This document shows positions 1-64,000 of a DNA stretch of 64,000 bases, one piece after another. The notes beneath the pieces are model-generated. The model ran no database searches. It was not told the DNA's origin and worked only from the letters and a program-made list of their open reading frames with translations. The translations under genes and the position numbers were made by a program. Each line of letters opens with the position of its first letter. The stretch's first letter is position 1. The DNA comes from Neolewinella lacunae (GTDB lineage: Bacteria > Bacteroidota > Bacteroidia > Chitinophagales > Saprospiraceae): positions 1 to 64,000 of the forward strand of contig NZ_JACSIT010000067.1 of NCBI RefSeq assembly GCF_014349155.1, written 5' to 3'.

Positions 1-1469
1 GCTACTCTCCCTACACAAGTTTATTCGTTAAAACATCGCATATTTACCTCATGGAGATTCGTTTAAAAAAAGATTTGACAAGATCAGCTCGCTGATCCGT
101 CTGAGCCTGACATGCGTTGTAAACCGCTTCGGCTCGAACAAGGCCGAGCAAGTAGCCACAGAACGGTTTATGAACAATGAAAATGTCACGCTGGAAGACT
201 TGGGAGAGTTACTCTCAGCACCTTGTCACTTGCAAGACTTGGATCATGTCGTGTTGGTTCAAGACACCACGCAGTACAACTTCGAGGCACACCGAGGGCG
301 GTTTTCGGCGGATGATGCCGATATTGGCGTTCTGGGGGATAACCGTTCGCTGGGTCTGTTCGTGCATCCGACCTTGGGCTTCGATGAGGCAACGGGGATT
401 CCGTTTGGGATTACCGACTTAGCAATCTACCAGTTGCCAGAGGATCGGGAACTGAAAGCAAACAGGGGTTATACCAAGCAGCCCATCACCGAAAAGCATT
501 CTTACCGTTGGATCAAGTCAATAGAGGATAGTGTGGCCAAGATGCCAAAGGTGAAAAACTTTACAGCCATTGCTGACCGGGAAGCCGATATGTATGAGCT
601 CTTCGCCCACCCCTTTGATAGCCGGGTTAAGTTGTTGATCAGAAGTGCACAAAACCGTAAATTAGCCAATGGACAGTTGCTTCATGCCTATCTGGACGAC
701 CAGCCCTGGCAAGGGGAGTACGAGTTGGAAATCAAGGGCAATAAAAAACGGTGCGACCGCACCGCCCAGATGACCATCAGGTGGTCAACTGTAGAAGTTG
801 TTTGTCCTTCTAGTTTACATCGGCTGAAAAAAGATCATCCAGCTACAATTTCCATACAGGCCATAGAAGTCAAAGAGATAGAAGCGGGGGAAAGGGCCGA
901 AGGGGAAGAACCTCTCCACTGGTATCTGTACACTACTCATGAGGTAACAAACTTGGTGCAGGCACTTCAAGCTGTCGAGTGGTACGTCAAGCGTTGGTGG
1001 ATAGAGGACTTCTTTCGCCTCACTAAAAGTCAGGGGTTCGAGCTGGAGAAAAGTCAATTTAGTAGTGGAATGGCACTCAAACGACTAATCTACTTGGTTT
1101 ACGGGGAGGCAATCAAGGTGCTGGCGTTGCGACAAGGTCGAACACTAACCGTTTCAGATAGTGCCAGGCTCGTCTTTGATAATGTAGAACTCCTCTTGCT
1201 AAAAGCATTGCTCCCTAAACTGGAAGGACGTACGGCTAGCCAGGCCAACCAGAACCCTACCAATAGTATTGCTTGGGCTGTATGGATTATCGCCCGACTA
1301 GGAGGCTGGACACCAAGAAACATCAACGTGAGACCCCCAGGCGTGATCACATTGCTTAGCGGGCTAAAGATTTTCAAGCAACGACTCGAAGGGTTTAAAT
1401 TGATCTACAGTCAAATATCACCCTAATTTCTAATGATTTTTGCCCCAAAACTTGTGTAGGGAGAGTAGC
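1..1469 (+). mobile_element. IS4-family insertion sequence, essentially complete
   Basis: The first 22 bases of the window (starting GCTACTCTCCCTACACAAG) return as a perfect inverted copy ending at 1469, so the terminal inverted repeats are at least 22 bp. Between them lies one transposase gene. The left end coincides with the window edge, so one or more terminal bases and the left target duplication may be missing and no duplication can be scored. On the right the element abuts a G-rich repeat (1470-1497) of a type seen again near 6230-6260. Confidence 0.9.
170..1426 (+). CDS. IS4-family DDE transposase
   Basis: Cuts and joins the ends of the insertion sequence. Seen in the sequence: a first catalytic Asp in the QDTTQYNF region (about residue 32), a second in IADREADMYELF, and the IS4 signature Y-x2-R-x3-E-x6-K in YVKRWWIEDFFRLTK near residue 290. 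The reading frame stays open upstream of the first ATG, back to the stop at 29-31. The upstream peptide (containing GDSFKKRFDKI and NKAEQVATERFMNNE) matches the N-terminal domain expected in this family, so the real protein starts before 170. No in-frame ATG exists there; an ATG at 51 lies in another frame and joins through a run of seven A (65-71). Family assignment is firm, the start is not. Confidence 0.88.
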   Translation: MNNENVTLEDLGELLSAPCHLQDLDHVVLVQDTTQYNFEAHRGRFSADDADIGVLGDNRSLGLFVHPTLGFDEATGIPFGITDLAIYQLPEDRELKANRGYTKQPITEKHSYRWIKSIEDSVAKMPKVKNFTAIADREADMYELFAHPFDSRVKLLIRSAQNRKLANGQLLHAYLDDQPWQGEYELEIKGNKKRCDRTAQMTIRWSTVEVVCPSSLHRLKKDHPATISIQAIEVKEIEAGERAEGEEPLHWYLYTTHEVTNLVQALQAVEWYVKRWWIEDFFRLTKSQGFELEKSQFSSGMALKRLIYLVYGEAIKVLALRQGRTLTVSDSARLVFDNVELLLLKALLPKLEGRTASQANQNPTNSIAWAVWIIARLGGWTPRNINVRPPGVITLLSGLKIFKQRLEGFKLIYSQISP

Positions 1470-1554
1470 TCCCATGGGGAGGGGACGGGGGAGGGGTATC
1501 ATCCGCGAATAAAAAAACTTTCCTAAAAAAACGAAAAAAAACCAGCGCCAGCAC

Positions 1555-2625
1555 CTACGCCACCACCCCACCACAAGAACTCCCCGCACCCGCCGTACAA
1601 CCGTAACAGTGCTGGTTCAAAACAATGTTGCGGTTCAGCAATTCCTCGGGATTAAAATCGGTGATGTGCTGCCCCTTGGCGGCTACCTTGAGGTCGAGCA
1701 TCTGGTTGAAATCGCAGTCGTAGAGGTAACCATCCCAGCTGACGGAAATGGTATTGCGGCACATCAAACTCTCCACCGTGGCGGGGTTGTAAGCATCCAC
1801 CAGCTTTTGCATATACTCTTCGTAATTGCCACTTTCCAGCAGGTAATCCAGGAAGCGCGAAACCGGCAGGTTCGTAATGGCGTAAAGCTGGTTAAAAACG
1901 ATGCCGTATTTGCGGTCCAGTTGCCGCTTGAATTCGGCCTCCAGCGTCGCCTGGGCCCCGGGGAGGTATGCGCCGGAAGGATTAAATACCAGATCAAGTA
2001 CCAGGCCAGTGCCCGGCTTACCGTAACCCACCGCATTCAGCAATTGCAAGGCTTTAATGGAGTCTTCAAAAACGCCGTCGCCGCGCTGGTTGTCCGTGCG
2101 GGCCTTCGAGAAATAGGGCAAACTGGACACCACCTGCACGCGGTGCTTAGCCAGAAATTCGGGCAAGTCCCGGTATTTAGGATTGGCCATGATGATGGTC
2201 AGGTTACAACGGTCAATGACGCGCTTGCCCATGGCCGTACACTGCTCGACGAACCAGCGGAAGTGCGGGTTCATCTCCGGCGCACCACCGGTAATGTCGA
2301 TGGTTTTCACACTCGGCATGGCGGCAATCATCAGCAGGCACTGTTCCAGATCGGCCCGGCTCATGTTTTCTTCCTTTTTATCCGGACCCGCATCCACGTG
2401 GCAGTGCGCACAAGTCTGGTTGCAGAGTTTGCCGATATTCAGCTGGAAAATTTCAATTTCCGTTGGCTTAAATGGCCGGTGTCCCTGGCTGGCCAACCGT
2501 TCGCTGAACCGTGGAAATTTGGCATCCGAAATATCTTTGCCGTTCAGCACATTGAGCTGGACAAAGGTATTGCTGAGCTGAGAACCCTTAGCGGAAAGGG
2601 ATTTTGTTTTTTGTTTAATTGACAT
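1555..2625 (-). CDS. arsS: Arsenosugar biosynthesis radical SAM protein ArsS
   Basis: A 356-residue radical SAM enzyme. Residues C68, C72 and C75 form the CxxxCxxC motif that binds the 4Fe-4S cluster and SAM, followed by a TGGAPEMNP motif. The C-terminus has the cysteine-rich tail CYGCTAGAGSSCGG (340-353) of the ArsS/DUF3641 architecture. The family is known for adding the SAM-derived 5'-deoxyadenosyl group to dimethylated arsenic on the way to arsenosugars. ATG at 2625. It lies 245 bp downstream, same strand, of the gene ending in an AhpD-like domain that is a common neighbour of ArsS. No ArsM methyltransferase is in the window. Confidence 0.92.
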   Translation of the reverse strand: MSIKQKTKSLSAKGSQLSNTFVQLNVLNGKDISDAKFPRFSERLASQGHRPFKPTEIEIFQLNIGKLCNQTCAHCHVDAGPDKKEENMSRADLEQCLLMIAAMPSVKTIDITGGAPEMNPHFRWFVEQCTAMGKRVIDRCNLTIIMANPKYRDLPEFLAKHRVQVVSSLPYFSKARTDNQRGDGVFEDSIKALQLLNAVGYGKPGTGLVLDLVFNPSGAYLPGAQATLEAEFKRQLDRKYGIVFNQLYAITNLPVSRFLDYLLESGNYEEYMQKLVDAYNPATVESLMCRNTISVSWDGYLYDCDFNQMLDLKVAAKGQHITDFNPEELLNRNIVLNQHCYGCTAGAGSSCGGVVA

Positions 2626-2870
2626 GGGGATTTACAATTTATAATTAGCTACGCTGCTACTGCGTGGTCAAAATGTAGGATTGGAGATTTACAATTAGCT
2701 ACGAGGCGATTACTTAGTCAGGATTTATAATTTGATATTTTGCTCGCGATAACGTGCGGTAGCCTGTCCTGCGGGCAAATGTTGAATGTTTAATATTGAA
2801 TCAAACATGTTAAATTAAAATGCTCTGCGGGCAAATATTAAATGGTAAATCCTGAATGGTAAATTGTAAA
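2626..2870. repeat. AT-rich spacer with short direct repeats
   Basis: No gene. AT-rich compared with its surroundings. It contains two imperfect copies of GATTTACAATT followed by TTAGCTACG, and two copies of CTGCGGGCAAAT. At 2847-2868 the string TCCTGAATGGTAAATTGTAA recurs with one change in each unit of the tandem repeat at 13146-13404, so the same low-complexity sequence family is present at both loci. Confidence 0.6.
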
Positions 2871-4265
2871 TTACATCGTAACCTTGCTTACCTGCCGCTG
2901 CATCTGCCGCGCATAAATCAGCGTCGTTCCTGCTTTTACGGCGGCGGCCACGTGCACGGCTTCCATCATTTGCTCTTCGTCGGCACCGGCCTGGAGCGAA
3001 TTGGTGGTATATGCGTCGATGCAGTACGAACACTGGATGGCGTGGCTCACGGCCAGTGCGATCAGGGCTTTTTCCCGCGCACTCAGCGCCGTATCGCCTT
3101 CGGTGACGCCGGCGTACCAGTCGAAAAATTTATTGCCCATTTCCTCTTGCCACTCCACGATCTTGCCGAAGGTGCGCAGGTCTTTAGGGTCCGAATATTG
3201 GTTATCCATGGTGGAATTTTTTAACGAATTAAGGGGTAGAGCAGCTTTGCCGTTCGTGCCGTTTTGGGCGCTGGACGCAGGTGCAGTGGAAGTTGTCCCC
3301 CCCACCCCCCCGAAGGGGGGAGCAGCAAGGGACGGATCCCCGAAGGGGGAAGCTGCGGGGGAAGTCGGGCCAGCCTCCGCTTTAATCTGCAGGGGATCGA
3401 GGGCAATGCCTTCGCGTTTTTCTTCCGCCGGGGGCATGATTTCGGTATTGTCCCAGATGCCCGTTGTCAGCGTTGCGGCGTAGGAGACGGGGAGGCGCCG
3501 ATCGTCGAGCATCCGGGCTTTGGCGGTGGTGTGGTCGTAGTCCAATGGATGGAAAGCGTAGTCGAAGCCCGCTGTATCGTCCAGGACGAGGTACCAGGTC
3601 CGGGGCGTACCGTCGTTGGCGGGCATGCCGATGACGCCGGCGTTGAGCCAGAGCCGGGATTCGCCACTGCTCGGACTTTGTCCCCCGGCAACGTCTTCCG
3701 CTTCCGCCAGGACGTGCGCAAAGGGGAGACCACAGTGCCCCGCCAGGACCACCTCGGCACCTGCGGCCGCGCAAAAATCGATCTTCTCCTCCGCCGGGGT
3801 GCTCCGCCAAACAAATTCCGACTGGTTGCGCGGCGAACCGTGCAGCACCACCACGCTGCGGCCCGCGTAGGTGAAACGCAACACATCCGGCAACGTAGCC
3901 ATGAATTCGAGGTTGCGCGCGCTGACGTGGCGACTGGCGAAGTTGTACCACAGCCTGGCAAACATATCGCAGCGCGAGCCGTCGCCAAAGCCGCATCCGC
4001 AGTCGTCGGTCTCATTCACCAGGTTGGTCTCCACGTTGCCCGCAATGGCGTGGCAGCCCCAGGTTTCGAGCAGGTCGAGGCATTCTTCCGGCTCCGCACA
4101 GTAGCCCGGGGTATCGCCCGTGCAAATGACGTTGCCGGCCGGAATGCCCAGCCGCGCCGCTTCCGCCTGCACCGCCGTCAGGGCCTGCAAGTTGGAGTAC
4201 GCGCCGCCAAAAACCAGCACGGGTCCGCGCAAGGTGCCCAGTTCTTTAGTCTTCATGCCTTCCAT
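2871..4265 (-). CDS. Phosphoesterase-like protein fused to AhpD-like domain
   Basis: 464 residues with two domains. Residues 1-280 resemble YfcE-type metallophosphoesterases: CTGDTPGYC near 48-56, AGNVE near 75, LHGSPRN near 141 and AGHCGLPF near 175. The first metal motif (normally SDxHGN) reads FGGAYSN here, so the usual Asp and His are absent. Residues 353-464 form an AhpD/carboxymuconolactone decarboxylase-like domain with CSYC (C412, C415), matching the arsenosugar-associated peroxidase-like family. The joining segment, about 300-352, is encoded by a dispersed repeat. An in-frame ATG at 3209 could start the second domain alone. The ATG at 4265 overlaps the stop of the preceding gene (TGATG), suggesting coupled translation; 4256 is an alternative. 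Confidence 0.75.
   Translation of the reverse strand: MEGMKTKELGTLRGPVLVFGGAYSNLQALTAVQAEAARLGIPAGNVICTGDTPGYCAEPEECLDLLETWGCHAIAGNVETNLVNETDDCGCGFGDGSRCDMFARLWYNFASRHVSARNLEFMATLPDVLRFTYAGRSVVVLHGSPRNQSEFVWRSTPAEEKIDFCAAAGAEVVLAGHCGLPFAHVLAEAEDVAGGQSPSSGESRLWLNAGVIGMPANDGTPRTWYLVLDDTAGFDYAFHPLDYDHTTAKARMLDDRRLPVSYAATLTTGIWDNTEIMPPAEEKREGIALDPLQIKAEAGPTSPAASPFGDPSLAAPPFGGVGGTTSTAPASSAQNGTNGKAALPLNSLKNSTMDNQYSDPKDLRTFGKIVEWQEEMGNKFFDWYAGVTEGDTALSAREKALIALAVSHAIQCSYCIDAYTTNSLQAGADEEQMMEAVHVAAAVKAGTTLIYARQMQRQVSKVTM
3266..3332 (-). repeat. 67-bp composite repeat, copy A, translated as a linker
   Basis: Read on the minus strand it starts TCCCTTGCTGCTCC, passes through a CCCTTCGGGGGG hairpin and a G-run, and ends with GCACCTGCGTCCAGCGCCC, a one-base-insertion form of the 18-bp dispersed motif. 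It is 58/67 identical to 14941-15007. It lies in frame in the phosphoesterase/AhpD fusion and encodes SLAAPPFGGVGGTTSTAPAS. A second, shorter CCCCGAAGGGGG hairpin follows at 3337-3350. Confidence 0.85.
3767..3784 (+). repeat. 18-bp dispersed motif, 16/18, inside phosphoesterase gene
   Basis: GCACCTGCGGCCGCGC followed by AA instead of CC. It lies within the phosphoesterase-like coding region and is translated on the opposite strand as CAAAGA. Confidence 0.5.
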
Positions 4266-4609
4266 CAGCCGATGCTTGTTCCGTTGGCGACCGGGAAATC
4301 CGGGCGCAGTAAAGTGACGACCTTGCCTTCCACCCCGCCCAGCAGGAGGCACTCGCTGCGGTGCTTCGCAATTTGTTTCGGGGGGAAGTTGACGACGGCA
4401 ACGACCTGCCGGCCCACCAACTCTTCGGGCGTGTAGCGGTCGGTAATCTGCGCCGAAGTTTTGCGCTCCCCGAGCTCTGCCCCGAAGTCGATCCACAACA
4501 GGTAAGCCGGATTGCGGGCCTCAGGGAAGGGCTCCGCGGCCAGTACCGTCCCCACGCGCATGTCGACGCGGAGGAATTCTGACCATGCTAAAGGTTCGTT
4601 TGCTTTCAT
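4265..4609 (-). CDS. CsaA-like tRNA-binding domain protein
   Basis: A 114-residue single-domain protein of the CsaA/tRNA-binding OB-fold family. It shows the typical opening DMRVGTVLAAEPFPEARNPAYLL and later TSAQITDRYTPEELVGRQVV, NFPPKQI and an ending near GTSIG. Relatives bind tRNA or act as export-related chaperones; its partner here is unknown. The start at 4609 overlaps the symporter stop by four bases (ATGA) and its stop overlaps the next start, so symporter, CsaA-like and phosphoesterase genes form one tightly packed minus-strand unit. Confidence 0.9.
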   Translation of the reverse strand: MKANEPLAWSEFLRVDMRVGTVLAAEPFPEARNPAYLLWIDFGAELGERKTSAQITDRYTPEELVGRQVVAVVNFPPKQIAKHRSECLLLGGVEGKVVTLLRPDFPVANGTSIG

Positions 4610-5991
4610 GGTTTGGTTTGGAGGGGTTGAACGGCCAGCGGCGGTGCAAATTGCCGACCCAGAAGAAACAAGCCAAAGCAGCCAAAGATTTCGACCACGG
4701 TCACCCCCAGTAAATCCTGGTAAGTACCCGTACCGATACCCCAGCTCGCAGGCCACCAGCCCAGCACCAGCACCAGGCCACAGAGCAGGCCAAAGCCCAC
4801 GGAAAGGTAAAAACTCAGCGGAGGGGCCTTCACCCACCAGAGACAAAATACCGGCGCCAGCCCCGCCACCATCGCCCCGGAAACCGTCGTGGCCGCCAGA
4901 ATGGTGGGATTAAGGAACACAGGGATGGTCCCCAACACCGTAATGCCAATCATGGCCAGGCGGCCGGTACTGACCAATTTTTCTTTGCCCGCTACGCCCA
5001 AATCGACCACCGCCAGCTTCGCAAAGCTCGAGAAGGTCGAATCCAGCGTACTGGCCGCCGAAGTGATCATGATGAAGTTCATCACCAGCAGGATAGGACC
5101 ACCCAAGAGCTTGGCTACCTCCACGGGGGCCTGACCATCCACGCCCGCCAACCCACCGTAAATCCCCACCACGCTGAAGAGCACAATGCAGATAAAACCA
5201 ACCGGCGTAGCCCACAGAAAGGCCCGCAGACTGGTCTTGGGATCACTCAGGAAGCCCCGGTCGGTCAGCACCGGATCGTGAAAAGGGTAACTCAGGCTTT
5301 GCAGGGTGGCCACCAGGAAAAGGTCAACGCCCGTCGCCAGCGTCCACGTTCCAGATCGGAGCAGCGGACCAACCTCGTAGTCCACCCGCGGAAAAATGGC
5401 CAGCAGAATGACCGCCAGCAACAAGCCGAAAAGCACCATCTGGATGACGTCCGTCAGGATGGAAGAAGACATCCCGCCTTTCAGACTATACGCCAGGGTA
5501 AGCACCGTAAAGACCAGGATAGCCAGGTAGTAGGGCATCTCCCCCACCGCCCCGAAGTAGCTGCCAATCACCATGGTGTTCGACCACACCTCATTAAACA
5601 GCCGCAGGGAAACGAGCAAGGTAAACAAGGCCACCGCACCCCGACCAAAACGCGTCACCAGATACGCGTGGATCGAGGGAAAGCCCCCCACCGTCCGCAA
5701 CCGGTAAATTACCCAGCCCGCCACGGCAAAGCTGAAGTAGTAGGCCGCGTACGCCACTCCCCCCACCAGCCCAAAGCTCAGGCCCAGGTTCGCCGCATTC
5801 GTGATGGACTTGGCAAACAACCAGGAAATCACCAACGAACTGGTCAGCGCCAGCAACGAAGGCACCCGGTCGCGCCGCGCACCACCGAAGAATTCTCCGG
5901 CCGTGCGCGCCAGCGGGGCCACTGCAAACAGCGCCAGGCTGCTGCCGATTACCAAGACCCACTGAAGTAGCGAAAAGGATGTTAAAGACAA
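4606..5991 (-). CDS. Sodium:solute symporter family protein
   Basis: About 461 residues with a dozen or more hydrophobic segments, typical of the SSS family of sodium-coupled transporters in the inner membrane. Visible family features include the N-terminal segments around LALTSSLVISWLFAKS and VGGVAYAAYYFSFAVAGW and the pattern TSAASTLDSTFSSFAKL in the second half, corresponding to the sodium-site helix. The substrate cannot be told. No ATG is available near the N-terminus; the best start is TTG at 5991. It is the first gene of the unit 5991-2871. Confidence 0.82.
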   Translation of the reverse strand: MSLTSFSLLQWVLVIGSSLALFAVAPLARTAGEFFGGARRDRVPSLLALTSSLVISWLFAKSITNAANLGLSFGLVGGVAYAAYYFSFAVAGWVIYRLRTVGGFPSIHAYLVTRFGRGAVALFTLLVSLRLFNEVWSNTMVIGSYFGAVGEMPYYLAILVFTVLTLAYSLKGGMSSSILTDVIQMVLFGLLLAVILLAIFPRVDYEVGPLLRSGTWTLATGVDLFLVATLQSLSYPFHDPVLTDRGFLSDPKTSLRAFLWATPVGFICIVLFSVVGIYGGLAGVDGQAPVEVAKLLGGPILLVMNFIMITSAASTLDSTFSSFAKLAVVDLGVAGKEKLVSTGRLAMIGITVLGTIPVFLNPTILAATTVSGAMVAGLAPVFCLWWVKAPPLSFYLSVGFGLLCGLVLVLGWWPASWGIGTGTYQDLLGVTVVEIFGCFGLFLLGRQFAPPLAVQPLQTKP

Positions 5992-6024
5992 ACTATTACA
6001 TTATTATTCGATGAAACCAAGACC

Positions 6025-6143
6025 GCGATTTCTCCTCCGATGTGTACCCCGCACCTGACCTTAGTCAAGCGCGATTTCTCCTCCGATGTGTACCCCGCAC
6101 CTGACCTTAGTCAGCGCGGGGGCTCATCGGAGGTGTAAATCGC
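6025..6143. repeat. Two direct and one inverted copy of a 46-bp unit
   Basis: GCGATTTCTCCTCCGATGTG starts at 6025 and again at 6071; each copy continues through TACCCCGCACCTGACC to TTAGTCA. From 6114 an imperfect inverted copy follows (CGCGGGGGCTCATCGGAGG... to AAATCGC), so copy 2 and the inverted copy can form a large hairpin. Confidence 0.8.
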
Positions 6144-6171
6144 AGCGCCTATAGGGACTGATTGGAGAGAG

Positions 6172-6278
6172 AAAACTACTCGCTTCCAACCTTCACCTAT
6201 CGTAAAAAGAAAACTACTCGCTTTCTCCCCTCTCCTGTGGAGAGGGGTCGGGGGAGAGGTAAAACTACTCGCTTTCCC
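6172..6278. repeat. Three-copy AAAACTACTCGCTT repeat with hairpin
   Basis: The 14-mer occurs near 6172, 6209 and 6262. Between the last two copies lies CCCCTCTCCTGTGGAGAGGGG, a hairpin followed by a G-rich run (TCGGGGGAGAGG) like that next to the insertion sequence at 1470. Confidence 0.7.
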
Positions 6279-6307
6279 CCTCCTTTGGAAACGCGTCGGG
6301 CAAGCCC

Positions 6308-7738
6308 TCACTCCACATCCCACCAAACCGGCACATTAATCGAATTATCCTCCGTAGCCGTAGCCGCCGCGCGGTAATTCTCGAAATTGAGCGCCTGTTC
6401 ATTGCTGGGGTACGGCATCCGCACGGGGAAGAGGCCGTTGTTGAGGCTGGCCTCGGCGGGCCGGAGGTTAGCGGGGATGCCCGTGCGTCGCCATTCCGCC
6501 CAGCCTTCGTAGGCGTTGCCGATGCTGGCAATCCACTTCTGGGTAATAATCAGCTCCAGGCCATTGGCGGGGTTCCAGGCGGCGGGGCCGGTCGTCAGGT
6601 AGTCGGCAGGCAGCTCCGTTTGCCAGTACGCGAAGGCCTGGCTGACGGCCAGGTCGTAAAGCGCGCCCGCGTCGGCGTCGATGTAGCCTTTCAGGGCGGC
6701 TTCGGCCAGCAGGAAGTTGGTTTCCCAAGCGGTCAGGAAGTTGAAATCCAGCGCACCCGTGTTTTCGCGCCAGACGCGGCCCGGGCGGGCGAAGTTGTCG
6801 GGCACGATACTGCTGGCGGCGTTGATGCCGTTGACGATGCCCCGGAATTCCCCGTTGGCCGTACTTGGCCGGTAAATCACGCCCGTACGCGGATCGTTGA
6901 GGGGCAGCAAAATTTCCTCGGCCGTCTTGCTCATCAAAAAGACGTTGAAAATTCCCACCCGCGCCGTTGCAAAGGCAAAGCTGTTGGGCGGCCCGGCGGC
7001 GAAGTCGAAGGTGGCGTTGTCGGCGTTGCTTTGCAGGTAATTTCCGGCGCTGTAGAGCGCGTTAATTTGGCTGGCGACGTCTTCGCGGTCCGAAATCCGC
7101 AGCAGTGCTTTGATGCGCAGGCTGTTCGCAAAGCGGATCCACCGGCTCAAATCGCCCTCAAAGACGATGTCGCCCCGCAGTTGCTGCGCACCCTGGTAGT
7201 TTTCCATTGCCACCACCGCTTTTTCGAGGTTGTCCAGGATGCCCCCTTCGTTGAGGTAAATGTCGCGCTGGCCGTCGTATTTCGGGGTGACGGTGCCCGT
7301 CCGGCCCTGGAAAGCCTCGAAGTAGGGCACGTCACCAAACATATCGGTCAGGGTCATGGCCAGGTAGCTTTTCATCACCAACGCAGGACCTTCGTACACG
7401 GCCCGCGCCAGGTTTTCCCGGCTCAGTTGCAGGATGGTTTCGTTGTCGCGCAGGTTGACGTAGAGCACGTCCCACGGGTTCCCGCCTTCCTGCGGCGAGC
7501 TGAGCGCGTGGCGGTCGAAGAGGTTGAAGTCGATCATGGCAAAGTGCTGGCTGAGCAGGTTGCCCGCCACGAATCCTTCGTAGCTCATCGCGTCGCCGTA
7601 GCCGTAGAGGACCTGCCGGAGCAGCAACTCGGGCTGCACTTCGCTCGGCGCGTTTTCGTTGGTGTTGATCGCCTCAAAATCCTTGGTACAGGCGCTGAAA
7701 AGGAGGATAATGGACAAGAGTCCGATGCTATATTTCAT
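6308..7738 (-). CDS. SusD/RagB-family nutrient-binding lipoprotein (SusD-like_2)
   Basis: 476 residues. A signal peptide ends in the lipobox LLFSAC, with C17 the lipidated cysteine, so the protein is expected on the outer membrane surface. The mature part starts with TKDFEAINTNENAPSEV, typical of the SusD-like_2 branch, and carries the family's helical repeat pattern. It caps the SusC channel and binds the imported glycan or peptide. It lies 99 bp downstream of susC on the same strand; no glycosidase or sulfatase is adjacent, so the substrate is unknown. Confidence 0.93.
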   Translation of the reverse strand: MKYSIGLLSIILLFSACTKDFEAINTNENAPSEVQPELLLRQVLYGYGDAMSYEGFVAGNLLSQHFAMIDFNLFDRHALSSPQEGGNPWDVLYVNLRDNETILQLSRENLARAVYEGPALVMKSYLAMTLTDMFGDVPYFEAFQGRTGTVTPKYDGQRDIYLNEGGILDNLEKAVVAMENYQGAQQLRGDIVFEGDLSRWIRFANSLRIKALLRISDREDVASQINALYSAGNYLQSNADNATFDFAAGPPNSFAFATARVGIFNVFLMSKTAEEILLPLNDPRTGVIYRPSTANGEFRGIVNGINAASSIVPDNFARPGRVWRENTGALDFNFLTAWETNFLLAEAALKGYIDADAGALYDLAVSQAFAYWQTELPADYLTTGPAAWNPANGLELIITQKWIASIGNAYEGWAEWRRTGIPANLRPAEASLNNGLFPVRMPYPSNEQALNFENYRAAATATEDNSINVPVWWDVE

Positions 7739-7770
7739 GTTAGTTTTTATTTTGGTGCGGACAGCGTTTA

Positions 7771-7821
7771 GGGCGCGGCCGCAGGTGCTCCCCCCCGCCC
7801 CCCCGAAGGGGGGAGAAGGGA
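7771..7821 (-). repeat. Composite repeat, short form, between susC and susD
   Basis: Read on the minus strand: TCCCTTCTCCCCCCTTCGGG, then a G-run, then a perfect GCACCTGCGGCCGCGCCC (7771-7788). It begins 17 bp after the SusC stop and fills most of the SusC-SusD gap; the CCCCCCTTCGGGGGG part could act as a hairpin between the two genes. Confidence 0.85.
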
Positions 7822-7837
7822 CAAGGAGAATGGACGA

Positions 7838-10800
7838 CTAAAACTCCACCCCCAGGTTAATCCCGAAGCTTCGGGCGGTGGGATAAGAGATGTCTTCCAC
7901 GCCCCCTACCAGGTTCTGGCCCTGGATGGCAAATTGCTCGGGGTCAAAGTGCGGGATCTTCGTAAAAGCGTACAGGTTACGCCCGATCACGCTGATGCTG
8001 AGGCTGCCCAGGCTGCTCAGGAAAGTATCGCTCAACTGCTCGCGTCCCAGGCGGTAGGTCAGGGAAACCTCCCGGATCTTGAGGAAGCTGGCGTCGTAAA
8101 TGTTGTTCTCCTCGTGGTTGCGGTCGTAGAAGCTGCGGTAGTAGCTCTCGGCGGAGATGGCCACCGTGTTGGGCACGTACACCGGGTTTTCACTGCTGCC
8201 CGTGTTCTGTACCCCCTGGGCGATGATGCCGGTCTCGGGCCGGTTGGCCGTTTCTTCCAGCTGTCCACCCACTGCCGCCAGGGCCAGGGTGCGGCTGACG
8301 ACCTCGCCGCCCTGCCGCCAGTCCAGGAGCAGACCCAGGTCGAAGTTGCCGAAACGGAAGTTGTTCTGGAAACCCAGCATGAAATCCGGGTTGGCGTTGC
8401 CCAGTTTGCGCAGGGTGTTGTCGGCGATGTAGTTGCCGGCGGCGGTCAGGACAAACTCGCCAGCCTCGTTTTTCAGGTAGCCCGTTCCCCAGATGTCACC
8501 AATCTCTCCGCCCGGCTCAACGATGAAGAAGACGGTCTGGTCAACGGAGTTGTAGACCCGGCTGAAGGCCAGCGTGAAGCGCTCCGTCCCCTCCGGCAGC
8601 GCATCCACCCGCGCCCGCGTCGTGCTGAAGTTGAAACGGCTTTGCCACTTGAATTTGTCGGTCCACACCGGCCGTAAGCTCAGAATGGCCTCCAAACCGT
8701 TGGCACTCACCGAACCGCCGTTGATGATCTGCTCGCGGTAGCCGGAAGACAGGGGGACGGGCAGACTCAAGATCTGATTCTCAGTTTGCTGGGTAAAGTA
8801 GGTCAGGTCCAGGCCAATGCGGTCGTCGGCCAGGCGAACGTCCACGCCCACTTCCGTGCTTGTCGTTTGCTCGGGCAGGAGGTTGGCGGCGGCCAGGACG
8901 GCCTGCTCGCTAAACGTAGGCTGCCCGCCGAAGGGCGTCCGGGCCACGAAGGTCGAACTGGTGCGGTAGGGGTCGGTGTCGTTGCCCACCTGCGCCCAGT
9001 TGGCCCGCAGCTGCAGGAAGCTGATGGCCTGGGGCAGATCGAACGCGCGGTCGGCCAAAAAGCTCAGGCTGACCGATGGATAGAAGAAGCTGGTGTTGTC
9101 GGCATTGGTCGGGGTGGCCAGGGCCGAAGACCAGTCGTTGCGGCCGGTAACGTCAAGGTAAAGGAAGTTTTTAAAGCCGATCTTGGCCAGGGCGTACACG
9201 CTGTTGATGCGCTTACGGGCCACCTGGTCGAAGATCTCGACGGGGCTGGCCGCGTTGCTGAGGCGGAAGATGCCCGGCTGGGCCAGGGTCAGGGCCTGCC
9301 GTTGGGTATTGCGGGCTTCCTGGTCCAGGCGGTTGGCACCGGCCAGCAGGTTGAGGCTGAAATTGCCGCTGAGCTGCGGACGGTAGTCGAGCAGAACATC
9401 CGTGTTGATTTCCCGGTAAAAGACGTCATTTTCGGCGTAGCCGCCCTGGACAAAACGGTTGGAACTGAAGTTGCGCAGAAAGCGGCGCTGCTCGTTGCTG
9501 TAGTCCATCCCCGAACGCACCGTTGCCCGCAGGGTAGGGCTGAATTCGTAGGAGGCCGAGAGGTTGCCGAAGAGGCGGTCGCGGTTGAAGGGGTTGCGGT
9601 TTTCCAGCAGCGTAAAGAAGGGGTTATCGAAAAAAGTATAGTTGAAGCTGTACTGCTGCGTACCCTCCAATCCGGGCTGCCAGTAGTTGCGCAGGGATTC
9701 GGTATTGGCCTGCCGGGGGTACCAGGCAAAGAGGCTGTAGCCAATGTTTTCGGAGCCGTAGCCCGCACCGGGACGGTTGTCGGATTGGCTGTTGACGTAG
9801 CTGAGGTTCGCATTGACGGTCAGCTTATCCGTGGGCCGGAAGCTGAACTTGCCGAAGAGGGTCTTGCGGTCCAGGTTGACGCCGGGGATGTAACTGGCTG
9901 AACGCAGGTCAGTAGCCGAAAGGCGGAAGTCGCCAAACTCCCCACCGCCGCTGATGGCCAGGTTATTGATTGCCGTGGTGCCCGTACGGAAGAAGTCCTT
10001 CACATTGTCGGGCTGGCTGACCAGCGGCGTGGGCGTAATCGGGCGTCCGCCGTGCACCGCCACGTCACCTCCCCGCACCACCCGACCGTCAGGGAGGGTG
10101 ACCGGACTGTCAAACTGCGGTGCACTGTTGCCCACATCCAGGCGCTGCCCGTAGCTGTAGGTGATGTTGTCGGACGTCCCCGCGCCGAGGCCATCGACGA
10201 AGGCGAAGGCCCCACCCTGGCCCTGCCCGAATTCGTTCTGGAACCGGGGCAACTGGAAGGGGTTATCGACGGTGAAACTGCTGTTGAAACTTACCCCCAA
10301 GCCCGGCTTGCGGCCGCCGGACTTGGTCGTGATCACCACCACCCCGTTGGCCGCGCGCGTGCCGTACAGCGCCGCCGCCGAGGCGCCCTTGAGGACGCTG
10401 ACGGATTCGACATCGGCGGGATTGACCTCCATGGCGCCGTTGCCAAAGTCGATCTCCTGAAAGCCCGCCGCCGCTTCGTTGGTGACGTTGATGATGGTAT
10501 TGTTGTTGATGGGCGTGCCATCTACGATGAATAAGGGGTTGTTGTTGGCAAAGCTGGTTTGCCCCCGGATGACGATCTGGCTGGTGGAACCAACGCCCGT
10601 AGCGCCGGTCGTCACCCGCAGGCCCGCAACCTGGCCGGCCAGGTTATCGAGAAAGTTGACCGCCTGGACGTCCGTCAGCGCCTCACCCCCAATCTGCTGG
10701 ACGGCGTAGCCCAGCTCGCGGTAGTCGCGCTTGAGGCCCAGGGCGGTGACGACTACTTCGGAGAGCGCCGTGCCGACTTCCATCGCTACTACAACGTCCG

Positions 10801-11080
10801 CTGCACCTGCGGCCCCGACCAAATAAAGTTCCTGGGTCTCGTAACCCGTGTAGCTGAAAACGATGGTCTCGCCAGCTGAGGAGACCGCAAAAGTGAATTT
10901 GCCTTCCGCATCGGTTACCGTTCCAGCGCTGCGACCCCGCGCAAAAACCGAAGCACCAACGAGCGGCTCGCCGCTGTCGGCGTCAGTAACCTGGCCCGAG
11001 ATGGGAAATTGATTTTGGGCCGTCAAAGTAACGGCAAAGAGCAGGCCAAGCAAAGTGGCCCACGTACGTGAGTGTAACAT
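7838..11080 (-). CDS. SusC/RagA-family TonB-dependent outer-membrane transporter
   Basis: 1080 residues. Signal peptide of about 21 residues ending LTAQ, then a carboxypeptidase-like domain (ISGQVTDADSGEPLVGASV), the plug with LSEVVVTALGLKRDYRELGY, the SusC motif GTRAANGVVVITTK near residue 240, and a beta-barrel ending in aromatic-terminated strand GINLGVEF. It forms the outer-membrane channel energised by TonB and pairs with the SusD protein downstream. The segment VGAAGAADV just before the plug is encoded by a near copy (16/18) of the dispersed motif at 10803. A leader of about 170 bases separates it from the glycosyltransferase gene upstream. Confidence 0.96.
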   Translation of the reverse strand: MLHSRTWATLLGLLFAVTLTAQNQFPISGQVTDADSGEPLVGASVFARGRSAGTVTDAEGKFTFAVSSAGETIVFSYTGYETQELYLVGAAGAADVVVAMEVGTALSEVVVTALGLKRDYRELGYAVQQIGGEALTDVQAVNFLDNLAGQVAGLRVTTGATGVGSTSQIVIRGQTSFANNNPLFIVDGTPINNNTIINVTNEAAAGFQEIDFGNGAMEVNPADVESVSVLKGASAAALYGTRAANGVVVITTKSGGRKPGLGVSFNSSFTVDNPFQLPRFQNEFGQGQGGAFAFVDGLGAGTSDNITYSYGQRLDVGNSAPQFDSPVTLPDGRVVRGGDVAVHGGRPITPTPLVSQPDNVKDFFRTGTTAINNLAISGGGEFGDFRLSATDLRSASYIPGVNLDRKTLFGKFSFRPTDKLTVNANLSYVNSQSDNRPGAGYGSENIGYSLFAWYPRQANTESLRNYWQPGLEGTQQYSFNYTFFDNPFFTLLENRNPFNRDRLFGNLSASYEFSPTLRATVRSGMDYSNEQRRFLRNFSSNRFVQGGYAENDVFYREINTDVLLDYRPQLSGNFSLNLLAGANRLDQEARNTQRQALTLAQPGIFRLSNAASPVEIFDQVARKRINSVYALAKIGFKNFLYLDVTGRNDWSSALATPTNADNTSFFYPSVSLSFLADRAFDLPQAISFLQLRANWAQVGNDTDPYRTSSTFVARTPFGGQPTFSEQAVLAAANLLPEQTTSTEVGVDVRLADDRIGLDLTYFTQQTENQILSLPVPLSSGYREQIINGGSVSANGLEAILSLRPVWTDKFKWQSRFNFSTTRARVDALPEGTERFTLAFSRVYNSVDQTVFFIVEPGGEIGDIWGTGYLKNEAGEFVLTAAGNYIADNTLRKLGNANPDFMLGFQNNFRFGNFDLGLLLDWRQGGEVVSRTLALAAVGGQLEETANRPETGIIAQGVQNTGSSENPVYVPNTVAISAESYYRSFYDRNHEENNIYDASFLKIREVSLTYRLGREQLSDTFLSSLGSLSISVIGRNLYAFTKIPHFDPEQFAIQGQNLVGGVEDISYPTARSFGINLGVEF

Positions 11081-11254
11081 CAGTGTAAACTTGAAAAATG
11101 GGAAAAAGAGCCGCCAGCGGACAGTGAGCCTCCGGAAAGCGGGTAATGGTACCCCTGCAAACTGCCCAGAGGAGGTGCGATGGCGCAGACTTCAGTCTTC
11201 CGACCTCAGCCTAAGCCACCTTTCCTACGGGTGCGCAGGCGGTAAACGTACCAA
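11081..11254 (-). promoter_or_regulatory. Possible promoter and structured leader of susC
   Basis: On the minus strand a TACGTTTA box lies near 11240-11247, followed by about 150 bases with several self-complementary stretches (AGACT/AGTCT, GAGGT/ACCTC, GGGTA/TACCC). It does not match any riboswitch consensus I recognise. Confidence 0.3.
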
Positions 11255-11929
11255 TCAGCCTTCCCCCGTGGGCGGTGCCCGGCCGCTTAATTGTCCGTTC
11301 CGGGCGTAGGCCTGGCGCAGCGTGGGCGCGGGGAATACCGGCATTTGCTCCGTGAGCAAACCCAGCAAAGCAGCAAGGGCGCGGCGCAAAAAGTGCCACC
11401 CCGTGCGGAGATCTTGCAGGTGGTTGATGTCGGCCAGGCGCGGCAGCAGCGCAGCTTCCGGGCAGTAGGCGGCCAGCGAAGCGTAGAGGCCTTCGGTTTC
11501 CCAACGGAGGCCGGCGAAGGCAGCTGCGTTGAAGTCTTCCCGTTGCAGGCCGATGAGCCAGACGCCGCCGCGGCGGTCGGGGCCCAGCAGGTTTTGCCCC
11601 CGCTCCAGGCGTTGGGCGGCCGAGCGCAGGTGCGCCGGACGAAGGGAAGGGCAGTCGTTACCCACCACGAGGAGGCGATCATAGCCCAGGGCGTAAACGC
11701 TGGCCATCGCGTTGGCCAGGCGCTCCCCGAAGCCATCTCCCTGCTGCGTAGCTTCGTCGCTGCGGAACACCGGCAGGCCCGTGGCGGCAACGGTGGCCTC
11801 CGCGCGGGCAATCAGCTGGCCCGCAAGCTGCCGCCCGCCCGGATCGTCCGACCCGAAACGCTTGGCCCGGGCCTCGGCTTCGGCCGTGCGACTGAACAAC
11901 AAGATGGCGGTACGGGCCGGGGTGATCAT
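11255..11929 (-). CDS. DUF2064 glycosyltransferase-like protein
   Basis: 224 residues, a GT-A-fold DUF2064 protein. The nucleotide-binding region is seen as YDRLLVVGNDCPSLRPAHL (about 85-103) and GPDRRGGVWLIGL (about 121). The family includes TIGR04282 enzymes associated with arsenosugar biosynthesis, but the usual opening motif FAKAPVPGRVKTRL is replaced by LLFSRTAEAEARAKRFG, so the arsenic link is only suggested by ArsS 9 kb away. ATG at 11929. Confidence 0.72.
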   Translation of the reverse strand: MITPARTAILLFSRTAEAEARAKRFGSDDPGGRQLAGQLIARAEATVAATGLPVFRSDEATQQGDGFGERLANAMASVYALGYDRLLVVGNDCPSLRPAHLRSAAQRLERGQNLLGPDRRGGVWLIGLQREDFNAAAFAGLRWETEGLYASLAAYCPEAALLPRLADINHLQDLRTGWHFLRRALAALLGLLTEQMPVFPAPTLRQAYARNGQLSGRAPPTGEG

Positions 11930-12025
11930 GACACAAAGGTGGTGAAAAAATCAACTACGTGATTCATCCGCTTACGGTTTTGCCGGGTGCTTACAGTTTA
12001 CGGGGCCAAACATTGGCTTTTCGCC

Positions 12026-12033
12026 TACGTTTG
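12026..12033 (+). promoter_or_regulatory. TAnnTTTG promoter box of the zinc peptidase gene
   Basis: TACGTTTG ends 20 bases before the ATG at 12054. No convincing upstream TTG element at standard spacing. Confidence 0.5.
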
Positions 12034-12053
12034 GGTTCTCAATACGCCCTGCC

Positions 12054-13133
12054 ATGAAGCTTTTTCAGTGCCTTAACTGCGCTCATCCCGTTTTTTTCAA
12101 CAACGTGACCTGCGAGAACTGCGGCAGCTGGCTGGCGTATTATCCGCCGACCGCAGAGATGTTGGCCCTCATCCCCTTTGGTGAGGTGTGGCTCATTCCC
12201 CAAGACGGCTTTCGCGCCCACCGCTACTGCGCCAACCACGCCCACGCGGTGTGCAACTGGCTGGTCCCCAACGATTCACCGACGGGATTTTGCGCAGCCT
12301 GCGACCTCAACCGTACCGTCCCCGACCCCCAGCACCCGGAAAGCCTGGAAGAATGGCGCGCCTTGGAAGTGGCTAAACACTATCTGGTCTACGCCCTCCA
12401 ACGCCTTGGCCTGCCGCTGCTCAGCAAGAGCGCCGACCCGGAGCGGGGCCTGGCCTTCGACTTCCTTTCCCCCGAGGCCGCGCCAGAACCGGTCATGATG
12501 GGCCACCAGGACGGCCTCATTACCCTCAACGCCCACGAGGCCAACCCCGCCCACCGGGAGTCCGTCCGCCTGGCCGTCCACGAAAAATACCGCACCCTCA
12601 TCGGCCACTTTCGCCACGAAGTCGGGCATTATTACTGGGACCGGCTCATCGCCGGGGACGATCAACAACTGGCGGCATTCCGGCAGCTTTTTGGCGATGA
12701 AACGGCCGCCTACGACGTCGCATTGAAACAGCACTATCAGCAAGGACCACCCCCCGACTGGAACCAACACTTCATCACGAAGTACGCCTCGGCCCACCCC
12801 TGGGAAGACTGGGCCGAAACCTGGGCCCACTACCTTCACCTCCTCGACACCCTTGAAACGGCCCACGCCTTCGGGCTTTCCACCCAGCCCCGACTCCCGA
12901 AACCGGAAACCCTCACCGCTGTCGCAGATTTCGATCCCTACCTGGAGCCCGACATGGACCGCATCATCGACGCCTGCATTCCCATCACTTTCGCCGTCAA
13001 TAGCCTCAATCGGGGCATGGGCCGGCCCGATTTGTACCCCTTCGTGCTGTTCCCCGCCGTGCGCGCCAAACTCCGCTTCGTGCACGAGCTGGTGGGGGTA
13101 GCGAAGAAAAAACAGTGGTCGAGTAAGGGCTGA
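12054..13133 (+). CDS. Putative zinc-binding metallopeptidase (Peptidase_Mx type)
   Basis: 359 residues. An N-terminal zinc ribbon (CLNCAHPVFF...CENCGSW, cysteines near 5, 8, 20 and 23) precedes a catalytic region with the gluzincin HExxH motif RHEVGHYYWD (H188, E189, H192); the acidic EDWAETWAHYLH downstream likely supplies the third ligand. This matches the Peptidase_Mx family, whose substrate is unknown. No signal peptide, so cytoplasmic. It stands alone, divergent from the glycosyltransferase and followed by the tandem repeat array. Confidence 0.9.
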   Translation: MKLFQCLNCAHPVFFNNVTCENCGSWLAYYPPTAEMLALIPFGEVWLIPQDGFRAHRYCANHAHAVCNWLVPNDSPTGFCAACDLNRTVPDPQHPESLEEWRALEVAKHYLVYALQRLGLPLLSKSADPERGLAFDFLSPEAAPEPVMMGHQDGLITLNAHEANPAHRESVRLAVHEKYRTLIGHFRHEVGHYYWDRLIAGDDQQLAAFRQLFGDETAAYDVALKQHYQQGPPPDWNQHFITKYASAHPWEDWAETWAHYLHLLDTLETAHAFGLSTQPRLPKPETLTAVADFDPYLEPDMDRIIDACIPITFAVNSLNRGMGRPDLYPFVLFPAVRAKLRFVHELVGVAKKKQWSSKG

Positions 13134-13145
13134 GGCTTGTGGGTG

Positions 13146-13404
13146 GAGTTGACTCGGGTCCAATTTTCAATGCTACATCCTGAATTGTAAATTGTAAATC
13201 GCTTATGCTTGCGGAGTTGACTCGGGTCCAATTTTCAATGCTACATCCTGAATTGTAAATTGTAAATCGCTTATGCTTGCGGAGTTGACTCGGGTCCAAT
13301 TTTCAATACTACATCCTGAATTGTAAATTGTAAATCGCTTATGCTTGCGGAGTTGACTCGGGTCCAATTTTCAATGCTACATCCTGAATTGTAAATTGTA
13401 AATC
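13146..13404. repeat. 68-bp tandem repeat, 3.8 copies
   Basis: Units start at 13146, 13214, 13282 and 13350, each beginning GAGTTGACTCGGGTCCAATT and containing TGAATTGTAAATTGTAAATC. Copies are almost identical; copy 3 has one substitution (AATACTACAT). Copy 4 stops after AAATC. The unit length is not a multiple of three and there are no spacers. Confidence 0.95.
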
Positions 13405-13444
13405 CTTTCTCCCCCCCAATTAACGTTAAATAACACCCCACCCC

Positions 13445-13475
13445 TTGCATCTACGAATCTTTTCGTATACCTTTG
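13445..13475 (+). promoter_or_regulatory. Promoter of the BlaI/M56 operon
   Basis: TTG at 13445-13447 and a perfect TACCTTTG box at 13468-13475, separated by 20 bases, fit the Bacteroidota primary sigma factor consensus. The first operator lies between the two boxes. Confidence 0.8.
13452..13467. promoter_or_regulatory. BlaI-type operator 1
   Basis: Perfect dyad TACGAA-TCTT-TTCGTA between the promoter boxes. Confidence 0.8.
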
Positions 13476-13491
13476 TACGAAATGATTCGTA
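13476..13491. promoter_or_regulatory. BlaI-type operator 2
   Basis: Perfect dyad TACGAA-ATGA-TTCGTA over the expected transcription start, centred 24 bp from operator 1. Because it covers the ATG at 13482, that ATG is unlikely to be the translation start. Confidence 0.8.
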
Positions 13492-13535
13492 GCCAAGGAA
13501 GCCCAGTGGCTTTCCAAGTGGCGTACCCAGTATTG

Positions 13536-13928
13536 ATGACCATGATGCAACCAACCGAAGGCGAACTAGTCATTCTTCAAGTACTCTGGTCGGACGGGCC
13601 GAGTACGGTCCGGGCCGTCAATGAGCGGCTCAATGCGGAGAGCGAGCGCGAAATTGGCTATACGACCACCCTCAAGCTGATGCAATTGATGCTGAGCAAG
13701 GGGCTGGTGAGCCGCGACGACAGCACCCGCACCCACGTCTACGCAGCGGAGCTGCCCCGGGAGAAGGCCCAGCAAAACCTGTTGCAGCGCTTCGTGGATT
13801 CCACTTTCGGTGGCTCGGCGGGCAGCCTGGTATTGCGGGCCCTGGGGGAAGGGCAAACGAGCCCCGAAGAGCTCGCCGCCATCAAGCAACTGATCAAGCA
13901 ACTGGAAAATGAGGCAAGTAATGATTGA
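13536..13928 (+). CDS. BlaI/MecI/CopY-family transcriptional repressor
   Basis: About 130 residues. An N-terminal winged helix (PTEGELVILQVLWSDGPSTV, then GYTTTLKLMQLMLSKGLV) is followed by a helical dimerisation region, the family layout. It should bind the two TACGAA dyads in front of its own gene and repress itself and the M56 gene. The start is chosen at ATG 13536 because the frame upstream (TTG 13473, ATG 13482) runs through the operators and promoter; ATG 13542 or 13545 are equally possible. The 3' end overlaps the M56 gene. Confidence 0.9.
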   Translation: MTMMQPTEGELVILQVLWSDGPSTVRAVNERLNAESEREIGYTTTLKLMQLMLSKGLVSRDDSTRTHVYAAELPREKAQQNLLQRFVDSTFGGSAGSLVLRALGEGQTSPEELAAIKQLIKQLENEASND

Positions 13929-16050
13929 TTTCCCGCTCCCCACGGCCTGGGTGGAAGCCCTTGGCTGGACGATTCTGCACAGCCTCTGGCAGGGCCTCTT
14001 ACTCGCGGCTGTCCTCTGGCTGGCTTCGCGGGCCTGCCGGCGGGCGCAGGTCCGCTACGGACTGGCCTACGGAACTTTGCTGGCGCAGTTAGCCGTCTCT
14101 TTGCTCACCTTCTCCTGGGTCTACGTCCCCGCCGTGGCCGGGCCGGGCAGCCCTACCCTGCCCCCGGGCGAGACACTTTTTAACTTCAGCAACGCTGCGC
14201 CGGGCAGCGCCTGGGATCCCACCGTATTGCTGTTCTGGACCGTTGTTTTTTGGGCTTTTGGCCTGGTCATCGGCACGGTGCGGCTGGGGCTTTCCTTCGG
14301 GCGCGTCCGCAGGATGCAAAGGAAGGTGGAAGGAGCAGTGCCCGCCGACTTCCAGGCGAAGGTCCTCCGCCTTGCGCAACGCCTGGGCTGCCAGCGCAAA
14401 TTCCGCATCGGCCTGAGCCAGTACATTGACGGTCCGGCCCTGGTGGGTCACCTCCGGCCCATGTTGCTCTTTCCCATCGCCCTGGTCAATCAACTCACGC
14501 CCGAACAGGCCGAAACGATCATCCTCCACGAACTGGCCCACCTGCGCCGCAACGACCACTGGTGGAACCTGCTGCAGTGCGTCGTGGAAGTCCTGTTCTA
14601 TTACCACCCCGTGGTCTGGTGGATCGGTGCCCGCATCCGCGAAGAGCGGGAGTACTGCTGCGACGACCTCGTCCTGCGCCACGGGCCTGGTCAGTTGGCC
14701 TACGCCCAGGCCCTCCTCTACTTCGAGACCCAGCGCCAACACCCCCAGACGGCCGTCGGGCTGACGGGCAAACCCGGCGGACTGCTGGGCCGGGTGCAGC
14801 GCTTCATCCATCAACAAAACCTCCCTTATCAAATGAAAAGCAGACTCTTCCTCCTTCCTCTTTTAACGCTCCTTGCCCTGGCCACTACTGCCGCAGTAGC
14901 ACCAACGGATTCCTCCAGCGAACCGGAGACGGCCCCGACCTCCCTTGCTGCTCCACCCTTCGGGGGGCTGGGGGGGGCAACGACCCTCGCACCTGCGTTC
15001 AGCGCCCCAATAACGACCGATACCCTGCCCCGTGGCCGCCACCAGGTGAGCACCTTTCGCAATGGCAAATCGACGGAAGTGACCGTTGAAAATGGCGCCA
15101 TCAAAGCCCTGCGGATTGACGGACAGGACATCGCGCCGGTGGAGTTTGACCAGTACCAGGGCCTCGTCGAAGAGCTCCTGCAAGCCAGCAAAAAACCCGC
15201 CGCGCAGGGTTACAGCCGCTCCTTCAACTTCTACGACCCCGCTTCTTCCGAGGCATTCGAACGGCAAATGGAAGAGATGGGCCGCGTCTTTGAACGCACC
15301 TCCGAAGAACTGGAAGGCTCCTTCGAGGGGCTCAGCGAATCCTGGGAATACTCCTTCGAGGACAGCGAAGATTACTGGGAAGATTTCGGCCAACGCATGG
15401 AAGATTTCGGCGAAAGATTCGGCGAGTCCTTCGCAAAAATCTTCTCTTTCGGAGGCCTCGACAGCACCTTCCAACTGCGCATTGAGGGCAGCGGCCTGGA
15501 AAACTTGCAGTGGAACGTCGATAGCATGGTAAACAACGGTCAGATGGAAGGCCTGCGTTTCCAGATGCGTCCGGAAGGGGCGTACCCACGCGAGTACAAC
15601 CTAGAGGACCTGCGGCGTGACCGCGAAAATCTCCAGGGTGACGAAGAAGAGAAAATCCGCGAAATGGAGACCATGATCGAACAACTCGAACGCCGCAAGG
15701 CCGAGATGAAGCGTGATATGGCGGTACGGGACCGCGAGCTAGCCGAACGCGACCGGGCAATGGCGGAGCGCGACCGCGAGCTGGCGGCCAGAAACCGCGC
15801 CACGGAGGAAATGCGCCGCGCTGCCAGGGACGGCGCTTCGCCCAACATCCTCGACATCATGGGCCAACTCCAAAAAGAAGGTCTCCTGCCCGACGAAGAC
15901 GTGCGAAAAGTGGCCGTCGACCAAGACCGCCTCAGCGTCAACGGAAAGAAAGCCAGTAGTGCTGCCCACGCCCGTTTCCTGGAAATTTACCAGCAACGCG
16001 CCGGCCAGCCCTTCGGGAAAAACTCCTCCGTCCGCATCACGACCAACTAA
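13921..16050 (+). CDS. M56-family metallopeptidase (BlaR1-like sensor)
   Basis: About 709 residues. N-terminal membrane helices (TILHSLWQGLLLAAVLWLAS and following) surround the cytoplasmic zinc protease with HELAH (203-207) and REEREYCCDDLVL. A further membrane helix near 305-320 leads to an extracellular part. That part has no penicillin-binding sensor domain; it is acidic (repeated SFE/EDFGE segments) and later a charged coiled coil with a seven-residue repeat of the type RDRELAE. In BlaR1-like systems signal binding triggers cleavage of the BlaI partner. Residues near 340-365 are encoded by a dispersed repeat. ATG 13909 is an alternative start. Confidence 0.88.
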   Translation: MIDFPLPTAWVEALGWTILHSLWQGLLLAAVLWLASRACRRAQVRYGLAYGTLLAQLAVSLLTFSWVYVPAVAGPGSPTLPPGETLFNFSNAAPGSAWDPTVLLFWTVVFWAFGLVIGTVRLGLSFGRVRRMQRKVEGAVPADFQAKVLRLAQRLGCQRKFRIGLSQYIDGPALVGHLRPMLLFPIALVNQLTPEQAETIILHELAHLRRNDHWWNLLQCVVEVLFYYHPVVWWIGARIREEREYCCDDLVLRHGPGQLAYAQALLYFETQRQHPQTAVGLTGKPGGLLGRVQRFIHQQNLPYQMKSRLFLLPLLTLLALATTAAVAPTDSSSEPETAPTSLAAPPFGGLGGATTLAPAFSAPITTDTLPRGRHQVSTFRNGKSTEVTVENGAIKALRIDGQDIAPVEFDQYQGLVEELLQASKKPAAQGYSRSFNFYDPASSEAFERQMEEMGRVFERTSEELEGSFEGLSESWEYSFEDSEDYWEDFGQRMEDFGERFGESFAKIFSFGGLDSTFQLRIEGSGLENLQWNVDSMVNNGQMEGLRFQMRPEGAYPREYNLEDLRRDRENLQGDEEEKIREMETMIEQLERRKAEMKRDMAVRDRELAERDRAMAERDRELAARNRATEEMRRAARDGASPNILDIMGQLQKEGLLPDEDVRKVAVDQDRLSVNGKKASSAAHARFLEIYQQRAGQPFGKNSSVRITTN
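14941..15007 (+). repeat. 67-bp composite repeat, copy B, translated in the M56 protein
   Basis: Same order as copy A at 3266-3332: TCCCTTGCTGCTCC, CCCTTCGGGGGG hairpin, G-run, and a 19-base motif form GCACCTGCGTTCAGCGCCC (14989-15007). It encodes SLAAPPFGGLGGATTLAPAF in the linker between the last membrane helix and the extracellular region. Confidence 0.85.
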
Positions 16051-16183
16051 ATGGCAGTGCGGGGCAATGGCGCTGCTGCCCTTGCCCCGCATTCCCATTG
16101 AGGCCCTCGGGTGACCCGGGTTGTTCGCCAGCCCTGCCTTGTCTCCTTACTCAAATGCGCCCTATCTTCGCGGTTTATTAGCC

Positions 16184-17923
16184 ATGCCGCAACTAGAACG
16201 TAAACATCGTAACCAGTCCCTGATCCAGTTCGCCCTGGCCTTGGCGCTTCTGGTCATCATTAACATCCTGGCCAATGCCCGCATCGGGGGGCAACCACTT
16301 TACGGTGCCCTCGACCTGACGGAAGATGGCCGCTACACCCTGACCGAGCATACGGCCGAGCAACTCGCAGCCCTCGAAGAACCACTGTTCGTGCGCGTCC
16401 TGCTCGCTGGCGACCTGCCCGCAAACTTCCAACGGCTCAAGGACAATGTCGAAGAACTGCTCATCGACTTTTCCGGGCACACCGACCAAATCGAGTGGGA
16501 GTTTGCCGACCCCCTGGCGGGCAACGATACCGAAGCCATCCAGGATCGGCAGCGGCAGTTGCAGGAGGATCTGGACATCTTACCCGTTACCGTCTTCTCC
16601 GCCGCCAGCGCCTCCGAGCGGTCGGCCAACGCCGTTTACCCTTACGCCATTCTCTACTACGGCCAGCGCGTGCGGGTGGTCCGTTTCCTGGCTACGGAGC
16701 TGCCCGGCATCAGTGAAGAGCGCCGCGTCAACAAGGCCGAAGCCCTGCTGGAATACAACTTCAGCCGCGCCATTAAAGGCCTGGTCAACAACGACAAAGG
16801 CCTCATCGGCTTCACCCTCGGCCACGGCGAACTGCCCCCGCTGAACACTGCCGACCTGGTGATCTCCCTGCGCGAAGACTACGAAGTCGGGCCTGTCCAT
16901 CTCGATAGTTTTGCCACCATCCCCCAAGACATCGAACTGCTGGTGGTGGCCAAGCCTACCCTGCCCTTTTCGGATTTCGACGCCTTTAAGCTCGATCAGT
17001 ACGTGATGAATGGTGGCAAAGTCTTGTGGGCCATCGATGCGGTGGGGATGGACTACGACTCCCTCCAGGGCCGCAACGAGTTTTACCCCCAGCCCCGGGA
17101 GACGGGACTGGAAGACCTCTTCTTCCGCTACGGATTCCGGCTGAGTCCGGTCCTGGGCCTCGACCTGGTCAGTACCCGCATCGGGATTGTCACTGGCCAA
17201 AGTGCCGCCGGTCCTCAGGTCTCCATGGTTCCCTTCCCCTATCACGTCATGGCCATCCCGCAGGGTGACCACCCCATCGTAAAAAACCTGGACCCGGTGG
17301 ATCTGCGCTTCCCCACCGTTATTGAATCCGTCAACGAGAGCGACGCGGTGCAAACCACGGTGCTTTTGCAGTCCAGCGACCGCTCGCGCCGCAAGCGCCT
17401 GCCCGCCCCCATTGACCTCGACGCCCAGAAATACAGCCTGGACCTGGAGCGCTTCAACGAAGGAGGCCTGCCTTTTGCTTACCTGCTGGAGGGCACCTTC
17501 AGCAGTCCCTACGCCAACCGCTTGAGTAAAGACAACGAAGCAGTGCTGCGCCAGAATGGCCTGGAGTTCCGGGCACAGTCGCCCCCCAACCGCATGGTAG
17601 TGGTGGCCGACGGAGACATCCTTTCCAACCCAGTTGCCAACGGCACCACCCCCCTGCCACTGGGCCTTAACCGCTGGGAAAAATTTGAATACGCCAACAA
17701 GGCCTTCGTCCTCAACGCCATCGAGTACCTTCTGGAGCCCGAAGGGGTCATCGGTGCCCGGGGTAAAGAAGTAAAACTCCGCCTGATCGATAAAGAAAGC
17801 GCCCGAGCCGACGCTACCTGGTGGCGAACGGTCAACATCGTTTTCCCCCTGGCCCTGGTTGCCCTTTTCGGTGTGGTATTTTTCTGGCTGCGGCGGCGGC
17901 GTTACGCGCGGGTAGCGGCCTAA
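16184..17923 (+). CDS. gldG: Gliding motility ABC transporter component GldG
   Basis: 579 residues. A first membrane helix (FALALALLVIINILANA) and a last one near the C-terminus (FPLALVALFGVVFFWL) flank a large exoplasmic part with family features such as the ...GEWEFADPL-like segment, the YGQRVRVV strand and LGHGELPP. GldG works with GldA and GldF in an ABC complex needed for gliding in flavobacteria; neither partner gene is next to it here. The ATG at 16184 was chosen because a TATCTTCG promoter box lies at 16163-16170, so the earlier ATG at 16121 is not in the transcript. Confidence 0.85.
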   Translation: MPQLERKHRNQSLIQFALALALLVIINILANARIGGQPLYGALDLTEDGRYTLTEHTAEQLAALEEPLFVRVLLAGDLPANFQRLKDNVEELLIDFSGHTDQIEWEFADPLAGNDTEAIQDRQRQLQEDLDILPVTVFSAASASERSANAVYPYAILYYGQRVRVVRFLATELPGISEERRVNKAEALLEYNFSRAIKGLVNNDKGLIGFTLGHGELPPLNTADLVISLREDYEVGPVHLDSFATIPQDIELLVVAKPTLPFSDFDAFKLDQYVMNGGKVLWAIDAVGMDYDSLQGRNEFYPQPRETGLEDLFFRYGFRLSPVLGLDLVSTRIGIVTGQSAAGPQVSMVPFPYHVMAIPQGDHPIVKNLDPVDLRFPTVIESVNESDAVQTTVLLQSSDRSRRKRLPAPIDLDAQKYSLDLERFNEGGLPFAYLLEGTFSSPYANRLSKDNEAVLRQNGLEFRAQSPPNRMVVVADGDILSNPVANGTTPLPLGLNRWEKFEYANKAFVLNAIEYLLEPEGVIGARGKEVKLRLIDKESARADATWWRTVNIVFPLALVALFGVVFFWLRRRRYARVAA

Positions 17924-17967
17924 AGACCGGCCCATCGCTTTTCTCAACTACTCCATCCCCCCCCCAA

Positions 17968-18981
17968 ATGAACCGTACCCTTTATTTATTGATTGCCGTA
18001 GTATTGCTGGGTGGCGGCGCCTGGTGGATTGTTTCGGCTGGCCAGACGCCGGAGAAAGTCGGTGACCGGGCCGTAGAACGGCAGTTTGGCTACGCCGACG
18101 TAGATGACCTGGGCCGCATTTTCGTGGCCGACCGCGCTGGCCACAGCGTTACCCTCACCCGGGGGGGCGTCACCGGCTGGCTGGCGGACGGTAAGCCGGC
18201 CAACGAAAACGTGCTGAAGAATCTGCTCCACGCCGTGCAAACCATCGAGGTGCAGTCCCTGCCTACCCAAAAGGCCATTCCCAATATGGTCCAAAGCCTT
18301 GCCACCAGCGGTATCCTTGTCCAGCTTTACGACCGTGCCGACCGCAAAGTGCGGGGCTACTACATTGGCGGATCGACCAACGACGAGCGCGGCACCTTTG
18401 CCATCGTCGAAGGCAGCGAAAACCCCTACATCGTTCATTTGGCGGGCTGGACGGGTAACCTGCGCCACCGCTTCAACCTCTGGGACGATGAGTGGCGTGA
18501 CAAGGTCTACTTCCGGGCCGACCCCGACGCGGTGGAACTGCTCAGCATCGATTACCCCAAACAGCGCAACAAAAGCTTTCGCCTGGAGCGGGTGGGGAAA
18601 AACTTCCGCCTCAGCCCCATCTACGAAACCGGCCAACCGGTGCGGGAAATCCCCCGGGGCGTAGCCGAGAGCATTCTCGTTCGCTACGAATCCTTCTACG
18701 TCAACCGCTACGAAAACCAGGACGAGGCGTCCATCACCCAGGCCCGTGATCTGCTGCCCTTTGCGGTAATCACCCTCAAGCAAGAGGACAAGGACGCCCA
18801 GGAAATGCGCATCTACCCCCGCTTTACCGGCCTGACGCTGGGCCAGGACCCGAAAACGGGGGAAATGAGCCAGAGCAACACGCTGGAGGCATACACCGCC
18901 TTCATCAACGGAGGAGAAGATTGGGTACTGCTCAACGTAGAAACCACCCAGCCACTTCTCGTGGCCTACGATTCTTTTTAA
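17968..18981 (+). CDS. DUF4340 domain protein
   Basis: 337 residues with an N-terminal membrane anchor (LYLLIAVVLLGGGAWWIVS) and then a soluble part with the DUF4340 pattern: a repeated beta-rich unit including RIFVADRAGHSVTLTRGG and VYFRADPDAVELLSIDYP. DUF4340 proteins commonly accompany GldG-like ABC components, and this gene follows gldG after 44 bp on the same strand, so a shared envelope role is likely. Precise function unknown. Confidence 0.8.
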   Translation: MNRTLYLLIAVVLLGGGAWWIVSAGQTPEKVGDRAVERQFGYADVDDLGRIFVADRAGHSVTLTRGGVTGWLADGKPANENVLKNLLHAVQTIEVQSLPTQKAIPNMVQSLATSGILVQLYDRADRKVRGYYIGGSTNDERGTFAIVEGSENPYIVHLAGWTGNLRHRFNLWDDEWRDKVYFRADPDAVELLSIDYPKQRNKSFRLERVGKNFRLSPIYETGQPVREIPRGVAESILVRYESFYVNRYENQDEASITQARDLLPFAVITLKQEDKDAQEMRIYPRFTGLTLGQDPKTGEMSQSNTLEAYTAFINGGEDWVLLNVETTQPLLVAYDSF

Positions 18982-19196
18982 GTGATCGTTTAGAGCTGGG
19001 CTGTCTACTTAGCCAGGCCGCAGCCGTAGCGGGATTTCGCCCGCGGGATCATCAGCAGGGTAAGGCCCAACTCAAACAACTCCTTAGTGCAACTCAGTGC
19101 CCTTAATGCCTTAGTGGTAAAAAAAACCGCGAAGCGGCAGAACGCAGTTCTCTAAAGGGCGTACGGGTTAACCCCAATTAATTATACCGTCTACGT
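18982..19196. repeat. Convergent gap with CTTAGTG/CGCAG-type repeat
   Basis: Between DUF4340 and fabD. At about 19078-19155 it contains AACTCCTTAGTGCAACTCAG, TGCCTTAGTGGTAAAAAAAA and CCGCGAAGCGGCAGAACGCAG. This resembles a short intergenic repeat type that I recall from many unrelated bacteria. No gene seen. Confidence 0.5.
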
Positions 19197-20075
19197 TTAG
19201 AGTTGCGCCACGTTGAGCGAGCGGTCCACTTTCTTGATCAGTCCGGAGAGGATACCGCCTTTACCACCGACTTCGACGAACTCCGTCAGGCCTGCTGAGT
19301 GCATGTTCTGCACCGTTTGGGTCCAGCGGACGGGGCTGGTAAGCTGGGCGATGAGCTTAGCCTGGATCACCTCGGGGTCTACGCTGGGCTGGGCATCGGT
19401 ATTCTGGTAGATATCGCAACTGGCCGGACGGAAGAAAGTAGCCTCGATGGCCTCCCGGAGACGATCCTGGGCCGGTTGCATCAGCGGGCTGTGGAACGCG
19501 CCGCCAACGGCAAGGGGCAAGACACGGCGTGCACCGAGATCGTTGAGCAATTTGCTGGCTTTCTCGACGCCCTTGACGCTACCGGAAATCACCAGCTGTC
19601 CGTTCGTGTTGTAGTTAGCGGGGACGACCACCTCGTCGATCGAAGCGCAGGCCTGTTCGATCACTTCGTCGTCCAGCCCCAGTACGGCGGCCATCGTGCC
19701 GGGCACTGCCTCGGTGGCTTCCTGCATCGCCAGGGCGCGTTCGGCGACCAGGCGCAGGGCGGCGGGAAAATCCAGGACCCCGGCGGCGACGAGGGCAGAA
19801 AACTCCCCCAAACTATGGCCGGCTACTGCGGCGGGAGGCTCCAGTCCCTCGGCCACCAGGTAAGTGATGGCGGAGTGTACGAAGATGGCCGGCTGGGTAA
19901 TTTTCGTTTGGCGGAGCTCTTCCTCGCTCCCTTCAAACATCACCCGGGAAAGAGAATAGCCCAGCACGTCGTCGGCCTGCTCAAACAGGGTCTTGGCCGC
20001 AGCGCTTAGGTTGAACAAATCGAGGCCCATCCCACTGAACTGGGCACCCTGGCCGGGAAAAACGTATGCTTTCAT
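19197..20075 (-). CDS. fabD: Malonyl-CoA:ACP transacylase
   Basis: 292 residues, normal length for FabD. It transfers malonyl groups from CoA to acyl carrier protein to start fatty acid elongation. Seen: GQGAQ at 8-12, the nucleophile motif GHSLGE with S88, the substrate-binding Arg region (LVAERALAMQ), and the catalytic His in GGAFHSPLM near 198. Single gene, divergent from the DUF423 gene. Confidence 0.96.
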   Translation of the reverse strand: MKAYVFPGQGAQFSGMGLDLFNLSAAAKTLFEQADDVLGYSLSRVMFEGSEEELRQTKITQPAIFVHSAITYLVAEGLEPPAAVAGHSLGEFSALVAAGVLDFPAALRLVAERALAMQEATEAVPGTMAAVLGLDDEVIEQACASIDEVVVPANYNTNGQLVISGSVKGVEKASKLLNDLGARRVLPLAVGGAFHSPLMQPAQDRLREAIEATFFRPASCDIYQNTDAQPSVDPEVIQAKLIAQLTSPVRWTQTVQNMHSAGLTEFVEVGGKGGILSGLIKKVDRSLNVAQL

Positions 20076-20220
20076 TGGTGGATATCTTAAACTTGTTGGT
20101 GGTGTCGGGCGGGTGCTGCCACCGTTTTCCTACCACAATGGTAAGGCAAAAAACCATCTTGGCGGGTGGCGGTGGCGGAAAAATGACTTTGGGCCTGACC
20201 CAGGGCCGCGCCCGAAGGCT

Positions 20221-20228
20221 TACCTTCG
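20221..20228 (+). promoter_or_regulatory. TAnnTTTG-type box, four bases before a start codon
   Basis: TACCTTCG, then CGCC, then the ATG at 20233. If used, the transcript would be leaderless. Confidence 0.5.
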
Positions 20229-20232
20229 CGCC

Positions 20233-20622
20233 ATGCACAGAGAACTTCGCCTCATCGCCGTATTAGGTGCCCTGGCCGTTGGCCTGGGGGCTTTTGGAGC
20301 CCACGGACTCGAACGCCTGGTGGAGCCCGCACAGTTGGAAACCTTCGGCACGGGCGTGCGCTACCAGTTTTACCACGTCCTGGCCGCAGCGCTAGCCATC
20401 GCCCTGGGCCAGCACGCCGCTTTTTCGGGCCAATGGCTACGCCGGGCCATCTGGTGTTGGGTGCTGGGCATCGCTCTTTTTTCCGGTTCGCTCTATCTGC
20501 TGGCGCTGCGCGACGTGCACGGTCTGGCGGTCGGGTTCCTCGGGCCAATTACGCCGCTGGGCGGCCTGTTCTTCATCGGTGGCTGGATGATGTTGCTCTT
20601 TGCCCCCGTGGCGCGGCGCTAA
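20233..20622 (+). CDS. DUF423 small membrane protein
   Basis: 129 residues with four hydrophobic helices and the family opening LGALAVGLGAFGAHGLE, plus YHVLAAALAIALG and GPITPLGGLFFIGGWMML. DUF423 (YgdD-like) inner-membrane proteins have no settled function. The ATG at 20233 follows immediately after a promoter-like box. Confidence 0.93.
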   Translation: MHRELRLIAVLGALAVGLGAFGAHGLERLVEPAQLETFGTGVRYQFYHVLAAALAIALGQHAAFSGQWLRRAIWCWVLGIALFSGSLYLLALRDVHGLAVGFLGPITPLGGLFFIGGWMMLLFAPVARR

Positions 20623-20651
20623 TTCCGCTTTCATTGCTTCAATTTGTCCCT

Positions 20652-21431
20652 ATGCGCAGTCCTTTCTCCTTTTTGCTGCTCCTGTTGCTGGCCCTGAGTG
20701 CTTGCCGGGCACCACTCGATGCGGTTACCGTCCAACCCCAGACCTATAATATAACGACTGACCTGGACCCGATGAAGTCGGGCGCCGGAGCGCAGGTGCA
20801 GGGGGAAGGGACAGAAGAGCAAAGTATGGCGGAGCTGATTGCTCCCTACAAAGCCCAACTGGAAGAAAAGATGAACCGCCAGCTCGCCACCCTGGCCAAG
20901 CCCCTCCGCAAGGGCAACCCCGAAAGCACCCTCGGCAACTGGATGGCCGACCTGATGATGGACGCCGCTAGGGATGCTTCGCCCGGCCGTGCGGTCGCCT
21001 TCGCCACGGCCAACGACGGCGGCCTGCGGGTACAGGAAATTGGTGCCGGCCCACTCCTCGTCTCCGAAATCTACGAACTGATGCCTTTTGATAACGAGCT
21101 GGTACTGGTAGACCTGACTGGAGCCGAAACCATGGCCTTCATCAACCACATCGCCAACTCCGGCGGCTGGCCCGTCAGCAAGGAACTTAAGGTCGTCCGC
21201 GAAAACGGCCTGCTGAAAGTGAGCATCTCCGGCCAGGCCATCGACCCCGCCGGGCGTTACCTGGTGGCCATGCCCGATTACGTTGCCAACGGCGGCAGCG
21301 ATTCCAGTATGGTGAAAGGCAAACCCCAGACCTCCACTAATTTACTCATCCGCGACCTCCTCATCACTTACGCCGCCAGGGCTACCGCACCCATTGAGGT
21401 AGAGGCCACTGGCGACCGGATGAAGTTGTAG
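20652..21431 (+). CDS. 5'-nucleotidase C-terminal domain lipoprotein
   Basis: 259 residues. Signal peptide ending in the lipobox LALSAC (cysteine near 18). The mature part is the substrate-specificity domain of UshA-type 5'-nucleotidases: NPESTLGNWMADLMMDAAR, FATANDGGLR and SEIYELMPFDNELVLVDL. It lacks the metallophosphatase half, which is encoded separately by the next gene. The two probably act together outside the inner membrane. Confidence 0.9.
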   Translation: MRSPFSFLLLLLLALSACRAPLDAVTVQPQTYNITTDLDPMKSGAGAQVQGEGTEEQSMAELIAPYKAQLEEKMNRQLATLAKPLRKGNPESTLGNWMADLMMDAARDASPGRAVAFATANDGGLRVQEIGAGPLLVSEIYELMPFDNELVLVDLTGAETMAFINHIANSGGWPVSKELKVVRENGLLKVSISGQAIDPAGRYLVAMPDYVANGGSDSSMVKGKPQTSTNLLIRDLLITYAARATAPIEVEATGDRMKL

Positions 21432-21445
21432 TCTCAGACTTCCCC

Positions 21446-21503
21446 AGCTTCTCCCCCTCCGGGGGTTGGGGGGCATCCTTCCCCCGCACCTGCGGCCGCG
21501 CCC
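21446..21503 (+). repeat. Composite repeat between the two nucleotidase genes
   Basis: AGCTTCTCCCCCTCCGGGGG, a short G-run, then a perfect GCACCTGCGGCCGCGCCC at 21486-21503. It starts 15 bp after the stop at 21431. Confidence 0.85.
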
Positions 21504-21535
21504 ATTCACTTTTCCTCCCACGTAAAAAGCCATCC

Positions 21536-22447
21536 ATGCTCAATCGTCGCATTTTCCTTCGCCAAGCCGCCGTGGGTGGTGGGCTTTTGCTCCTGCCGGG
21601 ACTGGCCACCGCACTGCCCGGCCGCCCGACGCCGCGGCTGACCATCCTGCACACCAACGACTGGCACAGCCGGATTGACCCCTTCCCCGACGACGGCGGC
21701 CGCAACGCCAACCGTGGCGGGGCCCTGCGCCGTATGCACCTCATCCGCCAGATCCGCGCCGCCGAGCCCAACGTGATCTTGCTTGACAGCGGAGACATCT
21801 TCCAGGGCACGCCCTACTTCAATTTCTTCGCCGGTGAGCTGGAGATGAAGCTCATGACCCGCATGGGCTACGACGCGGCCACCATCGGCAACCACGATTT
21901 CGACGGCGGCATGGAAAACCTGGCTACCCAAATGAAGCACGCCAACTTCCCCATGCTTTCGGCCAACTACGACTTTACCGGGACGCCGCTGGCGGGAAAA
22001 ACCCAGCCTTACCAGATTCTGGAACGCGGCGGCATCCGGATCGGGCTCTTCGGCCTGGGCATTGAGCTGGCGGGACTGGTTCCCGAACAACTCTACGGCA
22101 AGACCACTTACCAAGACCCCCGCGAGGTGGGCAACGCCACGGCCCGCCTGCTGCGCGAAGACAAAAAGTGCGACCTCGTCATCTGCCTGAGCCACCTCGG
22201 CTTCAAATACCGCGAAGACAAGGTCGACGACGTTAAACTGGCCAGCAGCTCCCGCGACATCGACATCATCCTGGGGGGACATACCCACACTTTTTTGGAC
22301 GCCCCCGTGGAGGTCCCCAACCAACTCGGTGAGCCCGTGATCGTCAATCAGGTCGGTTTCGGGGGCCTGCGGCTGGGGCGGCTCGACGTCACCTTCCCCG
22401 GTGGAGGCCGGCGGCGTTGCGTGGCTTGCAACAATCTGCGAGTATAA
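21536..22447 (+). CDS. Metallophosphatase, 5'-nucleotidase N-terminal domain
   Basis: 303 residues with a Tat-like signal (NRRIFLRQAAVGGGLLLLPG). Catalytic motifs of the calcineurin-like fold are all present: LHTNDWHSR (metal site 1), DSGDIFQGTP, GNHDFDGG, CLSHLG and GGHTHTF. The C-terminal nucleotidase domain is missing and is supplied by the preceding lipoprotein, so this is a split UshA/NucA-type enzyme with reversed gene order. Confidence 0.93.
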   Translation: MLNRRIFLRQAAVGGGLLLLPGLATALPGRPTPRLTILHTNDWHSRIDPFPDDGGRNANRGGALRRMHLIRQIRAAEPNVILLDSGDIFQGTPYFNFFAGELEMKLMTRMGYDAATIGNHDFDGGMENLATQMKHANFPMLSANYDFTGTPLAGKTQPYQILERGGIRIGLFGLGIELAGLVPEQLYGKTTYQDPREVGNATARLLREDKKCDLVICLSHLGFKYREDKVDDVKLASSSRDIDIILGGHTHTFLDAPVEVPNQLGEPVIVNQVGFGGLRLGRLDVTFPGGGRRRCVACNNLRV

Positions 22448-22784
22448 AAAGGCCTTTACACGCGAACTGCTTATGACAAAATTTCCGATTCGGAGAAATA
22501 TCCATGCCAAAGATAATTTTGCTTAAAAACCTAGTGTTTTCCTTGCTTAGGTGGCGTCTTTAGCCGGATATTTGCCTTCCGCTGTAGCCACTACGGCGAG
22601 GGAGAACAACACCACCTCCGACGAATTTCGCCACATCCTCAGTGCGGCCCACCTAAAAGATTCGGATTGGTTTTCGGGCACTCCTCCATATTGTAACTTA
22701 CTGAACTTAAGCAAATTTTACTTTCACTTGGCTGGGACTCACCCCCCCAGCCGGAACGCATCAACCGTGCAACTGGGATACAAA
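22448..22784. other. dnaA upstream region
   Basis: No gene, and no TTATCCACA-type DnaA boxes that I can find, so I do not call an origin here. It contains a palindrome TCCGATTCGGA near 22486-22496 and a hairpin GGCTGGG/CCCAGCC at 22730-22752, 33 bp before the dnaA start. Confidence 0.6.
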
Positions 22785-24197
22785 ATGGATCACACCGTCA
22801 TCTGGAACAATTGTCTGCAAACCATTCGGCAAAGCGTCGATCCCCAAAGTTTTCAAACTTGGTTTGCACCGATTAAACCGGTGGCGTTGCAGAGCAATGA
22901 GCTGACCATCCAGGTCCCCCACCGCCTGTTTTACGAATGGCTGGAGGAACACTACATTGAGGTCTTGAAGACCAGCCTTAACAAGGCCCTGGGCAAATCC
23001 GGCCGGCTACAGTACCGGATCAACCCCCACCGGCAGGAGGTGAAGGCTCCCGCTTCGGTACTGGCTAATGGCCAGCCGACGGAGGCCGTCCCCACCCGCA
23101 ACGTAGCCCCGGGCAACCCTTTCGTGATTCCCGGGATGACCCGGCCCCGCATCCCCTCCAACCTCGACCCCAACTACACCTTCGATAACTTCATCGAAGG
23201 CGACTGCAACAGCCTGGCCCGCAACGCGGCCAAGGCCGTTGCCGATAATCCCAGCCAGACCTCGTTCAACCCACTGGTCATCCACGGCAACGTAGGCCTG
23301 GGCAAAACCCACCTGCTGCAGGCCATCGGCAACTACATCAGTAAGAAGTTTCCGGAGAAGGCCGTCCTCTACGTCTCTACCGATACCTTCACCAACCAGC
23401 TGGTCAGCTCCATCGGCAGCAACACCACCAACGACCTGGTCAACTGGTACCAAAACGTGGATGTCCTCCTGGTAGACGACATCCAGCAACTGGTCAAGCG
23501 CAAGAAGACCCAGGACGTATTCTTCAACCTCTTCAACGTACTGCGGCAAAACAACAAGGCCATCGTGATGACCTGTGACCGGCCAATCATTGAGCTCGAC
23601 ATCGAAGACCGCCTCCGCAGCCGCTTTCAGTGGGGCCTCAGCGCCGACCTGAGCATGCCCGCCCTGGAGACGCGCATGGCCATCCTCAATTCCAAGGCCT
23701 CTACCAACAGCGTGGAGATCCCGGCGGAAGTCGTGGAATTCATCTGCTTCCACATCCAGCACAACATCCGGCAACTCGAAGGCGTGCTCAACAACCTCGT
23801 CCTGCACAAAGGCGTCATGGGCAACCAGGGCATCGACTTGAAGCTGGCCAAGGAAGTGCTCAAAAACTTCGTCTCCGAGATCAATAAAGAGGTAACCCCA
23901 GACGTCATCCAGCGCACGGTGGCCGATTACTACGACCTCGACGTGGACAAGCTTTCCAGCTCCACCCGCCGCCGGCAGGTGGTACTGGCCCGGCAGATCA
24001 GCATGTTCCTCGTCAAGGAATACACCGACCAAAGCCTCAAGGCGATTGGCCGCATGTTCGGCAATCGCGATCACTCCACCGTACTTTACTCCATCAAAAC
24101 GGTCAAGGACCTGATGGAAACCAACGACGAGATCAAAAAGGCCCTCGCCGAACTGGAGCGGAAAATCCGCATCGGGCAGGGGGAAGGGGTTTTGTAG
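22785..24197 (+). CDS. dnaA: Chromosomal replication initiator DnaA
   Basis: 470 residues, normal length. Domain I (HTVIWNNCLQTIRQSVDPQS), a short linker, the AAA+ domain with Walker A GNVGLGKTH (168-176) and Walker B VLLVDDIQQ near 228, and domain IV with the DnaA-box-binding signature KAIGRMFGNRDHSTVLYSI near 430-448. It binds origin boxes and opens DNA for replication. The ATG at 22785 is chosen since it begins the conserved domain I; the longer frame upstream has no homology-like features. Confidence 0.97.
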   Translation: MDHTVIWNNCLQTIRQSVDPQSFQTWFAPIKPVALQSNELTIQVPHRLFYEWLEEHYIEVLKTSLNKALGKSGRLQYRINPHRQEVKAPASVLANGQPTEAVPTRNVAPGNPFVIPGMTRPRIPSNLDPNYTFDNFIEGDCNSLARNAAKAVADNPSQTSFNPLVIHGNVGLGKTHLLQAIGNYISKKFPEKAVLYVSTDTFTNQLVSSIGSNTTNDLVNWYQNVDVLLVDDIQQLVKRKKTQDVFFNLFNVLRQNNKAIVMTCDRPIIELDIEDRLRSRFQWGLSADLSMPALETRMAILNSKASTNSVEIPAEVVEFICFHIQHNIRQLEGVLNNLVLHKGVMGNQGIDLKLAKEVLKNFVSEINKEVTPDVIQRTVADYYDLDVDKLSSSTRRRQVVLARQISMFLVKEYTDQSLKAIGRMFGNRDHSTVLYSIKTVKDLMETNDEIKKALAELERKIRIGQGEGVL

Positions 24198-24307
24198 TTC
24201 AGTAGTTCATAGTCTAGTAGTTCATAGTCTAGTAGTCGGTGGTTCACTTGTAAACTATGAACTATGAACTAGTGAACTATGAACTAACGACTAGTGAACG
24301 GTGAACT
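24195..24307. repeat. Imperfect long hairpin of AGTTCATAGT units between convergent genes
   Basis: The left half repeats TAGTTCATAGTCTAG, the right half repeats CTATGAACTA and related strings, so the two halves pair imperfectly over about 45 bases. It fills the whole gap between the dnaA stop and the next convergent gene and probably works as a bidirectional terminator. Confidence 0.7.
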
Positions 24308-24314
24308 AAACCAG

Positions 24315-25505
24315 CTACGGCGCGAAGTACCCCAGGCTGCCACCCACCCAGGTCTTTCCCTTGTTGTAGCGCACGCCGATCATTTCTCCTTTGGAGAGCC
24401 GGACGAGGTTATTGAGCAGGATGGGACGTTCGGCATCGTCTGGCCAGACGTACATCATGCGGATTTCCGTGCGGGCGGGTCCGTCGGGGGTTTCAATCAG
24501 GTCGGCGTACTGGACTTTTTTCTGGAGGATGAAATGCTCTGGCTGCGCAATGGCGGCAATCTTTTCTGGTGTGGGGTGCAGGTCTACGCCAGCTCCGGCG
24601 AAACTGTAAAGGGGCTTGAGGACGTATGCTTCGAGGTCTTGTGGCAACTCCCTGATCTCGTGCAGGAAGCGGGTTTCTGGCACGTAGGGGCTGTTGATAA
24701 ACGGCAGGGTGTACTTGCTGAGCAGGAAAAACCAGTTGGGGTGACCGGCCCATTCTACGTCCACGGGTTCTACCAGGTTGAACTGCCGTTGCAGATCGGT
24801 GCGGGCATTGAGCTCATCGAAAATGACCCGGTTGTAGATGCGCTCGATGCGGGTGCGGACGCCTTGCCGCTGGTAAAACAGCTGCGTTCCGTCCACTTCT
24901 ACATCGGAGATACACAGTTCAGCGATGCCCAGTTCCTGGCAGGCCACTACGAAGTCGATGCGGGTGGTTTGGTTGAGGGGGTCGACTTCCAGCAGGACAA
25001 CGTTTTCGGGGGCGTGCTTGCCCAGGATGCAGCGGCGCAGGAGGTCGAGGTAGTCCTCAGCCCCCATACCACCGAAGCGGCAGGTGAAATCTTCGGGGAT
25101 GGGAAAGAAGCGCCGGTAACACTGATCGAGCAGGAACTGAAAAAAGTAGAGGGAGGGAAAGCCTTGTCCTTCAATGAGTTGGGGGACGATCTCCCCGGCT
25201 TCGTTGCGGCAAAGCCCGAAATCGAGTTGGAGAAACATCGGGCGGTCCGTTTGCCCGGGCACCCGCTCGGCGGCGGGGATGGCGGGCTCCGAGCGTTCGG
25301 CGAAACCGGGGGCCAGGACTACCTCCAGCACGTCTTCGCAGGCCCGCATGAGGTGATCCCGGACGTCGTTGGGCACGAAGATGGGGGATTCGGCGACGTG
25401 GAATTTCGGTCGGTGGCCGTACTGTTCGGTCAGCCAGGTCATCATTTCCTGGTAGCGCTCTTCGGTGAAAGCGTCGTTGTAACGGCGGCGGTTTTCCTTG
25501 ATCAT
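24315..25505 (-). CDS. Conserved protein of unknown function, ATP-grasp-like
   Basis: 396 residues, cytoplasmic, no signal. I do not recognise a named family. Features that recall ATP-grasp ligases: YVLKPLYSFAGAGVDLHP (lysine plus glycine-rich loop) near 290-308, RTEIRMMYVW near 350, and a late LLNNLVRLSKG. The N-terminal half has acidic and aromatic segments (LQLDFGLCRNEAGEIVPQLI). The ATG at 25505 is chosen because the frame before it is low complexity. Single gene, convergent with dnaA. Confidence 0.6.
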   Translation of the reverse strand: MIKENRRRYNDAFTEERYQEMMTWLTEQYGHRPKFHVAESPIFVPNDVRDHLMRACEDVLEVVLAPGFAERSEPAIPAAERVPGQTDRPMFLQLDFGLCRNEAGEIVPQLIEGQGFPSLYFFQFLLDQCYRRFFPIPEDFTCRFGGMGAEDYLDLLRRCILGKHAPENVVLLEVDPLNQTTRIDFVVACQELGIAELCISDVEVDGTQLFYQRQGVRTRIERIYNRVIFDELNARTDLQRQFNLVEPVDVEWAGHPNWFFLLSKYTLPFINSPYVPETRFLHEIRELPQDLEAYVLKPLYSFAGAGVDLHPTPEKIAAIAQPEHFILQKKVQYADLIETPDGPARTEIRMMYVWPDDAERPILLNNLVRLSKGEMIGVRYNKGKTWVGGSLGYFAP

Positions 25506-25746
25506 GTGGCGTAGTGTATGGCGGGTAAAGCTAGTGGATTCAGCTGAAAAACCGGTAACGCCGAAGAAGCCCATTCCCACTCGTCCGTACGGCAGGCAGG
25601 CGATGCACAGGGGAGGCAGGAAGATGGAGGTCCCTTCGTTTTGGTGCAACCCAGGCCAGGTGCTTCTGGCACGGTTTTTGAAGTTGTTCCGGGCCGTGGT
25701 GAAAAGACTTGGCTGCTTTACTTACCTTGCTCCTTATCTTTCCCTG

Positions 25747-25765
25747 GCACCTGCGCACCGCGCCC
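25747..25765 (+). repeat. 18-bp dispersed motif, one-base insertion form
   Basis: GCACCTGCGCACCGCGCCC, between divergent genes, 45 bp before the TPR-AAA gene start. Confidence 0.6.
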
Positions 25766-25810
25766 AGACTTGTAACGTTATCGATAACCAAAGCCGCAAA
25801 CCCCACCCGT

Positions 25811-27115
25811 ATGGCCAACGAAAAAGAAATCCAGGAACTGCGTCGCGCCCTTGAGGCATCGCCCGAAAACAGCTATTTGCGGCGGCTGCTGATCAATAAA
25901 CTGCGGGGGCAGGCCGGCCACGAGGCCGAGCTGGAACGCGAACTCAACACCCTGCTGCGCAAAGAACCCCACGATCTGGAACTCAAGGAAGCCCTTATTG
26001 AGGTGTACTTCGCCCAGGGTAAGTTTTCTACCTGCCTCATCATCTTTGAGGAACTCTCCAACCCCGGCCTCGTCAGCCCCGCCACCCGCGTGCTGGTGGC
26101 CAAATCCTACCTGCACGACGGCGACGTGACCCGCGCCGGCGAAGTCTACCAAGACGCCGTAGAAGAAGATTACCAGGTCTCCGACGAAGCCCTCGACGCC
26201 CAGTTCCGGCTGAGTGCATCTTACGATTACGACGATGACGACGACGATGAGATGCGGGTGATGGAAAAGCCCGACACCAAATTTAAAGACGTGGGCGGCA
26301 TGGACAGCGTCAAACGGGAGATCGACCTGAAGATCATCCAACCCCTCAAACACGTCGATCTTTACAAAAGCTACGGCAAAAAAGTGGGCGGCGGCATCCT
26401 CCTCTACGGCCCGCCCGGCTGCGGAAAAACCTTCATCGCCCGGGCAACGGCCGGGGAAATCGACGCCAATTTCATCAACGTAGGCCTAGACGACATCCTC
26501 GACATGTGGGTCGGCAACAGCGAAAAACAGCTGGCTGGCTACTTCGATCTGGCCCGTGAAAAGAAACCCTGCGTCCTCTTTTTTGACGAGGTGGACGCCC
26601 TGGGGGCGAAGCGGAGCGACATGCGCCAATCTGCCGCCCGCAACGTCATCAACCAGTTCCTCTCCGAGCTCGACGGCATCCGGGGCGACAACGACGGCAT
26701 CCTCGTCATTGGCGCTACGAACGTCCCCTGGCACCTGGATACGGCCTTTCGGCGGCCGGGCCGCTTTGACCGGATCATCTTCGTTCCACCGCCCGACGAA
26801 GCGGGCCGCGAAGCCATCTTCCGCCTCAAATTAGCCGGTAAGCCCCAGGAAAAACTCGACTTCGCCAAGCTCGCCAGGAAGTCGGAACAGTACTCCGGGG
26901 CCGACATCAATGCCGTGATTGATATCGCCGTTGAAGGCATACTGGAAGAGGCCATCAAGACGGGCACCCCGCGGCCTTTATCCACCAAAGACCTGCTTCA
27001 GGGCATCGAAACCCACCGTCCGTCTACCGCCGAGTGGTTCACCACCGCCCGCAACTACGCTACCTTCGCCAATAAGGGTGGGATGTACGACGACATCCTC
27101 AAGTACCTGAAATAG
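25811..27115 (+). CDS. TPR-AAA+ ATPase (CDC48/VPS4-like)
   Basis: 434 residues. The N-terminal 135 residues are helical TPR-like repeats (NSYLRRLLINKLRG, HDLELKEALIEVYFAQGKF). An acidic DYDDDDDDE linker follows, then an AAA domain with GPPGCGKT (200-207), Walker B LFFDEVD (D259, E260), sensor GATNVPW and arginine fingers in RRPGRFDR. The AAA part is closest in style to Cdc48/Vps4/FtsH ATPases that pull on proteins. It has no protease domain or membrane anchor. The next gene, also TPR-bearing and membrane-bound, follows after 57 bp and is the obvious partner. Function unknown. Confidence 0.88.
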   Translation: MANEKEIQELRRALEASPENSYLRRLLINKLRGQAGHEAELERELNTLLRKEPHDLELKEALIEVYFAQGKFSTCLIIFEELSNPGLVSPATRVLVAKSYLHDGDVTRAGEVYQDAVEEDYQVSDEALDAQFRLSASYDYDDDDDDEMRVMEKPDTKFKDVGGMDSVKREIDLKIIQPLKHVDLYKSYGKKVGGGILLYGPPGCGKTFIARATAGEIDANFINVGLDDILDMWVGNSEKQLAGYFDLAREKKPCVLFFDEVDALGAKRSDMRQSAARNVINQFLSELDGIRGDNDGILVIGATNVPWHLDTAFRRPGRFDRIIFVPPPDEAGREAIFRLKLAGKPQEKLDFAKLARKSEQYSGADINAVIDIAVEGILEEAIKTGTPRPLSTKDLLQGIETHRPSTAEWFTTARNYATFANKGGMYDDILKYLK

Positions 27116-27172
27116 TCCCTTCCTCTCCCCCCACTCTCCCGCCGCTTTTTCCCATTATTTACCGCCATCCAG

Positions 27173-28426
27173 ATGTCTCCCCAAGCACTTTCCGAACGTC
27201 TCAACATTCTCTTCCAGCAGGCCCGCTGGACGGAGGCCCGGCAACTGCTCGAAAGCTACCTGGCGGATTATCCCGAGGATGAGCTGGCCCGGCTCTACTA
27301 CATCAACGTCCTGATCAACTCCGGCGAAAAAAAGCTGGCGCGGGAGTTGATCGGTCCCTTGCTGGAAGAAAGTCCGGACAATCCCCTCGTGCTGCGCCTG
27401 GCCGCCGTTGTGGAACTGAACGACCAAAAGCCCAAGGTTGCGGAGCGGCTGGCGGGCATCCTCATTGAACAAGACCCGGAGGACGACGACAGTTACGTCC
27501 TGATGGCCCGCGCCAAACTCGACCAGCGCAATTACGATGCGGCCCTTACCAACCTGGAGTACGCCCTCGATCGCAACCCCGAAAACCAGGAGGCGCTCAA
27601 CCTCAAGATTTACGTCGGTGGCTTCCTCGGCCGTGAAGACACCCAGCGGGCAATCGATGAAGCGCTGTACCTCAATCCCGAAGACTCCACAACGATTGCC
27701 AACCACGGCTACCAATTATTGCGGCAGGGGCAGGTGGATGCTGCGTTGGAACGCCTCCGCCACGCGCTGAGCATCAACCCCACCGACCAGCTCGCCCGCT
27801 ACGCCATGCTCGAAGCCATGCGCGCCCGTTTCTGGCCCTACCGCCTCTACTTCAAGTACCAGGAGGCCATGGCCAAACTCTCCGGTGGTGCCAGTATGGG
27901 CGTCATCATCGGCCTCTGGCTGGCGGTGAATTTCCTGAGCCGGGTGGCGGAGGAAAACCCCGGTTACGGGCTTTTCTTGTGGCCCGTCGTCTACCTCTGC
28001 TTCGCCCTCTTCCTGCTCACCTGGATCATTGAGCCGATCATGAATTTCTACCTCCTCACCAACCGTTATGGGCGGCTTTTGCTCGATGAAGACCAGAAGC
28101 TGATGGCGCGCCTGGTGGGTGGCTCCCTCGGGCTGGCGGGGCTTTCGCTTCTGGCGTATTTCGCGACCGGTGCCTTCCTTTTCCAGGCCCTCGCCTTCGC
28201 GTTTTTGCTCTTCACCATCCCGCTCGGCAGCTTTTTGCGGCCCATCCGGAAAACCCAGCGCACCATCCTGACCCTCTACACCGTCGGGCTGGGCGTGTTC
28301 GGCCTCGGCTCCATTTTCCTCGATAGCGGCACGCTGGGTAACATCGCCCTCTTCGGCTTGCTGGCCTACCAGTTCGTCATCAACGGCATGATGGTCCGCG
28401 AGGGCGGTCGCACTTTCGGAGAGTAA
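27173..28426 (+). CDS. TPR-containing membrane protein
   Basis: 417 residues. Roughly residues 1-220 are tetratricopeptide repeats (ALSERLNILFQQARWTEARQ, YDAALTNLEYALDRNPENQE, GQVDAALERLRHALSINPTD). The rest contains about five hydrophobic segments (GVIIGLWLAVNFL, LFLWPVVYLCFALFLLTWI, LGLAGLSLLAYFATGAFLF and others). It probably anchors or recruits the preceding TPR-AAA ATPase to the membrane; that is inference from operon position and shared repeats. Confidence 0.82.
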   Translation: MSPQALSERLNILFQQARWTEARQLLESYLADYPEDELARLYYINVLINSGEKKLARELIGPLLEESPDNPLVLRLAAVVELNDQKPKVAERLAGILIEQDPEDDDSYVLMARAKLDQRNYDAALTNLEYALDRNPENQEALNLKIYVGGFLGREDTQRAIDEALYLNPEDSTTIANHGYQLLRQGQVDAALERLRHALSINPTDQLARYAMLEAMRARFWPYRLYFKYQEAMAKLSGGASMGVIIGLWLAVNFLSRVAEENPGYGLFLWPVVYLCFALFLLTWIIEPIMNFYLLTNRYGRLLLDEDQKLMARLVGGSLGLAGLSLLAYFATGAFLFQALAFAFLLFTIPLGSFLRPIRKTQRTILTLYTVGLGVFGLGSIFLDSGTLGNIALFGLLAYQFVINGMMVREGGRTFGE

Positions 28427-28453
28427 TTCCTTTACCGACCATTTTTTTGGTTT

Positions 28454-28471
28454 GGGCGCGGACGCAGGTGC
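28454..28471 (-). repeat. 18-bp dispersed motif, perfect
   Basis: Minus-strand GCACCTGCGTCCGCGCCC, 28 bp after the stop of the TPR membrane protein. Confidence 0.9.
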
Positions 28472-28609
28472 AGGGTAAGTCTGGCCAAAACCGCTGCCTG
28501 CACCGCCTGGTTTCGCATGAGCGAAAGCAGCGCCTGTACCCTGGCAGCGAAAAACCAGCAAGGTTTGGTATAGGGCATCTCCTCCATCCGGCCGCAGGCA
28601 CTCCAACAC

Positions 28610-28634
28610 AAAAACCCCCGGCGCCAGTCGGGGT
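28610..28634 (-). terminator. Possible minus-strand terminator
   Basis: ACCCCG/CGGGGGT stem followed on the minus strand by TTTTT. It would end transcripts coming from the S24 gene 270 bp upstream, or from a small RNA within the gap. Confidence 0.45.
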
Positions 28635-28812
28635 GACCGGGCCGGGAGACAAAACAAAAAACAGCAGCTCTTGGGGTTCCGGGCGGCCAAGCGCGGTTCA
28701 GGGCGCAGAGGGATAGCCAGGCGTGGGAACCGCTGGAATTTTATTTAGCGCTTATTCAGGCGAATCGCGCGCCAGAACCAATAATTGTTTTGCTTACTCA
28801 ATGAGCATGGCC

Positions 28813-28877
28813 AACCCCGGAGGGGGTCCGACCAGAATAGCCCCGGATTGAAGGATGCAAAACATCCTTCATCCGGG
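28813..28877. repeat. CCCCGGAGGGGG plus long-hairpin element
   Basis: AACCCCGGAGGGGGT is followed by ATAGCCCCGG and a hairpin of CCCGGATTGAAGGATG (28842-28857) against CATCCTTCATCCGGG (28863-28877), with one bulged base. It resembles a repeat type I recall from other Bacteroidota gaps. It is 24 bp past the S24 stop and may terminate that gene. Confidence 0.6.
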
Positions 28878-28901
28878 TTAGTATAGGCGTGCCAGAAGAG
28901 A

Positions 28902-29633
28902 TCAGATGTCGCAAACCCGGCGTACCACCTCGTAGAGTTTGGTGCTTATTTCAACCTCTTCGATCCAGGGGTCGTGCTCCAGGTAGTTGGCGGAGATCAG
29001 TTTCAGGCCGATGATGCGACCTTTGCTATCGGAAACTTTCTGGACGTACTTGATCCAGATCTTGCCATTGCTCCGGACGGCGTAAATGCGGTTTTCCTTG
29101 ATTTGCTGGATGCCCTCGATTTCCTTGCAGATGACGATGTCTCCGTTGTTGATGATGGGCTCCATGGAATTGCCCTTGATGGGGAAGGCCACGTATCCGC
29201 TGCCGGAGATGCCGGGCAGGCGGAAGAAGTCCGTCGACTCCGTAACGAAGCTGTCGCTGTCAATGGTTGCACCGGCGAATGCTTCCGTAGTGGTGAACAT
29301 GATGTTCAGCGGGATGTCGGAGCCAGCCACTTCCACGGGTTCGGGAAGCTCCATACCGAAGGGGGTGCCTTCGCCTTCAAGGAGGTAGCTCTGGTTGACG
29401 TTGTACTCGTGGCAAACCCGGCGGGCCTGCTCGTAGTTGATGCAACGCTTGTCGTCATCATTGAGGAAAGCCCGTACGATGTGCCCGTAGGAGCGGTTGC
29501 TGAGGATGCGTTTGGCGAAATCTCCAAGGCCCCGACCGTTGCGGTCGTTCTTGATGATTTCCCCCCGTTCCTCTAAAATGCGAAAGACTTCCTTAAAGCG
29601 GTCGTTCAAATCGCGACGATCATCGGTAATCAT
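28902..29633 (-). CDS. S24-family (LexA/CI-like) transcriptional regulator
   Basis: 243 residues. A helical DNA-binding-like N-terminal part (residues 1-90) is followed by an S24 peptidase domain: GNSMEPIINNGDIVIC with catalytic S156, and the general-base Lys likely K195 in KIWIKY. An Ala-Gly pair (A120-G121 in EAFAGATI) sits where LexA-type proteins cleave themselves, so damage-induced self-cleavage is plausible. ATG at 29633 was chosen over a longer frame because the domain starts there. No phage genes surround it. Confidence 0.85.
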   Translation of the reverse strand: MITDDRRDLNDRFKEVFRILEERGEIIKNDRNGRGLGDFAKRILSNRSYGHIVRAFLNDDDKRCINYEQARRVCHEYNVNQSYLLEGEGTPFGMELPEPVEVAGSDIPLNIMFTTTEAFAGATIDSDSFVTESTDFFRLPGISGSGYVAFPIKGNSMEPIINNGDIVICKEIEGIQQIKENRIYAVRSNGKIWIKYVQKVSDSKGRIIGLKLISANYLEHDPWIEEVEISTKLYEVVRRVCDI

Positions 29634-29793
29634 GTGTGGTATCAGTTGTTTTACTGACCACAAATTAAAACATTTTACACCAGACCCACAACTTTTAACC
29701 CGAAAATCTTTAAATTTTATGTTGGATTACGGATTCCCCCTGTGAATTGGTAGTAAAAAACAAGTTGTTGGAAGAGGACACGGCCCTGCATCT

Positions 29794-29890
29794 GAGTGAC
29801 TCGTCCTGAAATTGGTTAACACCAAATTATGTCAACTACCCGCCGGCCGGGGAGTTTTTAACTGTCAACCTAATCCAGGACGAGTCACTC
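29794..29890. mobile_element. 97-bp inverted-repeat element (MITE or IS remnant)
   Basis: Ends are GAGTGACTCGTCCTG (29794-29808) and its exact inverted copy (29876-29890); the match continues imperfectly to 24 of 28 positions including GGTT and ACA. The interior (67 bp) has no coding potential. The ends resemble those of Bacteroidota insertion sequences as I remember them. No clear target duplication. Its right end touches the purine tract that ends the next gene. Confidence 0.7.
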
Positions 29891-29924
29891 CCTTACTCCC
29901 TTCCCCCTTAATCCCTTAATCCCC
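29890..29924 (-). repeat. Purine tract overlapping the enoyl-CoA hydratase stop codon
   Basis: On the minus strand: GGGGATTAAGGGATTAAGGG, then GGAAGGGAGTAAGG. The gene's stop TAA (29910-29908) is inside the tract. Confidence 0.75.
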
Positions 29925-30654
29925 GCGAGAGCAGGGCTGCACTGTAGTGGGCCACGTAGGCCAGGCTTTCGGCGGTAGTGTGGCTGCGGCCGTACTGCAG
30001 TTGATGTTTGATGCCTTGCAACACCGGGGGTGATTTGGCCGCCATGCTGCTGGCAATTTCCGCGACTCCGCTGCGCAGGTTGCCTGAGTTGGAAAAAGTC
30101 CGTGTCACCAACCCCGCCACTACCGCTTCGGAGGCGTAGAATTTGCGGCCGGTCATGGCCAGTTCCGCAACCATTCCGGCAGGCAAAAAGTGTGGCAATC
30201 GCTGGAGCGTGCCAATGTCGGCGACGATGCCGAAGTCAACCTCTTTCACGATGAAATGGGCATCTTCGGTGCAGTAGATGATGTCGCAGGCACTGGCAAT
30301 TGCGACCCCGCCTCCGATGCAGGCGCCTTGGATGGCGGCCAGCACCGGCTTTGGGCACTCGGCAATGGCCGTGATGCAGTCCTGAATCTCCAGGATGAAA
30401 GATTCGAGGAGCTCTTGCGTGGCCGCCCGGGTGGGTGCTGCGCGTTGCTGAAGGCTGCCCAGAACGGAGAGGTCCATCCCCGCACAAAAGTGTTTGCCCT
30501 CCCCCGCCAGAACAACGACGTGGACGGCGGGATCATCGGCCACCAGCCGGACGGCATCCCGCAGGCCCCTCCACCCAGCTTCGTCCAGGGAATTGGCGCG
30601 GTCGGGCTGGTTGAAAGTCAAAGTGGCTACGTGCTGCTGGATAGAAATGGTCAT
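29908..30654 (-). CDS. Enoyl-CoA hydratase/isomerase, dienoyl-CoA isomerase-like
   Basis: 248 residues of the crotonase fold. The oxyanion-hole segments GKHFCAGMDLS (near 53) and GACIGGGVAIASACD (near 108) are intact. The segment KEVDFGIVADIGTLQRLP closely follows the pattern of delta3,5-delta2,4-dienoyl-CoA isomerases, whose acidic catalytic residues lie there. This suggests a role in degrading unsaturated fatty acids, which fits the adjacent trans-2-enoyl-CoA reductase-like gene. The last codons lie in a purine-rich repeat. Confidence 0.85.
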   Translation of the reverse strand: MTISIQQHVATLTFNQPDRANSLDEAGWRGLRDAVRLVADDPAVHVVVLAGEGKHFCAGMDLSVLGSLQQRAAPTRAATQELLESFILEIQDCITAIAECPKPVLAAIQGACIGGGVAIASACDIIYCTEDAHFIVKEVDFGIVADIGTLQRLPHFLPAGMVAELAMTGRKFYASEAVVAGLVTRTFSNSGNLRSGVAEIASSMAAKSPPVLQGIKHQLQYGRSHTTAESLAYVAHYSAALLSRGLRD

Positions 30655-30727
30655 AGTGTGGGCATTTTGAGTGGGCGTCCGCAGCTCAGTTGGCTTTTCC
30701 TGGCATCCCGAACTCCTTCGGGGACTG

Positions 30728-30745
30728 TCGCCTGCGGCCGCGCCC
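30728..30745 (+). repeat. 18-bp dispersed motif, 16/18
   Basis: TCGCCTGCGGCCGCGCCC, 10 bp beyond the stop of the SDR gene. Confidence 0.6.
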
Positions 30746-30755
30746 GATGGATGGC

Positions 30756-31550
30756 TTAGCGGAACTTATCGACCAGGCGCATGCGGTTGGAATGCAGGTG
30801 GTCCATGCCATCGACGTAGAGCGTCACGCCGCTGGTGTAAGCCGAGAGCGGACTGGCCAGGAAGAGTACCGCATTGGAAACGTCTTCGATCGTGCCGTGG
30901 CGGCGCATCAGGTTGTCGTCCTTCATCTCGTCGAGGAGCTCCCGGACGGGCTCCGCGTAGGTATCCAGGCCGGAAGAAAGGATGGTGCCCGGTGCCACGC
31001 AGTTCATCCTTATATTATGAATGGCCCATTCCTGGGCGAGGCTCTTCGTCAGGTTTTCCACCGCCGCCCGCGCCGCTCCCGTGTGCGCCATCCCTGGGAA
31101 GCCCCGGTGGAGGTTGACGATGATGTTGACTACGTTGCCCGCTTGCTGGGGAATAAAGAAGCGGTTGGCCATCGTGCGGGTGACGTAAAAGGTGCCGTTG
31201 ACGTTGGTGTTGATCACGGCATTCCAGCCGTTGTCGCTGAAGTAGCGGGCCAGGCTGGGGAACTGCCCTCCGGCGTTGTTGACCAGAATATCGAGCCGGC
31301 CGAAGCGGTCTGCAATCAGATCGGCCAACGCCTCCACTTCCGCACTCTGGCGGATGTCGCAGGGCTGGTGCAGGCAGGTACCCAGCCCGGAGAGGCGCTC
31401 GGCGGCCTCGGCCAGTGGCCCGGCCTTGCGGGCGCAGATAACGACGCTGGCCCCCAGGCGCAGCAGGTGTTCGGCAATGCCGTAGCCGATGCCCGAGCGG
31501 CCACCAGTGACGAGGGCAACCTGGCCCTTAAAAAGATCGGGTGCGTACAT
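30756..31550 (-). CDS. SDR oxidoreductase, peroxisomal trans-2-enoyl-CoA reductase-like
   Basis: 264 residues. Rossmann motif TGGRSGIGYGI (near 15) and NNAGG (near 90) are clear. The normal SDR YxxxK active site is not present: the equivalent segment reads AHTGAARAAVENLTKSL, the same pattern as in PECR-type trans-2-enoyl-CoA reductases (HSGAARAGV). Predicted to reduce enoyl-CoA with NADPH. Its ATG directly follows the stop of the upstream nitronate monooxygenase gene, and the isomerase gene lies 101 bp downstream. Confidence 0.85.
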   Translation of the reverse strand: MYAPDLFKGQVALVTGGRSGIGYGIAEHLLRLGASVVICARKAGPLAEAAERLSGLGTCLHQPCDIRQSAEVEALADLIADRFGRLDILVNNAGGQFPSLARYFSDNGWNAVINTNVNGTFYVTRTMANRFFIPQQAGNVVNIIVNLHRGFPGMAHTGAARAAVENLTKSLAQEWAIHNIRMNCVAPGTILSSGLDTYAEPVRELLDEMKDDNLMRRHGTIEDVSNAVLFLASPLSAYTSGVTLYVDGMDHLHSNRMRLVDKFR

Positions 31551-32537
31551 TTAGCCAACACTTTTCGGGGTGTACTGCTCCAGGCGGGCTGCCTGCTCTG
31601 CCAGGGCCTCCCGCAGCTCCGCTCCCAGCCGGGCAATCAGGTCGGCGGCGGGCAGGTTATCGTGGATGGTAGCCACCCCTTGCCCCGCACTCCAGAGGTT
31701 TTTCCAGGCTTTGGCCTCGTGTTCGGCCCCGAAATCGGCCTTGGCCTTTTGATCCCACTGCTCTTCGGTGATGCCCGCCGCACGCAGGCTGCCCACCATC
31801 CAGTTGGCCGGAATGCCCGAAACGGAGGCGGTGTAGATGATCTCGCGGGTGCCCGATTCGATGATCATCTGCTTGTAGCCTTCATCGGCTTCCGCTTCGG
31901 TGGTGGCAATGAAGCGGGTGCCGAGGTAAGCCAGGTCGGCCCCCATTTGCAGGGCACTGGCAACGTCGCGGCCGGTACTCATGGCCCCGGCCAGGAGGAT
32001 GACCCCGTCAAACATCCGCCGGATTTCCGCTACGAAAGGCATGGGATTCAAGGTACCCGCGTGCCCGCCCGCGCCCGCACAAACGAGGATGAGGCCATCG
32101 ACGCCGGCCGCGATCGCCTTTTGGGCGTGGTAGGTATTGGTAACGTCGTGAAACACGAGGCCGCCGTAACTGTGGACGGCATCAACGACCTCCTTGACGG
32201 CTCCCAGGGAGGTGATGATGACGGGCACCTGTTGCCGCACGATGACCTCCAGATCGGCCATCACCCGGGGGTTGGTTTTGTGGACGATCAGGTTGACGCC
32301 GTAGGGGGGCAGGGGCTGGCCGGTGCGGGCACTTTCGGCGGCGAGTTCGGTCTTAATCTCTACCAGCCACTCCTCAAATCCGGCGGTCGTGCGGTTGTTG
32401 AGGGCGGGAAAAGTACCCAGAATACCGTTTTTGCAACATTCCAGCACCAGGGCCTGGCGGGAAACGATGAACATGGGGGACGCCACGATGGGCAGGGAGA
32501 GGTGCAGGCGCTCCAGAATTTGCTGTCGACGATTCAT
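31551..32537 (-). CDS. Nitronate monooxygenase (2-nitropropane dioxygenase family)
   Basis: 328 residues, FMN-binding TIM barrel. Seen: LPIVASPMFIVS at the N-terminus, VCAGAGGHAGTLNP (flavin and catalytic His region, near 152-165), LLAGAMSTGRDV and GADLAYLGTRFIATTEA. The family oxidises nitronates such as propionate-3-nitronate; many members are of uncertain substrate. It is second in the minus-strand run starting with maltokinase (24 bp gap) and is directly joined to the SDR gene. Confidence 0.9.
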   Translation of the reverse strand: MNRRQQILERLHLSLPIVASPMFIVSRQALVLECCKNGILGTFPALNNRTTAGFEEWLVEIKTELAAESARTGQPLPPYGVNLIVHKTNPRVMADLEVIVRQQVPVIITSLGAVKEVVDAVHSYGGLVFHDVTNTYHAQKAIAAGVDGLILVCAGAGGHAGTLNPMPFVAEIRRMFDGVILLAGAMSTGRDVASALQMGADLAYLGTRFIATTEAEADEGYKQMIIESGTREIIYTASVSGIPANWMVGSLRAAGITEEQWDQKAKADFGAEHEAKAWKNLWSAGQGVATIHDNLPAADLIARLGAELREALAEQAARLEQYTPKSVG

Positions 32538-32561
32538 GCCGCCAAGGTAGCGAAAATTCGC

Positions 32562-34094
32562 TTAAATTGCGTTGGCGACCATCAGTAATCCATTCAGGGG
32601 AATGGGCAGCCAGCTGGGGCGGCTGTTGAGTTCGTAGGCGACCTCGTAGATGGCTTTTTCGAGAATGAACAGCTCAAGCAACAGCTGGCGATCCTCGGCG
32701 GCGGCGGGCAGGAAGGGGGCGCTGCCGCAGGTGCCATAGTAAGCTTCCAGAAAGGCAGTGGACGTCGCCTGGAACCAGGCTTCGGCCCGGGGGACGAGGC
32801 TTTCGGCGCGGGCCTCAGCGGCGTAGGCGGCGTTGAGGAGCAGCTCACCGCGGGCAGCGTAGTGAAATGACCGCACCATGCCCGCCACGTCCTTGAGTGC
32901 GGGGCGTTTGCGGCGGCGTTCGGGGATGGTCAGCAGGGGTTCGCCCTCGAAGTCGATGATACAAAAGTCGTCTTCGGTAACCAAAACCTGCCCGAGGTGG
33001 TAATCGCCGTGGATGCGGATCAGGTCGAGCGCCATGTCTGCATTATCCAGGGCAGCAAGTTTTTGGGCCAGGTCGGATTCCATCTCCAGCACCCGTTGAG
33101 CGAGGGAGGCCTGGGCGGGGGGCAGGCCGGGGAGTTTGGCGCGAAGTTCCTCGATCTGGCGGGCCAGGAGTTTGGTGGCGGCGGCGGTAATTTCGTGGCG
33201 GTATTCAACCGACATGGCTTCCGGGGTGATCATTGCACCTGCGTCCGCGCCCAGCGCCGCAGGCAACAGTCCGGCCAGACCGAGGTGCATCTCGGCGGTG
33301 CGCTGGCCCAGGAGGCTGGCCCGTTCCAGCGTTTCGGCGTCTACCGGTCCGGTGCCCGCGTAGTAGCGCCCGGCGCGCTCCAGGAAGAAGTCCCAGGCTT
33401 CTGCGCGGTTATCGATTTTGCCCGTCAGCAGGCCGAGGTTGAGGTAATTAGGGTCGGTGACTTTTCCTACGCCCAGGCTGCCGGCGTAGGTCGGGCAGTG
33501 TTGAAAACCCGCCCGTTCGGAGAGGTAGCGCACCAGCTCCAGATCGGGATTGAGGCCGGGGTCGAGCTTGCGGAAAAGCTTGAAGAAAAAGCGGTCGTGG
33601 TAGACGATGGCCGTGTTGCTGGTATTGATGGCGGGCACGACGCTATCGGCCTGGGCCGGGGCGGTGCGCATCACTTTTCCCGCTTCGCAGGCAAGTCCGT
33701 CCGCCTGCGTCTCGCCGGCCCGCAGCAGGGCGTAGAGCGCGGCGCGGAACTGCGGCAGTGGAACGGCATCGACGATGAAGGGGCCACCGGGAACCCGCAG
33801 CAAGACCGAATTTTCGTTTTCCTTGAGGTAGCGCCGTTGGTCTTCGGTGTGAAGCAATTGCGCCAGGGGCATCTGAAACAACTCCGTGCTCTCGTTGCTG
33901 AAGTGTACCTGGACGATGGCCAGGACCGCATCCTCCGTCACGCGGTAACTCTGGACGACCCGGCACTGCGCAATGACTTTCCCCTTGCTGGTGAACCACC
34001 GCTGGCGGGCCAGGAATTCGGGTAAAGCTTCGAGGAGGGCATAAGTGAAACGGGGTTGGGCGAAGCGGTCTTTAAGTGGTACGGAGGCCTGCAT
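32562..34094 (-). CDS. Maltokinase-like phosphotransferase
   Basis: 510 residues, the length of Pep2/Mak maltokinases. N-terminal cap domain (QRWFTSKGKVI near 35) and an aminoglycoside-phosphotransferase-like kinase domain with the catalytic loop RIHGDYHLGQVLVTEDDF and metal-binding CIIDFEGEP, both typical. It would make maltose-1-phosphate from maltose and ATP, the substrate of GlgE, which is encoded at 55141-57072. The segment GADAGAM is encoded by a perfect dispersed motif. ATG at 34094. Confidence 0.88.
   Translation of the reverse strand: MQASVPLKDRFAQPRFTYALLEALPEFLARQRWFTSKGKVIAQCRVVQSYRVTEDAVLAIVQVHFSNESTELFQMPLAQLLHTEDQRRYLKENENSVLLRVPGGPFIVDAVPLPQFRAALYALLRAGETQADGLACEAGKVMRTAPAQADSVVPAINTSNTAIVYHDRFFFKLFRKLDPGLNPDLELVRYLSERAGFQHCPTYAGSLGVGKVTDPNYLNLGLLTGKIDNRAEAWDFFLERAGRYYAGTGPVDAETLERASLLGQRTAEMHLGLAGLLPAALGADAGAMITPEAMSVEYRHEITAAATKLLARQIEELRAKLPGLPPAQASLAQRVLEMESDLAQKLAALDNADMALDLIRIHGDYHLGQVLVTEDDFCIIDFEGEPLLTIPERRRKRPALKDVAGMVRSFHYAARGELLLNAAYAAEARAESLVPRAEAWFQATSTAFLEAYYGTCGSAPFLPAAAEDRQLLLELFILEKAIYEVAYELNSRPSWLPIPLNGLLMVANAI
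33235..33252 (+). repeat. 18-bp dispersed motif, perfect, inside maltokinase gene
   Basis: GCACCTGCGTCCGCGCCC; read in the gene's direction it encodes GADAGA in a linker-like stretch. Confidence 0.85.
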
Positions 34095-34157
34095 TGGGGA
34101 GATAATTTTTAACTTCAACGTAATAAAGGCATCTTTGCTGACTCCAAGCGATAAAGC

Positions 34158-35036
34158 ATGCGGATCAGCGTTTTTTCCCGTGGCCCTAACCTCTACAGCA
34201 CCAGCCGGATTGTCGCTGAAGGCCGCAAAAGAGGGCACCGGATGGAAGTGGTAGACCACGCCTACTGCAGCCCTTCCCTCTACGGGGTAAAGACCGCGCT
34301 GCTGGTTGACGGGCGGCCCCTACAACTGCCCAAGGTAGCCATTCCGCGCATTGGTGCCAACATTACCCACCGCGGGGCGGCCATTATCCGGCAGCTCGAC
34401 GTTCTGGGCGTTCCCCATACCCTATCCGCCGATGCCCTGCTGCTGGCCCGCGATAAAATGGGGTGCCTCCAGACGCTGGCCCGCCACGACTTGCCCGTTC
34501 CCCGCACCATCCTGTGCTTCACCCTCCGCGAAGCGCGCATTGCCGCCCTTGGCATGGGGAAATGGCCGGTGGTGGTCAAACTCCTCGAAAGCACCCACGG
34601 CGTAGGCGTTGCCCTGGCCAAAAGCCTCTTTGAACTGGAGCAAATCTCCGAAGGCTTTTTGCAGTTCCAGGACCGGATCATCGTCCAGGAGTTCATCGGC
34701 GAAAGCAAGGGTTGCGACATCCGGGCCTTCGTCGTGGGCGACCGCATCGTGGCGGCCATGGAGCGCAGGGCAGTGGATGGTGAGTTTCGGGCCAATATCC
34801 ACCGGGGGGCTACGGCGCGGGCCGTCCACCTCAGCGCCGAAGACGAAGCACTCTGCCTGCGCGCGGCGGCCGTGATCGGGGTAGAAATTGCCGGGGTCGA
34901 CCTGATCCCCAGCCACCAGGGCCACCTGCTAATGGAAGTCAATGCCAGCCCCGGGCTGGAAGGGATTGAGGCGGCAACGCGCATTGACATTGCCGGAGAA
35001 ATCATTGAGTACGCCGTAAAAAAAGCCAAAGCATGA
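34158..35036 (+). CDS. RimK-like ATP-grasp glutamate ligase
   Basis: 292 residues. RimK architecture: N-terminal domain (MRISVFSRGPNLYSTSRIVA), then the ATP-grasp with KWPVVVKLLESTHGVGV (near 135-151), IIVQEFIGESKGCDIRAFVVG and the Mg-binding MEVNASPGLEGIE near the C-terminus. Such enzymes add glutamate to a protein or small-molecule amine. The following aspartoacylase-like gene overlaps it by four bases (ATGA), a pairing known in many bacteria, so the two likely modify and cleave the same kind of amide. Confidence 0.92.
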   Translation: MRISVFSRGPNLYSTSRIVAEGRKRGHRMEVVDHAYCSPSLYGVKTALLVDGRPLQLPKVAIPRIGANITHRGAAIIRQLDVLGVPHTLSADALLLARDKMGCLQTLARHDLPVPRTILCFTLREARIAALGMGKWPVVVKLLESTHGVGVALAKSLFELEQISEGFLQFQDRIIVQEFIGESKGCDIRAFVVGDRIVAAMERRAVDGEFRANIHRGATARAVHLSAEDEALCLRAAAVIGVEIAGVDLIPSHQGHLLMEVNASPGLEGIEAATRIDIAGEIIEYAVKKAKA

Positions 35037-35992
35037 GTGATATCCATCCCATTGCCATCGCCGATGGTGAGTTCTACCCCGGCCAATCGGGCACCGTGGA
35101 AGTGGTGGCCGGACAGTTGCCGAGCGGCAACCCGGTGCAGATCAAGGCCCACGTCTTCCGCGCCTACCAGCCCGGGCCAACGGTTCTTTTTCTCGGCGGC
35201 GTTCACGGCGATGAAATCAATGGGGTGGAGATCATCCGCCGCTGCCTGCGGGGAGGCATTTTCAAGCGACTGGAAACGGGGACGGTCATTGCCATCCCTT
35301 TGCTCAACATTTACGGTTTCAACAATTTCAGCCGCGACGTGCCCGATGGCAAGGACGTTAACCGCAGCTTTCCCGGCACCAAATCCGGCTCCCTGGCCAG
35401 CCGCATTGCCCACGGGCTGAGCCACAACATCCTTACCCACGTCAATTTGGCCGTCGATTTCCACACCGGCGGGCGGGGGACCTACAATTATCCCCAGATC
35501 CGCTACAACGCTGAAGACCTCCGTGCCGCCGAGGCCGCCGAAGCCTTCGCACCGCCCCTGATTTTTGCCAACAAGGCCCCGGCCAAATCCCTGCGCCGCC
35601 ACGCGCTGAAAATCCTGAACGTCCCCGTACTCACCTTCGAGGGTGGGGAAAACCTGCGCTACGATGCACACAGCATTGATGTGGGCGTTTCCGGCATCGC
35701 TCGCCTGCTCCACCAGCAGGGAATGCTGACCAAAAAACCGCCCGCACCGGATAGAACACCCGTCCGCATTACCCAGAGCACCTGGATCCGCGCCAGCCGC
35801 GCCGGGTTGTTTCAGTGGACCAAACGCAGTGGCTTTGCCGTCCGCAAAGGCGAAGCCATTGGCATCATCTCCGACCCCCAGGTAGGCCGTCTCGATAAAC
35901 GCATCTACGCCCCCCGCGATGGCTTCCTCATTGGCCACGCCAACGCCGCCGTGGTGAGCCAGGGCGACGCCCTGTTCCACATCGGAGAATAG
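35033..35992 (+). CDS. Succinylglutamate desuccinylase/aspartoacylase family hydrolase
   Basis: 319 residues, M14-like zinc amidohydrolase. Zinc ligands in GGVHGDEINGVE (near 60-71) and the His of VDFHTGGRG (near 142); further motifs DVNRSFPG and FEGGENLRYD. The family hydrolyses N-acyl amino acids or related amides. Translation is probably coupled to the preceding RimK-like ligase. Confidence 0.92.
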   Translation: MSDIHPIAIADGEFYPGQSGTVEVVAGQLPSGNPVQIKAHVFRAYQPGPTVLFLGGVHGDEINGVEIIRRCLRGGIFKRLETGTVIAIPLLNIYGFNNFSRDVPDGKDVNRSFPGTKSGSLASRIAHGLSHNILTHVNLAVDFHTGGRGTYNYPQIRYNAEDLRAAEAAEAFAPPLIFANKAPAKSLRRHALKILNVPVLTFEGGENLRYDAHSIDVGVSGIARLLHQQGMLTKKPPAPDRTPVRITQSTWIRASRAGLFQWTKRSGFAVRKGEAIGIISDPQVGRLDKRIYAPRDGFLIGHANAAVVSQGDALFHIGE

Positions 35993-36077
35993 AGGCAGGC
36001 CTGCCTTCCACGGCAGATGGTGTCCACAAAAAAAGCGGGTTTTGGGCCACTGTGCTGATTCCCAACCCGCACTTTGC

Positions 36078-36085
36078 TAAATTTG
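36078..36085 (+). promoter_or_regulatory. TAnnTTTG box four bases before a start codon
   Basis: TAAATTTG, then CCGC, then the ATG at 36090; predicts a leaderless transcript for the HU-SPOR gene. Confidence 0.6.
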
Positions 36086-36089
36086 CCGC

Positions 36090-37247
36090 ATGTCATCCCG
36101 CATCACCACCGTCGTCCGCAACATCCTCATGGAGGAAGATCAGGTCTGCCTCCCCGGGCTCGGCACCCTGCGCCTGAGCCCCCAGCCCGCCATGATCAGC
36201 CAGATCGAGGGCAAGGCGCTGCCGCCATCGGAACGGGTAAATTTCAACGCCAACCTGGTATTAGACGACGGCCGGCTGCAACGGGGCCTGAGCGAAGCCC
36301 TGGGAATTTCACTGGCGGCCGCGGGCACGGAACTGGAGCAGTTTCTCCGCGATGTCCGCGAAAGTCTGGACGCGGGCCGTTCGGTCACCCTGGAAGGCGT
36401 GGGACGGCTGTTTAAGCACTTTGACGGGCAATTGCGTTTCACGGCGGCGGGAGAAAATTTCAGCAAAGAAAATTTTGGTTTGCCTGCCATCGAGTTGAAG
36501 CCCATCGTCCGTTCCGAAAAACAACGGCGCGCGGCGGTAGACCCCATGCTGGCCGGCAACGAAGCGCCCCCGCCCCGCGCCGTACGTAGTCTGGGCAGTA
36601 AGCTCGCCGCAAAAATGCCACGGCTGGCAGACGTGCTCTACCACCCCGAGTTGCGGAAATACCTGTGGTACGCAGTGGGCATCATCGGTGTCTTCGGCCT
36701 GCTGTGGATCCTTTTCATGCTGGGCAGGATCATTGCCAATACCCAGACGGAAAAACCCCGCGAGCCCGTCGCCCGGGTCGAACCCGCGCCCCCGCCCCCG
36801 ATCGAAGATCCCATCGTCGCCAACCCACCCCTTACCACACCCGCCCGCGAGGTGGCCCCGGATGCCCCCCCCCGGCTCTCCGACCCGGAACCCAGCCCCG
36901 CAGCAAGCCCGGAACGTCCTGCTGCTGACAACAGTCCAGCCCCCACCGAGCCCAGCCCGGCAACCCCGGAACCAGCGCGGACCGCACCGGCCACGGGAAG
37001 CGGAGACAATGTTGCCCTGATCGCCACGGGGCTCTACGGCAGCCGGAGCAACGTCGCCAAAAACCTCCGCCGCATCGAAGCGGCTGGCTACGATTCTTTT
37101 TCCCGGCAGGAAGGGACAAACACGCGCATCGGGGTACGGCTCACCTTCCGCACCGAAGCCGAAAAACAGGCGGCACTGGCCAATATCCGCCGCAAATTTT
37201 CCGAAGACGCCTTCGTTTTTGAACTGAATGGCCAGGCGGTACAGTAA
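36090..37247 (+). CDS. HU-domain and SPOR-domain membrane protein
   Basis: 385 residues. Residues 1-150 form the HU-CCDC81-type double domain found in Bacteroidota (EEDQVCLPGLGTLRL, YFDGQL-like core FKHFDGQLRF). A single membrane helix spans about 190-214, then a proline-rich linker to about 305, then a C-terminal SPOR domain (VALIATGLYGSRSNVAKNLR), which binds denuded peptidoglycan at division sites. It probably links an inner cell-division or nucleoid factor to the septal wall. The stop is followed after one base by the dispersed motif. Confidence 0.88.
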   Translation: MSSRITTVVRNILMEEDQVCLPGLGTLRLSPQPAMISQIEGKALPPSERVNFNANLVLDDGRLQRGLSEALGISLAAAGTELEQFLRDVRESLDAGRSVTLEGVGRLFKHFDGQLRFTAAGENFSKENFGLPAIELKPIVRSEKQRRAAVDPMLAGNEAPPPRAVRSLGSKLAAKMPRLADVLYHPELRKYLWYAVGIIGVFGLLWILFMLGRIIANTQTEKPREPVARVEPAPPPPIEDPIVANPPLTTPAREVAPDAPPRLSDPEPSPAASPERPAADNSPAPTEPSPATPEPARTAPATGSGDNVALIATGLYGSRSNVAKNLRRIEAAGYDSFSRQEGTNTRIGVRLTFRTEAEKQAALANIRRKFSEDAFVFELNGQAVQ

Positions 37248-37248
37248 T

Positions 37249-37266
37249 GGGCGCGGTCGCAGGTGC
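37249..37266 (-). repeat. 18-bp dispersed motif, perfect, directly after a stop codon
   Basis: Minus-strand GCACCTGCGACCGCGCCC, one base after the HU-SPOR stop; a purine tract follows. Confidence 0.9.
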
Positions 37267-37315
37267 AGGGAAAGGATTAAAGGGGGAAGGGATTAAAGGG
37301 GGAAAGGAATTGGGC
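37267..37315 (+). repeat. Purine tract downstream of the HU-SPOR gene
   Basis: Two GGATTAAAGGGGGAA-like units, same family as the tracts ending genes at 29908, 45711 and 48278. Confidence 0.7.
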
Positions 37316-37331
37316 AGGTGGCAAATCCTCC

Positions 37332-38624
37332 TCACGATCCCGTCGTAAATTCAATCAGGTAGGGCTTCAGGCGCACGCCGCTCTCCAGGCGGAAGTTGTT
37401 GGAGATCAACAGTTGGTAGCGCCGCTTTGGCTCCAGGTCCACCTCAAAAGTCCAGTTTTTGTTGTCGGCGGACCATGTTCGGTTGGGGCTGATGCGTGGA
37501 CAATGTTCTTCGCCAAGCGGACCAAAGTCCAAGCCGGTGTTGTATCCATTGAGGGGCTCGGAGAAGGTGAGGGTGATTTGCACCCGGCCGGGGCTGATGC
37601 CCTTCGCGCCGTTTCGGAAAGGGTCCATGGAGACGACCGTCGGCCGCTGCTTTTCGTAGGCCCGGTTGAGCTTGCGCAGCGGGGCAGGTAGCAGCCGCGT
37701 GCCGTCCACGAGGCGCTCAACGGCCGCTTCGTCGTGGAAGTCGAGTTCGATGAGCTCGCGGATGGCCCGCTGGGGGTCTTTGGCGGCCTGGTAGTGGCGC
37801 TCGGCAATCTCGTAGCCAATGTAGTAACCCAGGTCCCGCGTTTTCAGGGCGTTCCGGTTTTCGCCCCACATCCAGTCGTAGTTGTTGCTCATCAAAAAGA
37901 GGTCTTTGACGAATTGCCGGACGACTTCTTCCTGCCTGGCCTTGCCAATGGCGATGGCTGGTGAATTCGAGGGCATACCGGTGGCGGTGCAGGAAACGAA
38001 TTCCGCGATGCCCTCATAAAGGCACATGGAAAGAAGGTTTTCCACCAACTCGTTTTGCTGGGTGTGCACATATTCGTGGGTGCAGAGCAGGGCGATGTTT
38101 TTCAGGGGTTCGTATTCCCGGAAGAAGGGTTGCCGCCAGGCGGGAAGTTCCGTGATGACGGTAGCATCGTCGGCCAACGCCAATTCACTGCCAATCATGA
38201 CCATGTCCTTAGTCGCGGTCCCGTTGGTCCGGAAAACACCAACCGCAAAGTAAATGGGCACTGGCCGCAGTGCGGGATAAAGCTGCCGCAGGCGGTCCAG
38301 AGCGGCTTCAATGGCGGGGTAGCTGGCCTGCACCGCCGTGGTGTTGCTCCGCACCGACCGCCAGAACTCCGGATAGTCATTGATCGCGTGCAGGTATTCC
38401 GTGGGGGTGTAGTTGCGTGCCTCCTGAAGGGCCACCAGCCCCGGCGTGGCTTTCGCCAGGTAGTACTGCTGGAGCAGTGCCAGTTGCTGAACGGTGTCTG
38501 GCGTGGCCGTGATTTTGTCGTAGGCCTCCCAGAAATGCACTACGTCAGTAGCCACACAAGGCTGGGCGTGCAGGAAAGTGCCCAACAATACAGTGCAAAG
38601 TAAACAGCAGCGGCAAAAGGTCAT
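37332..38624 (-). CDS. Secreted zinc metallopeptidase, DUF2268-like
   Basis: 430 residues with a signal peptide (CCLLCTVLLGTFLHAQ). The catalytic motif THEYVHTQQNE (HExxH, near 182) and the glutamate in YEGIAEFVS about 25 residues later fit gluzincin peptidases such as DUF2268 proteins. The C-terminal 100 residues look like an Ig-like/Big_5 domain (ISPGRVQITLTFSEPLNGYN). Substrate unknown. Single gene on the minus strand. Confidence 0.8.
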   Translation of the reverse strand: MTFCRCCLLCTVLLGTFLHAQPCVATDVVHFWEAYDKITATPDTVQQLALLQQYYLAKATPGLVALQEARNYTPTEYLHAINDYPEFWRSVRSNTTAVQASYPAIEAALDRLRQLYPALRPVPIYFAVGVFRTNGTATKDMVMIGSELALADDATVITELPAWRQPFFREYEPLKNIALLCTHEYVHTQQNELVENLLSMCLYEGIAEFVSCTATGMPSNSPAIAIGKARQEEVVRQFVKDLFLMSNNYDWMWGENRNALKTRDLGYYIGYEIAERHYQAAKDPQRAIRELIELDFHDEAAVERLVDGTRLLPAPLRKLNRAYEKQRPTVVSMDPFRNGAKGISPGRVQITLTFSEPLNGYNTGLDFGPLGEEHCPRISPNRTWSADNKNWTFEVDLEPKRRYQLLISNNFRLESGVRLKPYLIEFTTGS

Positions 38625-38713
38625 GTGTGGGTAAGTTCATTAGTGGATTGGAGCGTAAACGCTTCAAGGACGACTGGCATTGCCCCTTAATGTGCCGTCA
38701 TTGATAGGCGGAT

Positions 38714-38758
38714 GCTCCAACAGGATTTGGAGAAAAGCCGAAAATTTCCTGCTGGAGC
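38714..38758. terminator. Possible hairpin terminator downstream of the ABC gene
   Basis: GCTCCAACAGGA (38714-38725) pairs with TCCTGCTGGAGC (38747-38758) with one G-T pair. No T-run follows on either strand. Confidence 0.35.
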
Positions 38759-38793
38759 GATTTTACTACTTGCGTGGCATATTCTGATATTGC

Positions 38794-38811
38794 GGGCGCG
38801 GCCGCAGGTGC
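38794..38811 (-). repeat. 18-bp dispersed motif, perfect
   Basis: Minus-strand GCACCTGCGGCCGCGCCC, 38 bp beyond the stop of the ABC ATPase gene. Confidence 0.9.
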
Positions 38812-38849
38812 CGGGAAAGCATTGAAGGAGCGGTGCAAGGGCCGGGCCC

Positions 38850-39509
38850 TCAGCGCCCCAGGTAGCCCAGCCGCTTCAGGTCCGCCCGGCCGGCAACGGG
38901 AACGAGGCCGCCGTCTTGCAGCAGGTAGCTGCGGTCGGCAATTTGCAAGACGTCGTCGTAGTAATGGTCGGAAAGAAGAATGCCCTTCACTTTTTTGCTT
39001 TCCGCCAACAGCGTTTTGATCAGGTCCTTACACAAGGGGTCGATCATGGTAAAGGGTTCATCGAGCAACAAAAAAGGATGATCCAGTTGGCATAAGATCA
39101 AAATACCCAGGTACTTACGTTCTCCCACCGATAAATCATGGAGCTTGCGATGCGCGAAATGCTCCACCAGCGGTGCGTAAAAGATGCGGTCGAGCTTTTC
39201 GCCATCGCTAAAGAGCAGCGGCAGCAGGGCCCGGGTCGTAATGCCGGTAGGAAGGTATTCCTGCTGTGGCAAATACGCCACCTTCCCGGCCGGAATCAGC
39301 TCCCGCTGCGCCCACCTCTCGCCGTCGATGCGCAGTTGCGCGGCGGGGGCTCGGACCGTTCCGAAAATGATCTTCAGTAAAGTCGATTTACCCGAACCGT
39401 TCCGGCCAAACAGCCCGACAATTTCTCCACGCCTCAATTGCAGGGATGCGTCTTGCAGCACCGTCCTGGCACCGAAAGCAATCGTGACCTGGTCTACTTG
39501 CAGTTCCAT
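38850..39509 (-). CDS. ABC transporter ATP-binding protein
   Basis: 219 residues, one nucleotide-binding domain: Walker A FGRNGSGKST (near 36), signature LSVGERKYLGI (near 127) and Walker B FLLLDEPF (near 150), plus switch SDHYYDDV. The only candidate partner is the small membrane protein 13 bp upstream; no normal-sized permease is adjacent. Substrate unknown. Confidence 0.93.
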   Translation of the reverse strand: MELQVDQVTIAFGARTVLQDASLQLRRGEIVGLFGRNGSGKSTLLKIIFGTVRAPAAQLRIDGERWAQRELIPAGKVAYLPQQEYLPTGITTRALLPLLFSDGEKLDRIFYAPLVEHFAHRKLHDLSVGERKYLGILILCQLDHPFLLLDEPFTMIDPLCKDLIKTLLAESKKVKGILLSDHYYDDVLQIADRSYLLQDGGLVPVAGRADLKRLGYLGR

Positions 39510-39522
39510 TCGGGCAAAGGGT

Positions 39523-39798
39523 TTAGGAAAGAATCAGGTACAGCAGCAAAGCGGTCGCTCCCGCTACGCCATTGACCAGGCTCATCGTCAGGAACAGGAA
39601 GCGTTTGGTATAGCCCAGGTTAAAATACAGGCTGTACTGCTCCCCTTTCAGATAGCCGAAGCAGAGGAAGCCCACCAGATTGCCCAGCGTGGCACACAAG
39701 ATGAGTGCCCAGACAAAGCCAGACAGTAAGTACACTACGATCCCAAAAAGCAGGTTGAAGAAGGTGCAGTCGAAGTAATACTTCCAGAAGATCGTCAT
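39523..39798 (-). CDS. Small membrane protein, possible partner of ABC ATPase
   Basis: 91 residues with about three hydrophobic segments (FFNLLFGIVVYLLSGFVWAL, ATLGNLVGFLCFGYL, FLTMSLVNGVAGATALLLYL). I recognise no family. It is co-directional with and 13 bp upstream of the ABC ATPase, too small for a standard permease, but could form a multimeric channel or be an accessory subunit. Confidence 0.75.
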   Translation of the reverse strand: MTIFWKYYFDCTFFNLLFGIVVYLLSGFVWALILCATLGNLVGFLCFGYLKGEQYSLYFNLGYTKRFLFLTMSLVNGVAGATALLLYLILS

Positions 39799-39898
39799 CG
39801 GGCCAGGGCTTTAGGTTACCCAAAATACGGGACGGGAGGCGAATGTCCACAGTCCCGCACCAACTTTTCCAAGACACTGCCCTTCCACCAAACGCTGC

Positions 39899-40360
39899 CT
39901 ACACCAGGCCAGTTACCTCAAAGCTTGCATCGTTCAGGGTGAAAGCATCGCCGACCACCTTGCCGTTCATGGCCCGACCGATGGGAGACTCAAGGGAAGT
40001 ACAAAAAACGGTGGTTCCATCAATGACGCACTTACCGATCCCGATGGCCAGGAAGTAGAGCCCGCGGTTGGTGGCCACGAGGCTGCCAGCCACGATTTTC
40101 TCCGAAGGCGGCCGCCCCTCAATTACGTCGAGGATTTGCCGGACTTTCAGGTTCTCCGCCAGCTGGGTGGCCAGCTTATCTTCTTCCATCTGCATCAGGG
40201 CAATGCCTGGCTCAAATTCTTCGGGGGAGGAAGACTTCGTCTCGTTGGCGCGGGCCTCGTCGATATTGGCCATGGAAGACCGAATCGCGTCAATTACCCG
40301 GTCCACGTGCGCACGGCAGTGGGCAATCAGCTTTGCTTTAAGTTGGAGACTTTCTTCCAT
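39899..40360 (-). CDS. GreA/GreB-like elongation-factor domain protein
   Basis: 153 residues. An N-terminal coiled coil (LQLKAKLIAHCRAHVDRVID, then ARANETKSSSPEEFEPGIAL) and a C-terminal beta domain (GSLVATNRGLYFLAIGIGKC, TSLESPIGRAMNGKVVGDAF) give the GreA/GreB layout; SPIGRAMNGKVVGD is the usual GreA ending. Acidic residues at the coiled-coil tip lie in the SSSPEEFEP segment. It probably binds the RNA polymerase secondary channel. ATG at 40360 is chosen because the conserved coiled coil starts there. Confidence 0.82.
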   Translation of the reverse strand: MEESLQLKAKLIAHCRAHVDRVIDAIRSSMANIDEARANETKSSSPEEFEPGIALMQMEEDKLATQLAENLKVRQILDVIEGRPPSEKIVAGSLVATNRGLYFLAIGIGKCVIDGTTVFCTSLESPIGRAMNGKVVGDAFTLNDASFEVTGLV

Positions 40361-40462
40361 GTTAATGTAGATTTTGGGGAATAACACTTTAAGGGCGCGC
40401 AAAGATATTATCCCCCGGCGTCATGGCTTGGTTTTTCGTTGGGGGCAGCGGGGAGCGCTCCC

Positions 40463-41272
40463 CTACTCCACCGCCATTACGCAGCGAAAGCCCAGGTGGT
40501 TCAGTCCGCTATCCGCCGGAGTATACTGCCGCTGCTTCAGGTTAAAGCCCGTGCAGTAGGAAGTACTGCACAAAAAGGACCCACCTTTGATGACCGATTC
40601 CTGGGTCTCCGTGCGGAGGGTGGAGGTCCACTCCCATACGTTTCCGGACATGTCGTAGAGACCATTGCCCGCCGCAGCAAAGGAACGCACGGGGGCGATG
40701 CCGGGGAAACCGTCCAGTACCTGGTCTTCGTAGGGAAACGGCCCTTGCCACCAGTTGCCGGGGTACTTCCCGGCCGGGACCATCTCCTTTCCCCAGGGAT
40801 ATTCCGCAAACTGACCCGACTGGGAGGCGGCCCACACCCATTCCGCTTCGGTGGGCAGGCGCTTACCCGCCCACGTGGCGTAGGCCCTGGCGTCGCGCAG
40901 GCTGACTTGCGTGACGGGTTCGGCGGCGCGGGCGGCCGAATCCGCCGGGCCGCGGGGGTGCCGCCAATCCGCCCCATCCACGGGCAGCCAGGCCAGGGAA
41001 TCGAGGTGAAAAACGCCCGACCAGCCGAATTCTTCGGCTTCGGTGATGTATTCAGTAGCTTCGACGAAGGTGGCAAAGTCTGCCGTGGTTACCTCCGTAG
41101 CGTCCATAAAAAAGGCCGGGACTTCGCTATTGCCGGGAATGTAGACCATGCCGGGGGGGGCGTCCGGCGCTGGCTCGGCCTCCTTTGCCGTACACGAAAA
41201 CACTGCACCTGCGGCCGCGCCCATAAAAAGCGTGGCCCAAATGGCTGACCGAAAAGGGAAAGAAATAAGCAT
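40463..41272 (-). CDS. Formylglycine-generating enzyme family lipoprotein
   Basis: 269 residues. Signal peptide with lipobox AVFSC (cysteine near 27). FGE-sulfatase fold: MVYIPGNSEVPAFFMDATEV, LPTEAEWVWAA, GLYDMSGNVWEWT, and GGSFLCSTSYC, whose two cysteines match the copper-binding active-site pair of true FGE. Many Bacteroidota relatives (for example GldK-type) lack them, so this one may be catalytic. The signal peptide segment MGAAAGAV is encoded by a perfect dispersed motif. No sulfatase is nearby. Confidence 0.85.
   Translation of the reverse strand: MLISFPFRSAIWATLFMGAAAGAVFSCTAKEAEPAPDAPPGMVYIPGNSEVPAFFMDATEVTTADFATFVEATEYITEAEEFGWSGVFHLDSLAWLPVDGADWRHPRGPADSAARAAEPVTQVSLRDARAYATWAGKRLPTEAEWVWAASQSGQFAEYPWGKEMVPAGKYPGNWWQGPFPYEDQVLDGFPGIAPVRSFAAAGNGLYDMSGNVWEWTSTLRTETQESVIKGGSFLCSTSYCTGFNLKQRQYTPADSGLNHLGFRCVMAVE
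41205..41222 (+). repeat. 18-bp dispersed motif, perfect, inside a signal peptide
   Basis: GCACCTGCGGCCGCGCCC; in the gene's direction it encodes the GAAAGA of the FGE-like lipoprotein signal sequence. Confidence 0.85.
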
Positions 41273-41374
41273 GCCACGAAGGTACTGCGACCGCTCCCTT
41301 CGGCCAAAAGCACTTCGCGCCGCCTACGACCGGCCCGCGCCCTATCTTTGCCCCCCGAAACAGCCACCTCGCCA

Positions 41375-42397
41375 ATGCGCCTGCCCGCCGAATGGGAACC
41401 CCAGCAACTCGTGCTTTTTTCCTTCCCCCGCCGTGATGGCGACTGGGGCGACCAACTCGACGCCGCCTCCCGCGCGATGGTGGCCGCCGCCAACGCCGTA
41501 CACGCCGTCACGCCCGTCCTCATGGTGGTGGGCGACGCAGAACACTTCGCCCGGTATGCTGCCGACTTCCAGGGCCAGCACCTGGAGTTGCCCACCGACG
41601 ATTGCTGGATCCGCGACTCCGGACCCATCACCGTCTTCGATGCAGCAGGCAAACCGCGGCTGCTCGACTTTACGTTCAACGGCTGGGGCGGCAAGTTCAA
41701 CGCCGAGCGCGATAACGCCCTGCCACAACGCCTCCACGCCGCGCTGTTCCCCACGGCCGGTTACGAGCGGGTGGACCTCGTCCTGGAGGGTGGGGCCATC
41801 GAATCGGACGGCATGGGGACGATGCTGACCACCACCACCTGCCTGTTCAGCGCCGGCCGCAATGACTGGGACGACCCCGAGGAGGCCGACCCCATCCTCC
41901 AAAAGTACTTCGGCAAAAAGACCGACATCTACTGGCTTACCGACGGTGAACTGGTGGGCGACGACACCGACGCCCACGTCGATACCCTCGCCCGCTTTCT
42001 CGATGACCGCACGATTGCCTACACCAGTTGCCAGGACAAAAACGACGAGCACTATCCTTCCCTGAAGGAAATGTGGGAAGACCTGAAATTCCTCATCACG
42101 CCCCACAACAAGGCCTACAAGCTCATCGCCCTGCCCATTCCGCCGCCCGTGTACGCCGCCGACGGCCACCGCCTGCCCGCCACTTACGCCAATTTCCTGA
42201 TCAGTAACGGCACGCTTTTCCTGCCCACCTACTTCGACGCCGAAGCCGACGATCACCCCGGCAAAGCAGCCGATGCCGCCGCGATTAAAGCCCTGGAAAA
42301 ATACGGCAAATACCGCGTGATACCCGTGGACTGCCGGGCCTTCATCGAACAGCACGGCTCGCTCCACTGCCTGACGATGCAGATTCCGGCGTTTTAG
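41375..42397 (+). CDS. aguA: Agmatine deiminase
   Basis: 340 residues of the peptidyl-arginine-deiminase/agmatine deiminase family. It converts agmatine to N-carbamoylputrescine and ammonia in polyamine synthesis. Seen: TDDCWIRDSGPITVF, FNGWGGKF, LEGGAIESDGMGTMLTT, and the catalytic C332 in SLHCLTMQIP. A TATCTTTG box lies at 41343-41350, so the ATG at 41375 is preferred over an upstream TTG. Confidence 0.95.
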   Translation: MRLPAEWEPQQLVLFSFPRRDGDWGDQLDAASRAMVAAANAVHAVTPVLMVVGDAEHFARYAADFQGQHLELPTDDCWIRDSGPITVFDAAGKPRLLDFTFNGWGGKFNAERDNALPQRLHAALFPTAGYERVDLVLEGGAIESDGMGTMLTTTTCLFSAGRNDWDDPEEADPILQKYFGKKTDIYWLTDGELVGDDTDAHVDTLARFLDDRTIAYTSCQDKNDEHYPSLKEMWEDLKFLITPHNKAYKLIALPIPPPVYAADGHRLPATYANFLISNGTLFLPTYFDAEADDHPGKAADAAAIKALEKYGKYRVIPVDCRAFIEQHGSLHCLTMQIPAF

Positions 42398-42550
42398 TCA
42401 GTTCGGTAGCTCGGAGGCAATCTGGGCTTCCTTGGTGGGAGAGGCCGGACAAAAAAGCGGCTGGAATATCGTGCCGTAATTGCTACTTTGCGTGCTACTT
42501 TCACCCGCCCCGGCAGCTTCGGTGGCAGTTCTTTTTTTTAATTGCTGGTT

Positions 42551-43552
42551 ATGCGTCCTACCCGCCGATCTTTTTTGCGCCGTTTGCCCGCTGCCCTGGC
42601 GGCGGGACCATTGCTTAGTGCCTGCGCGACCGAGGAGGTGGTGCAGGAGGTGGCTACCCCGCCCATCCGTCCGGTAGTCATTGCCACCTGGCAACACGGG
42701 CAGGCGGCCAACGCCCGCGCCTGGGAGATCCTCTCCGCCGGCGGCAGCGCCCTCGACGCCGCGGAGGCGGGCGTGATGGTTACCGAAGCCGACCCGGAAG
42801 TGCACACCGTAGGCCGCGGGTCTTTCCCCGACCGCGATGGCACGATCACGCTGGACGCCTGCATCATGAATGCCGAAGGCAACTGCGGAAGCGTGGCAGC
42901 GCTGCAAGACATCCTGCACCCCGTCAGCGTCGCCCGGATGGTCATGGAAAAGACGCCGCACGTGATGCTCGTCGGCCAGGGGGCCAAAGATTTCGCCCTG
43001 GCCCAGGGCATGGAAGAAACGGACTTGATGACCGACTTCAGCCGCGACGAATGGGCCAAGTGGAAGCAGGGGAACCCCGATTACCGCCCCCGGATCAACA
43101 TCGAGAACCACGACACCATCGGCCTGCTCACTCTCGATAGCAACGGCGACCTGGCCGGGGCCTGCACCACCAGCGGCGCGGCATTTAAGTACCACGGCCG
43201 CGTGGGCGACTCGCCCATCATTGGTGCCGGGCTTTACGTAGACAATGAAATTGGCGGAGCCACGGCCACGGGCTGGGGCGAGGCCGTCATCCGCGCCTGC
43301 GGCTGCTTTTTGGTCGTGGAGTTCATGCGCCAGGGCCACAGTCCTACTGAGGCTTGCCGGCTGGCCGTGGAGCGCGTGATCAGTAAAAACCCCGACTGGA
43401 AAGACATCCAGGTGGGCTTCATTGCCCTCAATAAGCGGGGGGAGACGGGAGGCTATTGCATTCAATCGGGCTTCGACTATGCGGTGCAGTCGCCCGCGCT
43501 GGCCAACGAAATGTTTGCACCGGATTTTAAAATTGAGGCCCCGCAGGGCTGA
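42551..43552 (+). CDS. N4-(beta-N-acetylglucosaminyl)-L-asparaginase (glycosylasparaginase)
   Basis: 333 residues. A Tat-type signal (RPTRRSFLRRLPAALAAG) precedes an Ntn-hydrolase precursor. The autocatalytic site NHDTIG has the Thr nucleophile T189; upstream the GGSALDAAEAGV segment and downstream DSPIIGAGLYVDN and GATATGWGEA match the family. It cleaves the GlcNAc-Asn bond of glycopeptides. Position next to aguA seems incidental. Confidence 0.95.
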   Translation: MRPTRRSFLRRLPAALAAGPLLSACATEEVVQEVATPPIRPVVIATWQHGQAANARAWEILSAGGSALDAAEAGVMVTEADPEVHTVGRGSFPDRDGTITLDACIMNAEGNCGSVAALQDILHPVSVARMVMEKTPHVMLVGQGAKDFALAQGMEETDLMTDFSRDEWAKWKQGNPDYRPRINIENHDTIGLLTLDSNGDLAGACTTSGAAFKYHGRVGDSPIIGAGLYVDNEIGGATATGWGEAVIRACGCFLVVEFMRQGHSPTEACRLAVERVISKNPDWKDIQVGFIALNKRGETGGYCIQSGFDYAVQSPALANEMFAPDFKIEAPQG

Positions 43553-43565
43553 TGAGGTTTCGCGT

Positions 43566-44312
43566 ATGCTCTTCGAAGTTTGTCTGCAATCCGTTGACGA
43601 TGCCATTGCCGCCGAGCGCGGGGGAGCCCAGCGGGTAGAGCTTTGTGCCGCGCTGGTGGAGGGCGGCATCACCCCCAGCCTGGGGACCATCCGGGCCTGC
43701 AGGGCGGCCATCGACATCGACCTGATGGTGATGATCCGGCCGCGGGGAGGGGATTTTGACTACACGGCCCGGGAGCTCGAAGCGATGGCGCTGGACATCG
43801 AGCAGTGCCGGCAAATCGGCGTAACGGGCGTCGTTTTCGGGGTCTTGAACGTGGACGGCACCATTGCGCGGCCGCAGGTGCAAAGTTTGGTCGGGCAAGC
43901 CAGCGGGCTCTCCGTCACCTTCCACCGCGCCTTCGATGTTTGTTCCGACCCCGCCAGCGCCCTCGAAGCATTGATCGGGTTGGGCGTAGACCGCGTACTT
44001 ACCTCCGGGCAGGCGGCTACCGTCCCGGAAGGCAAAGGGCAAATCCGCCAGCTCGTTGAGCAGGCCGCAGGGCGTATCGGCATTTTGCCTGGCTGTGGCA
44101 TCACGCCCGAGAACGTGGCGGAACTGGTGGACTACCTGGGCGTCGGGGAGTTTCACGCTACGGCCTTTGGCACCCGGCACTCGGCCATGCGCCACCAGAA
44201 TCCGGCCGTATACATGGGCATCCCCGGCCTGCCCGAGTACGAGCGGCAGGTAACCTCGGAAAGCGAGGTACGGCGTTTTTTGGCGGCCGTATCCCGGGCC
44301 CGCCGGGGGTAA
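43566..44312 (+). CDS. cutC: CutC family protein
   Basis: 248 residues, TIM barrel. Family markers: EVCLQSVDDAIAAERGGAQR, ELCAALVEGGITPS, MVMIRPRGGDFDYT and FHRAFDVCSDP. Linked to copper handling in some organisms; its actual activity is unsettled. A 16/18 dispersed motif (43864-43881) lies inside and encodes ARPQV. It starts 13 bp after the glycosylasparaginase stop, likely same transcript. Confidence 0.95.
   Translation: MLFEVCLQSVDDAIAAERGGAQRVELCAALVEGGITPSLGTIRACRAAIDIDLMVMIRPRGGDFDYTARELEAMALDIEQCRQIGVTGVVFGVLNVDGTIARPQVQSLVGQASGLSVTFHRAFDVCSDPASALEALIGLGVDRVLTSGQAATVPEGKGQIRQLVEQAAGRIGILPGCGITPENVAELVDYLGVGEFHATAFGTRHSAMRHQNPAVYMGIPGLPEYERQVTSESEVRRFLAAVSRARRG
43864..43881 (-). repeat. 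18-bp dispersed motif, 16/18, inside cutC
   Basis: Minus-strand GCACCTGCGGCCGCGC followed by AA. Confidence 0.5.
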
Positions 44313-44339
44313 TTCCCCTGCTTCGTATCCCCCGACCAG

Positions 44340-44357
44340 GCACCTGCGGCCGCGCCC
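44340..44357 (+). repeat. 18-bp dispersed motif, perfect
   Basis: GCACCTGCGGCCGCGCCC, 28 bp after the cutC stop and 41 bp before rimO. Confidence 0.9.
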
Positions 44358-44381
44358 CGCAATAAATACCGCAGCAAACGC

Positions 44382-44389
44382 TACCTTTG
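44382..44389 (+). promoter_or_regulatory. TAnnTTTG box of rimO
   Basis: Perfect TACCTTTG with eight bases to the ATG at 44398; 5' leader would be at most a few bases. Confidence 0.65.
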
Positions 44390-44397
44390 CGCCGCCA

Positions 44398-45711
44398 ATG
44401 AAAACCAAGACACTACGTCCGGATAAAGTCAACGTCATCACGCTGGGTTGTTCCAAGAACCTCGTCGATTCCGAGAACATCATTACCCAGCTGAAGGCCA
44501 ACGATTACGCCGTCAGCCACGACGCCAACGAGGCGGCCAATATCGTCATCGTCAATACCTGTGGCTTCATCGACCTGGCCAAGGAGGAAAGCATCAACAC
44601 CATCCTGGACTACGCCGATCGCAAAACGCGGGGCGAGATTGATAAGCTCTACGTTACGGGCTGCCTCAGCCACCGCTACAAGGAAAACCTGGAGGAGGAA
44701 ATCCCCGAAGTGGACGCCTACTTCGGCACGATGGAACTGCCCGGCCTGCTCAACCGCCTGGAGGCCGACTACAAGCACGACCTGATCGGCGAGCGCTTCA
44801 TCACCACCCCCGAGCACTACGCCTACCTGAAAATCAGCGAAGGCTGCAACCGTACCTGTTCGTTTTGCGCCATCCCGTTGATGCGCGGCAAGCACGTCTC
44901 GCGGCCCATCGAAGAGTTGGTCCGCCAGGCCGAGCACTTCGCCCGCAACGGCGTCAGGGAACTCATGCTCATTGCCCAGGAACTGACTTACTACGGCCTG
45001 GACCTCTACAAAACCCGCGAGTTGCCCCGCCTCCTCGAAGCCCTGGCCGCCGTGGAAGGCATCCGCTGGATCCGGCTGCACTACGCCTACCCCAGCAAGT
45101 TCCCCCGCGAGATCTTTACGGTGATGGCCGCCCAACCCAAGGTCTGTAACTACCTCGATATTCCCCTGCAGCACGCCAGCGACGCCGTTTTGCTGCGTAT
45201 GCGCCGGCAGATTACCCGCGCTGAGACCGAAGACCTGATTCGCCACGCCCGCGCCGTGGTGCCCGGCATCGCCATCCGCACGACCTTTCTGGTAGGCTAC
45301 CCCGGGGAGACGGAAGAGGAATTTGAAGAGCTTTGCCAGTTCGTCCGCGCCATGCGCTTCGAGCGACTGGGCGTCTTCATGTACAGCCACGAGGAAGACA
45401 CCCCGGCCTACGGTGCCGAAGACGACGTCCCCGCCGAAGTAAAGGCCGACCGCGCCAACCGCCTGATGGAAATCCAGAAAGACATCAGCCTCGAACTCAA
45501 CGAAGCCCGGATCGGGGCCGAAATGGACGTGCTCATCGAGCGCAAAGAGAACGAGTTCTACGTAGGGCGCACCGAATACGACAGCCCGGACGTGGACAAC
45601 GAAGTGCTCATCCCCGCCAGCCAGGCATACCTCCGCACGGGCGATTTCGTCCGGGTCCGCATCACCGGCGCTACCGATTACGACCTGGAAGCGGAGGTAG
45701 TAAGGGAGTAA
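44398..45711 (+). CDS. rimO: Ribosomal protein S12 methylthiotransferase RimO
   Basis: 437 residues. Radical SAM methylthiotransferase that modifies Asp of ribosomal protein S12. The N-terminal cluster domain opens ITLGCSKNLVDSE; radical SAM cysteines are C150, C154 and C157 in CNRTCSFC; a TRAM domain ends the protein. The stop codon lies within the purine tract 45701-45763 and the last residues VVRE are encoded by it. Confidence 0.97.
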   Translation: MKTKTLRPDKVNVITLGCSKNLVDSENIITQLKANDYAVSHDANEAANIVIVNTCGFIDLAKEESINTILDYADRKTRGEIDKLYVTGCLSHRYKENLEEEIPEVDAYFGTMELPGLLNRLEADYKHDLIGERFITTPEHYAYLKISEGCNRTCSFCAIPLMRGKHVSRPIEELVRQAEHFARNGVRELMLIAQELTYYGLDLYKTRELPRLLEALAAVEGIRWIRLHYAYPSKFPREIFTVMAAQPKVCNYLDIPLQHASDAVLLRMRRQITRAETEDLIRHARAVVPGIAIRTTFLVGYPGETEEEFEELCQFVRAMRFERLGVFMYSHEEDTPAYGAEDDVPAEVKADRANRLMEIQKDISLELNEARIGAEMDVLIERKENEFYVGRTEYDSPDVDNEVLIPASQAYLRTGDFVRVRITGATDYDLEAEVVRE

Positions 45712-45763
45712 AGGGGGAGGGAGTAAAGGGGGAAAGGAGAAAAGGGGGAAAGGAGTAAGGGGG
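45701..45763 (+). repeat. Long purine tract overlapping the rimO stop codon
   Basis: Four GGAG(T)AAAGGGGG-like units over 63 bp with no pyrimidine except isolated T. It supplies the rimO stop TAA (45709-45711). Confidence 0.8.
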
Positions 45764-45799
45764 CAGATCAAGCGACTTTAATACTTTTTCGCGGGGTGC

Positions 45800-45829
45800 T
45801 TGCAAATTCCGTTGGCCGACGTACCTTTG
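45800..45829 (+). promoter_or_regulatory. Promoter of tRNA-Leu(CAA)
   Basis: TTG at 45800-45802 and TACCTTTG at 45822-45829, 19-base spacer. Confidence 0.75.
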
Positions 45830-45888
45830 GCCCGCTTCCGCCGGGAGGCCCGCAACTTCCCCCTCCGCCGGGTCGTTGAGCAACACAT

Positions 45889-45970
45889 GCCGTCGTGGCG
45901 GAATTGGTAGACGCGCTGGATTCAAAATCCAGTTACTTCGGTAGTGTGGGTTCGATTCCCACCGACGGTA
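45889..45970 (+). tRNA. tRNA-Leu, anticodon CAA
   Basis: Acceptor stem GCCGTCG pairs with CGACGGT, discriminator A. Anticodon arm CTGGA-TTCAAAA-TCCAG gives CAA. Long variable arm and T-loop GGTTCGATTCC identify a class II leucine tRNA. CCA is not encoded. Confidence 0.95.
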
Positions 45971-46003
45971 CCCAAATTTCCCGGAAAAATTTCGTCCGGG
46001 CTA

Positions 46004-46033
46004 TTGCACATTCAACGGGGGTAATTACCTTTG
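46004..46033 (+). promoter_or_regulatory. Promoter of tRNA-Leu(CAG)
   Basis: TTG at 46004-46006 and TACCTTTG at 46026-46033, 19-base spacer; the tRNA begins about 120 bases later. Confidence 0.7.
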
Positions 46034-46159
46034 CGCCCCGACAGCGAAACGACGTTGTCTTTTACATTTAAAGTGGCCGCTACGCGCCCGCTGGATCTCC
46101 CCTGAAATTGATCCGGTTGGTGTACGTGTTCTTGCACAAGGGGCCAAATTAAATCCACC

Positions 46160-46241
46160 GCCGAAGTGGTGAAACTGGTAGACACGCACGTTTCAGGGGC
46201 GTGTGCCTTCGGGTGTGCGGGTTCGACTCCCGCCTTCGGCA
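46160..46241 (+). tRNA. tRNA-Leu, anticodon CAG
   Basis: Acceptor GCCGAAG with CTTCGGC, discriminator A. Anticodon arm CACGT-TTCAGGG-GCGTG gives CAG. Class II variable arm and GGTTCGACTCC T-loop. CCA not encoded. Confidence 0.93.
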
Positions 46242-46262
46242 CTAGCTTCCTAGCGAACTATA

Positions 46263-46293
46263 GCCCCATCCCCTTCATTGTGGGTGGGGCTTT
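46263..46293 (+). terminator. Terminator after tRNA-Leu(CAG)
   Basis: GCCCCATCC...GGGTGGGGC stem followed by TTT. Confidence 0.65.
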
Positions 46294-46363
46294 GTTCGTT
46301 TCAGGACCCACGCTGCCCGAAGCTAATGGAAGCGGCGGTCAATAGATTCCTGGCCTCGGGCGT

Positions 46364-46371
46364 TACCTTTG
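46364..46371 (+). promoter_or_regulatory. TAnnTTTG box before thioredoxin-like gene
   Basis: Perfect TACCTTTG, 15 bases before the ATG at 46387. Confidence 0.55.
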
Positions 46372-46386
46372 CGTAACTTCGAAAAA

Positions 46387-47835
46387 ATGGTGTTTAAAGA
46401 GATGAACGTGCGCTACCTGTTATGCTCCCTGGCCCTGCTGCTCACTGGCCTGCTCACCGCCCAGGAATCTTACCGGATTACGGTCAAGATTGATGGCTAC
46501 GACCAGGAGGTGCTGAGCCTGGCCAATAACCTCCTCGATAAACAGTTTGTAGTAGATACTGCCTACCGGGCGGACGACGGCAGCTACGTTTTTGCCAGCG
46601 ACACGAGTGCCCTACCCAGAGGTATTTACCTTGTCGTACTCGCCCCCGACAACAACTACTTCCAGATGGTGGTCGGCAACGACGACGACCAGGTTTTTTC
46701 CCTGCACACCCGGATGGAGGAGCTCAGTAGCGTAAAAGTGGGCAGTAGCCTGGAGAATGAGCGCTTCTTCAGCTACCTCGACTTCCTGAACAAGATGCAG
46801 GAAGAAAGTCTCGAATACCAAAATATTCTTAAGGACAGTACGAGCACCGCCGTGGCCAAAGAAAAAGCCACCGCCATGATGGAGCGCTTCGATCAGAAAG
46901 TAACGGCGTTTCAGGATGGGATCCTCGAAAAATACCCGGAGTCTTTCGTGGCGGCCATCATCAAGACCAACCGGCCTTTTCCACCGCCAGCTTTTGAAGA
47001 CATTCAGGACCCCGACGCCCGCAGCATGGCCCAACTCCGCTGGCTGCAAGCGCATTACCTGGACCCCATTCCACTACAGGATGACCGCATTTTGCGCACG
47101 CCCTTTCTGTTTTCCCGGCTGAACTACTACGTAGACCGTCTCTTCGTCCAGGACCCCGACACCGTCAGCATGGCCATCGACCGGGTGCTGGAGCGGATGG
47201 ACCCGAAGTCGGAGCTTTTCAAGCATTACGTCGTGCACTTCATCAACAAGGCTGCGGGGAGTAAATTCGTGGGCATGGACGCCGTGTACGTCCATATGGT
47301 AGACAAGTACTACGCCTCGGGCCTGGCCACTTGGGCAGATCCCGACCAAGTGGCCAGCATGATGGAGAACGCGGACAAAACCCGTCCGCTGCTGATCGGC
47401 AAATCCGCTCCCAACCTGACCATGACCCGGCGCGATGGTAGCCCGGTGGAACTCTATGATGTTAAAGCCAATTACACGGTGCTCTACTTCTGGCAGTTCT
47501 CTTGCCCTTCGTGTAAGAAGTCGACGCCTTACATGAAAGACTTTTACGCCAAGTGGAAAGACAAAGGCGTGGAAATCTTCGCCATCTGCACCCGGCAGAC
47601 GGAACTCGGCAAATGCTGGGAATACGTGGACGAGAACGAAATCGGGGAATGGCTTCACGCCACCGATCGCTACCAGCGTTTCCACCTGGAATACAATGTG
47701 CAATCCACCCCCAGCATTTACGTGCTGGACGAAAACAAGAAGATCGTCTCCAAGCGCATTGGTGCCGAGCAGCTCGACGAGGTCTTGACGGCCCTGGAAG
47801 CCCAAAAAGCAAGCAGCCGCAGCGGCAAAAAATAA
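46387..47835 (+). CDS. Secreted thioredoxin-like (TlpA/DUF5106-type) protein
   Basis: 482 residues. Signal peptide (LLCSLALLLTGLLTAQ), a 300-residue N-terminal region with the DUF4369/DUF5106 layout seen in Bacteroidota, and a C-terminal thioredoxin fold with the redox pair CPSC (FWQFSCPSCKKSTPYMK, near 380) and cis-Pro region STPSIYVLD. Likely a periplasmic or outer-membrane-associated thiol oxidoreductase. ATG 46402 is a possible later start. The next gene overlaps its stop (TAATG). Confidence 0.87.
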   Translation: MVFKEMNVRYLLCSLALLLTGLLTAQESYRITVKIDGYDQEVLSLANNLLDKQFVVDTAYRADDGSYVFASDTSALPRGIYLVVLAPDNNYFQMVVGNDDDQVFSLHTRMEELSSVKVGSSLENERFFSYLDFLNKMQEESLEYQNILKDSTSTAVAKEKATAMMERFDQKVTAFQDGILEKYPESFVAAIIKTNRPFPPPAFEDIQDPDARSMAQLRWLQAHYLDPIPLQDDRILRTPFLFSRLNYYVDRLFVQDPDTVSMAIDRVLERMDPKSELFKHYVVHFINKAAGSKFVGMDAVYVHMVDKYYASGLATWADPDQVASMMENADKTRPLLIGKSAPNLTMTRRDGSPVELYDVKANYTVLYFWQFSCPSCKKSTPYMKDFYAKWKDKGVEIFAICTRQTELGKCWEYVDENEIGEWLHATDRYQRFHLEYNVQSTPSIYVLDENKKIVSKRIGAEQLDEVLTALEAQKASSRSGKK

Positions 47836-48278
47836 TGGAAGAACCCCTCCAATTCACCCCGCAGCTGGGCGATTTATACGCCACGATGGCCGTTTGTGGA
47901 CTGGCCTTCGCAGGACTGGTTTGGCTGGCTCTGCGGCTGAATAAACTCAAGCACCCCGATCCACGCCGCAGGGTGTTGCTCCCCATGCTGGCCTACTTCG
48001 TCAGTCTGCTCGCCCTGATGGGCTTTCTGGGGGCTTTCTGGTCGAGCTTCAAATACCCCCCGGTGGTATTGCAGGCCCGGGAGATGACCATCGGTAAAAC
48101 CACCTATCCGCTGCCGAAGGCACGGGAAATCCGCCTGGAGACCTACCCCAACAGCGGCCTGAACCCTTCGACGCGGGTCTTGCTCGTCCAAACCAACGAC
48201 ATGCGCACCTGGGCCTTCCCGGAAAGCCGCTACCCCGTGAATGAGATGCTCACCAGGATTAAGGGGAGCAGGGAGTAA
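47835..48278 (+). CDS. Small two-helix membrane protein of unknown function
   Basis: 147 residues, with two hydrophobic helices near residues 16-36 and 48-70 followed by a soluble beta-rich region that includes ARAREIRLE-like and NDMRTWAFPESRYPV segments. I recognise no family. Translationally coupled to the thioredoxin-like gene through a TAATG overlap, so it may help that protein. The last residues (GSRE) and the stop lie in a purine tract. Confidence 0.75.
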   Translation: MEEPLQFTPQLGDLYATMAVCGLAFAGLVWLALRLNKLKHPDPRRRVLLPMLAYFVSLLALMGFLGAFWSSFKYPPVVLQAREMTIGKTTYPLPKAREIRLETYPNSGLNPSTRVLLVQTNDMRTWAFPESRYPVNEMLTRIKGSRE

Positions 48279-48296
48279 AGGGGGAAAGGAGAAAGG
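48259..48296 (+). repeat. Purine tract overlapping a stop codon
   Basis: GGGAGTAAAGGGGGAAAGGA core; its TAA (48276-48278) ends the gene before it. A perfect dispersed motif follows 21 bp later. Confidence 0.75.
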
Positions 48297-48316
48297 TCAA
48301 GATGGATTATACTACT

Positions 48317-48334
48317 GGGCGCGGGCGCAGGTGC
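48317..48334 (-). repeat. 18-bp dispersed motif, perfect
   Basis: Minus-strand GCACCTGCGCCCGCGCCC, 38 bp after the preceding stop. Confidence 0.9.
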
Positions 48335-48391
48335 AATGGTGAGGAACAGGAAGCGAGGGGACAATGCCAACCCCGTTAACTCCGATCCCCT

Positions 48392-48399
48392 TACCTTTG
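48392..48399 (+). promoter_or_regulatory. TAnnTTTG box of the aldehyde dehydrogenase gene
   Basis: Perfect TACCTTTG, 26 bases before the ATG at 48426. Confidence 0.6.
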
Positions 48400-48425
48400 C
48401 GGCTGCTAACCAAGAATTACCAAAA

Positions 48426-49958
48426 ATGATGAACCGAGACTTCCTTCAGGAACTGGGCTTGCGGGCCGACAACGATGGCACCAGCACGGGTACCAGCAGC
48501 CACCACAACCCTGGCGTACACCTGTCTTCCTACAGCCCGGTAGACGGGCAGCTCATCGGGCGGGTTTCCGTAACCACGCGCGAGCAGTACGATGCAGTCA
48601 TCGAAAAGGCAGAAGCGGCTTTTCTGCACTGGCGCAGTATCCCGGCTCCGCAGCGGGGCGAAGTAGTCCGGCAGTACGGGCAGGCCTTGCGGGAACACAA
48701 AGACGCTCTCGGCCGGCTGGTCAGCTACGAAATGGGCAAAAGCCTACAGGAAGGCTGGGGCGAAGTGCAGGAGATGATCGACATCTGCGACTTTGCAGTG
48801 GGCCTGAGCCGGCAGCTTTATGGCCTGACGATGCACTCCGAGCGTCCGCTGCACCGCATGTATGAGCAGTGGCATCCGCTGGGCATCGTCGGGATCATTT
48901 CGGCCTTCAATTTCCCGGTGGCCGTTTGGAGTTGGAACAGCATGATTGCCCTCGTTTGTGGCAACGTCAACGTCTGGAAACCCAGCGAAAAAGCTCCTCT
49001 GTGCGGCGTTGCCTGCCAAAACATCTGGGCAGGCGTTGCCAAAGCCAATAATCTTCCCGAAGGCATTTGTAACCTGATCAACGGGGATTACCAGGTGGGA
49101 GAATGGATGACTACGGATACGCGGGTCCCTCTGATCTCCGCCACTGGTTCTACCCGTATGGGTAAAATCGTTGCCCAAACCGTCGGTGCCCGCCTGGGCA
49201 AAACTTTGCTGGAGCTGGGTGGCAACAATGCCATCATCATTACGGAGTCAGCCGATATGGACCTCGTTTTGACGGGTGCCCTCTTCGGGGCTGTCGGCAC
49301 TTGCGGACAGCGTTGTACCTCCACCCGCCGTCTGATCGTTCACGAAAGCCGCTACGCAGAGGTACGGGATAAGCTTGCTGCGGCTTACGGACAGTTGCGC
49401 ATCGGCGATCCTCTCGACCAGCACAACCACGTTGGCCCCCTGATCGATAAAGACGCCGTGGCGATGTACCTCAAAGCCATTGAAGGTATCGAAGCGGAAG
49501 GTGGAGAAACGATCGTCCCCGGCGGGGTACTGGAAGGCCCGGGCTACGAAAGTGGCTGCTACGTGAAACCCTGCTTCTTCGCGGTTAAGGCAGACAGCAA
49601 GATGGCCCGGCACGAGACCTTTGCGCCCATCCTCTACATTATGCCCTACGCGACCCTGGAGGAAGCCATCGCCATCCAGAACAGCGTCCCGCAGGGCCTC
49701 AGCTCGGCCATTATGACGACGAATATGCGGGAGAGCGAATTGTTCCTCAGCGCGGCAGGCTCCGACTGTGGCATTGCCAACGTGAACATCGGTACCAGCG
49801 GCGCGGAAATCGGCGGAGCCTTTGGCGGGGAAAAGGAAACGGGCGGCGGCCGCGAGTCCGGCTCCGACAGTTGGAAAGCCTACATGCGCCGGCAAACCAA
49901 TACGATCAACTACTCTACCCAATTGCCTTTGGCCCAGGGGATTAAGTTTGACCTGTAG
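48426..49958 (+). CDS. ALDH7-family aldehyde dehydrogenase (aminoadipate semialdehyde type)
   Basis: 510 residues. Catalytic Cys in FGAVGTCGQRCTSTRRLIVH and the Glu in LLELGGNNAII, the latter's GNNAII plus ADMDLVLTGALFGAVGTCGQ pattern being characteristic of antiquitin/ALDH7, which oxidises alpha-aminoadipic semialdehyde in lysine breakdown. NAD-binding residues in IISAFNFPVAVW and KPSEKAPLC. Start chosen at ATG 48426 behind a perfect promoter box; ATG 48429 is equally possible. Confidence 0.92.
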   Translation: MMNRDFLQELGLRADNDGTSTGTSSHHNPGVHLSSYSPVDGQLIGRVSVTTREQYDAVIEKAEAAFLHWRSIPAPQRGEVVRQYGQALREHKDALGRLVSYEMGKSLQEGWGEVQEMIDICDFAVGLSRQLYGLTMHSERPLHRMYEQWHPLGIVGIISAFNFPVAVWSWNSMIALVCGNVNVWKPSEKAPLCGVACQNIWAGVAKANNLPEGICNLINGDYQVGEWMTTDTRVPLISATGSTRMGKIVAQTVGARLGKTLLELGGNNAIIITESADMDLVLTGALFGAVGTCGQRCTSTRRLIVHESRYAEVRDKLAAAYGQLRIGDPLDQHNHVGPLIDKDAVAMYLKAIEGIEAEGGETIVPGGVLEGPGYESGCYVKPCFFAVKADSKMARHETFAPILYIMPYATLEEAIAIQNSVPQGLSSAIMTTNMRESELFLSAAGSDCGIANVNIGTSGAEIGGAFGGEKETGGGRESGSDSWKAYMRRQTNTINYSTQLPLAQGIKFDL

Positions 49959-50088
49959 CCCGAACACTGCCATCTGGCGGGGAGCCTTCGACTGATTACG
50001 GTTGAAACTCCGGAGGAACATGTTTACAGGCCGTGGACTTCGGCGGAAGCGGAGCATTGACCTGCTCTGCTTCCGTACGGCGGTCATT

Positions 50089-50106
50089 GCACCTGCGACC
50101 GCGCCC
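50089..50106 (+). repeat. 18-bp dispersed motif, perfect
   Basis: GCACCTGCGACCGCGCCC, 130 bp after the aldehyde dehydrogenase stop. Confidence 0.9.
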
Positions 50107-50125
50107 GTACTGCTAGCTATGGGGC

Positions 50126-50169
50126 AAAAAAAACTGCCCCGGTCGCCGTAGAAACAGCGCCGGGACAGT
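50126..50169 (-). terminator. Strong intrinsic terminator on the minus strand
   Basis: ACTGTCCCGG-CGC pairs with GCGACCGGGGCAGT (12 or more pairs, small loop) and is followed on the minus strand by eight T. No minus-strand gene precedes it, so it implies an unannotated transcript. Confidence 0.7.
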
Positions 50170-50483
50170 CCACACACTATGAGAACACCCATTAAATCTT
50201 TGCGGCCGCGGGGTGGATGGTATCCGTTTGCGGCCTTTGGTATTAAAGACGTTTGAAGGGCAAAAAAGTATGCAGGCAGGCACGTTAAAGAACGTTAAGA
50301 AAACCCTAAAACGGCGTAATTGCTGGTTTTTTGCCAATTTGAAATGCGCATTAGTGACGGGAAAATGACAGAACCGCGGAGCCTTTCCTAGCGGCTTTGC
50401 CGGGGTTAAGGGAGAGGCGCTTTCCCGGCCCGCAACTCCTAACTCATCCGGCAACGGCAAAGTCCGTATCTTGACCCCAAGCC

Positions 50484-52637
50484 ATGATCAGCGAAGAAAG
50501 TGTAAGAGAGGTACTGGAGACTGCCCGCGTAGAAGACGTGGTGGGTGACTACGTGAACCTGCGGCGCAGCGGGCAAAACCTGACGGGCTTATGCCCATTT
50601 CACAATGAAAAAACGCCGAGTTTTAACGTCAACCCGGCGCGCAACATTTACAAATGCTTCGGATGTGGGGAGGGGGGCGACCCGGTAAAGTTCCTGATGA
50701 CGCTGGAGCAGTTGTCGTTCCCCGACGCTATTCGTCGGTTGGCAGCCCGTTATAACCTGAAGCTTGACGAAACGGAAGTAAGCCAGGAAGAGCGGGAAGA
50801 AAAGCAGGAAAAAGAGAGTTTGCTGCTGGTCAATGAGTTTGCCCAGCGTTGGTTTGCCGACCAACTCTACAAAACGGACGAGGGCAAGAGTGTGGGCCTG
50901 AGTTACTTCCGCAGCCGGGGCTTCCGCCAGGAGGTGATGGAAAAGTTTGGCCTGGGCTACGCGCCCTTGCAAAGGGATGGCCTCTACCTGGCGGCTACCA
51001 AGGCGGGCTACCCTGCGGAGCAACTCCAGCAGCTGGGGCTGGTCCGTGACCGCCGCGACTTCTTCTTTGACCGGGTAATGTTCACGATTCACAACCTGCA
51101 GGGTAAGCCCATTGCCTTTGCGGGGAGAATCCTGAAAAAGGACGTCAAGGCCCCGAAATACGTCAATTCTCCTGAGTCGGAAGTATACCACAAATCCGAC
51201 GTCCTCTACGGTCTTTACCAGGCGCGGCAGGCGGTGCGCAAGCTCGACAATGTGTACATGGTAGAAGGTTACACTGACGTGATCAGCCTGCACCAGAGTG
51301 GCATTGAGAACGTGGTGGCCACTTCCGGCACCAGCCTTACTCCGGGCCAGGCCAGGCTGGTGGGCCGGCAGACCGAAAACGTTACGTTGCTGTACGACGG
51401 CGATAAGGCGGGCATCAAGGCCGCGCTGCGGGGCGTGGATGTGCTTCTGTTGGCGGGCCTCAACGTGCGGGTTGTTGTTTTGCCCGACGGAGAAGACCCT
51501 GACAGCTATTTGCAGCGGGTGGGGGCAACTTCCTTCGGGGAATTCCTGGAGCAGAATCGCCAGGACTTTTTGTTTTTCAAAGCGGATTTACTGCTGGGGG
51601 AAGCGGGCAACGACGTGGCGGGCCGCAGCGACGCCATTCGCTCCAGCATCGCCACGCTGGCCCTGGTGGAAGACCCCCTTAAGCGGGCGGGTTATCTCCA
51701 ACAGTTCACCGCTAAACTGGGCCTCGAGGAAAGCTTGCTGGTCAACCTCGTCAACCAGGCCATCGCCGAGCGGCGGGCGGAAGTCAGGCGCGACCAGGAA
51801 CGCGAAGAACGGCAGCGCGAGCGCAGGGCCCGGGACCTGGGGGCGGAGCCTTCTCCCCCACCCCGCCACGATTTTCCGGCCGAAGACGATGCCTGGGCTG
51901 GCCTGACGGAACCCGGTTTTGCGGAGGGATCAGACGCTCCGCCGCCAGTAGAATGGGATGGCTGGGAAGGCCTGGAAGAACCTGGCTACGAAACGGCCCA
52001 GGAACTGCCGCCCGGAGAGTTCGTCCCCCCGATCGGCGCCCCGCCCCGCAACGATGCCGTGGCAGATGCCCTTCTCTACTCCGGCCACACCTTCCAGGAA
52101 AAAGAACTTACGCAGTTGTTGATCCACTACGGAAGCAAGGATTACAATGCGGAGGGAACGGGCTCCATCGCCGCGTACCTGACCCACAACGTGGCCGATA
52201 TGCTGGCTGACTTCGACGGAGGGGCCTACCGGAAAGTCTTTACACTGGCGCTGGACTACGTGGCGCAGCACCACCGCGGCCCTGCGCCAGAGTGGTATAT
52301 GCACCACCCCGACCCGGAGGTCAGGGAAGTGGCGGCCTTCGTGCCTCCCACTTACCCGCTGAGTCCCAACTGGAAAGAGAAGTACAAGGTATACCTCCGG
52401 CAAAAGCCGCCCGAGGAAAACTATGTGCTGGTGGCCGAAAACCTGCTGCGGATCTTCCGACTGGCTAAGATTGACCGAAAATGCCGTGACAACCTCACCA
52501 CCATCCGGCAGCTGGAGGCGGCGGAGGACTGGCCCAAGGTGGAGCTCCACACCAAATTGCAGATGCGCCTGAACGAAATGCGAAGGGCCCTGGCCAGTGA
52601 GTTGGGGACGGTGGCGACTTCGAACCGGAAGTTTTAG
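50484..52637 (+). CDS. dnaG: DNA primase DnaG
   Basis: 717 residues, with an N-terminal CHC2 zinc finger (CPFHNEKTPSFNV...YKCFGCGEGGD), the primase core with Toprim acidic motifs (VEGYTDVISLHQ and LLYDGDKAG) and a longer C-terminal region that is acidic and Pro-rich near 440-520 before the helicase-interacting end. It makes RNA primers for replication. Slightly longer than E. coli DnaG because of that linker. Start ATG 50484; a TATCTTGA box lies just upstream. Confidence 0.96.
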   Translation: MISEESVREVLETARVEDVVGDYVNLRRSGQNLTGLCPFHNEKTPSFNVNPARNIYKCFGCGEGGDPVKFLMTLEQLSFPDAIRRLAARYNLKLDETEVSQEEREEKQEKESLLLVNEFAQRWFADQLYKTDEGKSVGLSYFRSRGFRQEVMEKFGLGYAPLQRDGLYLAATKAGYPAEQLQQLGLVRDRRDFFFDRVMFTIHNLQGKPIAFAGRILKKDVKAPKYVNSPESEVYHKSDVLYGLYQARQAVRKLDNVYMVEGYTDVISLHQSGIENVVATSGTSLTPGQARLVGRQTENVTLLYDGDKAGIKAALRGVDVLLLAGLNVRVVVLPDGEDPDSYLQRVGATSFGEFLEQNRQDFLFFKADLLLGEAGNDVAGRSDAIRSSIATLALVEDPLKRAGYLQQFTAKLGLEESLLVNLVNQAIAERRAEVRRDQEREERQRERRARDLGAEPSPPPRHDFPAEDDAWAGLTEPGFAEGSDAPPPVEWDGWEGLEEPGYETAQELPPGEFVPPIGAPPRNDAVADALLYSGHTFQEKELTQLLIHYGSKDYNAEGTGSIAAYLTHNVADMLADFDGGAYRKVFTLALDYVAQHHRGPAPEWYMHHPDPEVREVAAFVPPTYPLSPNWKEKYKVYLRQKPPEENYVLVAENLLRIFRLAKIDRKCRDNLTTIRQLEAAEDWPKVELHTKLQMRLNEMRRALASELGTVATSNRKF

Positions 52638-52776
52638 CGGAGGTGTAGCTATCCCGCCCAGCACGGGAATCTCCGCTGCGGAAGGAGTGGGAAAGCCAGC
52701 GCTGTTGTCCGTCGTGAGGAGTGTCAACGCCTAGCGAAAATTCGCTATTCAACTTGCGTACCCGGCGGGCACCCGT

Positions 52777-52784
52777 TACCTTTG
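52777..52784 (+). promoter_or_regulatory. TAnnTTTG box five bases before a start codon
   Basis: TACCTTTG, then GGCGG..., then ATG at 52790; it excludes the longer frame starting at 52721. Confidence 0.65.
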
Positions 52785-52789
52785 GCGGC

Positions 52790-54133
52790 ATGGTACAGTC
52801 GATCATTTTCAGTCTCGTAGCCTTCGTAGCGCTCGGTAGCGCCTTCCTCCGTTTTCGGCGGGTGTACAGCAACATCCAGCTTGGGAAGGCGGAGCCGGTA
52901 GAAGGCCCGGTGGCGGAGCGTTGGAAGAATATGCTGCTGGTGGCCTTTGGGCAAAAGAAAATGTTTAACCGCATGGTTCCGGCCGTGCTGCACTTTGTGT
53001 TGTACGCGGCATTTGTCTTTACGCAGATTGAGCTGATCGAGATTTTCATCGACGGCGTATTTGGCGTACACCGCTTTTTTGCGACGCGGCTGGGGGGCTT
53101 TTACAACTTCGTGATTGGTACGATTGAGGTGTTGTCCCTCTTGGCTTTCGTAGCGACGGTAATCTTCTTGGTACGGCGCAACCTGCTGTTTATTCCGCGC
53201 TTCCATAAGGCGGAGATGACACGCTGGCCGAAGTTGGACGCTAACCTGATCCTGATTTTTGAGGTGGTGCTGCTCCTTTGCATTTTCACGATGAACGGGA
53301 CCGATGAGGTTTTGCAGTCCATCGCCCCTGCTTACTATCCGGAGACCAACCTCGCCGTCAGCGCTTGGCTAGGCCCCGCCATTTTTGGGGGTCTGGGGGA
53401 AGGACCCCTGCGGGTGCTGGAGCGCATCGGCTGGTGGGGGCACATTGCGATGGTGTTTGTCTTTCTCAACTACCTGCCCATTTCCAAGCACTTGCACATT
53501 TTGCTGGCCTTTCCGAACACGTGGTTTGCGCGGCTGCGGCCGAAGGGAGAACTGGGCAATATGCCGGAGATCATGTACGAGGTGAAGTCGATGATGGGCA
53601 TTGAAGACCCCGCTGCTCCGCCACCCAACCCCAATGCGGAACTGCCCGCCTTCGGGGCCAATGATGTATTTGATATGAGCCGCGTTGAATTGCTCGGGGC
53701 CTTCAGCTGCACGGAATGTGGGCGTTGTACTGCGGTTTGTCCGGCCAACATCACGGGCAAAGCCCTGAGCCCCCGCAAAATCGTGATGGACGTGCGCGAC
53801 CGGGCAGAGGAAGTCGGGGAAAAACTCCGCAGCGGCAATCCGGAATTTGCCAAAGACCAGCAGCAGCCCCTTTCAGCGACCAATTTCGACGATGGCCGCA
53901 GCCTCTGGGACTTCATCACCCGCGAAGAAATCCACGCCTGCACCACCTGCAACGCCTGTGTTGAGGCTTGCCCGGTCCTCATCAACCCCTTGGAGATGAT
54001 CATGCAGTTGCGCCGCCACGAAATCCTCACCGAAGCCGCCGGACCCCAGGATTGGCTCCCCCTTTTCAATTCCATCGAAAACCAGCAACGCGCCTGGAGC
54101 GTCGGGACGAGCCGAACAGCCTGGGCGGAGTAG
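52790..54133 (+). CDS. Membrane-bound 4Fe-4S oxidoreductase subunit
   Basis: 447 residues. About five N-terminal membrane helices (QSIIFSLVAFVALGSAFL, LHFVLYAAFVFTQIELI and others) are followed by two 4Fe-4S motifs, CTECGRCTAVCPANITGK and CTTCNACVEACPVLINP, the arrangement of heterodisulfide-reductase-like electron-transfer proteins. It likely passes electrons between the quinone pool and the soluble CCG-domain protein encoded next (118 bp on). Physiological donor and acceptor are unknown. Confidence 0.88.
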   Translation: MVQSIIFSLVAFVALGSAFLRFRRVYSNIQLGKAEPVEGPVAERWKNMLLVAFGQKKMFNRMVPAVLHFVLYAAFVFTQIELIEIFIDGVFGVHRFFATRLGGFYNFVIGTIEVLSLLAFVATVIFLVRRNLLFIPRFHKAEMTRWPKLDANLILIFEVVLLLCIFTMNGTDEVLQSIAPAYYPETNLAVSAWLGPAIFGGLGEGPLRVLERIGWWGHIAMVFVFLNYLPISKHLHILLAFPNTWFARLRPKGELGNMPEIMYEVKSMMGIEDPAAPPPNPNAELPAFGANDVFDMSRVELLGAFSCTECGRCTAVCPANITGKALSPRKIVMDVRDRAEEVGEKLRSGNPEFAKDQQQPLSATNFDDGRSLWDFITREEIHACTTCNACVEACPVLINPLEMIMQLRRHEILTEAAGPQDWLPLFNSIENQQRAWSVGTSRTAWAE

Positions 54134-54251
54134 TTAAATAGTGCAGTTGTTCAATAGTGCACTAGTTCAGGGCTATGGCGCTCCCTTATTTGCTGCGCAG
54201 TACTTCGTGCTCAATTATTCAATTATTCGCTTATTTAATTCCCTCTTCCTC

Positions 54252-55034
54252 ATGCAGATCAAAACCATGGCCCAATTTGCCGCAGAAGACCAAGCCCCGG
54301 AAATCCTCTTTTGGGTAGGCTGTGCGGGCAGCTTCGATGATCGGGCCCAGAAGGTGACCCGGGCCTTCGCCGAGATTTTGACGGCGGTGGGCATTTCTTT
54401 TGCCGTCCTGGGCGATGAGGAGGCCTGCACGGGAGACCCCGCCCGTCGCGCGGGCAACGAGTTTTTGTTTCAAATGACGGCCCTGCAAAATATCCAGACC
54501 CTGAATATGTACGACGTCAAAAAAATGGTCACCGCCTGCCCGCATTGTTTCAATACCATCAAAAATGAATACCCTGCGCTGGGGGGCAATTACGACATCG
54601 TCCACCACACCCAGCTTTTGCAGCAACTCATTGACGATGGGAGGGTCAAAATGACCGACGGCGGGACTTTCAAAGGCCAGCGCATTACCTACCACGACAG
54701 CTGCTACCTGGGCCGGGCCAACGGCATCTACGCCGCACCACGTGCCGTGCTGGAGTCACTCGATGGCCAACTGGTGGAAATGAAACGCAGCAAAACCAAC
54801 GGACTTTGCTGCGGTGCTGGCGGGGCGCAGATGTGGAAAGAAGACGAGCCGGGCGAAAAACGCATCAACGTAGAGCGCATCGAAGAAGCCCTCGCCACGG
54901 GCGCGGAAGTAATCGCCGTCAACTGCCCATTTTGCCTCACAATGATGACCGACGGCGTCTCCGGCAAAGAAAAACAAGACAGCGTGATGGTCTACGACTT
55001 GAGCGAGCTCATCGTAAAGCAAATGCAACGTTAA
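54252..55034 (+). CDS. CCG-domain Fe-S oxidoreductase (HdrB-like)
   Basis: 260 residues with two cysteine-rich CCG-type domains: EILFWVGCAGSFDDR, VTACPHCFNTIKNEY, then ITYHDSCYLGRANG, GLCCGAGGAQMW and AVNCPFCLTMM. Such domains hold a noncubane cluster in HdrB and glycolate/lactate oxidoreductase-like proteins. It pairs with the membrane Fe-S protein upstream. ATG 54252 (MQIKTMAQ) chosen because Bacteroidota relatives begin in this way. Confidence 0.88.
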   Translation: MQIKTMAQFAAEDQAPEILFWVGCAGSFDDRAQKVTRAFAEILTAVGISFAVLGDEEACTGDPARRAGNEFLFQMTALQNIQTLNMYDVKKMVTACPHCFNTIKNEYPALGGNYDIVHHTQLLQQLIDDGRVKMTDGGTFKGQRITYHDSCYLGRANGIYAAPRAVLESLDGQLVEMKRSKTNGLCCGAGGAQMWKEDEPGEKRINVERIEEALATGAEVIAVNCPFCLTMMTDGVSGKEKQDSVMVYDLSELIVKQMQR

Positions 55035-55044
55035 TGTCTCGTTA

Positions 55045-55062
55045 TGGCGCGGCCGCAGGTGC
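55045..55062 (-). repeat. 18-bp dispersed motif, 17/18
   Basis: Minus-strand GCACCTGCGGCCGCGCCA, 10 bp after the CCG-protein stop, in a convergent gap. Confidence 0.85.
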
Positions 55063-55140
55063 AGGGTGAGGGACAAGAAGCACAGGAAGAGCGGAAAGGA
55101 ATGTTCCTTCCTCTACCCTATTCCAGACCTTAGACCACCG

Positions 55141-57072
55141 CTAAAACTCCACCAGGAAGACGTGGGCGGGCCAGTAGGCTGGATCAATAGCCACGTAATT
55201 GGCGCTGCCGTTCCACCAGTACTGTGCGCCAGTCAGCAAATCGGTTACTTTGAAGCCCTGGTGGCCGAGCAAGTCCTGCGGAACACTGACGTGCCCCCCT
55301 TGCCGGTGGTGCTGGTCAAAATTGACGATGGTCCAAATGAAGTTGGTCCGTTCATCGTTCCATTTTACGTAGCTGAGCAGGTTGGGGTTATCGCCGCCGG
55401 TGAAGCGGATGTTGTTGGTTTGCTGGAGGGCGGGGTTCGTCTTGCGCGCGCGGTTGATGAGCGTGTACGCGTCGGTAATGCGGTTGCGGTAAGACCAGTC
55501 GTAGTGCCGTACCATGTATTTTTCGGAGTCGTAGTACTCTTCTTTTCCATTGGTGTTGCCCCGGTTTTCCATCAACTCGTAGCTGGGGCCGTAGAGGCCG
55601 TAGGAACTGGAAAGGGTGGCGGCAAGGAGGAGGCGTTTGACGAACTGGTTGGAGTTGGCGCCCATCATTTCGTAGGCGAGAATGTCGGGCGTGTTGGGCC
55701 AGAAGTTGGGCTGCATGCAATCGGCCAACTCCGTAGTAGTCAACTCAGTAAGGTACTCCCGCATTTCGTGGGGCGTGGTGCGCCAGGTGAAGTAAGTGTA
55801 GCTTTGCTGGAAGCCCCGTTTGGCCAATTCAGCCATGATGGCGGGCCGGGTGAAGGCTTCGGCCAGGAAAATAGTATCCGGGAATTTCGCCGTTGTTTCC
55901 GCAATGATGTATTCCCAGAACCGGTAAGGCTTCGTGTGGGGATTATCGACGCGGAAGATGTTGATGCCCGCTTCGCACCAGTAAATGACTACGCTGAGCA
56001 GTTCTTTCCACAGCGCTACGTGGTCTTCGGTTTCGAAGTTGATCGGAACGATGTCCTGGTACTTCTTTGGCGGATTTTCAGCGTACATGATGCTCCCATC
56101 GGGCCGCCAGATGAACCACTCGGGGTGCTCGGTGATGTAGGGATGATCGGGGGCACACTGGAAGGCAAGGTCGAGGGCGACGTCGATATCGAAACCTTGT
56201 TTGGCCCGTTTGATGAGCTGCTTGTAATCCTCAATGTTGCCCAGCTCAGGCAGGATGGCCTTGTGGCCGCCCTCCGCTGCACCGATGGCCCATGGACTGC
56301 CTGGCTCACCTTCCATGGCGGTAACGGCGTTGTTACGCCCTTTCCGGTTTTTGCGACCGATAGGGTGGACGGGCGGCATGTAGAGTACATCAAAACCCAT
56401 CTCTTCGAGCCGGGGCAGCAGCGCCTCCACGTCTTTGAAGGTTCCGGAGCGACTGATGTCGGGCGAAGCGGAGCGGGGGAAAATCTCGTACCAGCTGCTG
56501 AAGCGTTCGCGCAGGCGCCCCACTTTGACCCGCAGCGAGTGATCGTAGACAGTCTCGAAGCGCCGCAGGGGGTAATCGAGGATCAGCTGCGCAAAAACGG
56601 GGCCGAGGATGTACTGTACCACCAGGGCCTGGTCTTCACCGCCCATGGTCTGGATCGCATTGCGGAGTTCTCCCTGCTCTTTTTTAGGCCGTTGCTTCAG
56701 GGCTTCGGTCAGGAGGTTAGCGCCAATGGCAATCTCGACTCCCATATCCTGGCCGTCGGCGTGCTTTTTCTTGAAGCCCCGGTACCAGGTCAGTAGCTGG
56801 TCTACCCAGGCGACGAGGCGATAGTGGTAGATGGTTTGCTCGGTTACGCGGAAGCTGGCCGTCCAGTGGTCGTTGGGGTGTTCCTCCATTTCGACGCTCG
56901 TCCAGCGCTTGGCCTTGTCGGTGCGGTACTCTACTACGGCACGGAGGTAATCGTGGCCATCGCCAAAAATACTGGCGGAAACGTTGACGCTTTCCCCCAC
57001 CACCCGCTGGATCAGGAATCTGCCGTTGTTGATTTGCGGCTTGACGTGGTCGATGACGGAGCGGTTCTGCAT
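55141..57072 (-). CDS. glgE: Alpha-1,4-glucan:maltose-1-phosphate maltosyltransferase GlgE
   Basis: 643 residues of GH13_3. It extends alpha-glucan using maltose-1-phosphate made by maltokinase. Order: N-terminal beta domain, helical insert, then the catalytic barrel with MGFDVLYMPPVHPIG, LDLAFQCAPDHPY, the nucleophile Asp in NIFRVDNPHTKP and acid/base Glu in IFLAEAFTRP. Start taken at ATG 57072; 57111 would add 13 residues. Partner maltokinase is encoded at 32562-34094. Confidence 0.95.
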   Translation of the reverse strand: MQNRSVIDHVKPQINNGRFLIQRVVGESVNVSASIFGDGHDYLRAVVEYRTDKAKRWTSVEMEEHPNDHWTASFRVTEQTIYHYRLVAWVDQLLTWYRGFKKKHADGQDMGVEIAIGANLLTEALKQRPKKEQGELRNAIQTMGGEDQALVVQYILGPVFAQLILDYPLRRFETVYDHSLRVKVGRLRERFSSWYEIFPRSASPDISRSGTFKDVEALLPRLEEMGFDVLYMPPVHPIGRKNRKGRNNAVTAMEGEPGSPWAIGAAEGGHKAILPELGNIEDYKQLIKRAKQGFDIDVALDLAFQCAPDHPYITEHPEWFIWRPDGSIMYAENPPKKYQDIVPINFETEDHVALWKELLSVVIYWCEAGINIFRVDNPHTKPYRFWEYIIAETTAKFPDTIFLAEAFTRPAIMAELAKRGFQQSYTYFTWRTTPHEMREYLTELTTTELADCMQPNFWPNTPDILAYEMMGANSNQFVKRLLLAATLSSSYGLYGPSYELMENRGNTNGKEEYYDSEKYMVRHYDWSYRNRITDAYTLINRARKTNPALQQTNNIRFTGGDNPNLLSYVKWNDERTNFIWTIVNFDQHHRQGGHVSVPQDLLGHQGFKVTDLLTGAQYWWNGSANYVAIDPAYWPAHVFLVEF

Positions 57073-57500
57073 AATGGGGGTCTCGTACTTTGGAAGTGCA
57101 ATGTTAGGCAAAAAGCCTTAATGGTAAAAGCACCGCAGGCAAGGATGGTTCGGGCTGGAGGGAGAAAGCCTGGCCAGGCCCGAAGGCCGCGCCTAAGCCC
57201 TTCAGCGAGTATGCGGAAGATAGCAAAAAATTTATAATAAGTTAAAGTAAGCGGCGTGCGGGGGCAGACTTGCACCGCTCACCGTCCGCTACCACCGCTC
57301 CTGCGTTCGCGCCCACCGTTCCCTCAAGAAGCGTAAATCTTAAGATTTCATTACACAATTTTTACGCGCACTATGCTGCTTTAATATTGGTTGCCTGGTT
57401 TTGCCCCGGTGGAGCGCAGGCAATATTTTTCAACCGATTTACCGATGTGCACCTCCTTTACTATCCGCACGTTCGCTCACCATTATTCAATCCCAAAACC
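57073..57500. other. 428-bp divergent gap between glgE and the caspase gene
   Basis: No gene. A possible TATCTTCC promoter box for glgE lies near 57211-57218 on the minus strand. A weaker copy of the dispersed motif (GCTCCTGCGTTCGCGCCC, 57299-57316) is present. AT-rich from 57225 to 57245 and 57335 to 57365. Confidence 0.5.
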
Positions 57501-59165
57501 ATGACCCGCCTAATTCTCTTCCTGCTCCTGGTAGGCTCCTTTACTTCGCTGTCTGCCCAGCAAGGGCAATGCCAGCGTGGCGACTGCCTCGACGGCAACG
57601 GCCTGTACCGATTCCCCGACGGGGCCACGTACGATGGCAATTTCCGGCGCGGCAAATTCAGCGGCATCGGCGTGCTGAAGTACCCCGGCGGTGGCCTTTA
57701 CGTAGGCAACTGGCACAACTCCTTGCAGGAAGGGGAAGGGCGCATGACGGAGGCCGATGGCACCGTCTACTTCGGAGGCTTTCACCAGGGCAAACGCCAC
57801 GGTACGGGCACCCTTACCTTCCAGAATACGACGAAGATCGTGGCCACCTGGGCCTACGGCACCATCAAGGGACCAGCGGAAGTAACTTTTGCCAACCGCG
57901 ACTTCTACCGGGGTGAAGTGTACGGTACCCAACTGGCGGGCCTGGGCACCATGCAGTACGCCAATGGCGATACCTACACCGGCCAGTGGCTGGGTAACGA
58001 GCGGCAGGGACACGGCAAAATGACCTTCGAAGACGGTACCACTCTGGAGGGAGAATGGGACCGCAATGAATTCCAGGCCGATTGGTCGACCCTCGGCTAC
58101 CAGGGCAACCCGGCGCTGGCCAGTAACTGCAACAGCGGCTGCCCCGACGGAACGGGAAAATACCAGTATCCCAACGGCGCCGTGTTCTACGGTAAGATCC
58201 AGTCCGGTCAGCCCGCTGGCAATGGCTCCGTAAATTACCCCTCCGGCAACGTCTACCACGGTGGCTACGATAACCACCAGCCCGAAGGATTGGGCATCAT
58301 GTACTACGCCGACGGCGAAATGCACGGCGGGCTCTGGCGCGGTGGGCAGCTCTACCGTCGCCTGTTTGCCGCCACTGGCCGGCCCGCCAAAAACGTTACC
58401 CCCGACTACGACGAGCGCGTCAAGATCTGGGCCGTCGTCGTCGGCGCCGCCCGCTACACCCACATGCGCACGCTGAAGTACACCGACGACGACGCCTACC
58501 AGCTCTTCGCCTTCCTCAAAAGCGTCGAAGGCGGTGCCCTGCCCGAAGAGCAAATCAAAGTCCTGATCGACGAAGACGCCACCCATCGCAACATCATCAT
58601 GGCCATGCGCGACGTCTACCAACAGGCCGATGAAAACGACGTGATCCTTTTCTACTTCAGTGGCCACGGTCTGCCCGGCGCCTTCCTGCCCGTGGACTAC
58701 GACGGCTTCTCCAACCGCCTGGAGCATTACCAACTCCGCGACGCCCTCCTGGCCAGCCGCGCCAAGCATAAACTCGTCATCGCCGACGCCTGCCACAGCG
58801 GAAGCCTCGGCGGACGCAGCGATCTCGACCAAGCCTTGGCGAGCCGCAACGGCGGCGTCGACGCAGCCCTCAACGCCTACTACGACGCCCTCAACCAGGC
58901 ACAGGCCTCCACTGCCCTGCTCCTCTCCAGCAAGGGAGAAGAGATCAGTCTCGAAGACGGCGGCCTGCGCAGCGGCGTCTTCAGCCACTACTTGATCCGC
59001 GGCATGAAGGGCGAAGCCGACGAAAACGGCGACCGCCTCGTCTCCATCCAGGAACTCTTCAGCTTCATCCACCGCGAAGTGCGCCGCTACACCGGCAACA
59101 TCCAAACGCCAACCCTGACGGGCACCTACGACGAAGTGATGCCTGTGGCGGTCATGCGGCGCTAG
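57501..59165 (+). CDS. Secreted MORN-repeat caspase-family peptidase
   Basis: 554 residues. A signal peptide (MTRLILFLLLVGSFTSLSAQ) is followed by about eight MORN repeats (units such as GTYDGNFRRGKFSGIG, YVGNWHNSLQEGEGRM, YTGQWLGNERQGHGKM) over residues 25-290, then a caspase-like C14 domain with catalytic His in YFSGHGLPGAFLP (H389) and Cys in VIADACHSGSLGG (C431). The Asp before the Cys suggests metacaspase-type basic specificity. Bacterial orthocaspases act in proteolytic signalling or cell death; a secreted MORN fusion is unusual. ATG 57501 is chosen because the signal peptide starts there. Confidence 0.9.
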   Translation: MTRLILFLLLVGSFTSLSAQQGQCQRGDCLDGNGLYRFPDGATYDGNFRRGKFSGIGVLKYPGGGLYVGNWHNSLQEGEGRMTEADGTVYFGGFHQGKRHGTGTLTFQNTTKIVATWAYGTIKGPAEVTFANRDFYRGEVYGTQLAGLGTMQYANGDTYTGQWLGNERQGHGKMTFEDGTTLEGEWDRNEFQADWSTLGYQGNPALASNCNSGCPDGTGKYQYPNGAVFYGKIQSGQPAGNGSVNYPSGNVYHGGYDNHQPEGLGIMYYADGEMHGGLWRGGQLYRRLFAATGRPAKNVTPDYDERVKIWAVVVGAARYTHMRTLKYTDDDAYQLFAFLKSVEGGALPEEQIKVLIDEDATHRNIIMAMRDVYQQADENDVILFYFSGHGLPGAFLPVDYDGFSNRLEHYQLRDALLASRAKHKLVIADACHSGSLGGRSDLDQALASRNGGVDAALNAYYDALNQAQASTALLLSSKGEEISLEDGGLRSGVFSHYLIRGMKGEADENGDRLVSIQELFSFIHREVRRYTGNIQTPTLTGTYDEVMPVAVMRR

Positions 59166-59196
59166 AAAAATGTCAGGTTGGAACTATGCAACGTAG

Positions 59197-59433
59197 ATAG
59201 TCGCCAGCAATTCTCAGTTTAGGCATTTGGAGCTTATTACCTTGCTAAAATCAGGGGCAGTTTCTCCGCTGCTGGTTGAAAAAGTCACCCTGGCGAAATA
59301 AAATTTTGCTCCTTGCCAAAATCTAATTCGAAAGGGCATCCCTCTCCGTTGGACGCGTTTTCTGGGGTAGGGGCCCCAGAAATAAGCCGAGGGAGAGGGA
59401 TTAAAGGCTAAACTGAGAATTGCTGGATAGTCG
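59197..59433. mobile_element. 223-bp MITE-like element with 7-bp target duplication
   Basis: Perfect 19-bp terminal inverted repeats CCAGCAATTCTCAGTTTAG (59204-59222) and its inverse (59408-59426), flanked directly on both sides by ATAGTCG (59197-59203 and 59427-59433). The interior has nested hairpins (CCCTCTCC/GGAGAGGG and TTTCTGGGG/CCCCAGAAA) and no coding capacity, so it needs a transposase in trans. Confidence 0.9.
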
Positions 59434-59467
59434 CTGATTTTCAGATGCGTTAGATTGTAAAGGGCTT

Positions 59468-59533
59468 AGTTCGGTAGTTTTGTAGTTCGGTAGTGGACAA
59501 TACCCCACTACCGAACTACAAAACTACCGAACT
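59468..59533. terminator. Perfect 29-bp-arm hairpin between convergent genes
   Basis: Arms 59468-59496 and 59505-59533 are exactly complementary (AGTTCGGTAGTTTTGTAG... ), loop of 8 bases. Built from AGTTCGGTAGT units like the hairpin at 24195-24307. Probably a bidirectional terminator. Confidence 0.75.
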
Positions 59534-59597
59534 ACAAAACTGCCTGCTAAAGAAAGCTCAACCTCACGTGAAGGAAAAAGAGGGGAGCGAAAGGAAA

Positions 59598-61829
59598 TCA
59601 CACGACCAATAAGCCGTATTCCTGTACCGTCAGCATCTCTTCGCTGTACCAGAAGTCGGGAAAATCCGGTAGCATCCGCTCGTAATCGGCCCGGACTTCC
59701 GCCAGCGTGCGGGGCTCCTGGCTGCGGTCTCCCGCCCGGCGGAGGGTATTTACCAGCCAGTAACCGACTTCATCTTCGAGGTGGATGGTGGCCGTATCCC
59801 GGCGGTCGTAGAGCGTGATTTCCAAGGCTCCGGGCAGGTCTTTTACCGTTGGTTCGCCGCCGAGCCACACGACTTGGGCGGTGCTGCGGGCCAGGACGTC
59901 ATCAAAGTACTCCAGCGCCGTTTCGATGTAGTCGGGCTCCACCGTTGTTTCCGGGATGGGGAAGTCAAACCACTCCTGCAAAGGGTAGTCGAAACAAATG
60001 CCGTGCAGGTAATTGTACAGCGATTTTTTGAGCCCGAAACTGAATTGGTCGTGGTCAATGCCAGTGGAATCGGTAAACTGGATATCGTTGTTGGCGAAGG
60101 TGATGGGCTGGTAGTGAGGAAGGATGCCGTAGGCCTCCGGGTCTTTGCCGATGGGGCTGTGGGCCGTCAGGGCAAACTGGTGCCAGAAGCCGGATTGCAA
60201 CACGCCCGCCTGGAACAGCTGGCGGACCATCTCCAGACTGTCTACCGTTTCCTGCACGGTTTGCGTGGGATAGCCGTACATCAGATAGGCGTGGACCATG
60301 ATGCCGGCTTCGGTAAAGGCGTGCGTCACCCGCGCCACCTGCTCTACGGTTACCCCCTTTTTGATGAGGTCCAGCAGACGGTCGGAGGCCACCTCCAGTC
60401 CCCCGGACACGGCAATGCAGCCGCTGGCCTGTAGCAGGCGGCAGAGGTCGGGCGTAAAGCGTTTTTCGAAGCGGATATTGGTCCACCAGGTCAGGCGCAG
60501 TTTGCGGCGGATGATCTCCAGGGCCAGGTCGCGCATCAGGGCGGGCGGAGCGGCTTCGTCGACGAAGTGAAAGCCATTTTCACCCGTTTGGGCGATGAGT
60601 TCCTCCATGCGGTCCACCAGCATTTTCGCCTGCACGGGCTGGTAGTTGCCGATGTAATCCAGGCCAACGTCGCAGAAGGTGCATTTGCCCCAGTAGCAGC
60701 CGTGGGCCATCGTCAGTTTGTTCCAGCGCCCATCGCTCCAGAGGCTGTGCATGGGGTTGGCGATTTCGATGACCGAGAGGTAGCGGTCGAGGGGCAGCCC
60801 CGTGTAATCGGGCGTCCCGGTGTCGCTTTGGCGATAGTCGCGGCGGAGGGAAAAGTCGTTATAGACTACCGCGCCGTTTTCCAGGTGGAAGGTGCGTTTG
60901 AGGGGCACAAATGTTTTAGCGGGCGCGGCCGCAGGTGCCGGGGCCGTTGAAGGGCCGGCGACGTCCTCCCCCGCAGTCATTTGGATGAGCAATTCAATGG
61001 GCAATTCCCCGTCGTCGAGGGTAATAAAGTCGAAGTAATCGAAGACGCGCACCTCCGTCAGGCTGCGCAGTTCTGTATTGGCGAATCCGCCGCCCATGGC
61101 CGTCCGGATACCGGGGTAATGGGCCTTGATCCACTGGGCGCAGCGGAAGGCCGAGAAAAGATTGCCCGGGAAGGGGACGGAAAAACAGACGAGTCCGTAG
61201 TCCGCCGGCAAGTAGGTCGCCAGCACTTCCAGCGTAATTTCGTCGATGAAGGACAGTGGTGCCTGGAGGGCCGCGTGCAGTTCGTCAAAGGAGTTGGCGC
61301 TCCGGCCCAGTCGCTCCGCGTAGCGACTGAAGCCAAACTGGGCGTCGATGCATTCGACGATGAAGTCCGAAAGATCTTCCAGGTACAGCGTAGCCAGGTG
61401 CTTGGCCTTGTCCTGGTGGCCCATATTCCCGAAGGCCAGTTCGAGCTGGTCGAGCTGATCGAAGCGACTGGCCTGAGGGAGGAAGTTTTCGCTGGCGATG
61501 GCCCGGGCCAGGGTAGGGTTTTTGCCCTGCAGGAAGCGGATGACGGGTTCGATGGTGGCCAGGTACTCTTCGCGGAGGGCGTAGATGCGGCGGGCATTGC
61601 TCGTCGTTACCGTCCCATGCACCTGCGCCCGCGCAAAAATTTCCCCCAACCGCTGCCGCGTAAAAAGGGCCAGGATGACCTCAATGCCGAGGTCGAGTTG
61701 CTGGCAGGCCATCCCCTTGGTATTGAGAAAACCCTTGAGGTAGGCCGTGGCCGGGTAAGGGGTGTTCAGCTGGGTGAACGGAGGCGTGATGAGGAGCGTG
61801 GCCGGCACGGCGGGGAGGAGTTTAAGCAC
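59598..61829 (-). CDS. B12-binding/radical SAM protein of unknown substrate
   Basis: About 743 residues. N-terminal cobalamin-binding-like Rossmann region (TLLITPPFTQLNTPYPATAY, AMGGGFANTE, FITLDDGELPIELLI), a radical SAM core with CYWGKCTFCDV, and a C-terminal extension. No methyltransferase subfamily can be named. The linker PSTAPAPAAAPAKT is encoded by a perfect dispersed motif (60921-60938), and a 16/18 copy (61619-61636) lies earlier in the gene. The start is GTG 61829 or GTG 61808; a TACCTTTG box ends one base before the first. Confidence 0.82.
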   Translation of the reverse strand: MLKLLPAVPATLLITPPFTQLNTPYPATAYLKGFLNTKGMACQQLDLGIEVILALFTRQRLGEIFARAQVHGTVTTSNARRIYALREEYLATIEPVIRFLQGKNPTLARAIASENFLPQASRFDQLDQLELAFGNMGHQDKAKHLATLYLEDLSDFIVECIDAQFGFSRYAERLGRSANSFDELHAALQAPLSFIDEITLEVLATYLPADYGLVCFSVPFPGNLFSAFRCAQWIKAHYPGIRTAMGGGFANTELRSLTEVRVFDYFDFITLDDGELPIELLIQMTAGEDVAGPSTAPAPAAAPAKTFVPLKRTFHLENGAVVYNDFSLRRDYRQSDTGTPDYTGLPLDRYLSVIEIANPMHSLWSDGRWNKLTMAHGCYWGKCTFCDVGLDYIGNYQPVQAKMLVDRMEELIAQTGENGFHFVDEAAPPALMRDLALEIIRRKLRLTWWTNIRFEKRFTPDLCRLLQASGCIAVSGGLEVASDRLLDLIKKGVTVEQVARVTHAFTEAGIMVHAYLMYGYPTQTVQETVDSLEMVRQLFQAGVLQSGFWHQFALTAHSPIGKDPEAYGILPHYQPITFANNDIQFTDSTGIDHDQFSFGLKKSLYNYLHGICFDYPLQEWFDFPIPETTVEPDYIETALEYFDDVLARSTAQVVWLGGEPTVKDLPGALEITLYDRRDTATIHLEDEVGYWLVNTLRRAGDRSQEPRTLAEVRADYERMLPDFPDFWYSEEMLTVQEYGLLVV
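60921..60938 (-). repeat. 18-bp dispersed motif, perfect, inside radical SAM gene
   Basis: Minus-strand GCACCTGCGGCCGCGCCC, encoding APAAAP in a linker between the B12-like and radical SAM domains. Confidence 0.85.
61619..61636 (+). repeat. 18-bp dispersed motif, 16/18, inside radical SAM gene
   Basis: GCACCTGCGCCCGCGCAA; encodes ARAQV on the gene strand. Confidence 0.5.
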
Positions 61830-61830
61830 G

Positions 61831-61838
61831 CAAAGGTA
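61831..61838 (-). promoter_or_regulatory. TAnnTTTG box of the radical SAM gene
   Basis: TACCTTTG on the minus strand directly before the first possible start; it favours GTG 61808 as the true start. Confidence 0.5.
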
Positions 61839-61860
61839 AGGAGCCGTCCGCTGCCCTCCC

Positions 61861-64000
61861 CTACTTCTTAAAAGCCTCTTCTACGCGGCGCAGGAAGGTC
61901 TGGGCCGTACCCGGGCTGACGGGCAGGATCTCGTAGGTCTCACCATCGGGCATTTTCAAGACCAGGTCTTTGGCCTTCATGCCCTCCAACTCCGCCATAA
62001 ACTGGGTGTTGTTGGATACCACGTTGAGCACGCCATCTTTGAAGCCAAAGAAGTAGTACAACTCACTGGGCGACTTGATGTAGAGGTAGAGGCGATCATC
62101 ACCGCCGGTGGGCATCTTGATTTCGGCGTGGACTTCCATCATTTTGCTCAGGGGATTGCCCTTGATGCTGGCCAGGCCCGAAAGTTTTTCGGTAGTGACG
62201 AAAGACTGGTAGTCGTTGGACCACTGCAGGCTCATCTGGCTGAAGAGGAAGGTGTGCTCGTTGATTTTTCGGGGGACATTGAGGACGGCGGCGGCCAGGC
62301 TGGCTTCTGCATCCTGGCGGTCCTTGCCGGCGGGGAAGAGGTTGTGCAAGCCCGCCTGGAAGAAGGCGCGGTCGGTCACCAGGTTCAGGCCCGGTGCGGC
62401 GTAGGCGCCGGAGATGAGGTCGGTAGCCATCATGTTGACCAGCTTATCGGGCAGGATCAGGTCGATGGCCATCATCGCTTTCACCTTCACGTCCGGATAG
62501 GCTGCGGCCACCGGCCCCTCGATGGTAATGGAGGCTTTTGCCGCAGTGGTGTCTTCCTTGGGCTTGATCTCTTCTTCGAGCAGGAACATGTTGGGTGTGG
62601 CCGGGGTTTCCTTTTCCGTTTCAGGGGCTTCTTCTACCTCGGGCTCGGGTTCTTCGGCGCGGCGGGCGGTGGCGGGCATATCCATCGCCACGGTGCCGTA
62701 ACTTTTCACGCTTACGTACTTGAGCCGGCCGCCCAGGCCCAGCAGGCCGTCGCCGCTGATTTTGCCCTTGGCATTGTCAAATTGCATGAGGTTGCCCCCG
62801 ATGCTTTCCGGGTTGTAGATGCGGGTGCTGTCGCCGAAAAGGAAAACGTCGCGGCTTTCGTCGTAGGTGAACAGGCCGTTGCAGTCCAGAATCGGGTGAT
62901 CCTTGCGGAAATCGAGGGTTTGCACCAGGCTGGGATAAATCACCCGGTTGGGTTTGCTCAGGTAGATGCCCGTAAAAAGGGGCAGGCCCTCGCGGTCTTT
63001 AGGTTGCTCCACGCGCAGGGTCAGGTTTTTGCGGTCGCCTTCGGAGCGCACGGTAAACCACTGCGCTCCAGGCAGCTTTTCGGCTTCGATTTTGGCGTAG
63101 CCATCGAAGAGCAAAGTCTTGCTGCCCGCATCCAGGTTGATGGTGCCAAAAAAGCGGGTTTTGTGGTCCACGTAAAACTCGGTGGCTTCGCTGACCTCTC
63201 CGTTGGCGCGGGTGGCGGTAGCCTTTTCGTTGCGGTTGCCTTTGCCGATGCGGGTGCCGACGATGTCCTGAAACTCTACTTCCTGCTCGTGGGTCCCTAC
63301 GTTGTATTCGTAAAAGCCCGAGGCCCGGTATTCCTTGCGGCCCAGGATTTGGACGGTCGCGCGGTTGATTACGTGGTATTCGTTGAGGGTATCGGCCACG
63401 ATTTGCGCGTTGGTCAGCTCCGTGATTTTCGCTTCGGATTCGACCCGGATTTTGCCGTCGCCGGGGATAATTTTAGCGTCGGCGCTTTTGATGAAGGGAA
63501 CGCCTTCTACGTCGAGCATGCTGGTATTGATGTCGTAGGTAGCAGCCGTCCCCGTGAAAGTCAGGTCGTCCTGGTCGGGGTGAATGGAGGTAAAGCGGTC
63601 TTTGCCGATTTCGGCCTGAAAGGTGATGTTACCGCCGGCCATATCCCAGTCGAAGCGGTCAATACTCGTTTTGAACTGGTTGTAAGGGAGGCTGGTGGAG
63701 AGTTCCGTAGAGTTGTTTTCGAAGGAGGCGATCTGGGTGTCAAAATTGACGTCGGCGCGGACGTTAGACGTACTCAGGGCGAGGCGGTCATCGGCATTGA
63801 TGCTTTTAATGGCGACGTTGGCGGTGTCGGCCCTGGCTCCGAAAGTCATGAAATCCATGTCCTTACTCTTCATACTCGCGGCGGCCCAACCCAGGGTGCC
63901 GTTGCCTTTGAGTGCTTCGGGGGTCAACACCAGCCCGCCGTCAAATTCGTGGCCGCCAGCCTTAAACATGGCAAAGGGTGCCTCAGCTACGGAATTGACA
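61861..64000 (-). CDS. C-terminal part of a large protein of unknown function
   Basis: At least 713 residues; the frame is still open at the window edge, so the N-terminus is missing. Beta-rich with repeated strand patterns (FDWDMAGGNITFQAEIGKD, DGKIRVESEAKITELTNAQI, NLDAGSKTLLFDGYAKIEAE), no membrane helix, and an acidic low-complexity segment EEPEPEVEEAPETEKETPA near two thirds. The composition suggests a secreted or outer-membrane-associated beta protein. I recognise no family. Confidence 0.75.
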   Translation of the reverse strand, partial: VNSVAEAPFAMFKAGGHEFDGGLVLTPEALKGNGTLGWAAASMKSKDMDFMTFGARADTANVAIKSINADDRLALSTSNVRADVNFDTQIASFENNSTELSTSLPYNQFKTSIDRFDWDMAGGNITFQAEIGKDRFTSIHPDQDDLTFTGTAATYDINTSMLDVEGVPFIKSADAKIIPGDGKIRVESEAKITELTNAQIVADTLNEYHVINRATVQILGRKEYRASGFYEYNVGTHEQEVEFQDIVGTRIGKGNRNEKATATRANGEVSEATEFYVDHKTRFFGTINLDAGSKTLLFDGYAKIEAEKLPGAQWFTVRSEGDRKNLTLRVEQPKDREGLPLFTGIYLSKPNRVIYPSLVQTLDFRKDHPILDCNGLFTYDESRDVFLFGDSTRIYNPESIGGNLMQFDNAKGKISGDGLLGLGGRLKYVSVKSYGTVAMDMPATARRAEEPEPEVEEAPETEKETPATPNMFLLEEEIKPKEDTTAAKASITIEGPVAAAYPDVKVKAMMAIDLILPDKLVNMMATDLISGAYAAPGLNLVTDRAFFQAGLHNLFPAGKDRQDAEASLAAAVLNVPRKINEHTFLFSQMSLQWSNDYQSFVTTEKLSGLASIKGNPLSKMMEVHAEIKMPTGGDDRLYLYIKSPSELYYFFGFKDGVLNVVSNNTQFMAELEGMKAKDLVLKMPDGETYEILPVSPGTAQTFLRRVEEAFKK

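Follow-up and report, generated by a model that had tools for sequence, protein, structure and literature searches.

Why does an 18-bp sequence, GCACCTGCGNCCGCGCCC, recur along a single 64-kb stretch of DNA (the window) from a member of the Neolewinella/Lewinella genus, and what could it be for? The original prediction for this DNA likened the motif to DNA uptake sequences or HIP1-type palindromes, and also allowed for a mobile mini-repeat.

An asymmetric motif is dispersed through the window

A pattern search of the window recovered 11 exact copies of GCACCTGCGNCCGCGCCC, all of them where they had been predicted (Table 1). Allowing up to three mismatches gave 21 sites, compared with 1.05 expected from 100 dinucleotide-preserving shuffles (largest shuffle 4), which confirms that the motif is real and dispersed. 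Twelve of the 21 lie on the plus strand and nine on the minus strand, the split that had been claimed. Two of these sites, 35778 and 36780, differ from the motif at three positions and could be matches by chance. Most of the near copies reported earlier also stand, with some corrections: those given as 3767 and 57299 start at 3757 and 57297, those at 3266, 14989 and 25747 are genuine, although each is a 19-mer that carries an additional base within the motif, and a one-mismatch copy at 32717 had been overlooked. The central position does take all four bases, as proposed, but G dominates (G 67, T 17, A 8 and C 5 in 97 copies).

Table 1. Copies of the motif and its variants in the window.
Coordinates	Strand	Feature	Remark
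3266..3284	-	19-mer spacing variant GCACCTGCGTCCAGCGCCC	
3757..3774	+	two-mismatch copy	
7771..7788	-	exact copy, hairpin-type	CCCCCCTTCGGGGGG immediately 5'
10803..10820	+	two-mismatch copy	
14989..15007	+	19-mer spacing variant GCACCTGCGTTCAGCGCCC	
20780..20799	-	copy resembling G001/G006 dialect, GCACCTGCGCTCCGGCGCCC	
21486..21503	+	exact copy	54 bp past stop codon
25747..25765	+	19-mer spacing variant GCACCTGCGCACCGCGCCC	
28454..28471	-	exact copy	gap of convergent genes
30728..30745	+	two-mismatch copy	
32717..32734	-	one-mismatch coding copy	gene 32562-34094; gapless alignment in 18/18 orthologues compared
33235..33252	+	exact coding copy	antisense in gene 32562-34094 (GADAGA); length-variable loop
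37249..37266	-	exact copy	convergent genes, 1 bp past stop
38794..38811	-	exact copy	gap of tandem genes
41205..41222	+	exact copy	gap of divergent genes
43864..43881	-	two-mismatch copy	
44340..44357	+	exact copy	upstream of rimO-like gene (44398-45711)
48317..48334	-	exact copy	gap of tandem genes
50089..50106	+	exact copy	130 bp past stop
55045..55062	-	one-mismatch copy	gap of convergent genes
57297..57314	+	two-mismatch copy	
60921..60938	-	exact coding copy	APAAAP, gene 59598-61829
61619..61636	+	two-mismatch copy	

The motif is abundant in the genome and confined to one genus

With at most one mismatch, GCACCTGCGNCCGCGCCC occurs 1,181 times in the 5.8-Mb genome to which the window belongs (G000), 578 times on the forward and 603 times on the reverse strand, compared with a single occurrence of the reversed control (0 forward, 1 reverse). 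The 20 other genomes of the genus that we compared, 21 with G000, all carry at least one copy, at 1 to 1,135 copies per genome. Two of 39 other relatives carry the motif, with one copy each, and among 117 family genomes outside the genus a single near-match was seen in one and none in the other 116. This one-mismatch count, a check suggested with the original prediction, shows that the motif is restricted to the Neolewinella/Lewinella genus, with about 1,200 dispersed copies on both strands in G000. Single matches were also seen in actinobacteria and others. In the open-licence literature we found no published description of the motif in Lewinella, Neolewinella or Saprospiraceae.

Copies prefer intergenic gaps of every kind

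Within the window, nine of ten intergenic copies do lie 1-130 bp after a stop codon, as had been noted, and the tenth, at 41205, is located between divergent genes. We sorted 99 copies from 460 kb of the genome by context, with genes called by our own simple ORF caller. Convergent gaps held 16 copies (2.7 expected), divergent gaps 16 (3.9 expected), tandem gaps 36 (11.2 expected) and stretch ends 4 (2.0 expected), whereas coding sequence held 27 against 79.2 expected. Because convergent, divergent and tandem gaps are all enriched, the preference is for any intergenic gap and not for stop codons alone, and the proposed placement at the 3' ends of genes is too narrow. There is also no orientation to genes; in tandem gaps 20 copies point the same way and 16 the opposite way. 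In total 68 of the 99 copies lie between genes, and the asymmetric core is found both within and between genes, as in DUS and USS.

A stop-codon or terminator element was rejected, given the 4.1-fold enrichment in divergent gaps compared with 3.2-fold in tandem gaps, the lack of orientation to genes and the absence of folding in a single copy: the copy at 37230-37275 folds no better than its shuffles (z 1.09). Inverted pairs of the motif do fold (z -8.5).

Related species carry different versions of the motif

Several species of the genus that are poor in GCACCTGCGNCCGCGCCC carry other versions of the motif, or dialects. In G001, CCTGCGCTCCGNCG occurs 506 times compared with 1 for the control (strands 254/252), and ACCTGCGCTCCGNCGCC occurs 580 times in G001 and 298 times in G006. 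The G010 motif, GRCTNNCAAAGTAGCA, is unrelated in sequence to GCACCTGCGNCCGCGCCC and is found 1,028 times compared with 7 for the control (strands 530/498); CAAAGTAGCAAWGC is present 883 times in G010 and 0-13 times in each of the other 20 genomes. The unrelated motif is likewise sparse in coding sequence (13 of 36 copies, 30 expected) and evenly oriented to genes (8 same, 8 opposite). Weaker variants occur in G013, G017 and G004, and 80 kb of G008 gave no clear dialect. A single-gene tree of RimO from 20 genomes joins G001 with G006 as sisters, and its longest branch is that of G010; on this tree the dialects follow phylogeny, as is the case for DUS/USS-type sequences.

Outside the genus, 124-180 kb was sampled from each of G021, G023, G025 and G033. 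Four of the strongest words were examined further, two from G025 and a single one from each of G033 and G021, and they proved to be mainly palindromes or repeats within large repetitive genes; with this coverage, another genus may still have a tag of its own.

Same-strand copies exclude each other within about 4 kb

In G000, 44 of 49 adjacent pairs separated by less than 4 kb have their two copies on opposite strands. In pair tests that assume independent pairs, we observed 11 same-strand pairs where about 48 were expected, compared with 49 opposite-strand pairs where 48 were expected. Same-strand pairs numbered 1 below 1 kb (14.8 expected), 3 at 1-2 kb (11.5 expected) and 7 at 2-4 kb (21.6 expected), and at 4-6 kb there was no depletion (28, with 19.7 expected). 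Copies on the same strand thus exclude each other within about 4 kb, while copies on opposite strands occur at chance. Adjacent copies less than 4 kb apart were also inverted in 36 of 45 cases in 77 loci of other genomes, the metagenome loci among which may include close strains, in 24 of 27 for the G001 dialect, in 29 of 37 among the matches listed for the G010 dialect, and in 8 of 10 in G005 (P=0.055). Exact copies on four further contigs alternated in the same direction without reaching significance (17/26, P=0.18). No alternation was seen past 4 kb, and when strand was disregarded the copies were spaced no more evenly than random placement would give (P=0.20). The frequencies of the two inverted arrangements are alike (64 '+-' and 77 '-+', P=0.31), so a simple polar version of the strand rule is unsupported.

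The strand rule could be a by-product, with nearby direct repeats of a tag being deleted or counterselected, an explanation that concerns the spacing only and is compatible with an uptake tag. As it predicts, exclusion depends on whether two copies share a strand and not on which side they face, and depletion is greatest at the shortest distances. However, repeats of 18 bp should undergo deletion far less often as the distance between them grows, and hardly at all at 2-4 kb, where depletion in G000 is still threefold before disappearing at 4-6 kb. We regard this account of the spacing as possible but rather unlikely.

Alternative functions of the motif

The motif might instead be an intracellular protein-binding site, involved in nucleoid organisation, repair, recombination or chromosome segregation, with an action that follows one strand for a few kb. 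High density, intergenic preference and a long near-invariant core would all fit such a site, and strand-specific spacing suits directional action over kilobases. Sites of the Chi/KOPS type should, however, favour one strand per replichore, whereas here both strands are used genome-wide (578/603) and are mixed within each sampled contig of 64-157 kb. A polar motif of this type was rejected on the mixed strands of five sampled stretches of 40-157 kb; one 40-kb stretch has the strand order + - - - - - +. A total change of sequence within the genus, as in G010, would also be unexpected for a housekeeping site, as would the near absence of the motif outside the genus. We consider a binding site of this kind improbable.

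The case for a mobile mini-repeat (REP, MITE or a similar element) dispersed by a transposase lies in a hairpin. Among 119 copies in G000 (two mismatches allowed), 29 have a CCCCCC-TTC-GGGGGG hairpin upstream at a distance of at most 45 bp; conversely, a core is found no more than 80 bp from 23 of the 26 such hairpins in G000. This longer dispersed unit, about a quarter of G000 copies, is not explicable through point substitution alone, and with its intergenic preference the motif here resembles REP and MITE elements. The hairpin is absent from all 135 copies in loci of seven other genomes, however, and what these genomes have in common is the bare 18-bp core. Copies of the core have no shared boundaries, and no common flanks past a short pyrimidine arm. 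Nor are close pairs in exclusively inverted orientation a hallmark of transposition. A comparison of orthologous loci, also suggested earlier, was made for one gene across the genus. Coding site 32717 aligned without gaps in all 18 orthologues, which indicates that this copy arose through substitution in place and not insertion, as with DUS and USS. The copy at 33235, in the length-variable loop, is also exact in G002 and partly retained in other orthologues. Gaps upstream of rimO were not alignable, the species being too distant, and G013 has a near copy there; the protein at 37332-38555, present in 6 of 21 genomes, is a poor marker. An element moving as a unit with boundaries or a hairpin was rejected for the core, the hairpin unit being found in G000 only, and a mobile repeat as the general explanation is very unlikely.

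Chance, base composition or codon usage is scarcely credible: the motif is GC-rich, such short patterns recur in GC-rich genomes and one copy reads APAAAP in frame, but the shuffles and the reversed-pattern control rule this out, copies are mostly non-coding, and 116 of 117 family genomes of other genera have none.

A candidate tag for DNA uptake

The reading we favour, and hold to be reasonably probable, is that the motif marks DNA for recognition by a sequence-specific uptake (natural transformation) system, one that evolved independently within the Neolewinella/Lewinella genus of Bacteroidota, since it is present in some 1,200 copies on both strands, mostly intergenic, restricted to the genus and varied in species dialects. 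The original prediction is thus supported in part, the suggested likeness to DNA uptake sequences being its best-supported reading.

A putative surface or outer-membrane receptor would bind the asymmetric core of about 18 bp together with a short 5' arm, and DNA of the cell's own kind, bearing the tag, would be imported and then recombined, in a mode like that of DUS in Neisseriaceae and USS in Pasteurellaceae. Because tagged alleles would be imported more often, the tag would accumulate where sequence selection permits, mostly between genes; if the receptor changed, the tag would follow, giving rise to dialects. We infer that tag orientation decides which DNA strand gets delivered, and the proposed system is probably strand-selective. 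A second same-strand tag in one fragment of about 2-4 kb would then be useless and an opposite-strand one useful, which would produce the strand-specific spacing. Uptake in H. influenzae is independent of tag orientation according to the portion of PMC1939737 consulted, so the strand rule is not, on that source, a known DUS property.

ComEC was found in 21 of 21 genomes of the genus and is unspecific, because it also matched 10 of the 14 control genomes, E. coli among them. A search for the T4P/T2SS ATPase (PF00437) returned only short fragments, the own best match (E 2.8e-5, covering 84 of the 370 positions) falling below the cut-off. Known DUS and USS receptors are minor pilins, and with no such ATPase recognised they are unlikely to apply. 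Tag density was 0.75 copies per 10 kb in four low-GC tiles and 2.0-2.7 elsewhere (Spearman P=0.075); long tag-free gaps contain housekeeping genes too, and tag-poor stretches are not clearly foreign DNA. Tentatively, and with considerable doubt, we suggest that the genus may represent a third independent origin of tagged uptake, in Bacteroidota, without type IV pili, with a one-strand receptor, with tags spaced on each strand separately to match an imported fragment of about 4 kb, and with the tag of one lineage replaced by an unrelated one.

Comparison with known systems

HIP1 of cyanobacteria is a palindromic octamer. Our motif is likewise short and dispersed at high density, but GCACCTGCGNCCGCGCCC differs from its own reverse complement, so the suggested HIP1-type palindrome does not apply; the core is asymmetric and its orientation matters. 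The motif resembles DUS, as described in the part of PMC3630211 consulted, in its approximately one to several thousand dispersed asymmetric copies within and between genes, its inverted close pairs and its species dialects congruent with phylogeny. Unlike DUS, it has an 18-bp near-invariant core (10-12 bp in DUS) of unrelated sequence, belongs to another phylum with no T4P ATPase recognised, includes one dialect without the core common to the others, and shows same-strand exclusion over about 4 kb, which does not appear in the portions of the DUS literature examined. It differs from the Pasteurellaceae USS in its coding fraction (27%, compared with 65% for the H. influenzae USS in the text consulted), in the non-random orientation of neighbours, and in sequence, phylum and machinery.

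Riemerella, of the same phylum, is naturally competent, and R. columbina favours its own DNA (PMC7965970, in part); competence in Riemerella depends on ComEC plus other essential genes with unknown function (PMC8459023, in part). Unlike here, no convincing tag is reported in the consulted part of PMC7965970, whose k-mer table names A-rich words without assigning them a function.

Implications

The dialects, the in-place substitution in one gene and the strand-specific spacing go beyond the original prediction. In the literature examined, two proteobacterial families are documented to tag their own DNA for uptake; if such tagging arose separately in Bacteroidota as well, uptake tags would be shown to evolve repeatedly. 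Several dialects, one of them unrelated, would then help to find a receptor that is not a pilin. As a genome-wide footprint, the strand-specific spacing could also be sought in genomes with DUS or USS, and it makes testable from sequence an old question, whether tags build up via uptake-driven recombination and over what length of fragment.

Abundance, anatomy and placement of the motif

A pattern search of the window found 11 exact matches to the asymmetric 18-bp motif GCACCTGCGNCCGCGCCC, confirming the 11 perfect copies of the original prediction, and 21 sites in total with up to three mismatches against 1.05 expected. Three more of the near copies listed in that prediction are 19-mers with one extra base each. 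The prediction had also proposed a genome-wide count with one mismatch; in the assembly searched (G000; 5,815,296 bases, 154 contigs) this yielded 578 forward and 603 reverse sites (reversed-pattern control: 0 and 1), or about one per 4.9 kb. Across 460 kb (the window plus 396 kb of G000), sites with 0, 1, 2, 3 and 4 mismatches numbered 71, 26, 21, 22 and 73, and the exact class stands sharply above the chance tail.

In the same 460 kb the core is near-invariant outside position 10, which among 97 copies is G in 67, T in 17, A in 8 and C in 5. The core is flanked in G000 by a weak pyrimidine arm on the 5' side and A-rich bases on the 3' side; elsewhere in the group the arm approximates CTTCC-T, and AAAA follows the core. 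A lone copy showed no folding beyond background (z 1.09), unlike two inverted copies separated by 34 bp (z -8.5). Roughly a quarter of G000 copies (29/119) have a CCCCCC-TTC-GGGGGG hairpin directly upstream (5'), and 23 of 26 such hairpins in G000 lie near a core, while none was present at 135 copies in loci of seven other genomes. The resulting unit of about 45 bp was seen only in the window's species, for example in the window's 7771 region, in loci L116 and L125, and elsewhere in G000.

Using gene calls from our own ORF caller, we found that 27 of 99 copies in the 460 kb were coding, against 79.2 expected. Tandem gaps held 36 (11.2 expected; 20 with and 16 against gene direction), divergent gaps 16 (3.9), convergent gaps 16 (2.7) and stretch ends 4 (2.0). 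Seven of the 27 coding copies begin in codons 1-20; six of these encode the end of a signal peptide (LLCTCVSAQ, for example), and the remaining one lies at a start codon whose call is doubtful. The tag of G010, another genome of the genus, likewise avoids genes (13/36 coding, 29.7 expected). One 20.8-kb stretch of locus L123 is tag-free, low in coding content and of lower GC (0.506).

Positions of signal-peptide-end copies and of two further features
Locus	Position	Strand	Feature	A12 variant GCACCTGCGTCAGCGCCC (4 of 6 signal-peptide-end copies)
L112	4543		signal-peptide-end copy	yes
L118	1320		signal-peptide-end copy	
L118	8163		signal-peptide-end copy	
L121	2558		signal-peptide-end copy	yes
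L126	9278		signal-peptide-end copy	yes
L129	13725		signal-peptide-end copy	yes
L123	13227-19283	-	2,018-residue frame without Pfam match, within the tag-free stretch	
Window	20780-20799	-	copy of the G001/G006 form	

Distribution, dialects and origin of copies

The motif occurs in all 20 other same-genus genomes (1 to 1,135 copies each), in 2 of 39 further relatives (one copy each) and in 1 of 117 family genomes from other genera, as a single one-mismatch site. Among the matches listed in a public scan, contigs named Neolewinella, Lewinella and Saprospiraceae were found, as were single hits in unrelated GC-rich genomes. Several exact copies each were also present in viral-catalogue contigs (L316, L322, L347, L352, L369, L340; L319, L333, L348, L377, L382), one kind of which recurs in five or six; one 44.6-kb contig holds at least 7 copies. 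Two viral-catalogue contigs related at 72% DNA identity each carry an exact copy, and the two copies align to roughly the same place. These contigs may be host DNA or viruses carrying the tag.

Genomes poor in GCACCTGCGNCCGCGCCC carry other tags. G001 contains 506 copies of CCTGCGCTCCGNCG (control 1) and 580 of ACCTGCGCTCCGNCGCC, the latter also present 298 times in G006; G010 contains 1,028 copies of GRCTNNCAAAGTAGCA (control 7) and 883 of CAAAGTAGCAAWGC, with 0-13 copies of CAAAGTAGCAAWGC in the other 20 genomes. Variants near the first motif end in GCAGCGCC in G013 and in CCCCGCC in G017. The dialect signal was weak in sampled sequence of G004, and no dialect was found in 80 kb of G008. Both main forms coexist in many genomes, as in G015 (191 of the first motif, 159 of ACCTGCGCTCCGNCGCC). 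In a tree of one gene, RimO, G001 is sister to G006, G013 groups with G019, and the G010 branch is long. The G001/G006 form also occurs 33 times in G000 at up to one mismatch (control 0), and these copies may be older or foreign tags. Contig C14 of G013 has about ten dispersed copies of CAAAGTACCAAAGC, which differs from the G010 tag by one constant change.

The gene at 32562-34094 of the window is present in 19 of 21 genomes, and 18 sequences were aligned, excluding two partial G010 pieces. At site 32717 the motif codons are gapless in all 18, and the differences are substitutions. At site 33235, in a length-variable loop, G000 and G002 carry the unaltered motif, G009 departs from it at one base, and G019 and G015 retain more degraded versions. 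A separate exact copy lies close by in G018, within a longer loop, and may have arisen by insertion.

Strand rule

Consecutive copies in G000 switch strand in 67 of 94 cases, against 48.5 by shuffling (P=0.00015). Adjacent copies less than 4 kb apart were inverted in 44/49 cases in G000, 24/27 in G001 and 8/10 in G005 (P=0.055); in G010 the fractions were 29/37 among the matches listed and 25/28 in sampled sequence, two sets that overlap. The corresponding value was 36/45 in 77 of at least 102 public-scan loci, namely those among the matches listed that were titled as Neolewinella/Lewinella group or Co_bin.246. Neighbors more than 4 kb apart in G000 showed no orientation preference (23/45 inverted). 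With random placement matched for coding or gap, G000 has 11 same-strand pairs below 4 kb where about 48 are expected (29.0 with positions fixed and strands shuffled) and 49 opposite-strand pairs where about 48 are expected, so same-strand copies keep apart and opposite-strand copies show no attraction. Same-strand pairs at 4-6 kb number 28 (19.7 expected). The two inverted arrangements did not differ in frequency (64 and 77, P=0.31), and strand-blind spacing was not unusually even (P=0.20). The main rival explanation of this rule is that it is the product of direct-repeat loss.

A putative uptake tag

The motif is probably the tag of a system like the DUS, the uptake sequence of Neisseriaceae. 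The dialects, genus limits, permissive placement and in-place substitution suit accumulation through preferential uptake and recombination. ComEC is encoded in 21/21 same-genus genomes and in 10/14 control genomes. The pilus ATPase expected from known examples of DUS and of USS, the uptake signal sequence of Pasteurellaceae, was not found with the PF00437 profile in 21 genomes: all matches were short, the 11 genomes reaching the cut-off did so through segments covering about 84 of the 370 profile positions, and G000 fell below it. According to passages of PMC8459023, Riemerella transformation requires ComEC, DprA, ComF, RecA and proteins of unknown function, and an excerpt of PMC7965970 states that R. 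columbina favors its own DNA.

If tagged DNA were preferentially taken in and recombined, the tag would accumulate, and a new tag would gain only where the fragment would otherwise stay outside the cell. As it would gain nothing on an already-imported fragment, tags would repel each other within a fragment length. For gonococcus, passages of PMC12061091 cite differences between the strands when tagged DNA is single-stranded, whereas for H. influenzae passages of PMC1939737 describe uptake without an orientation effect. The confinement of repulsion to one strand suggests that one tag brings in one strand; a receptor selecting a single DNA strand is the bolder, less likely version of the DUS-like reading.
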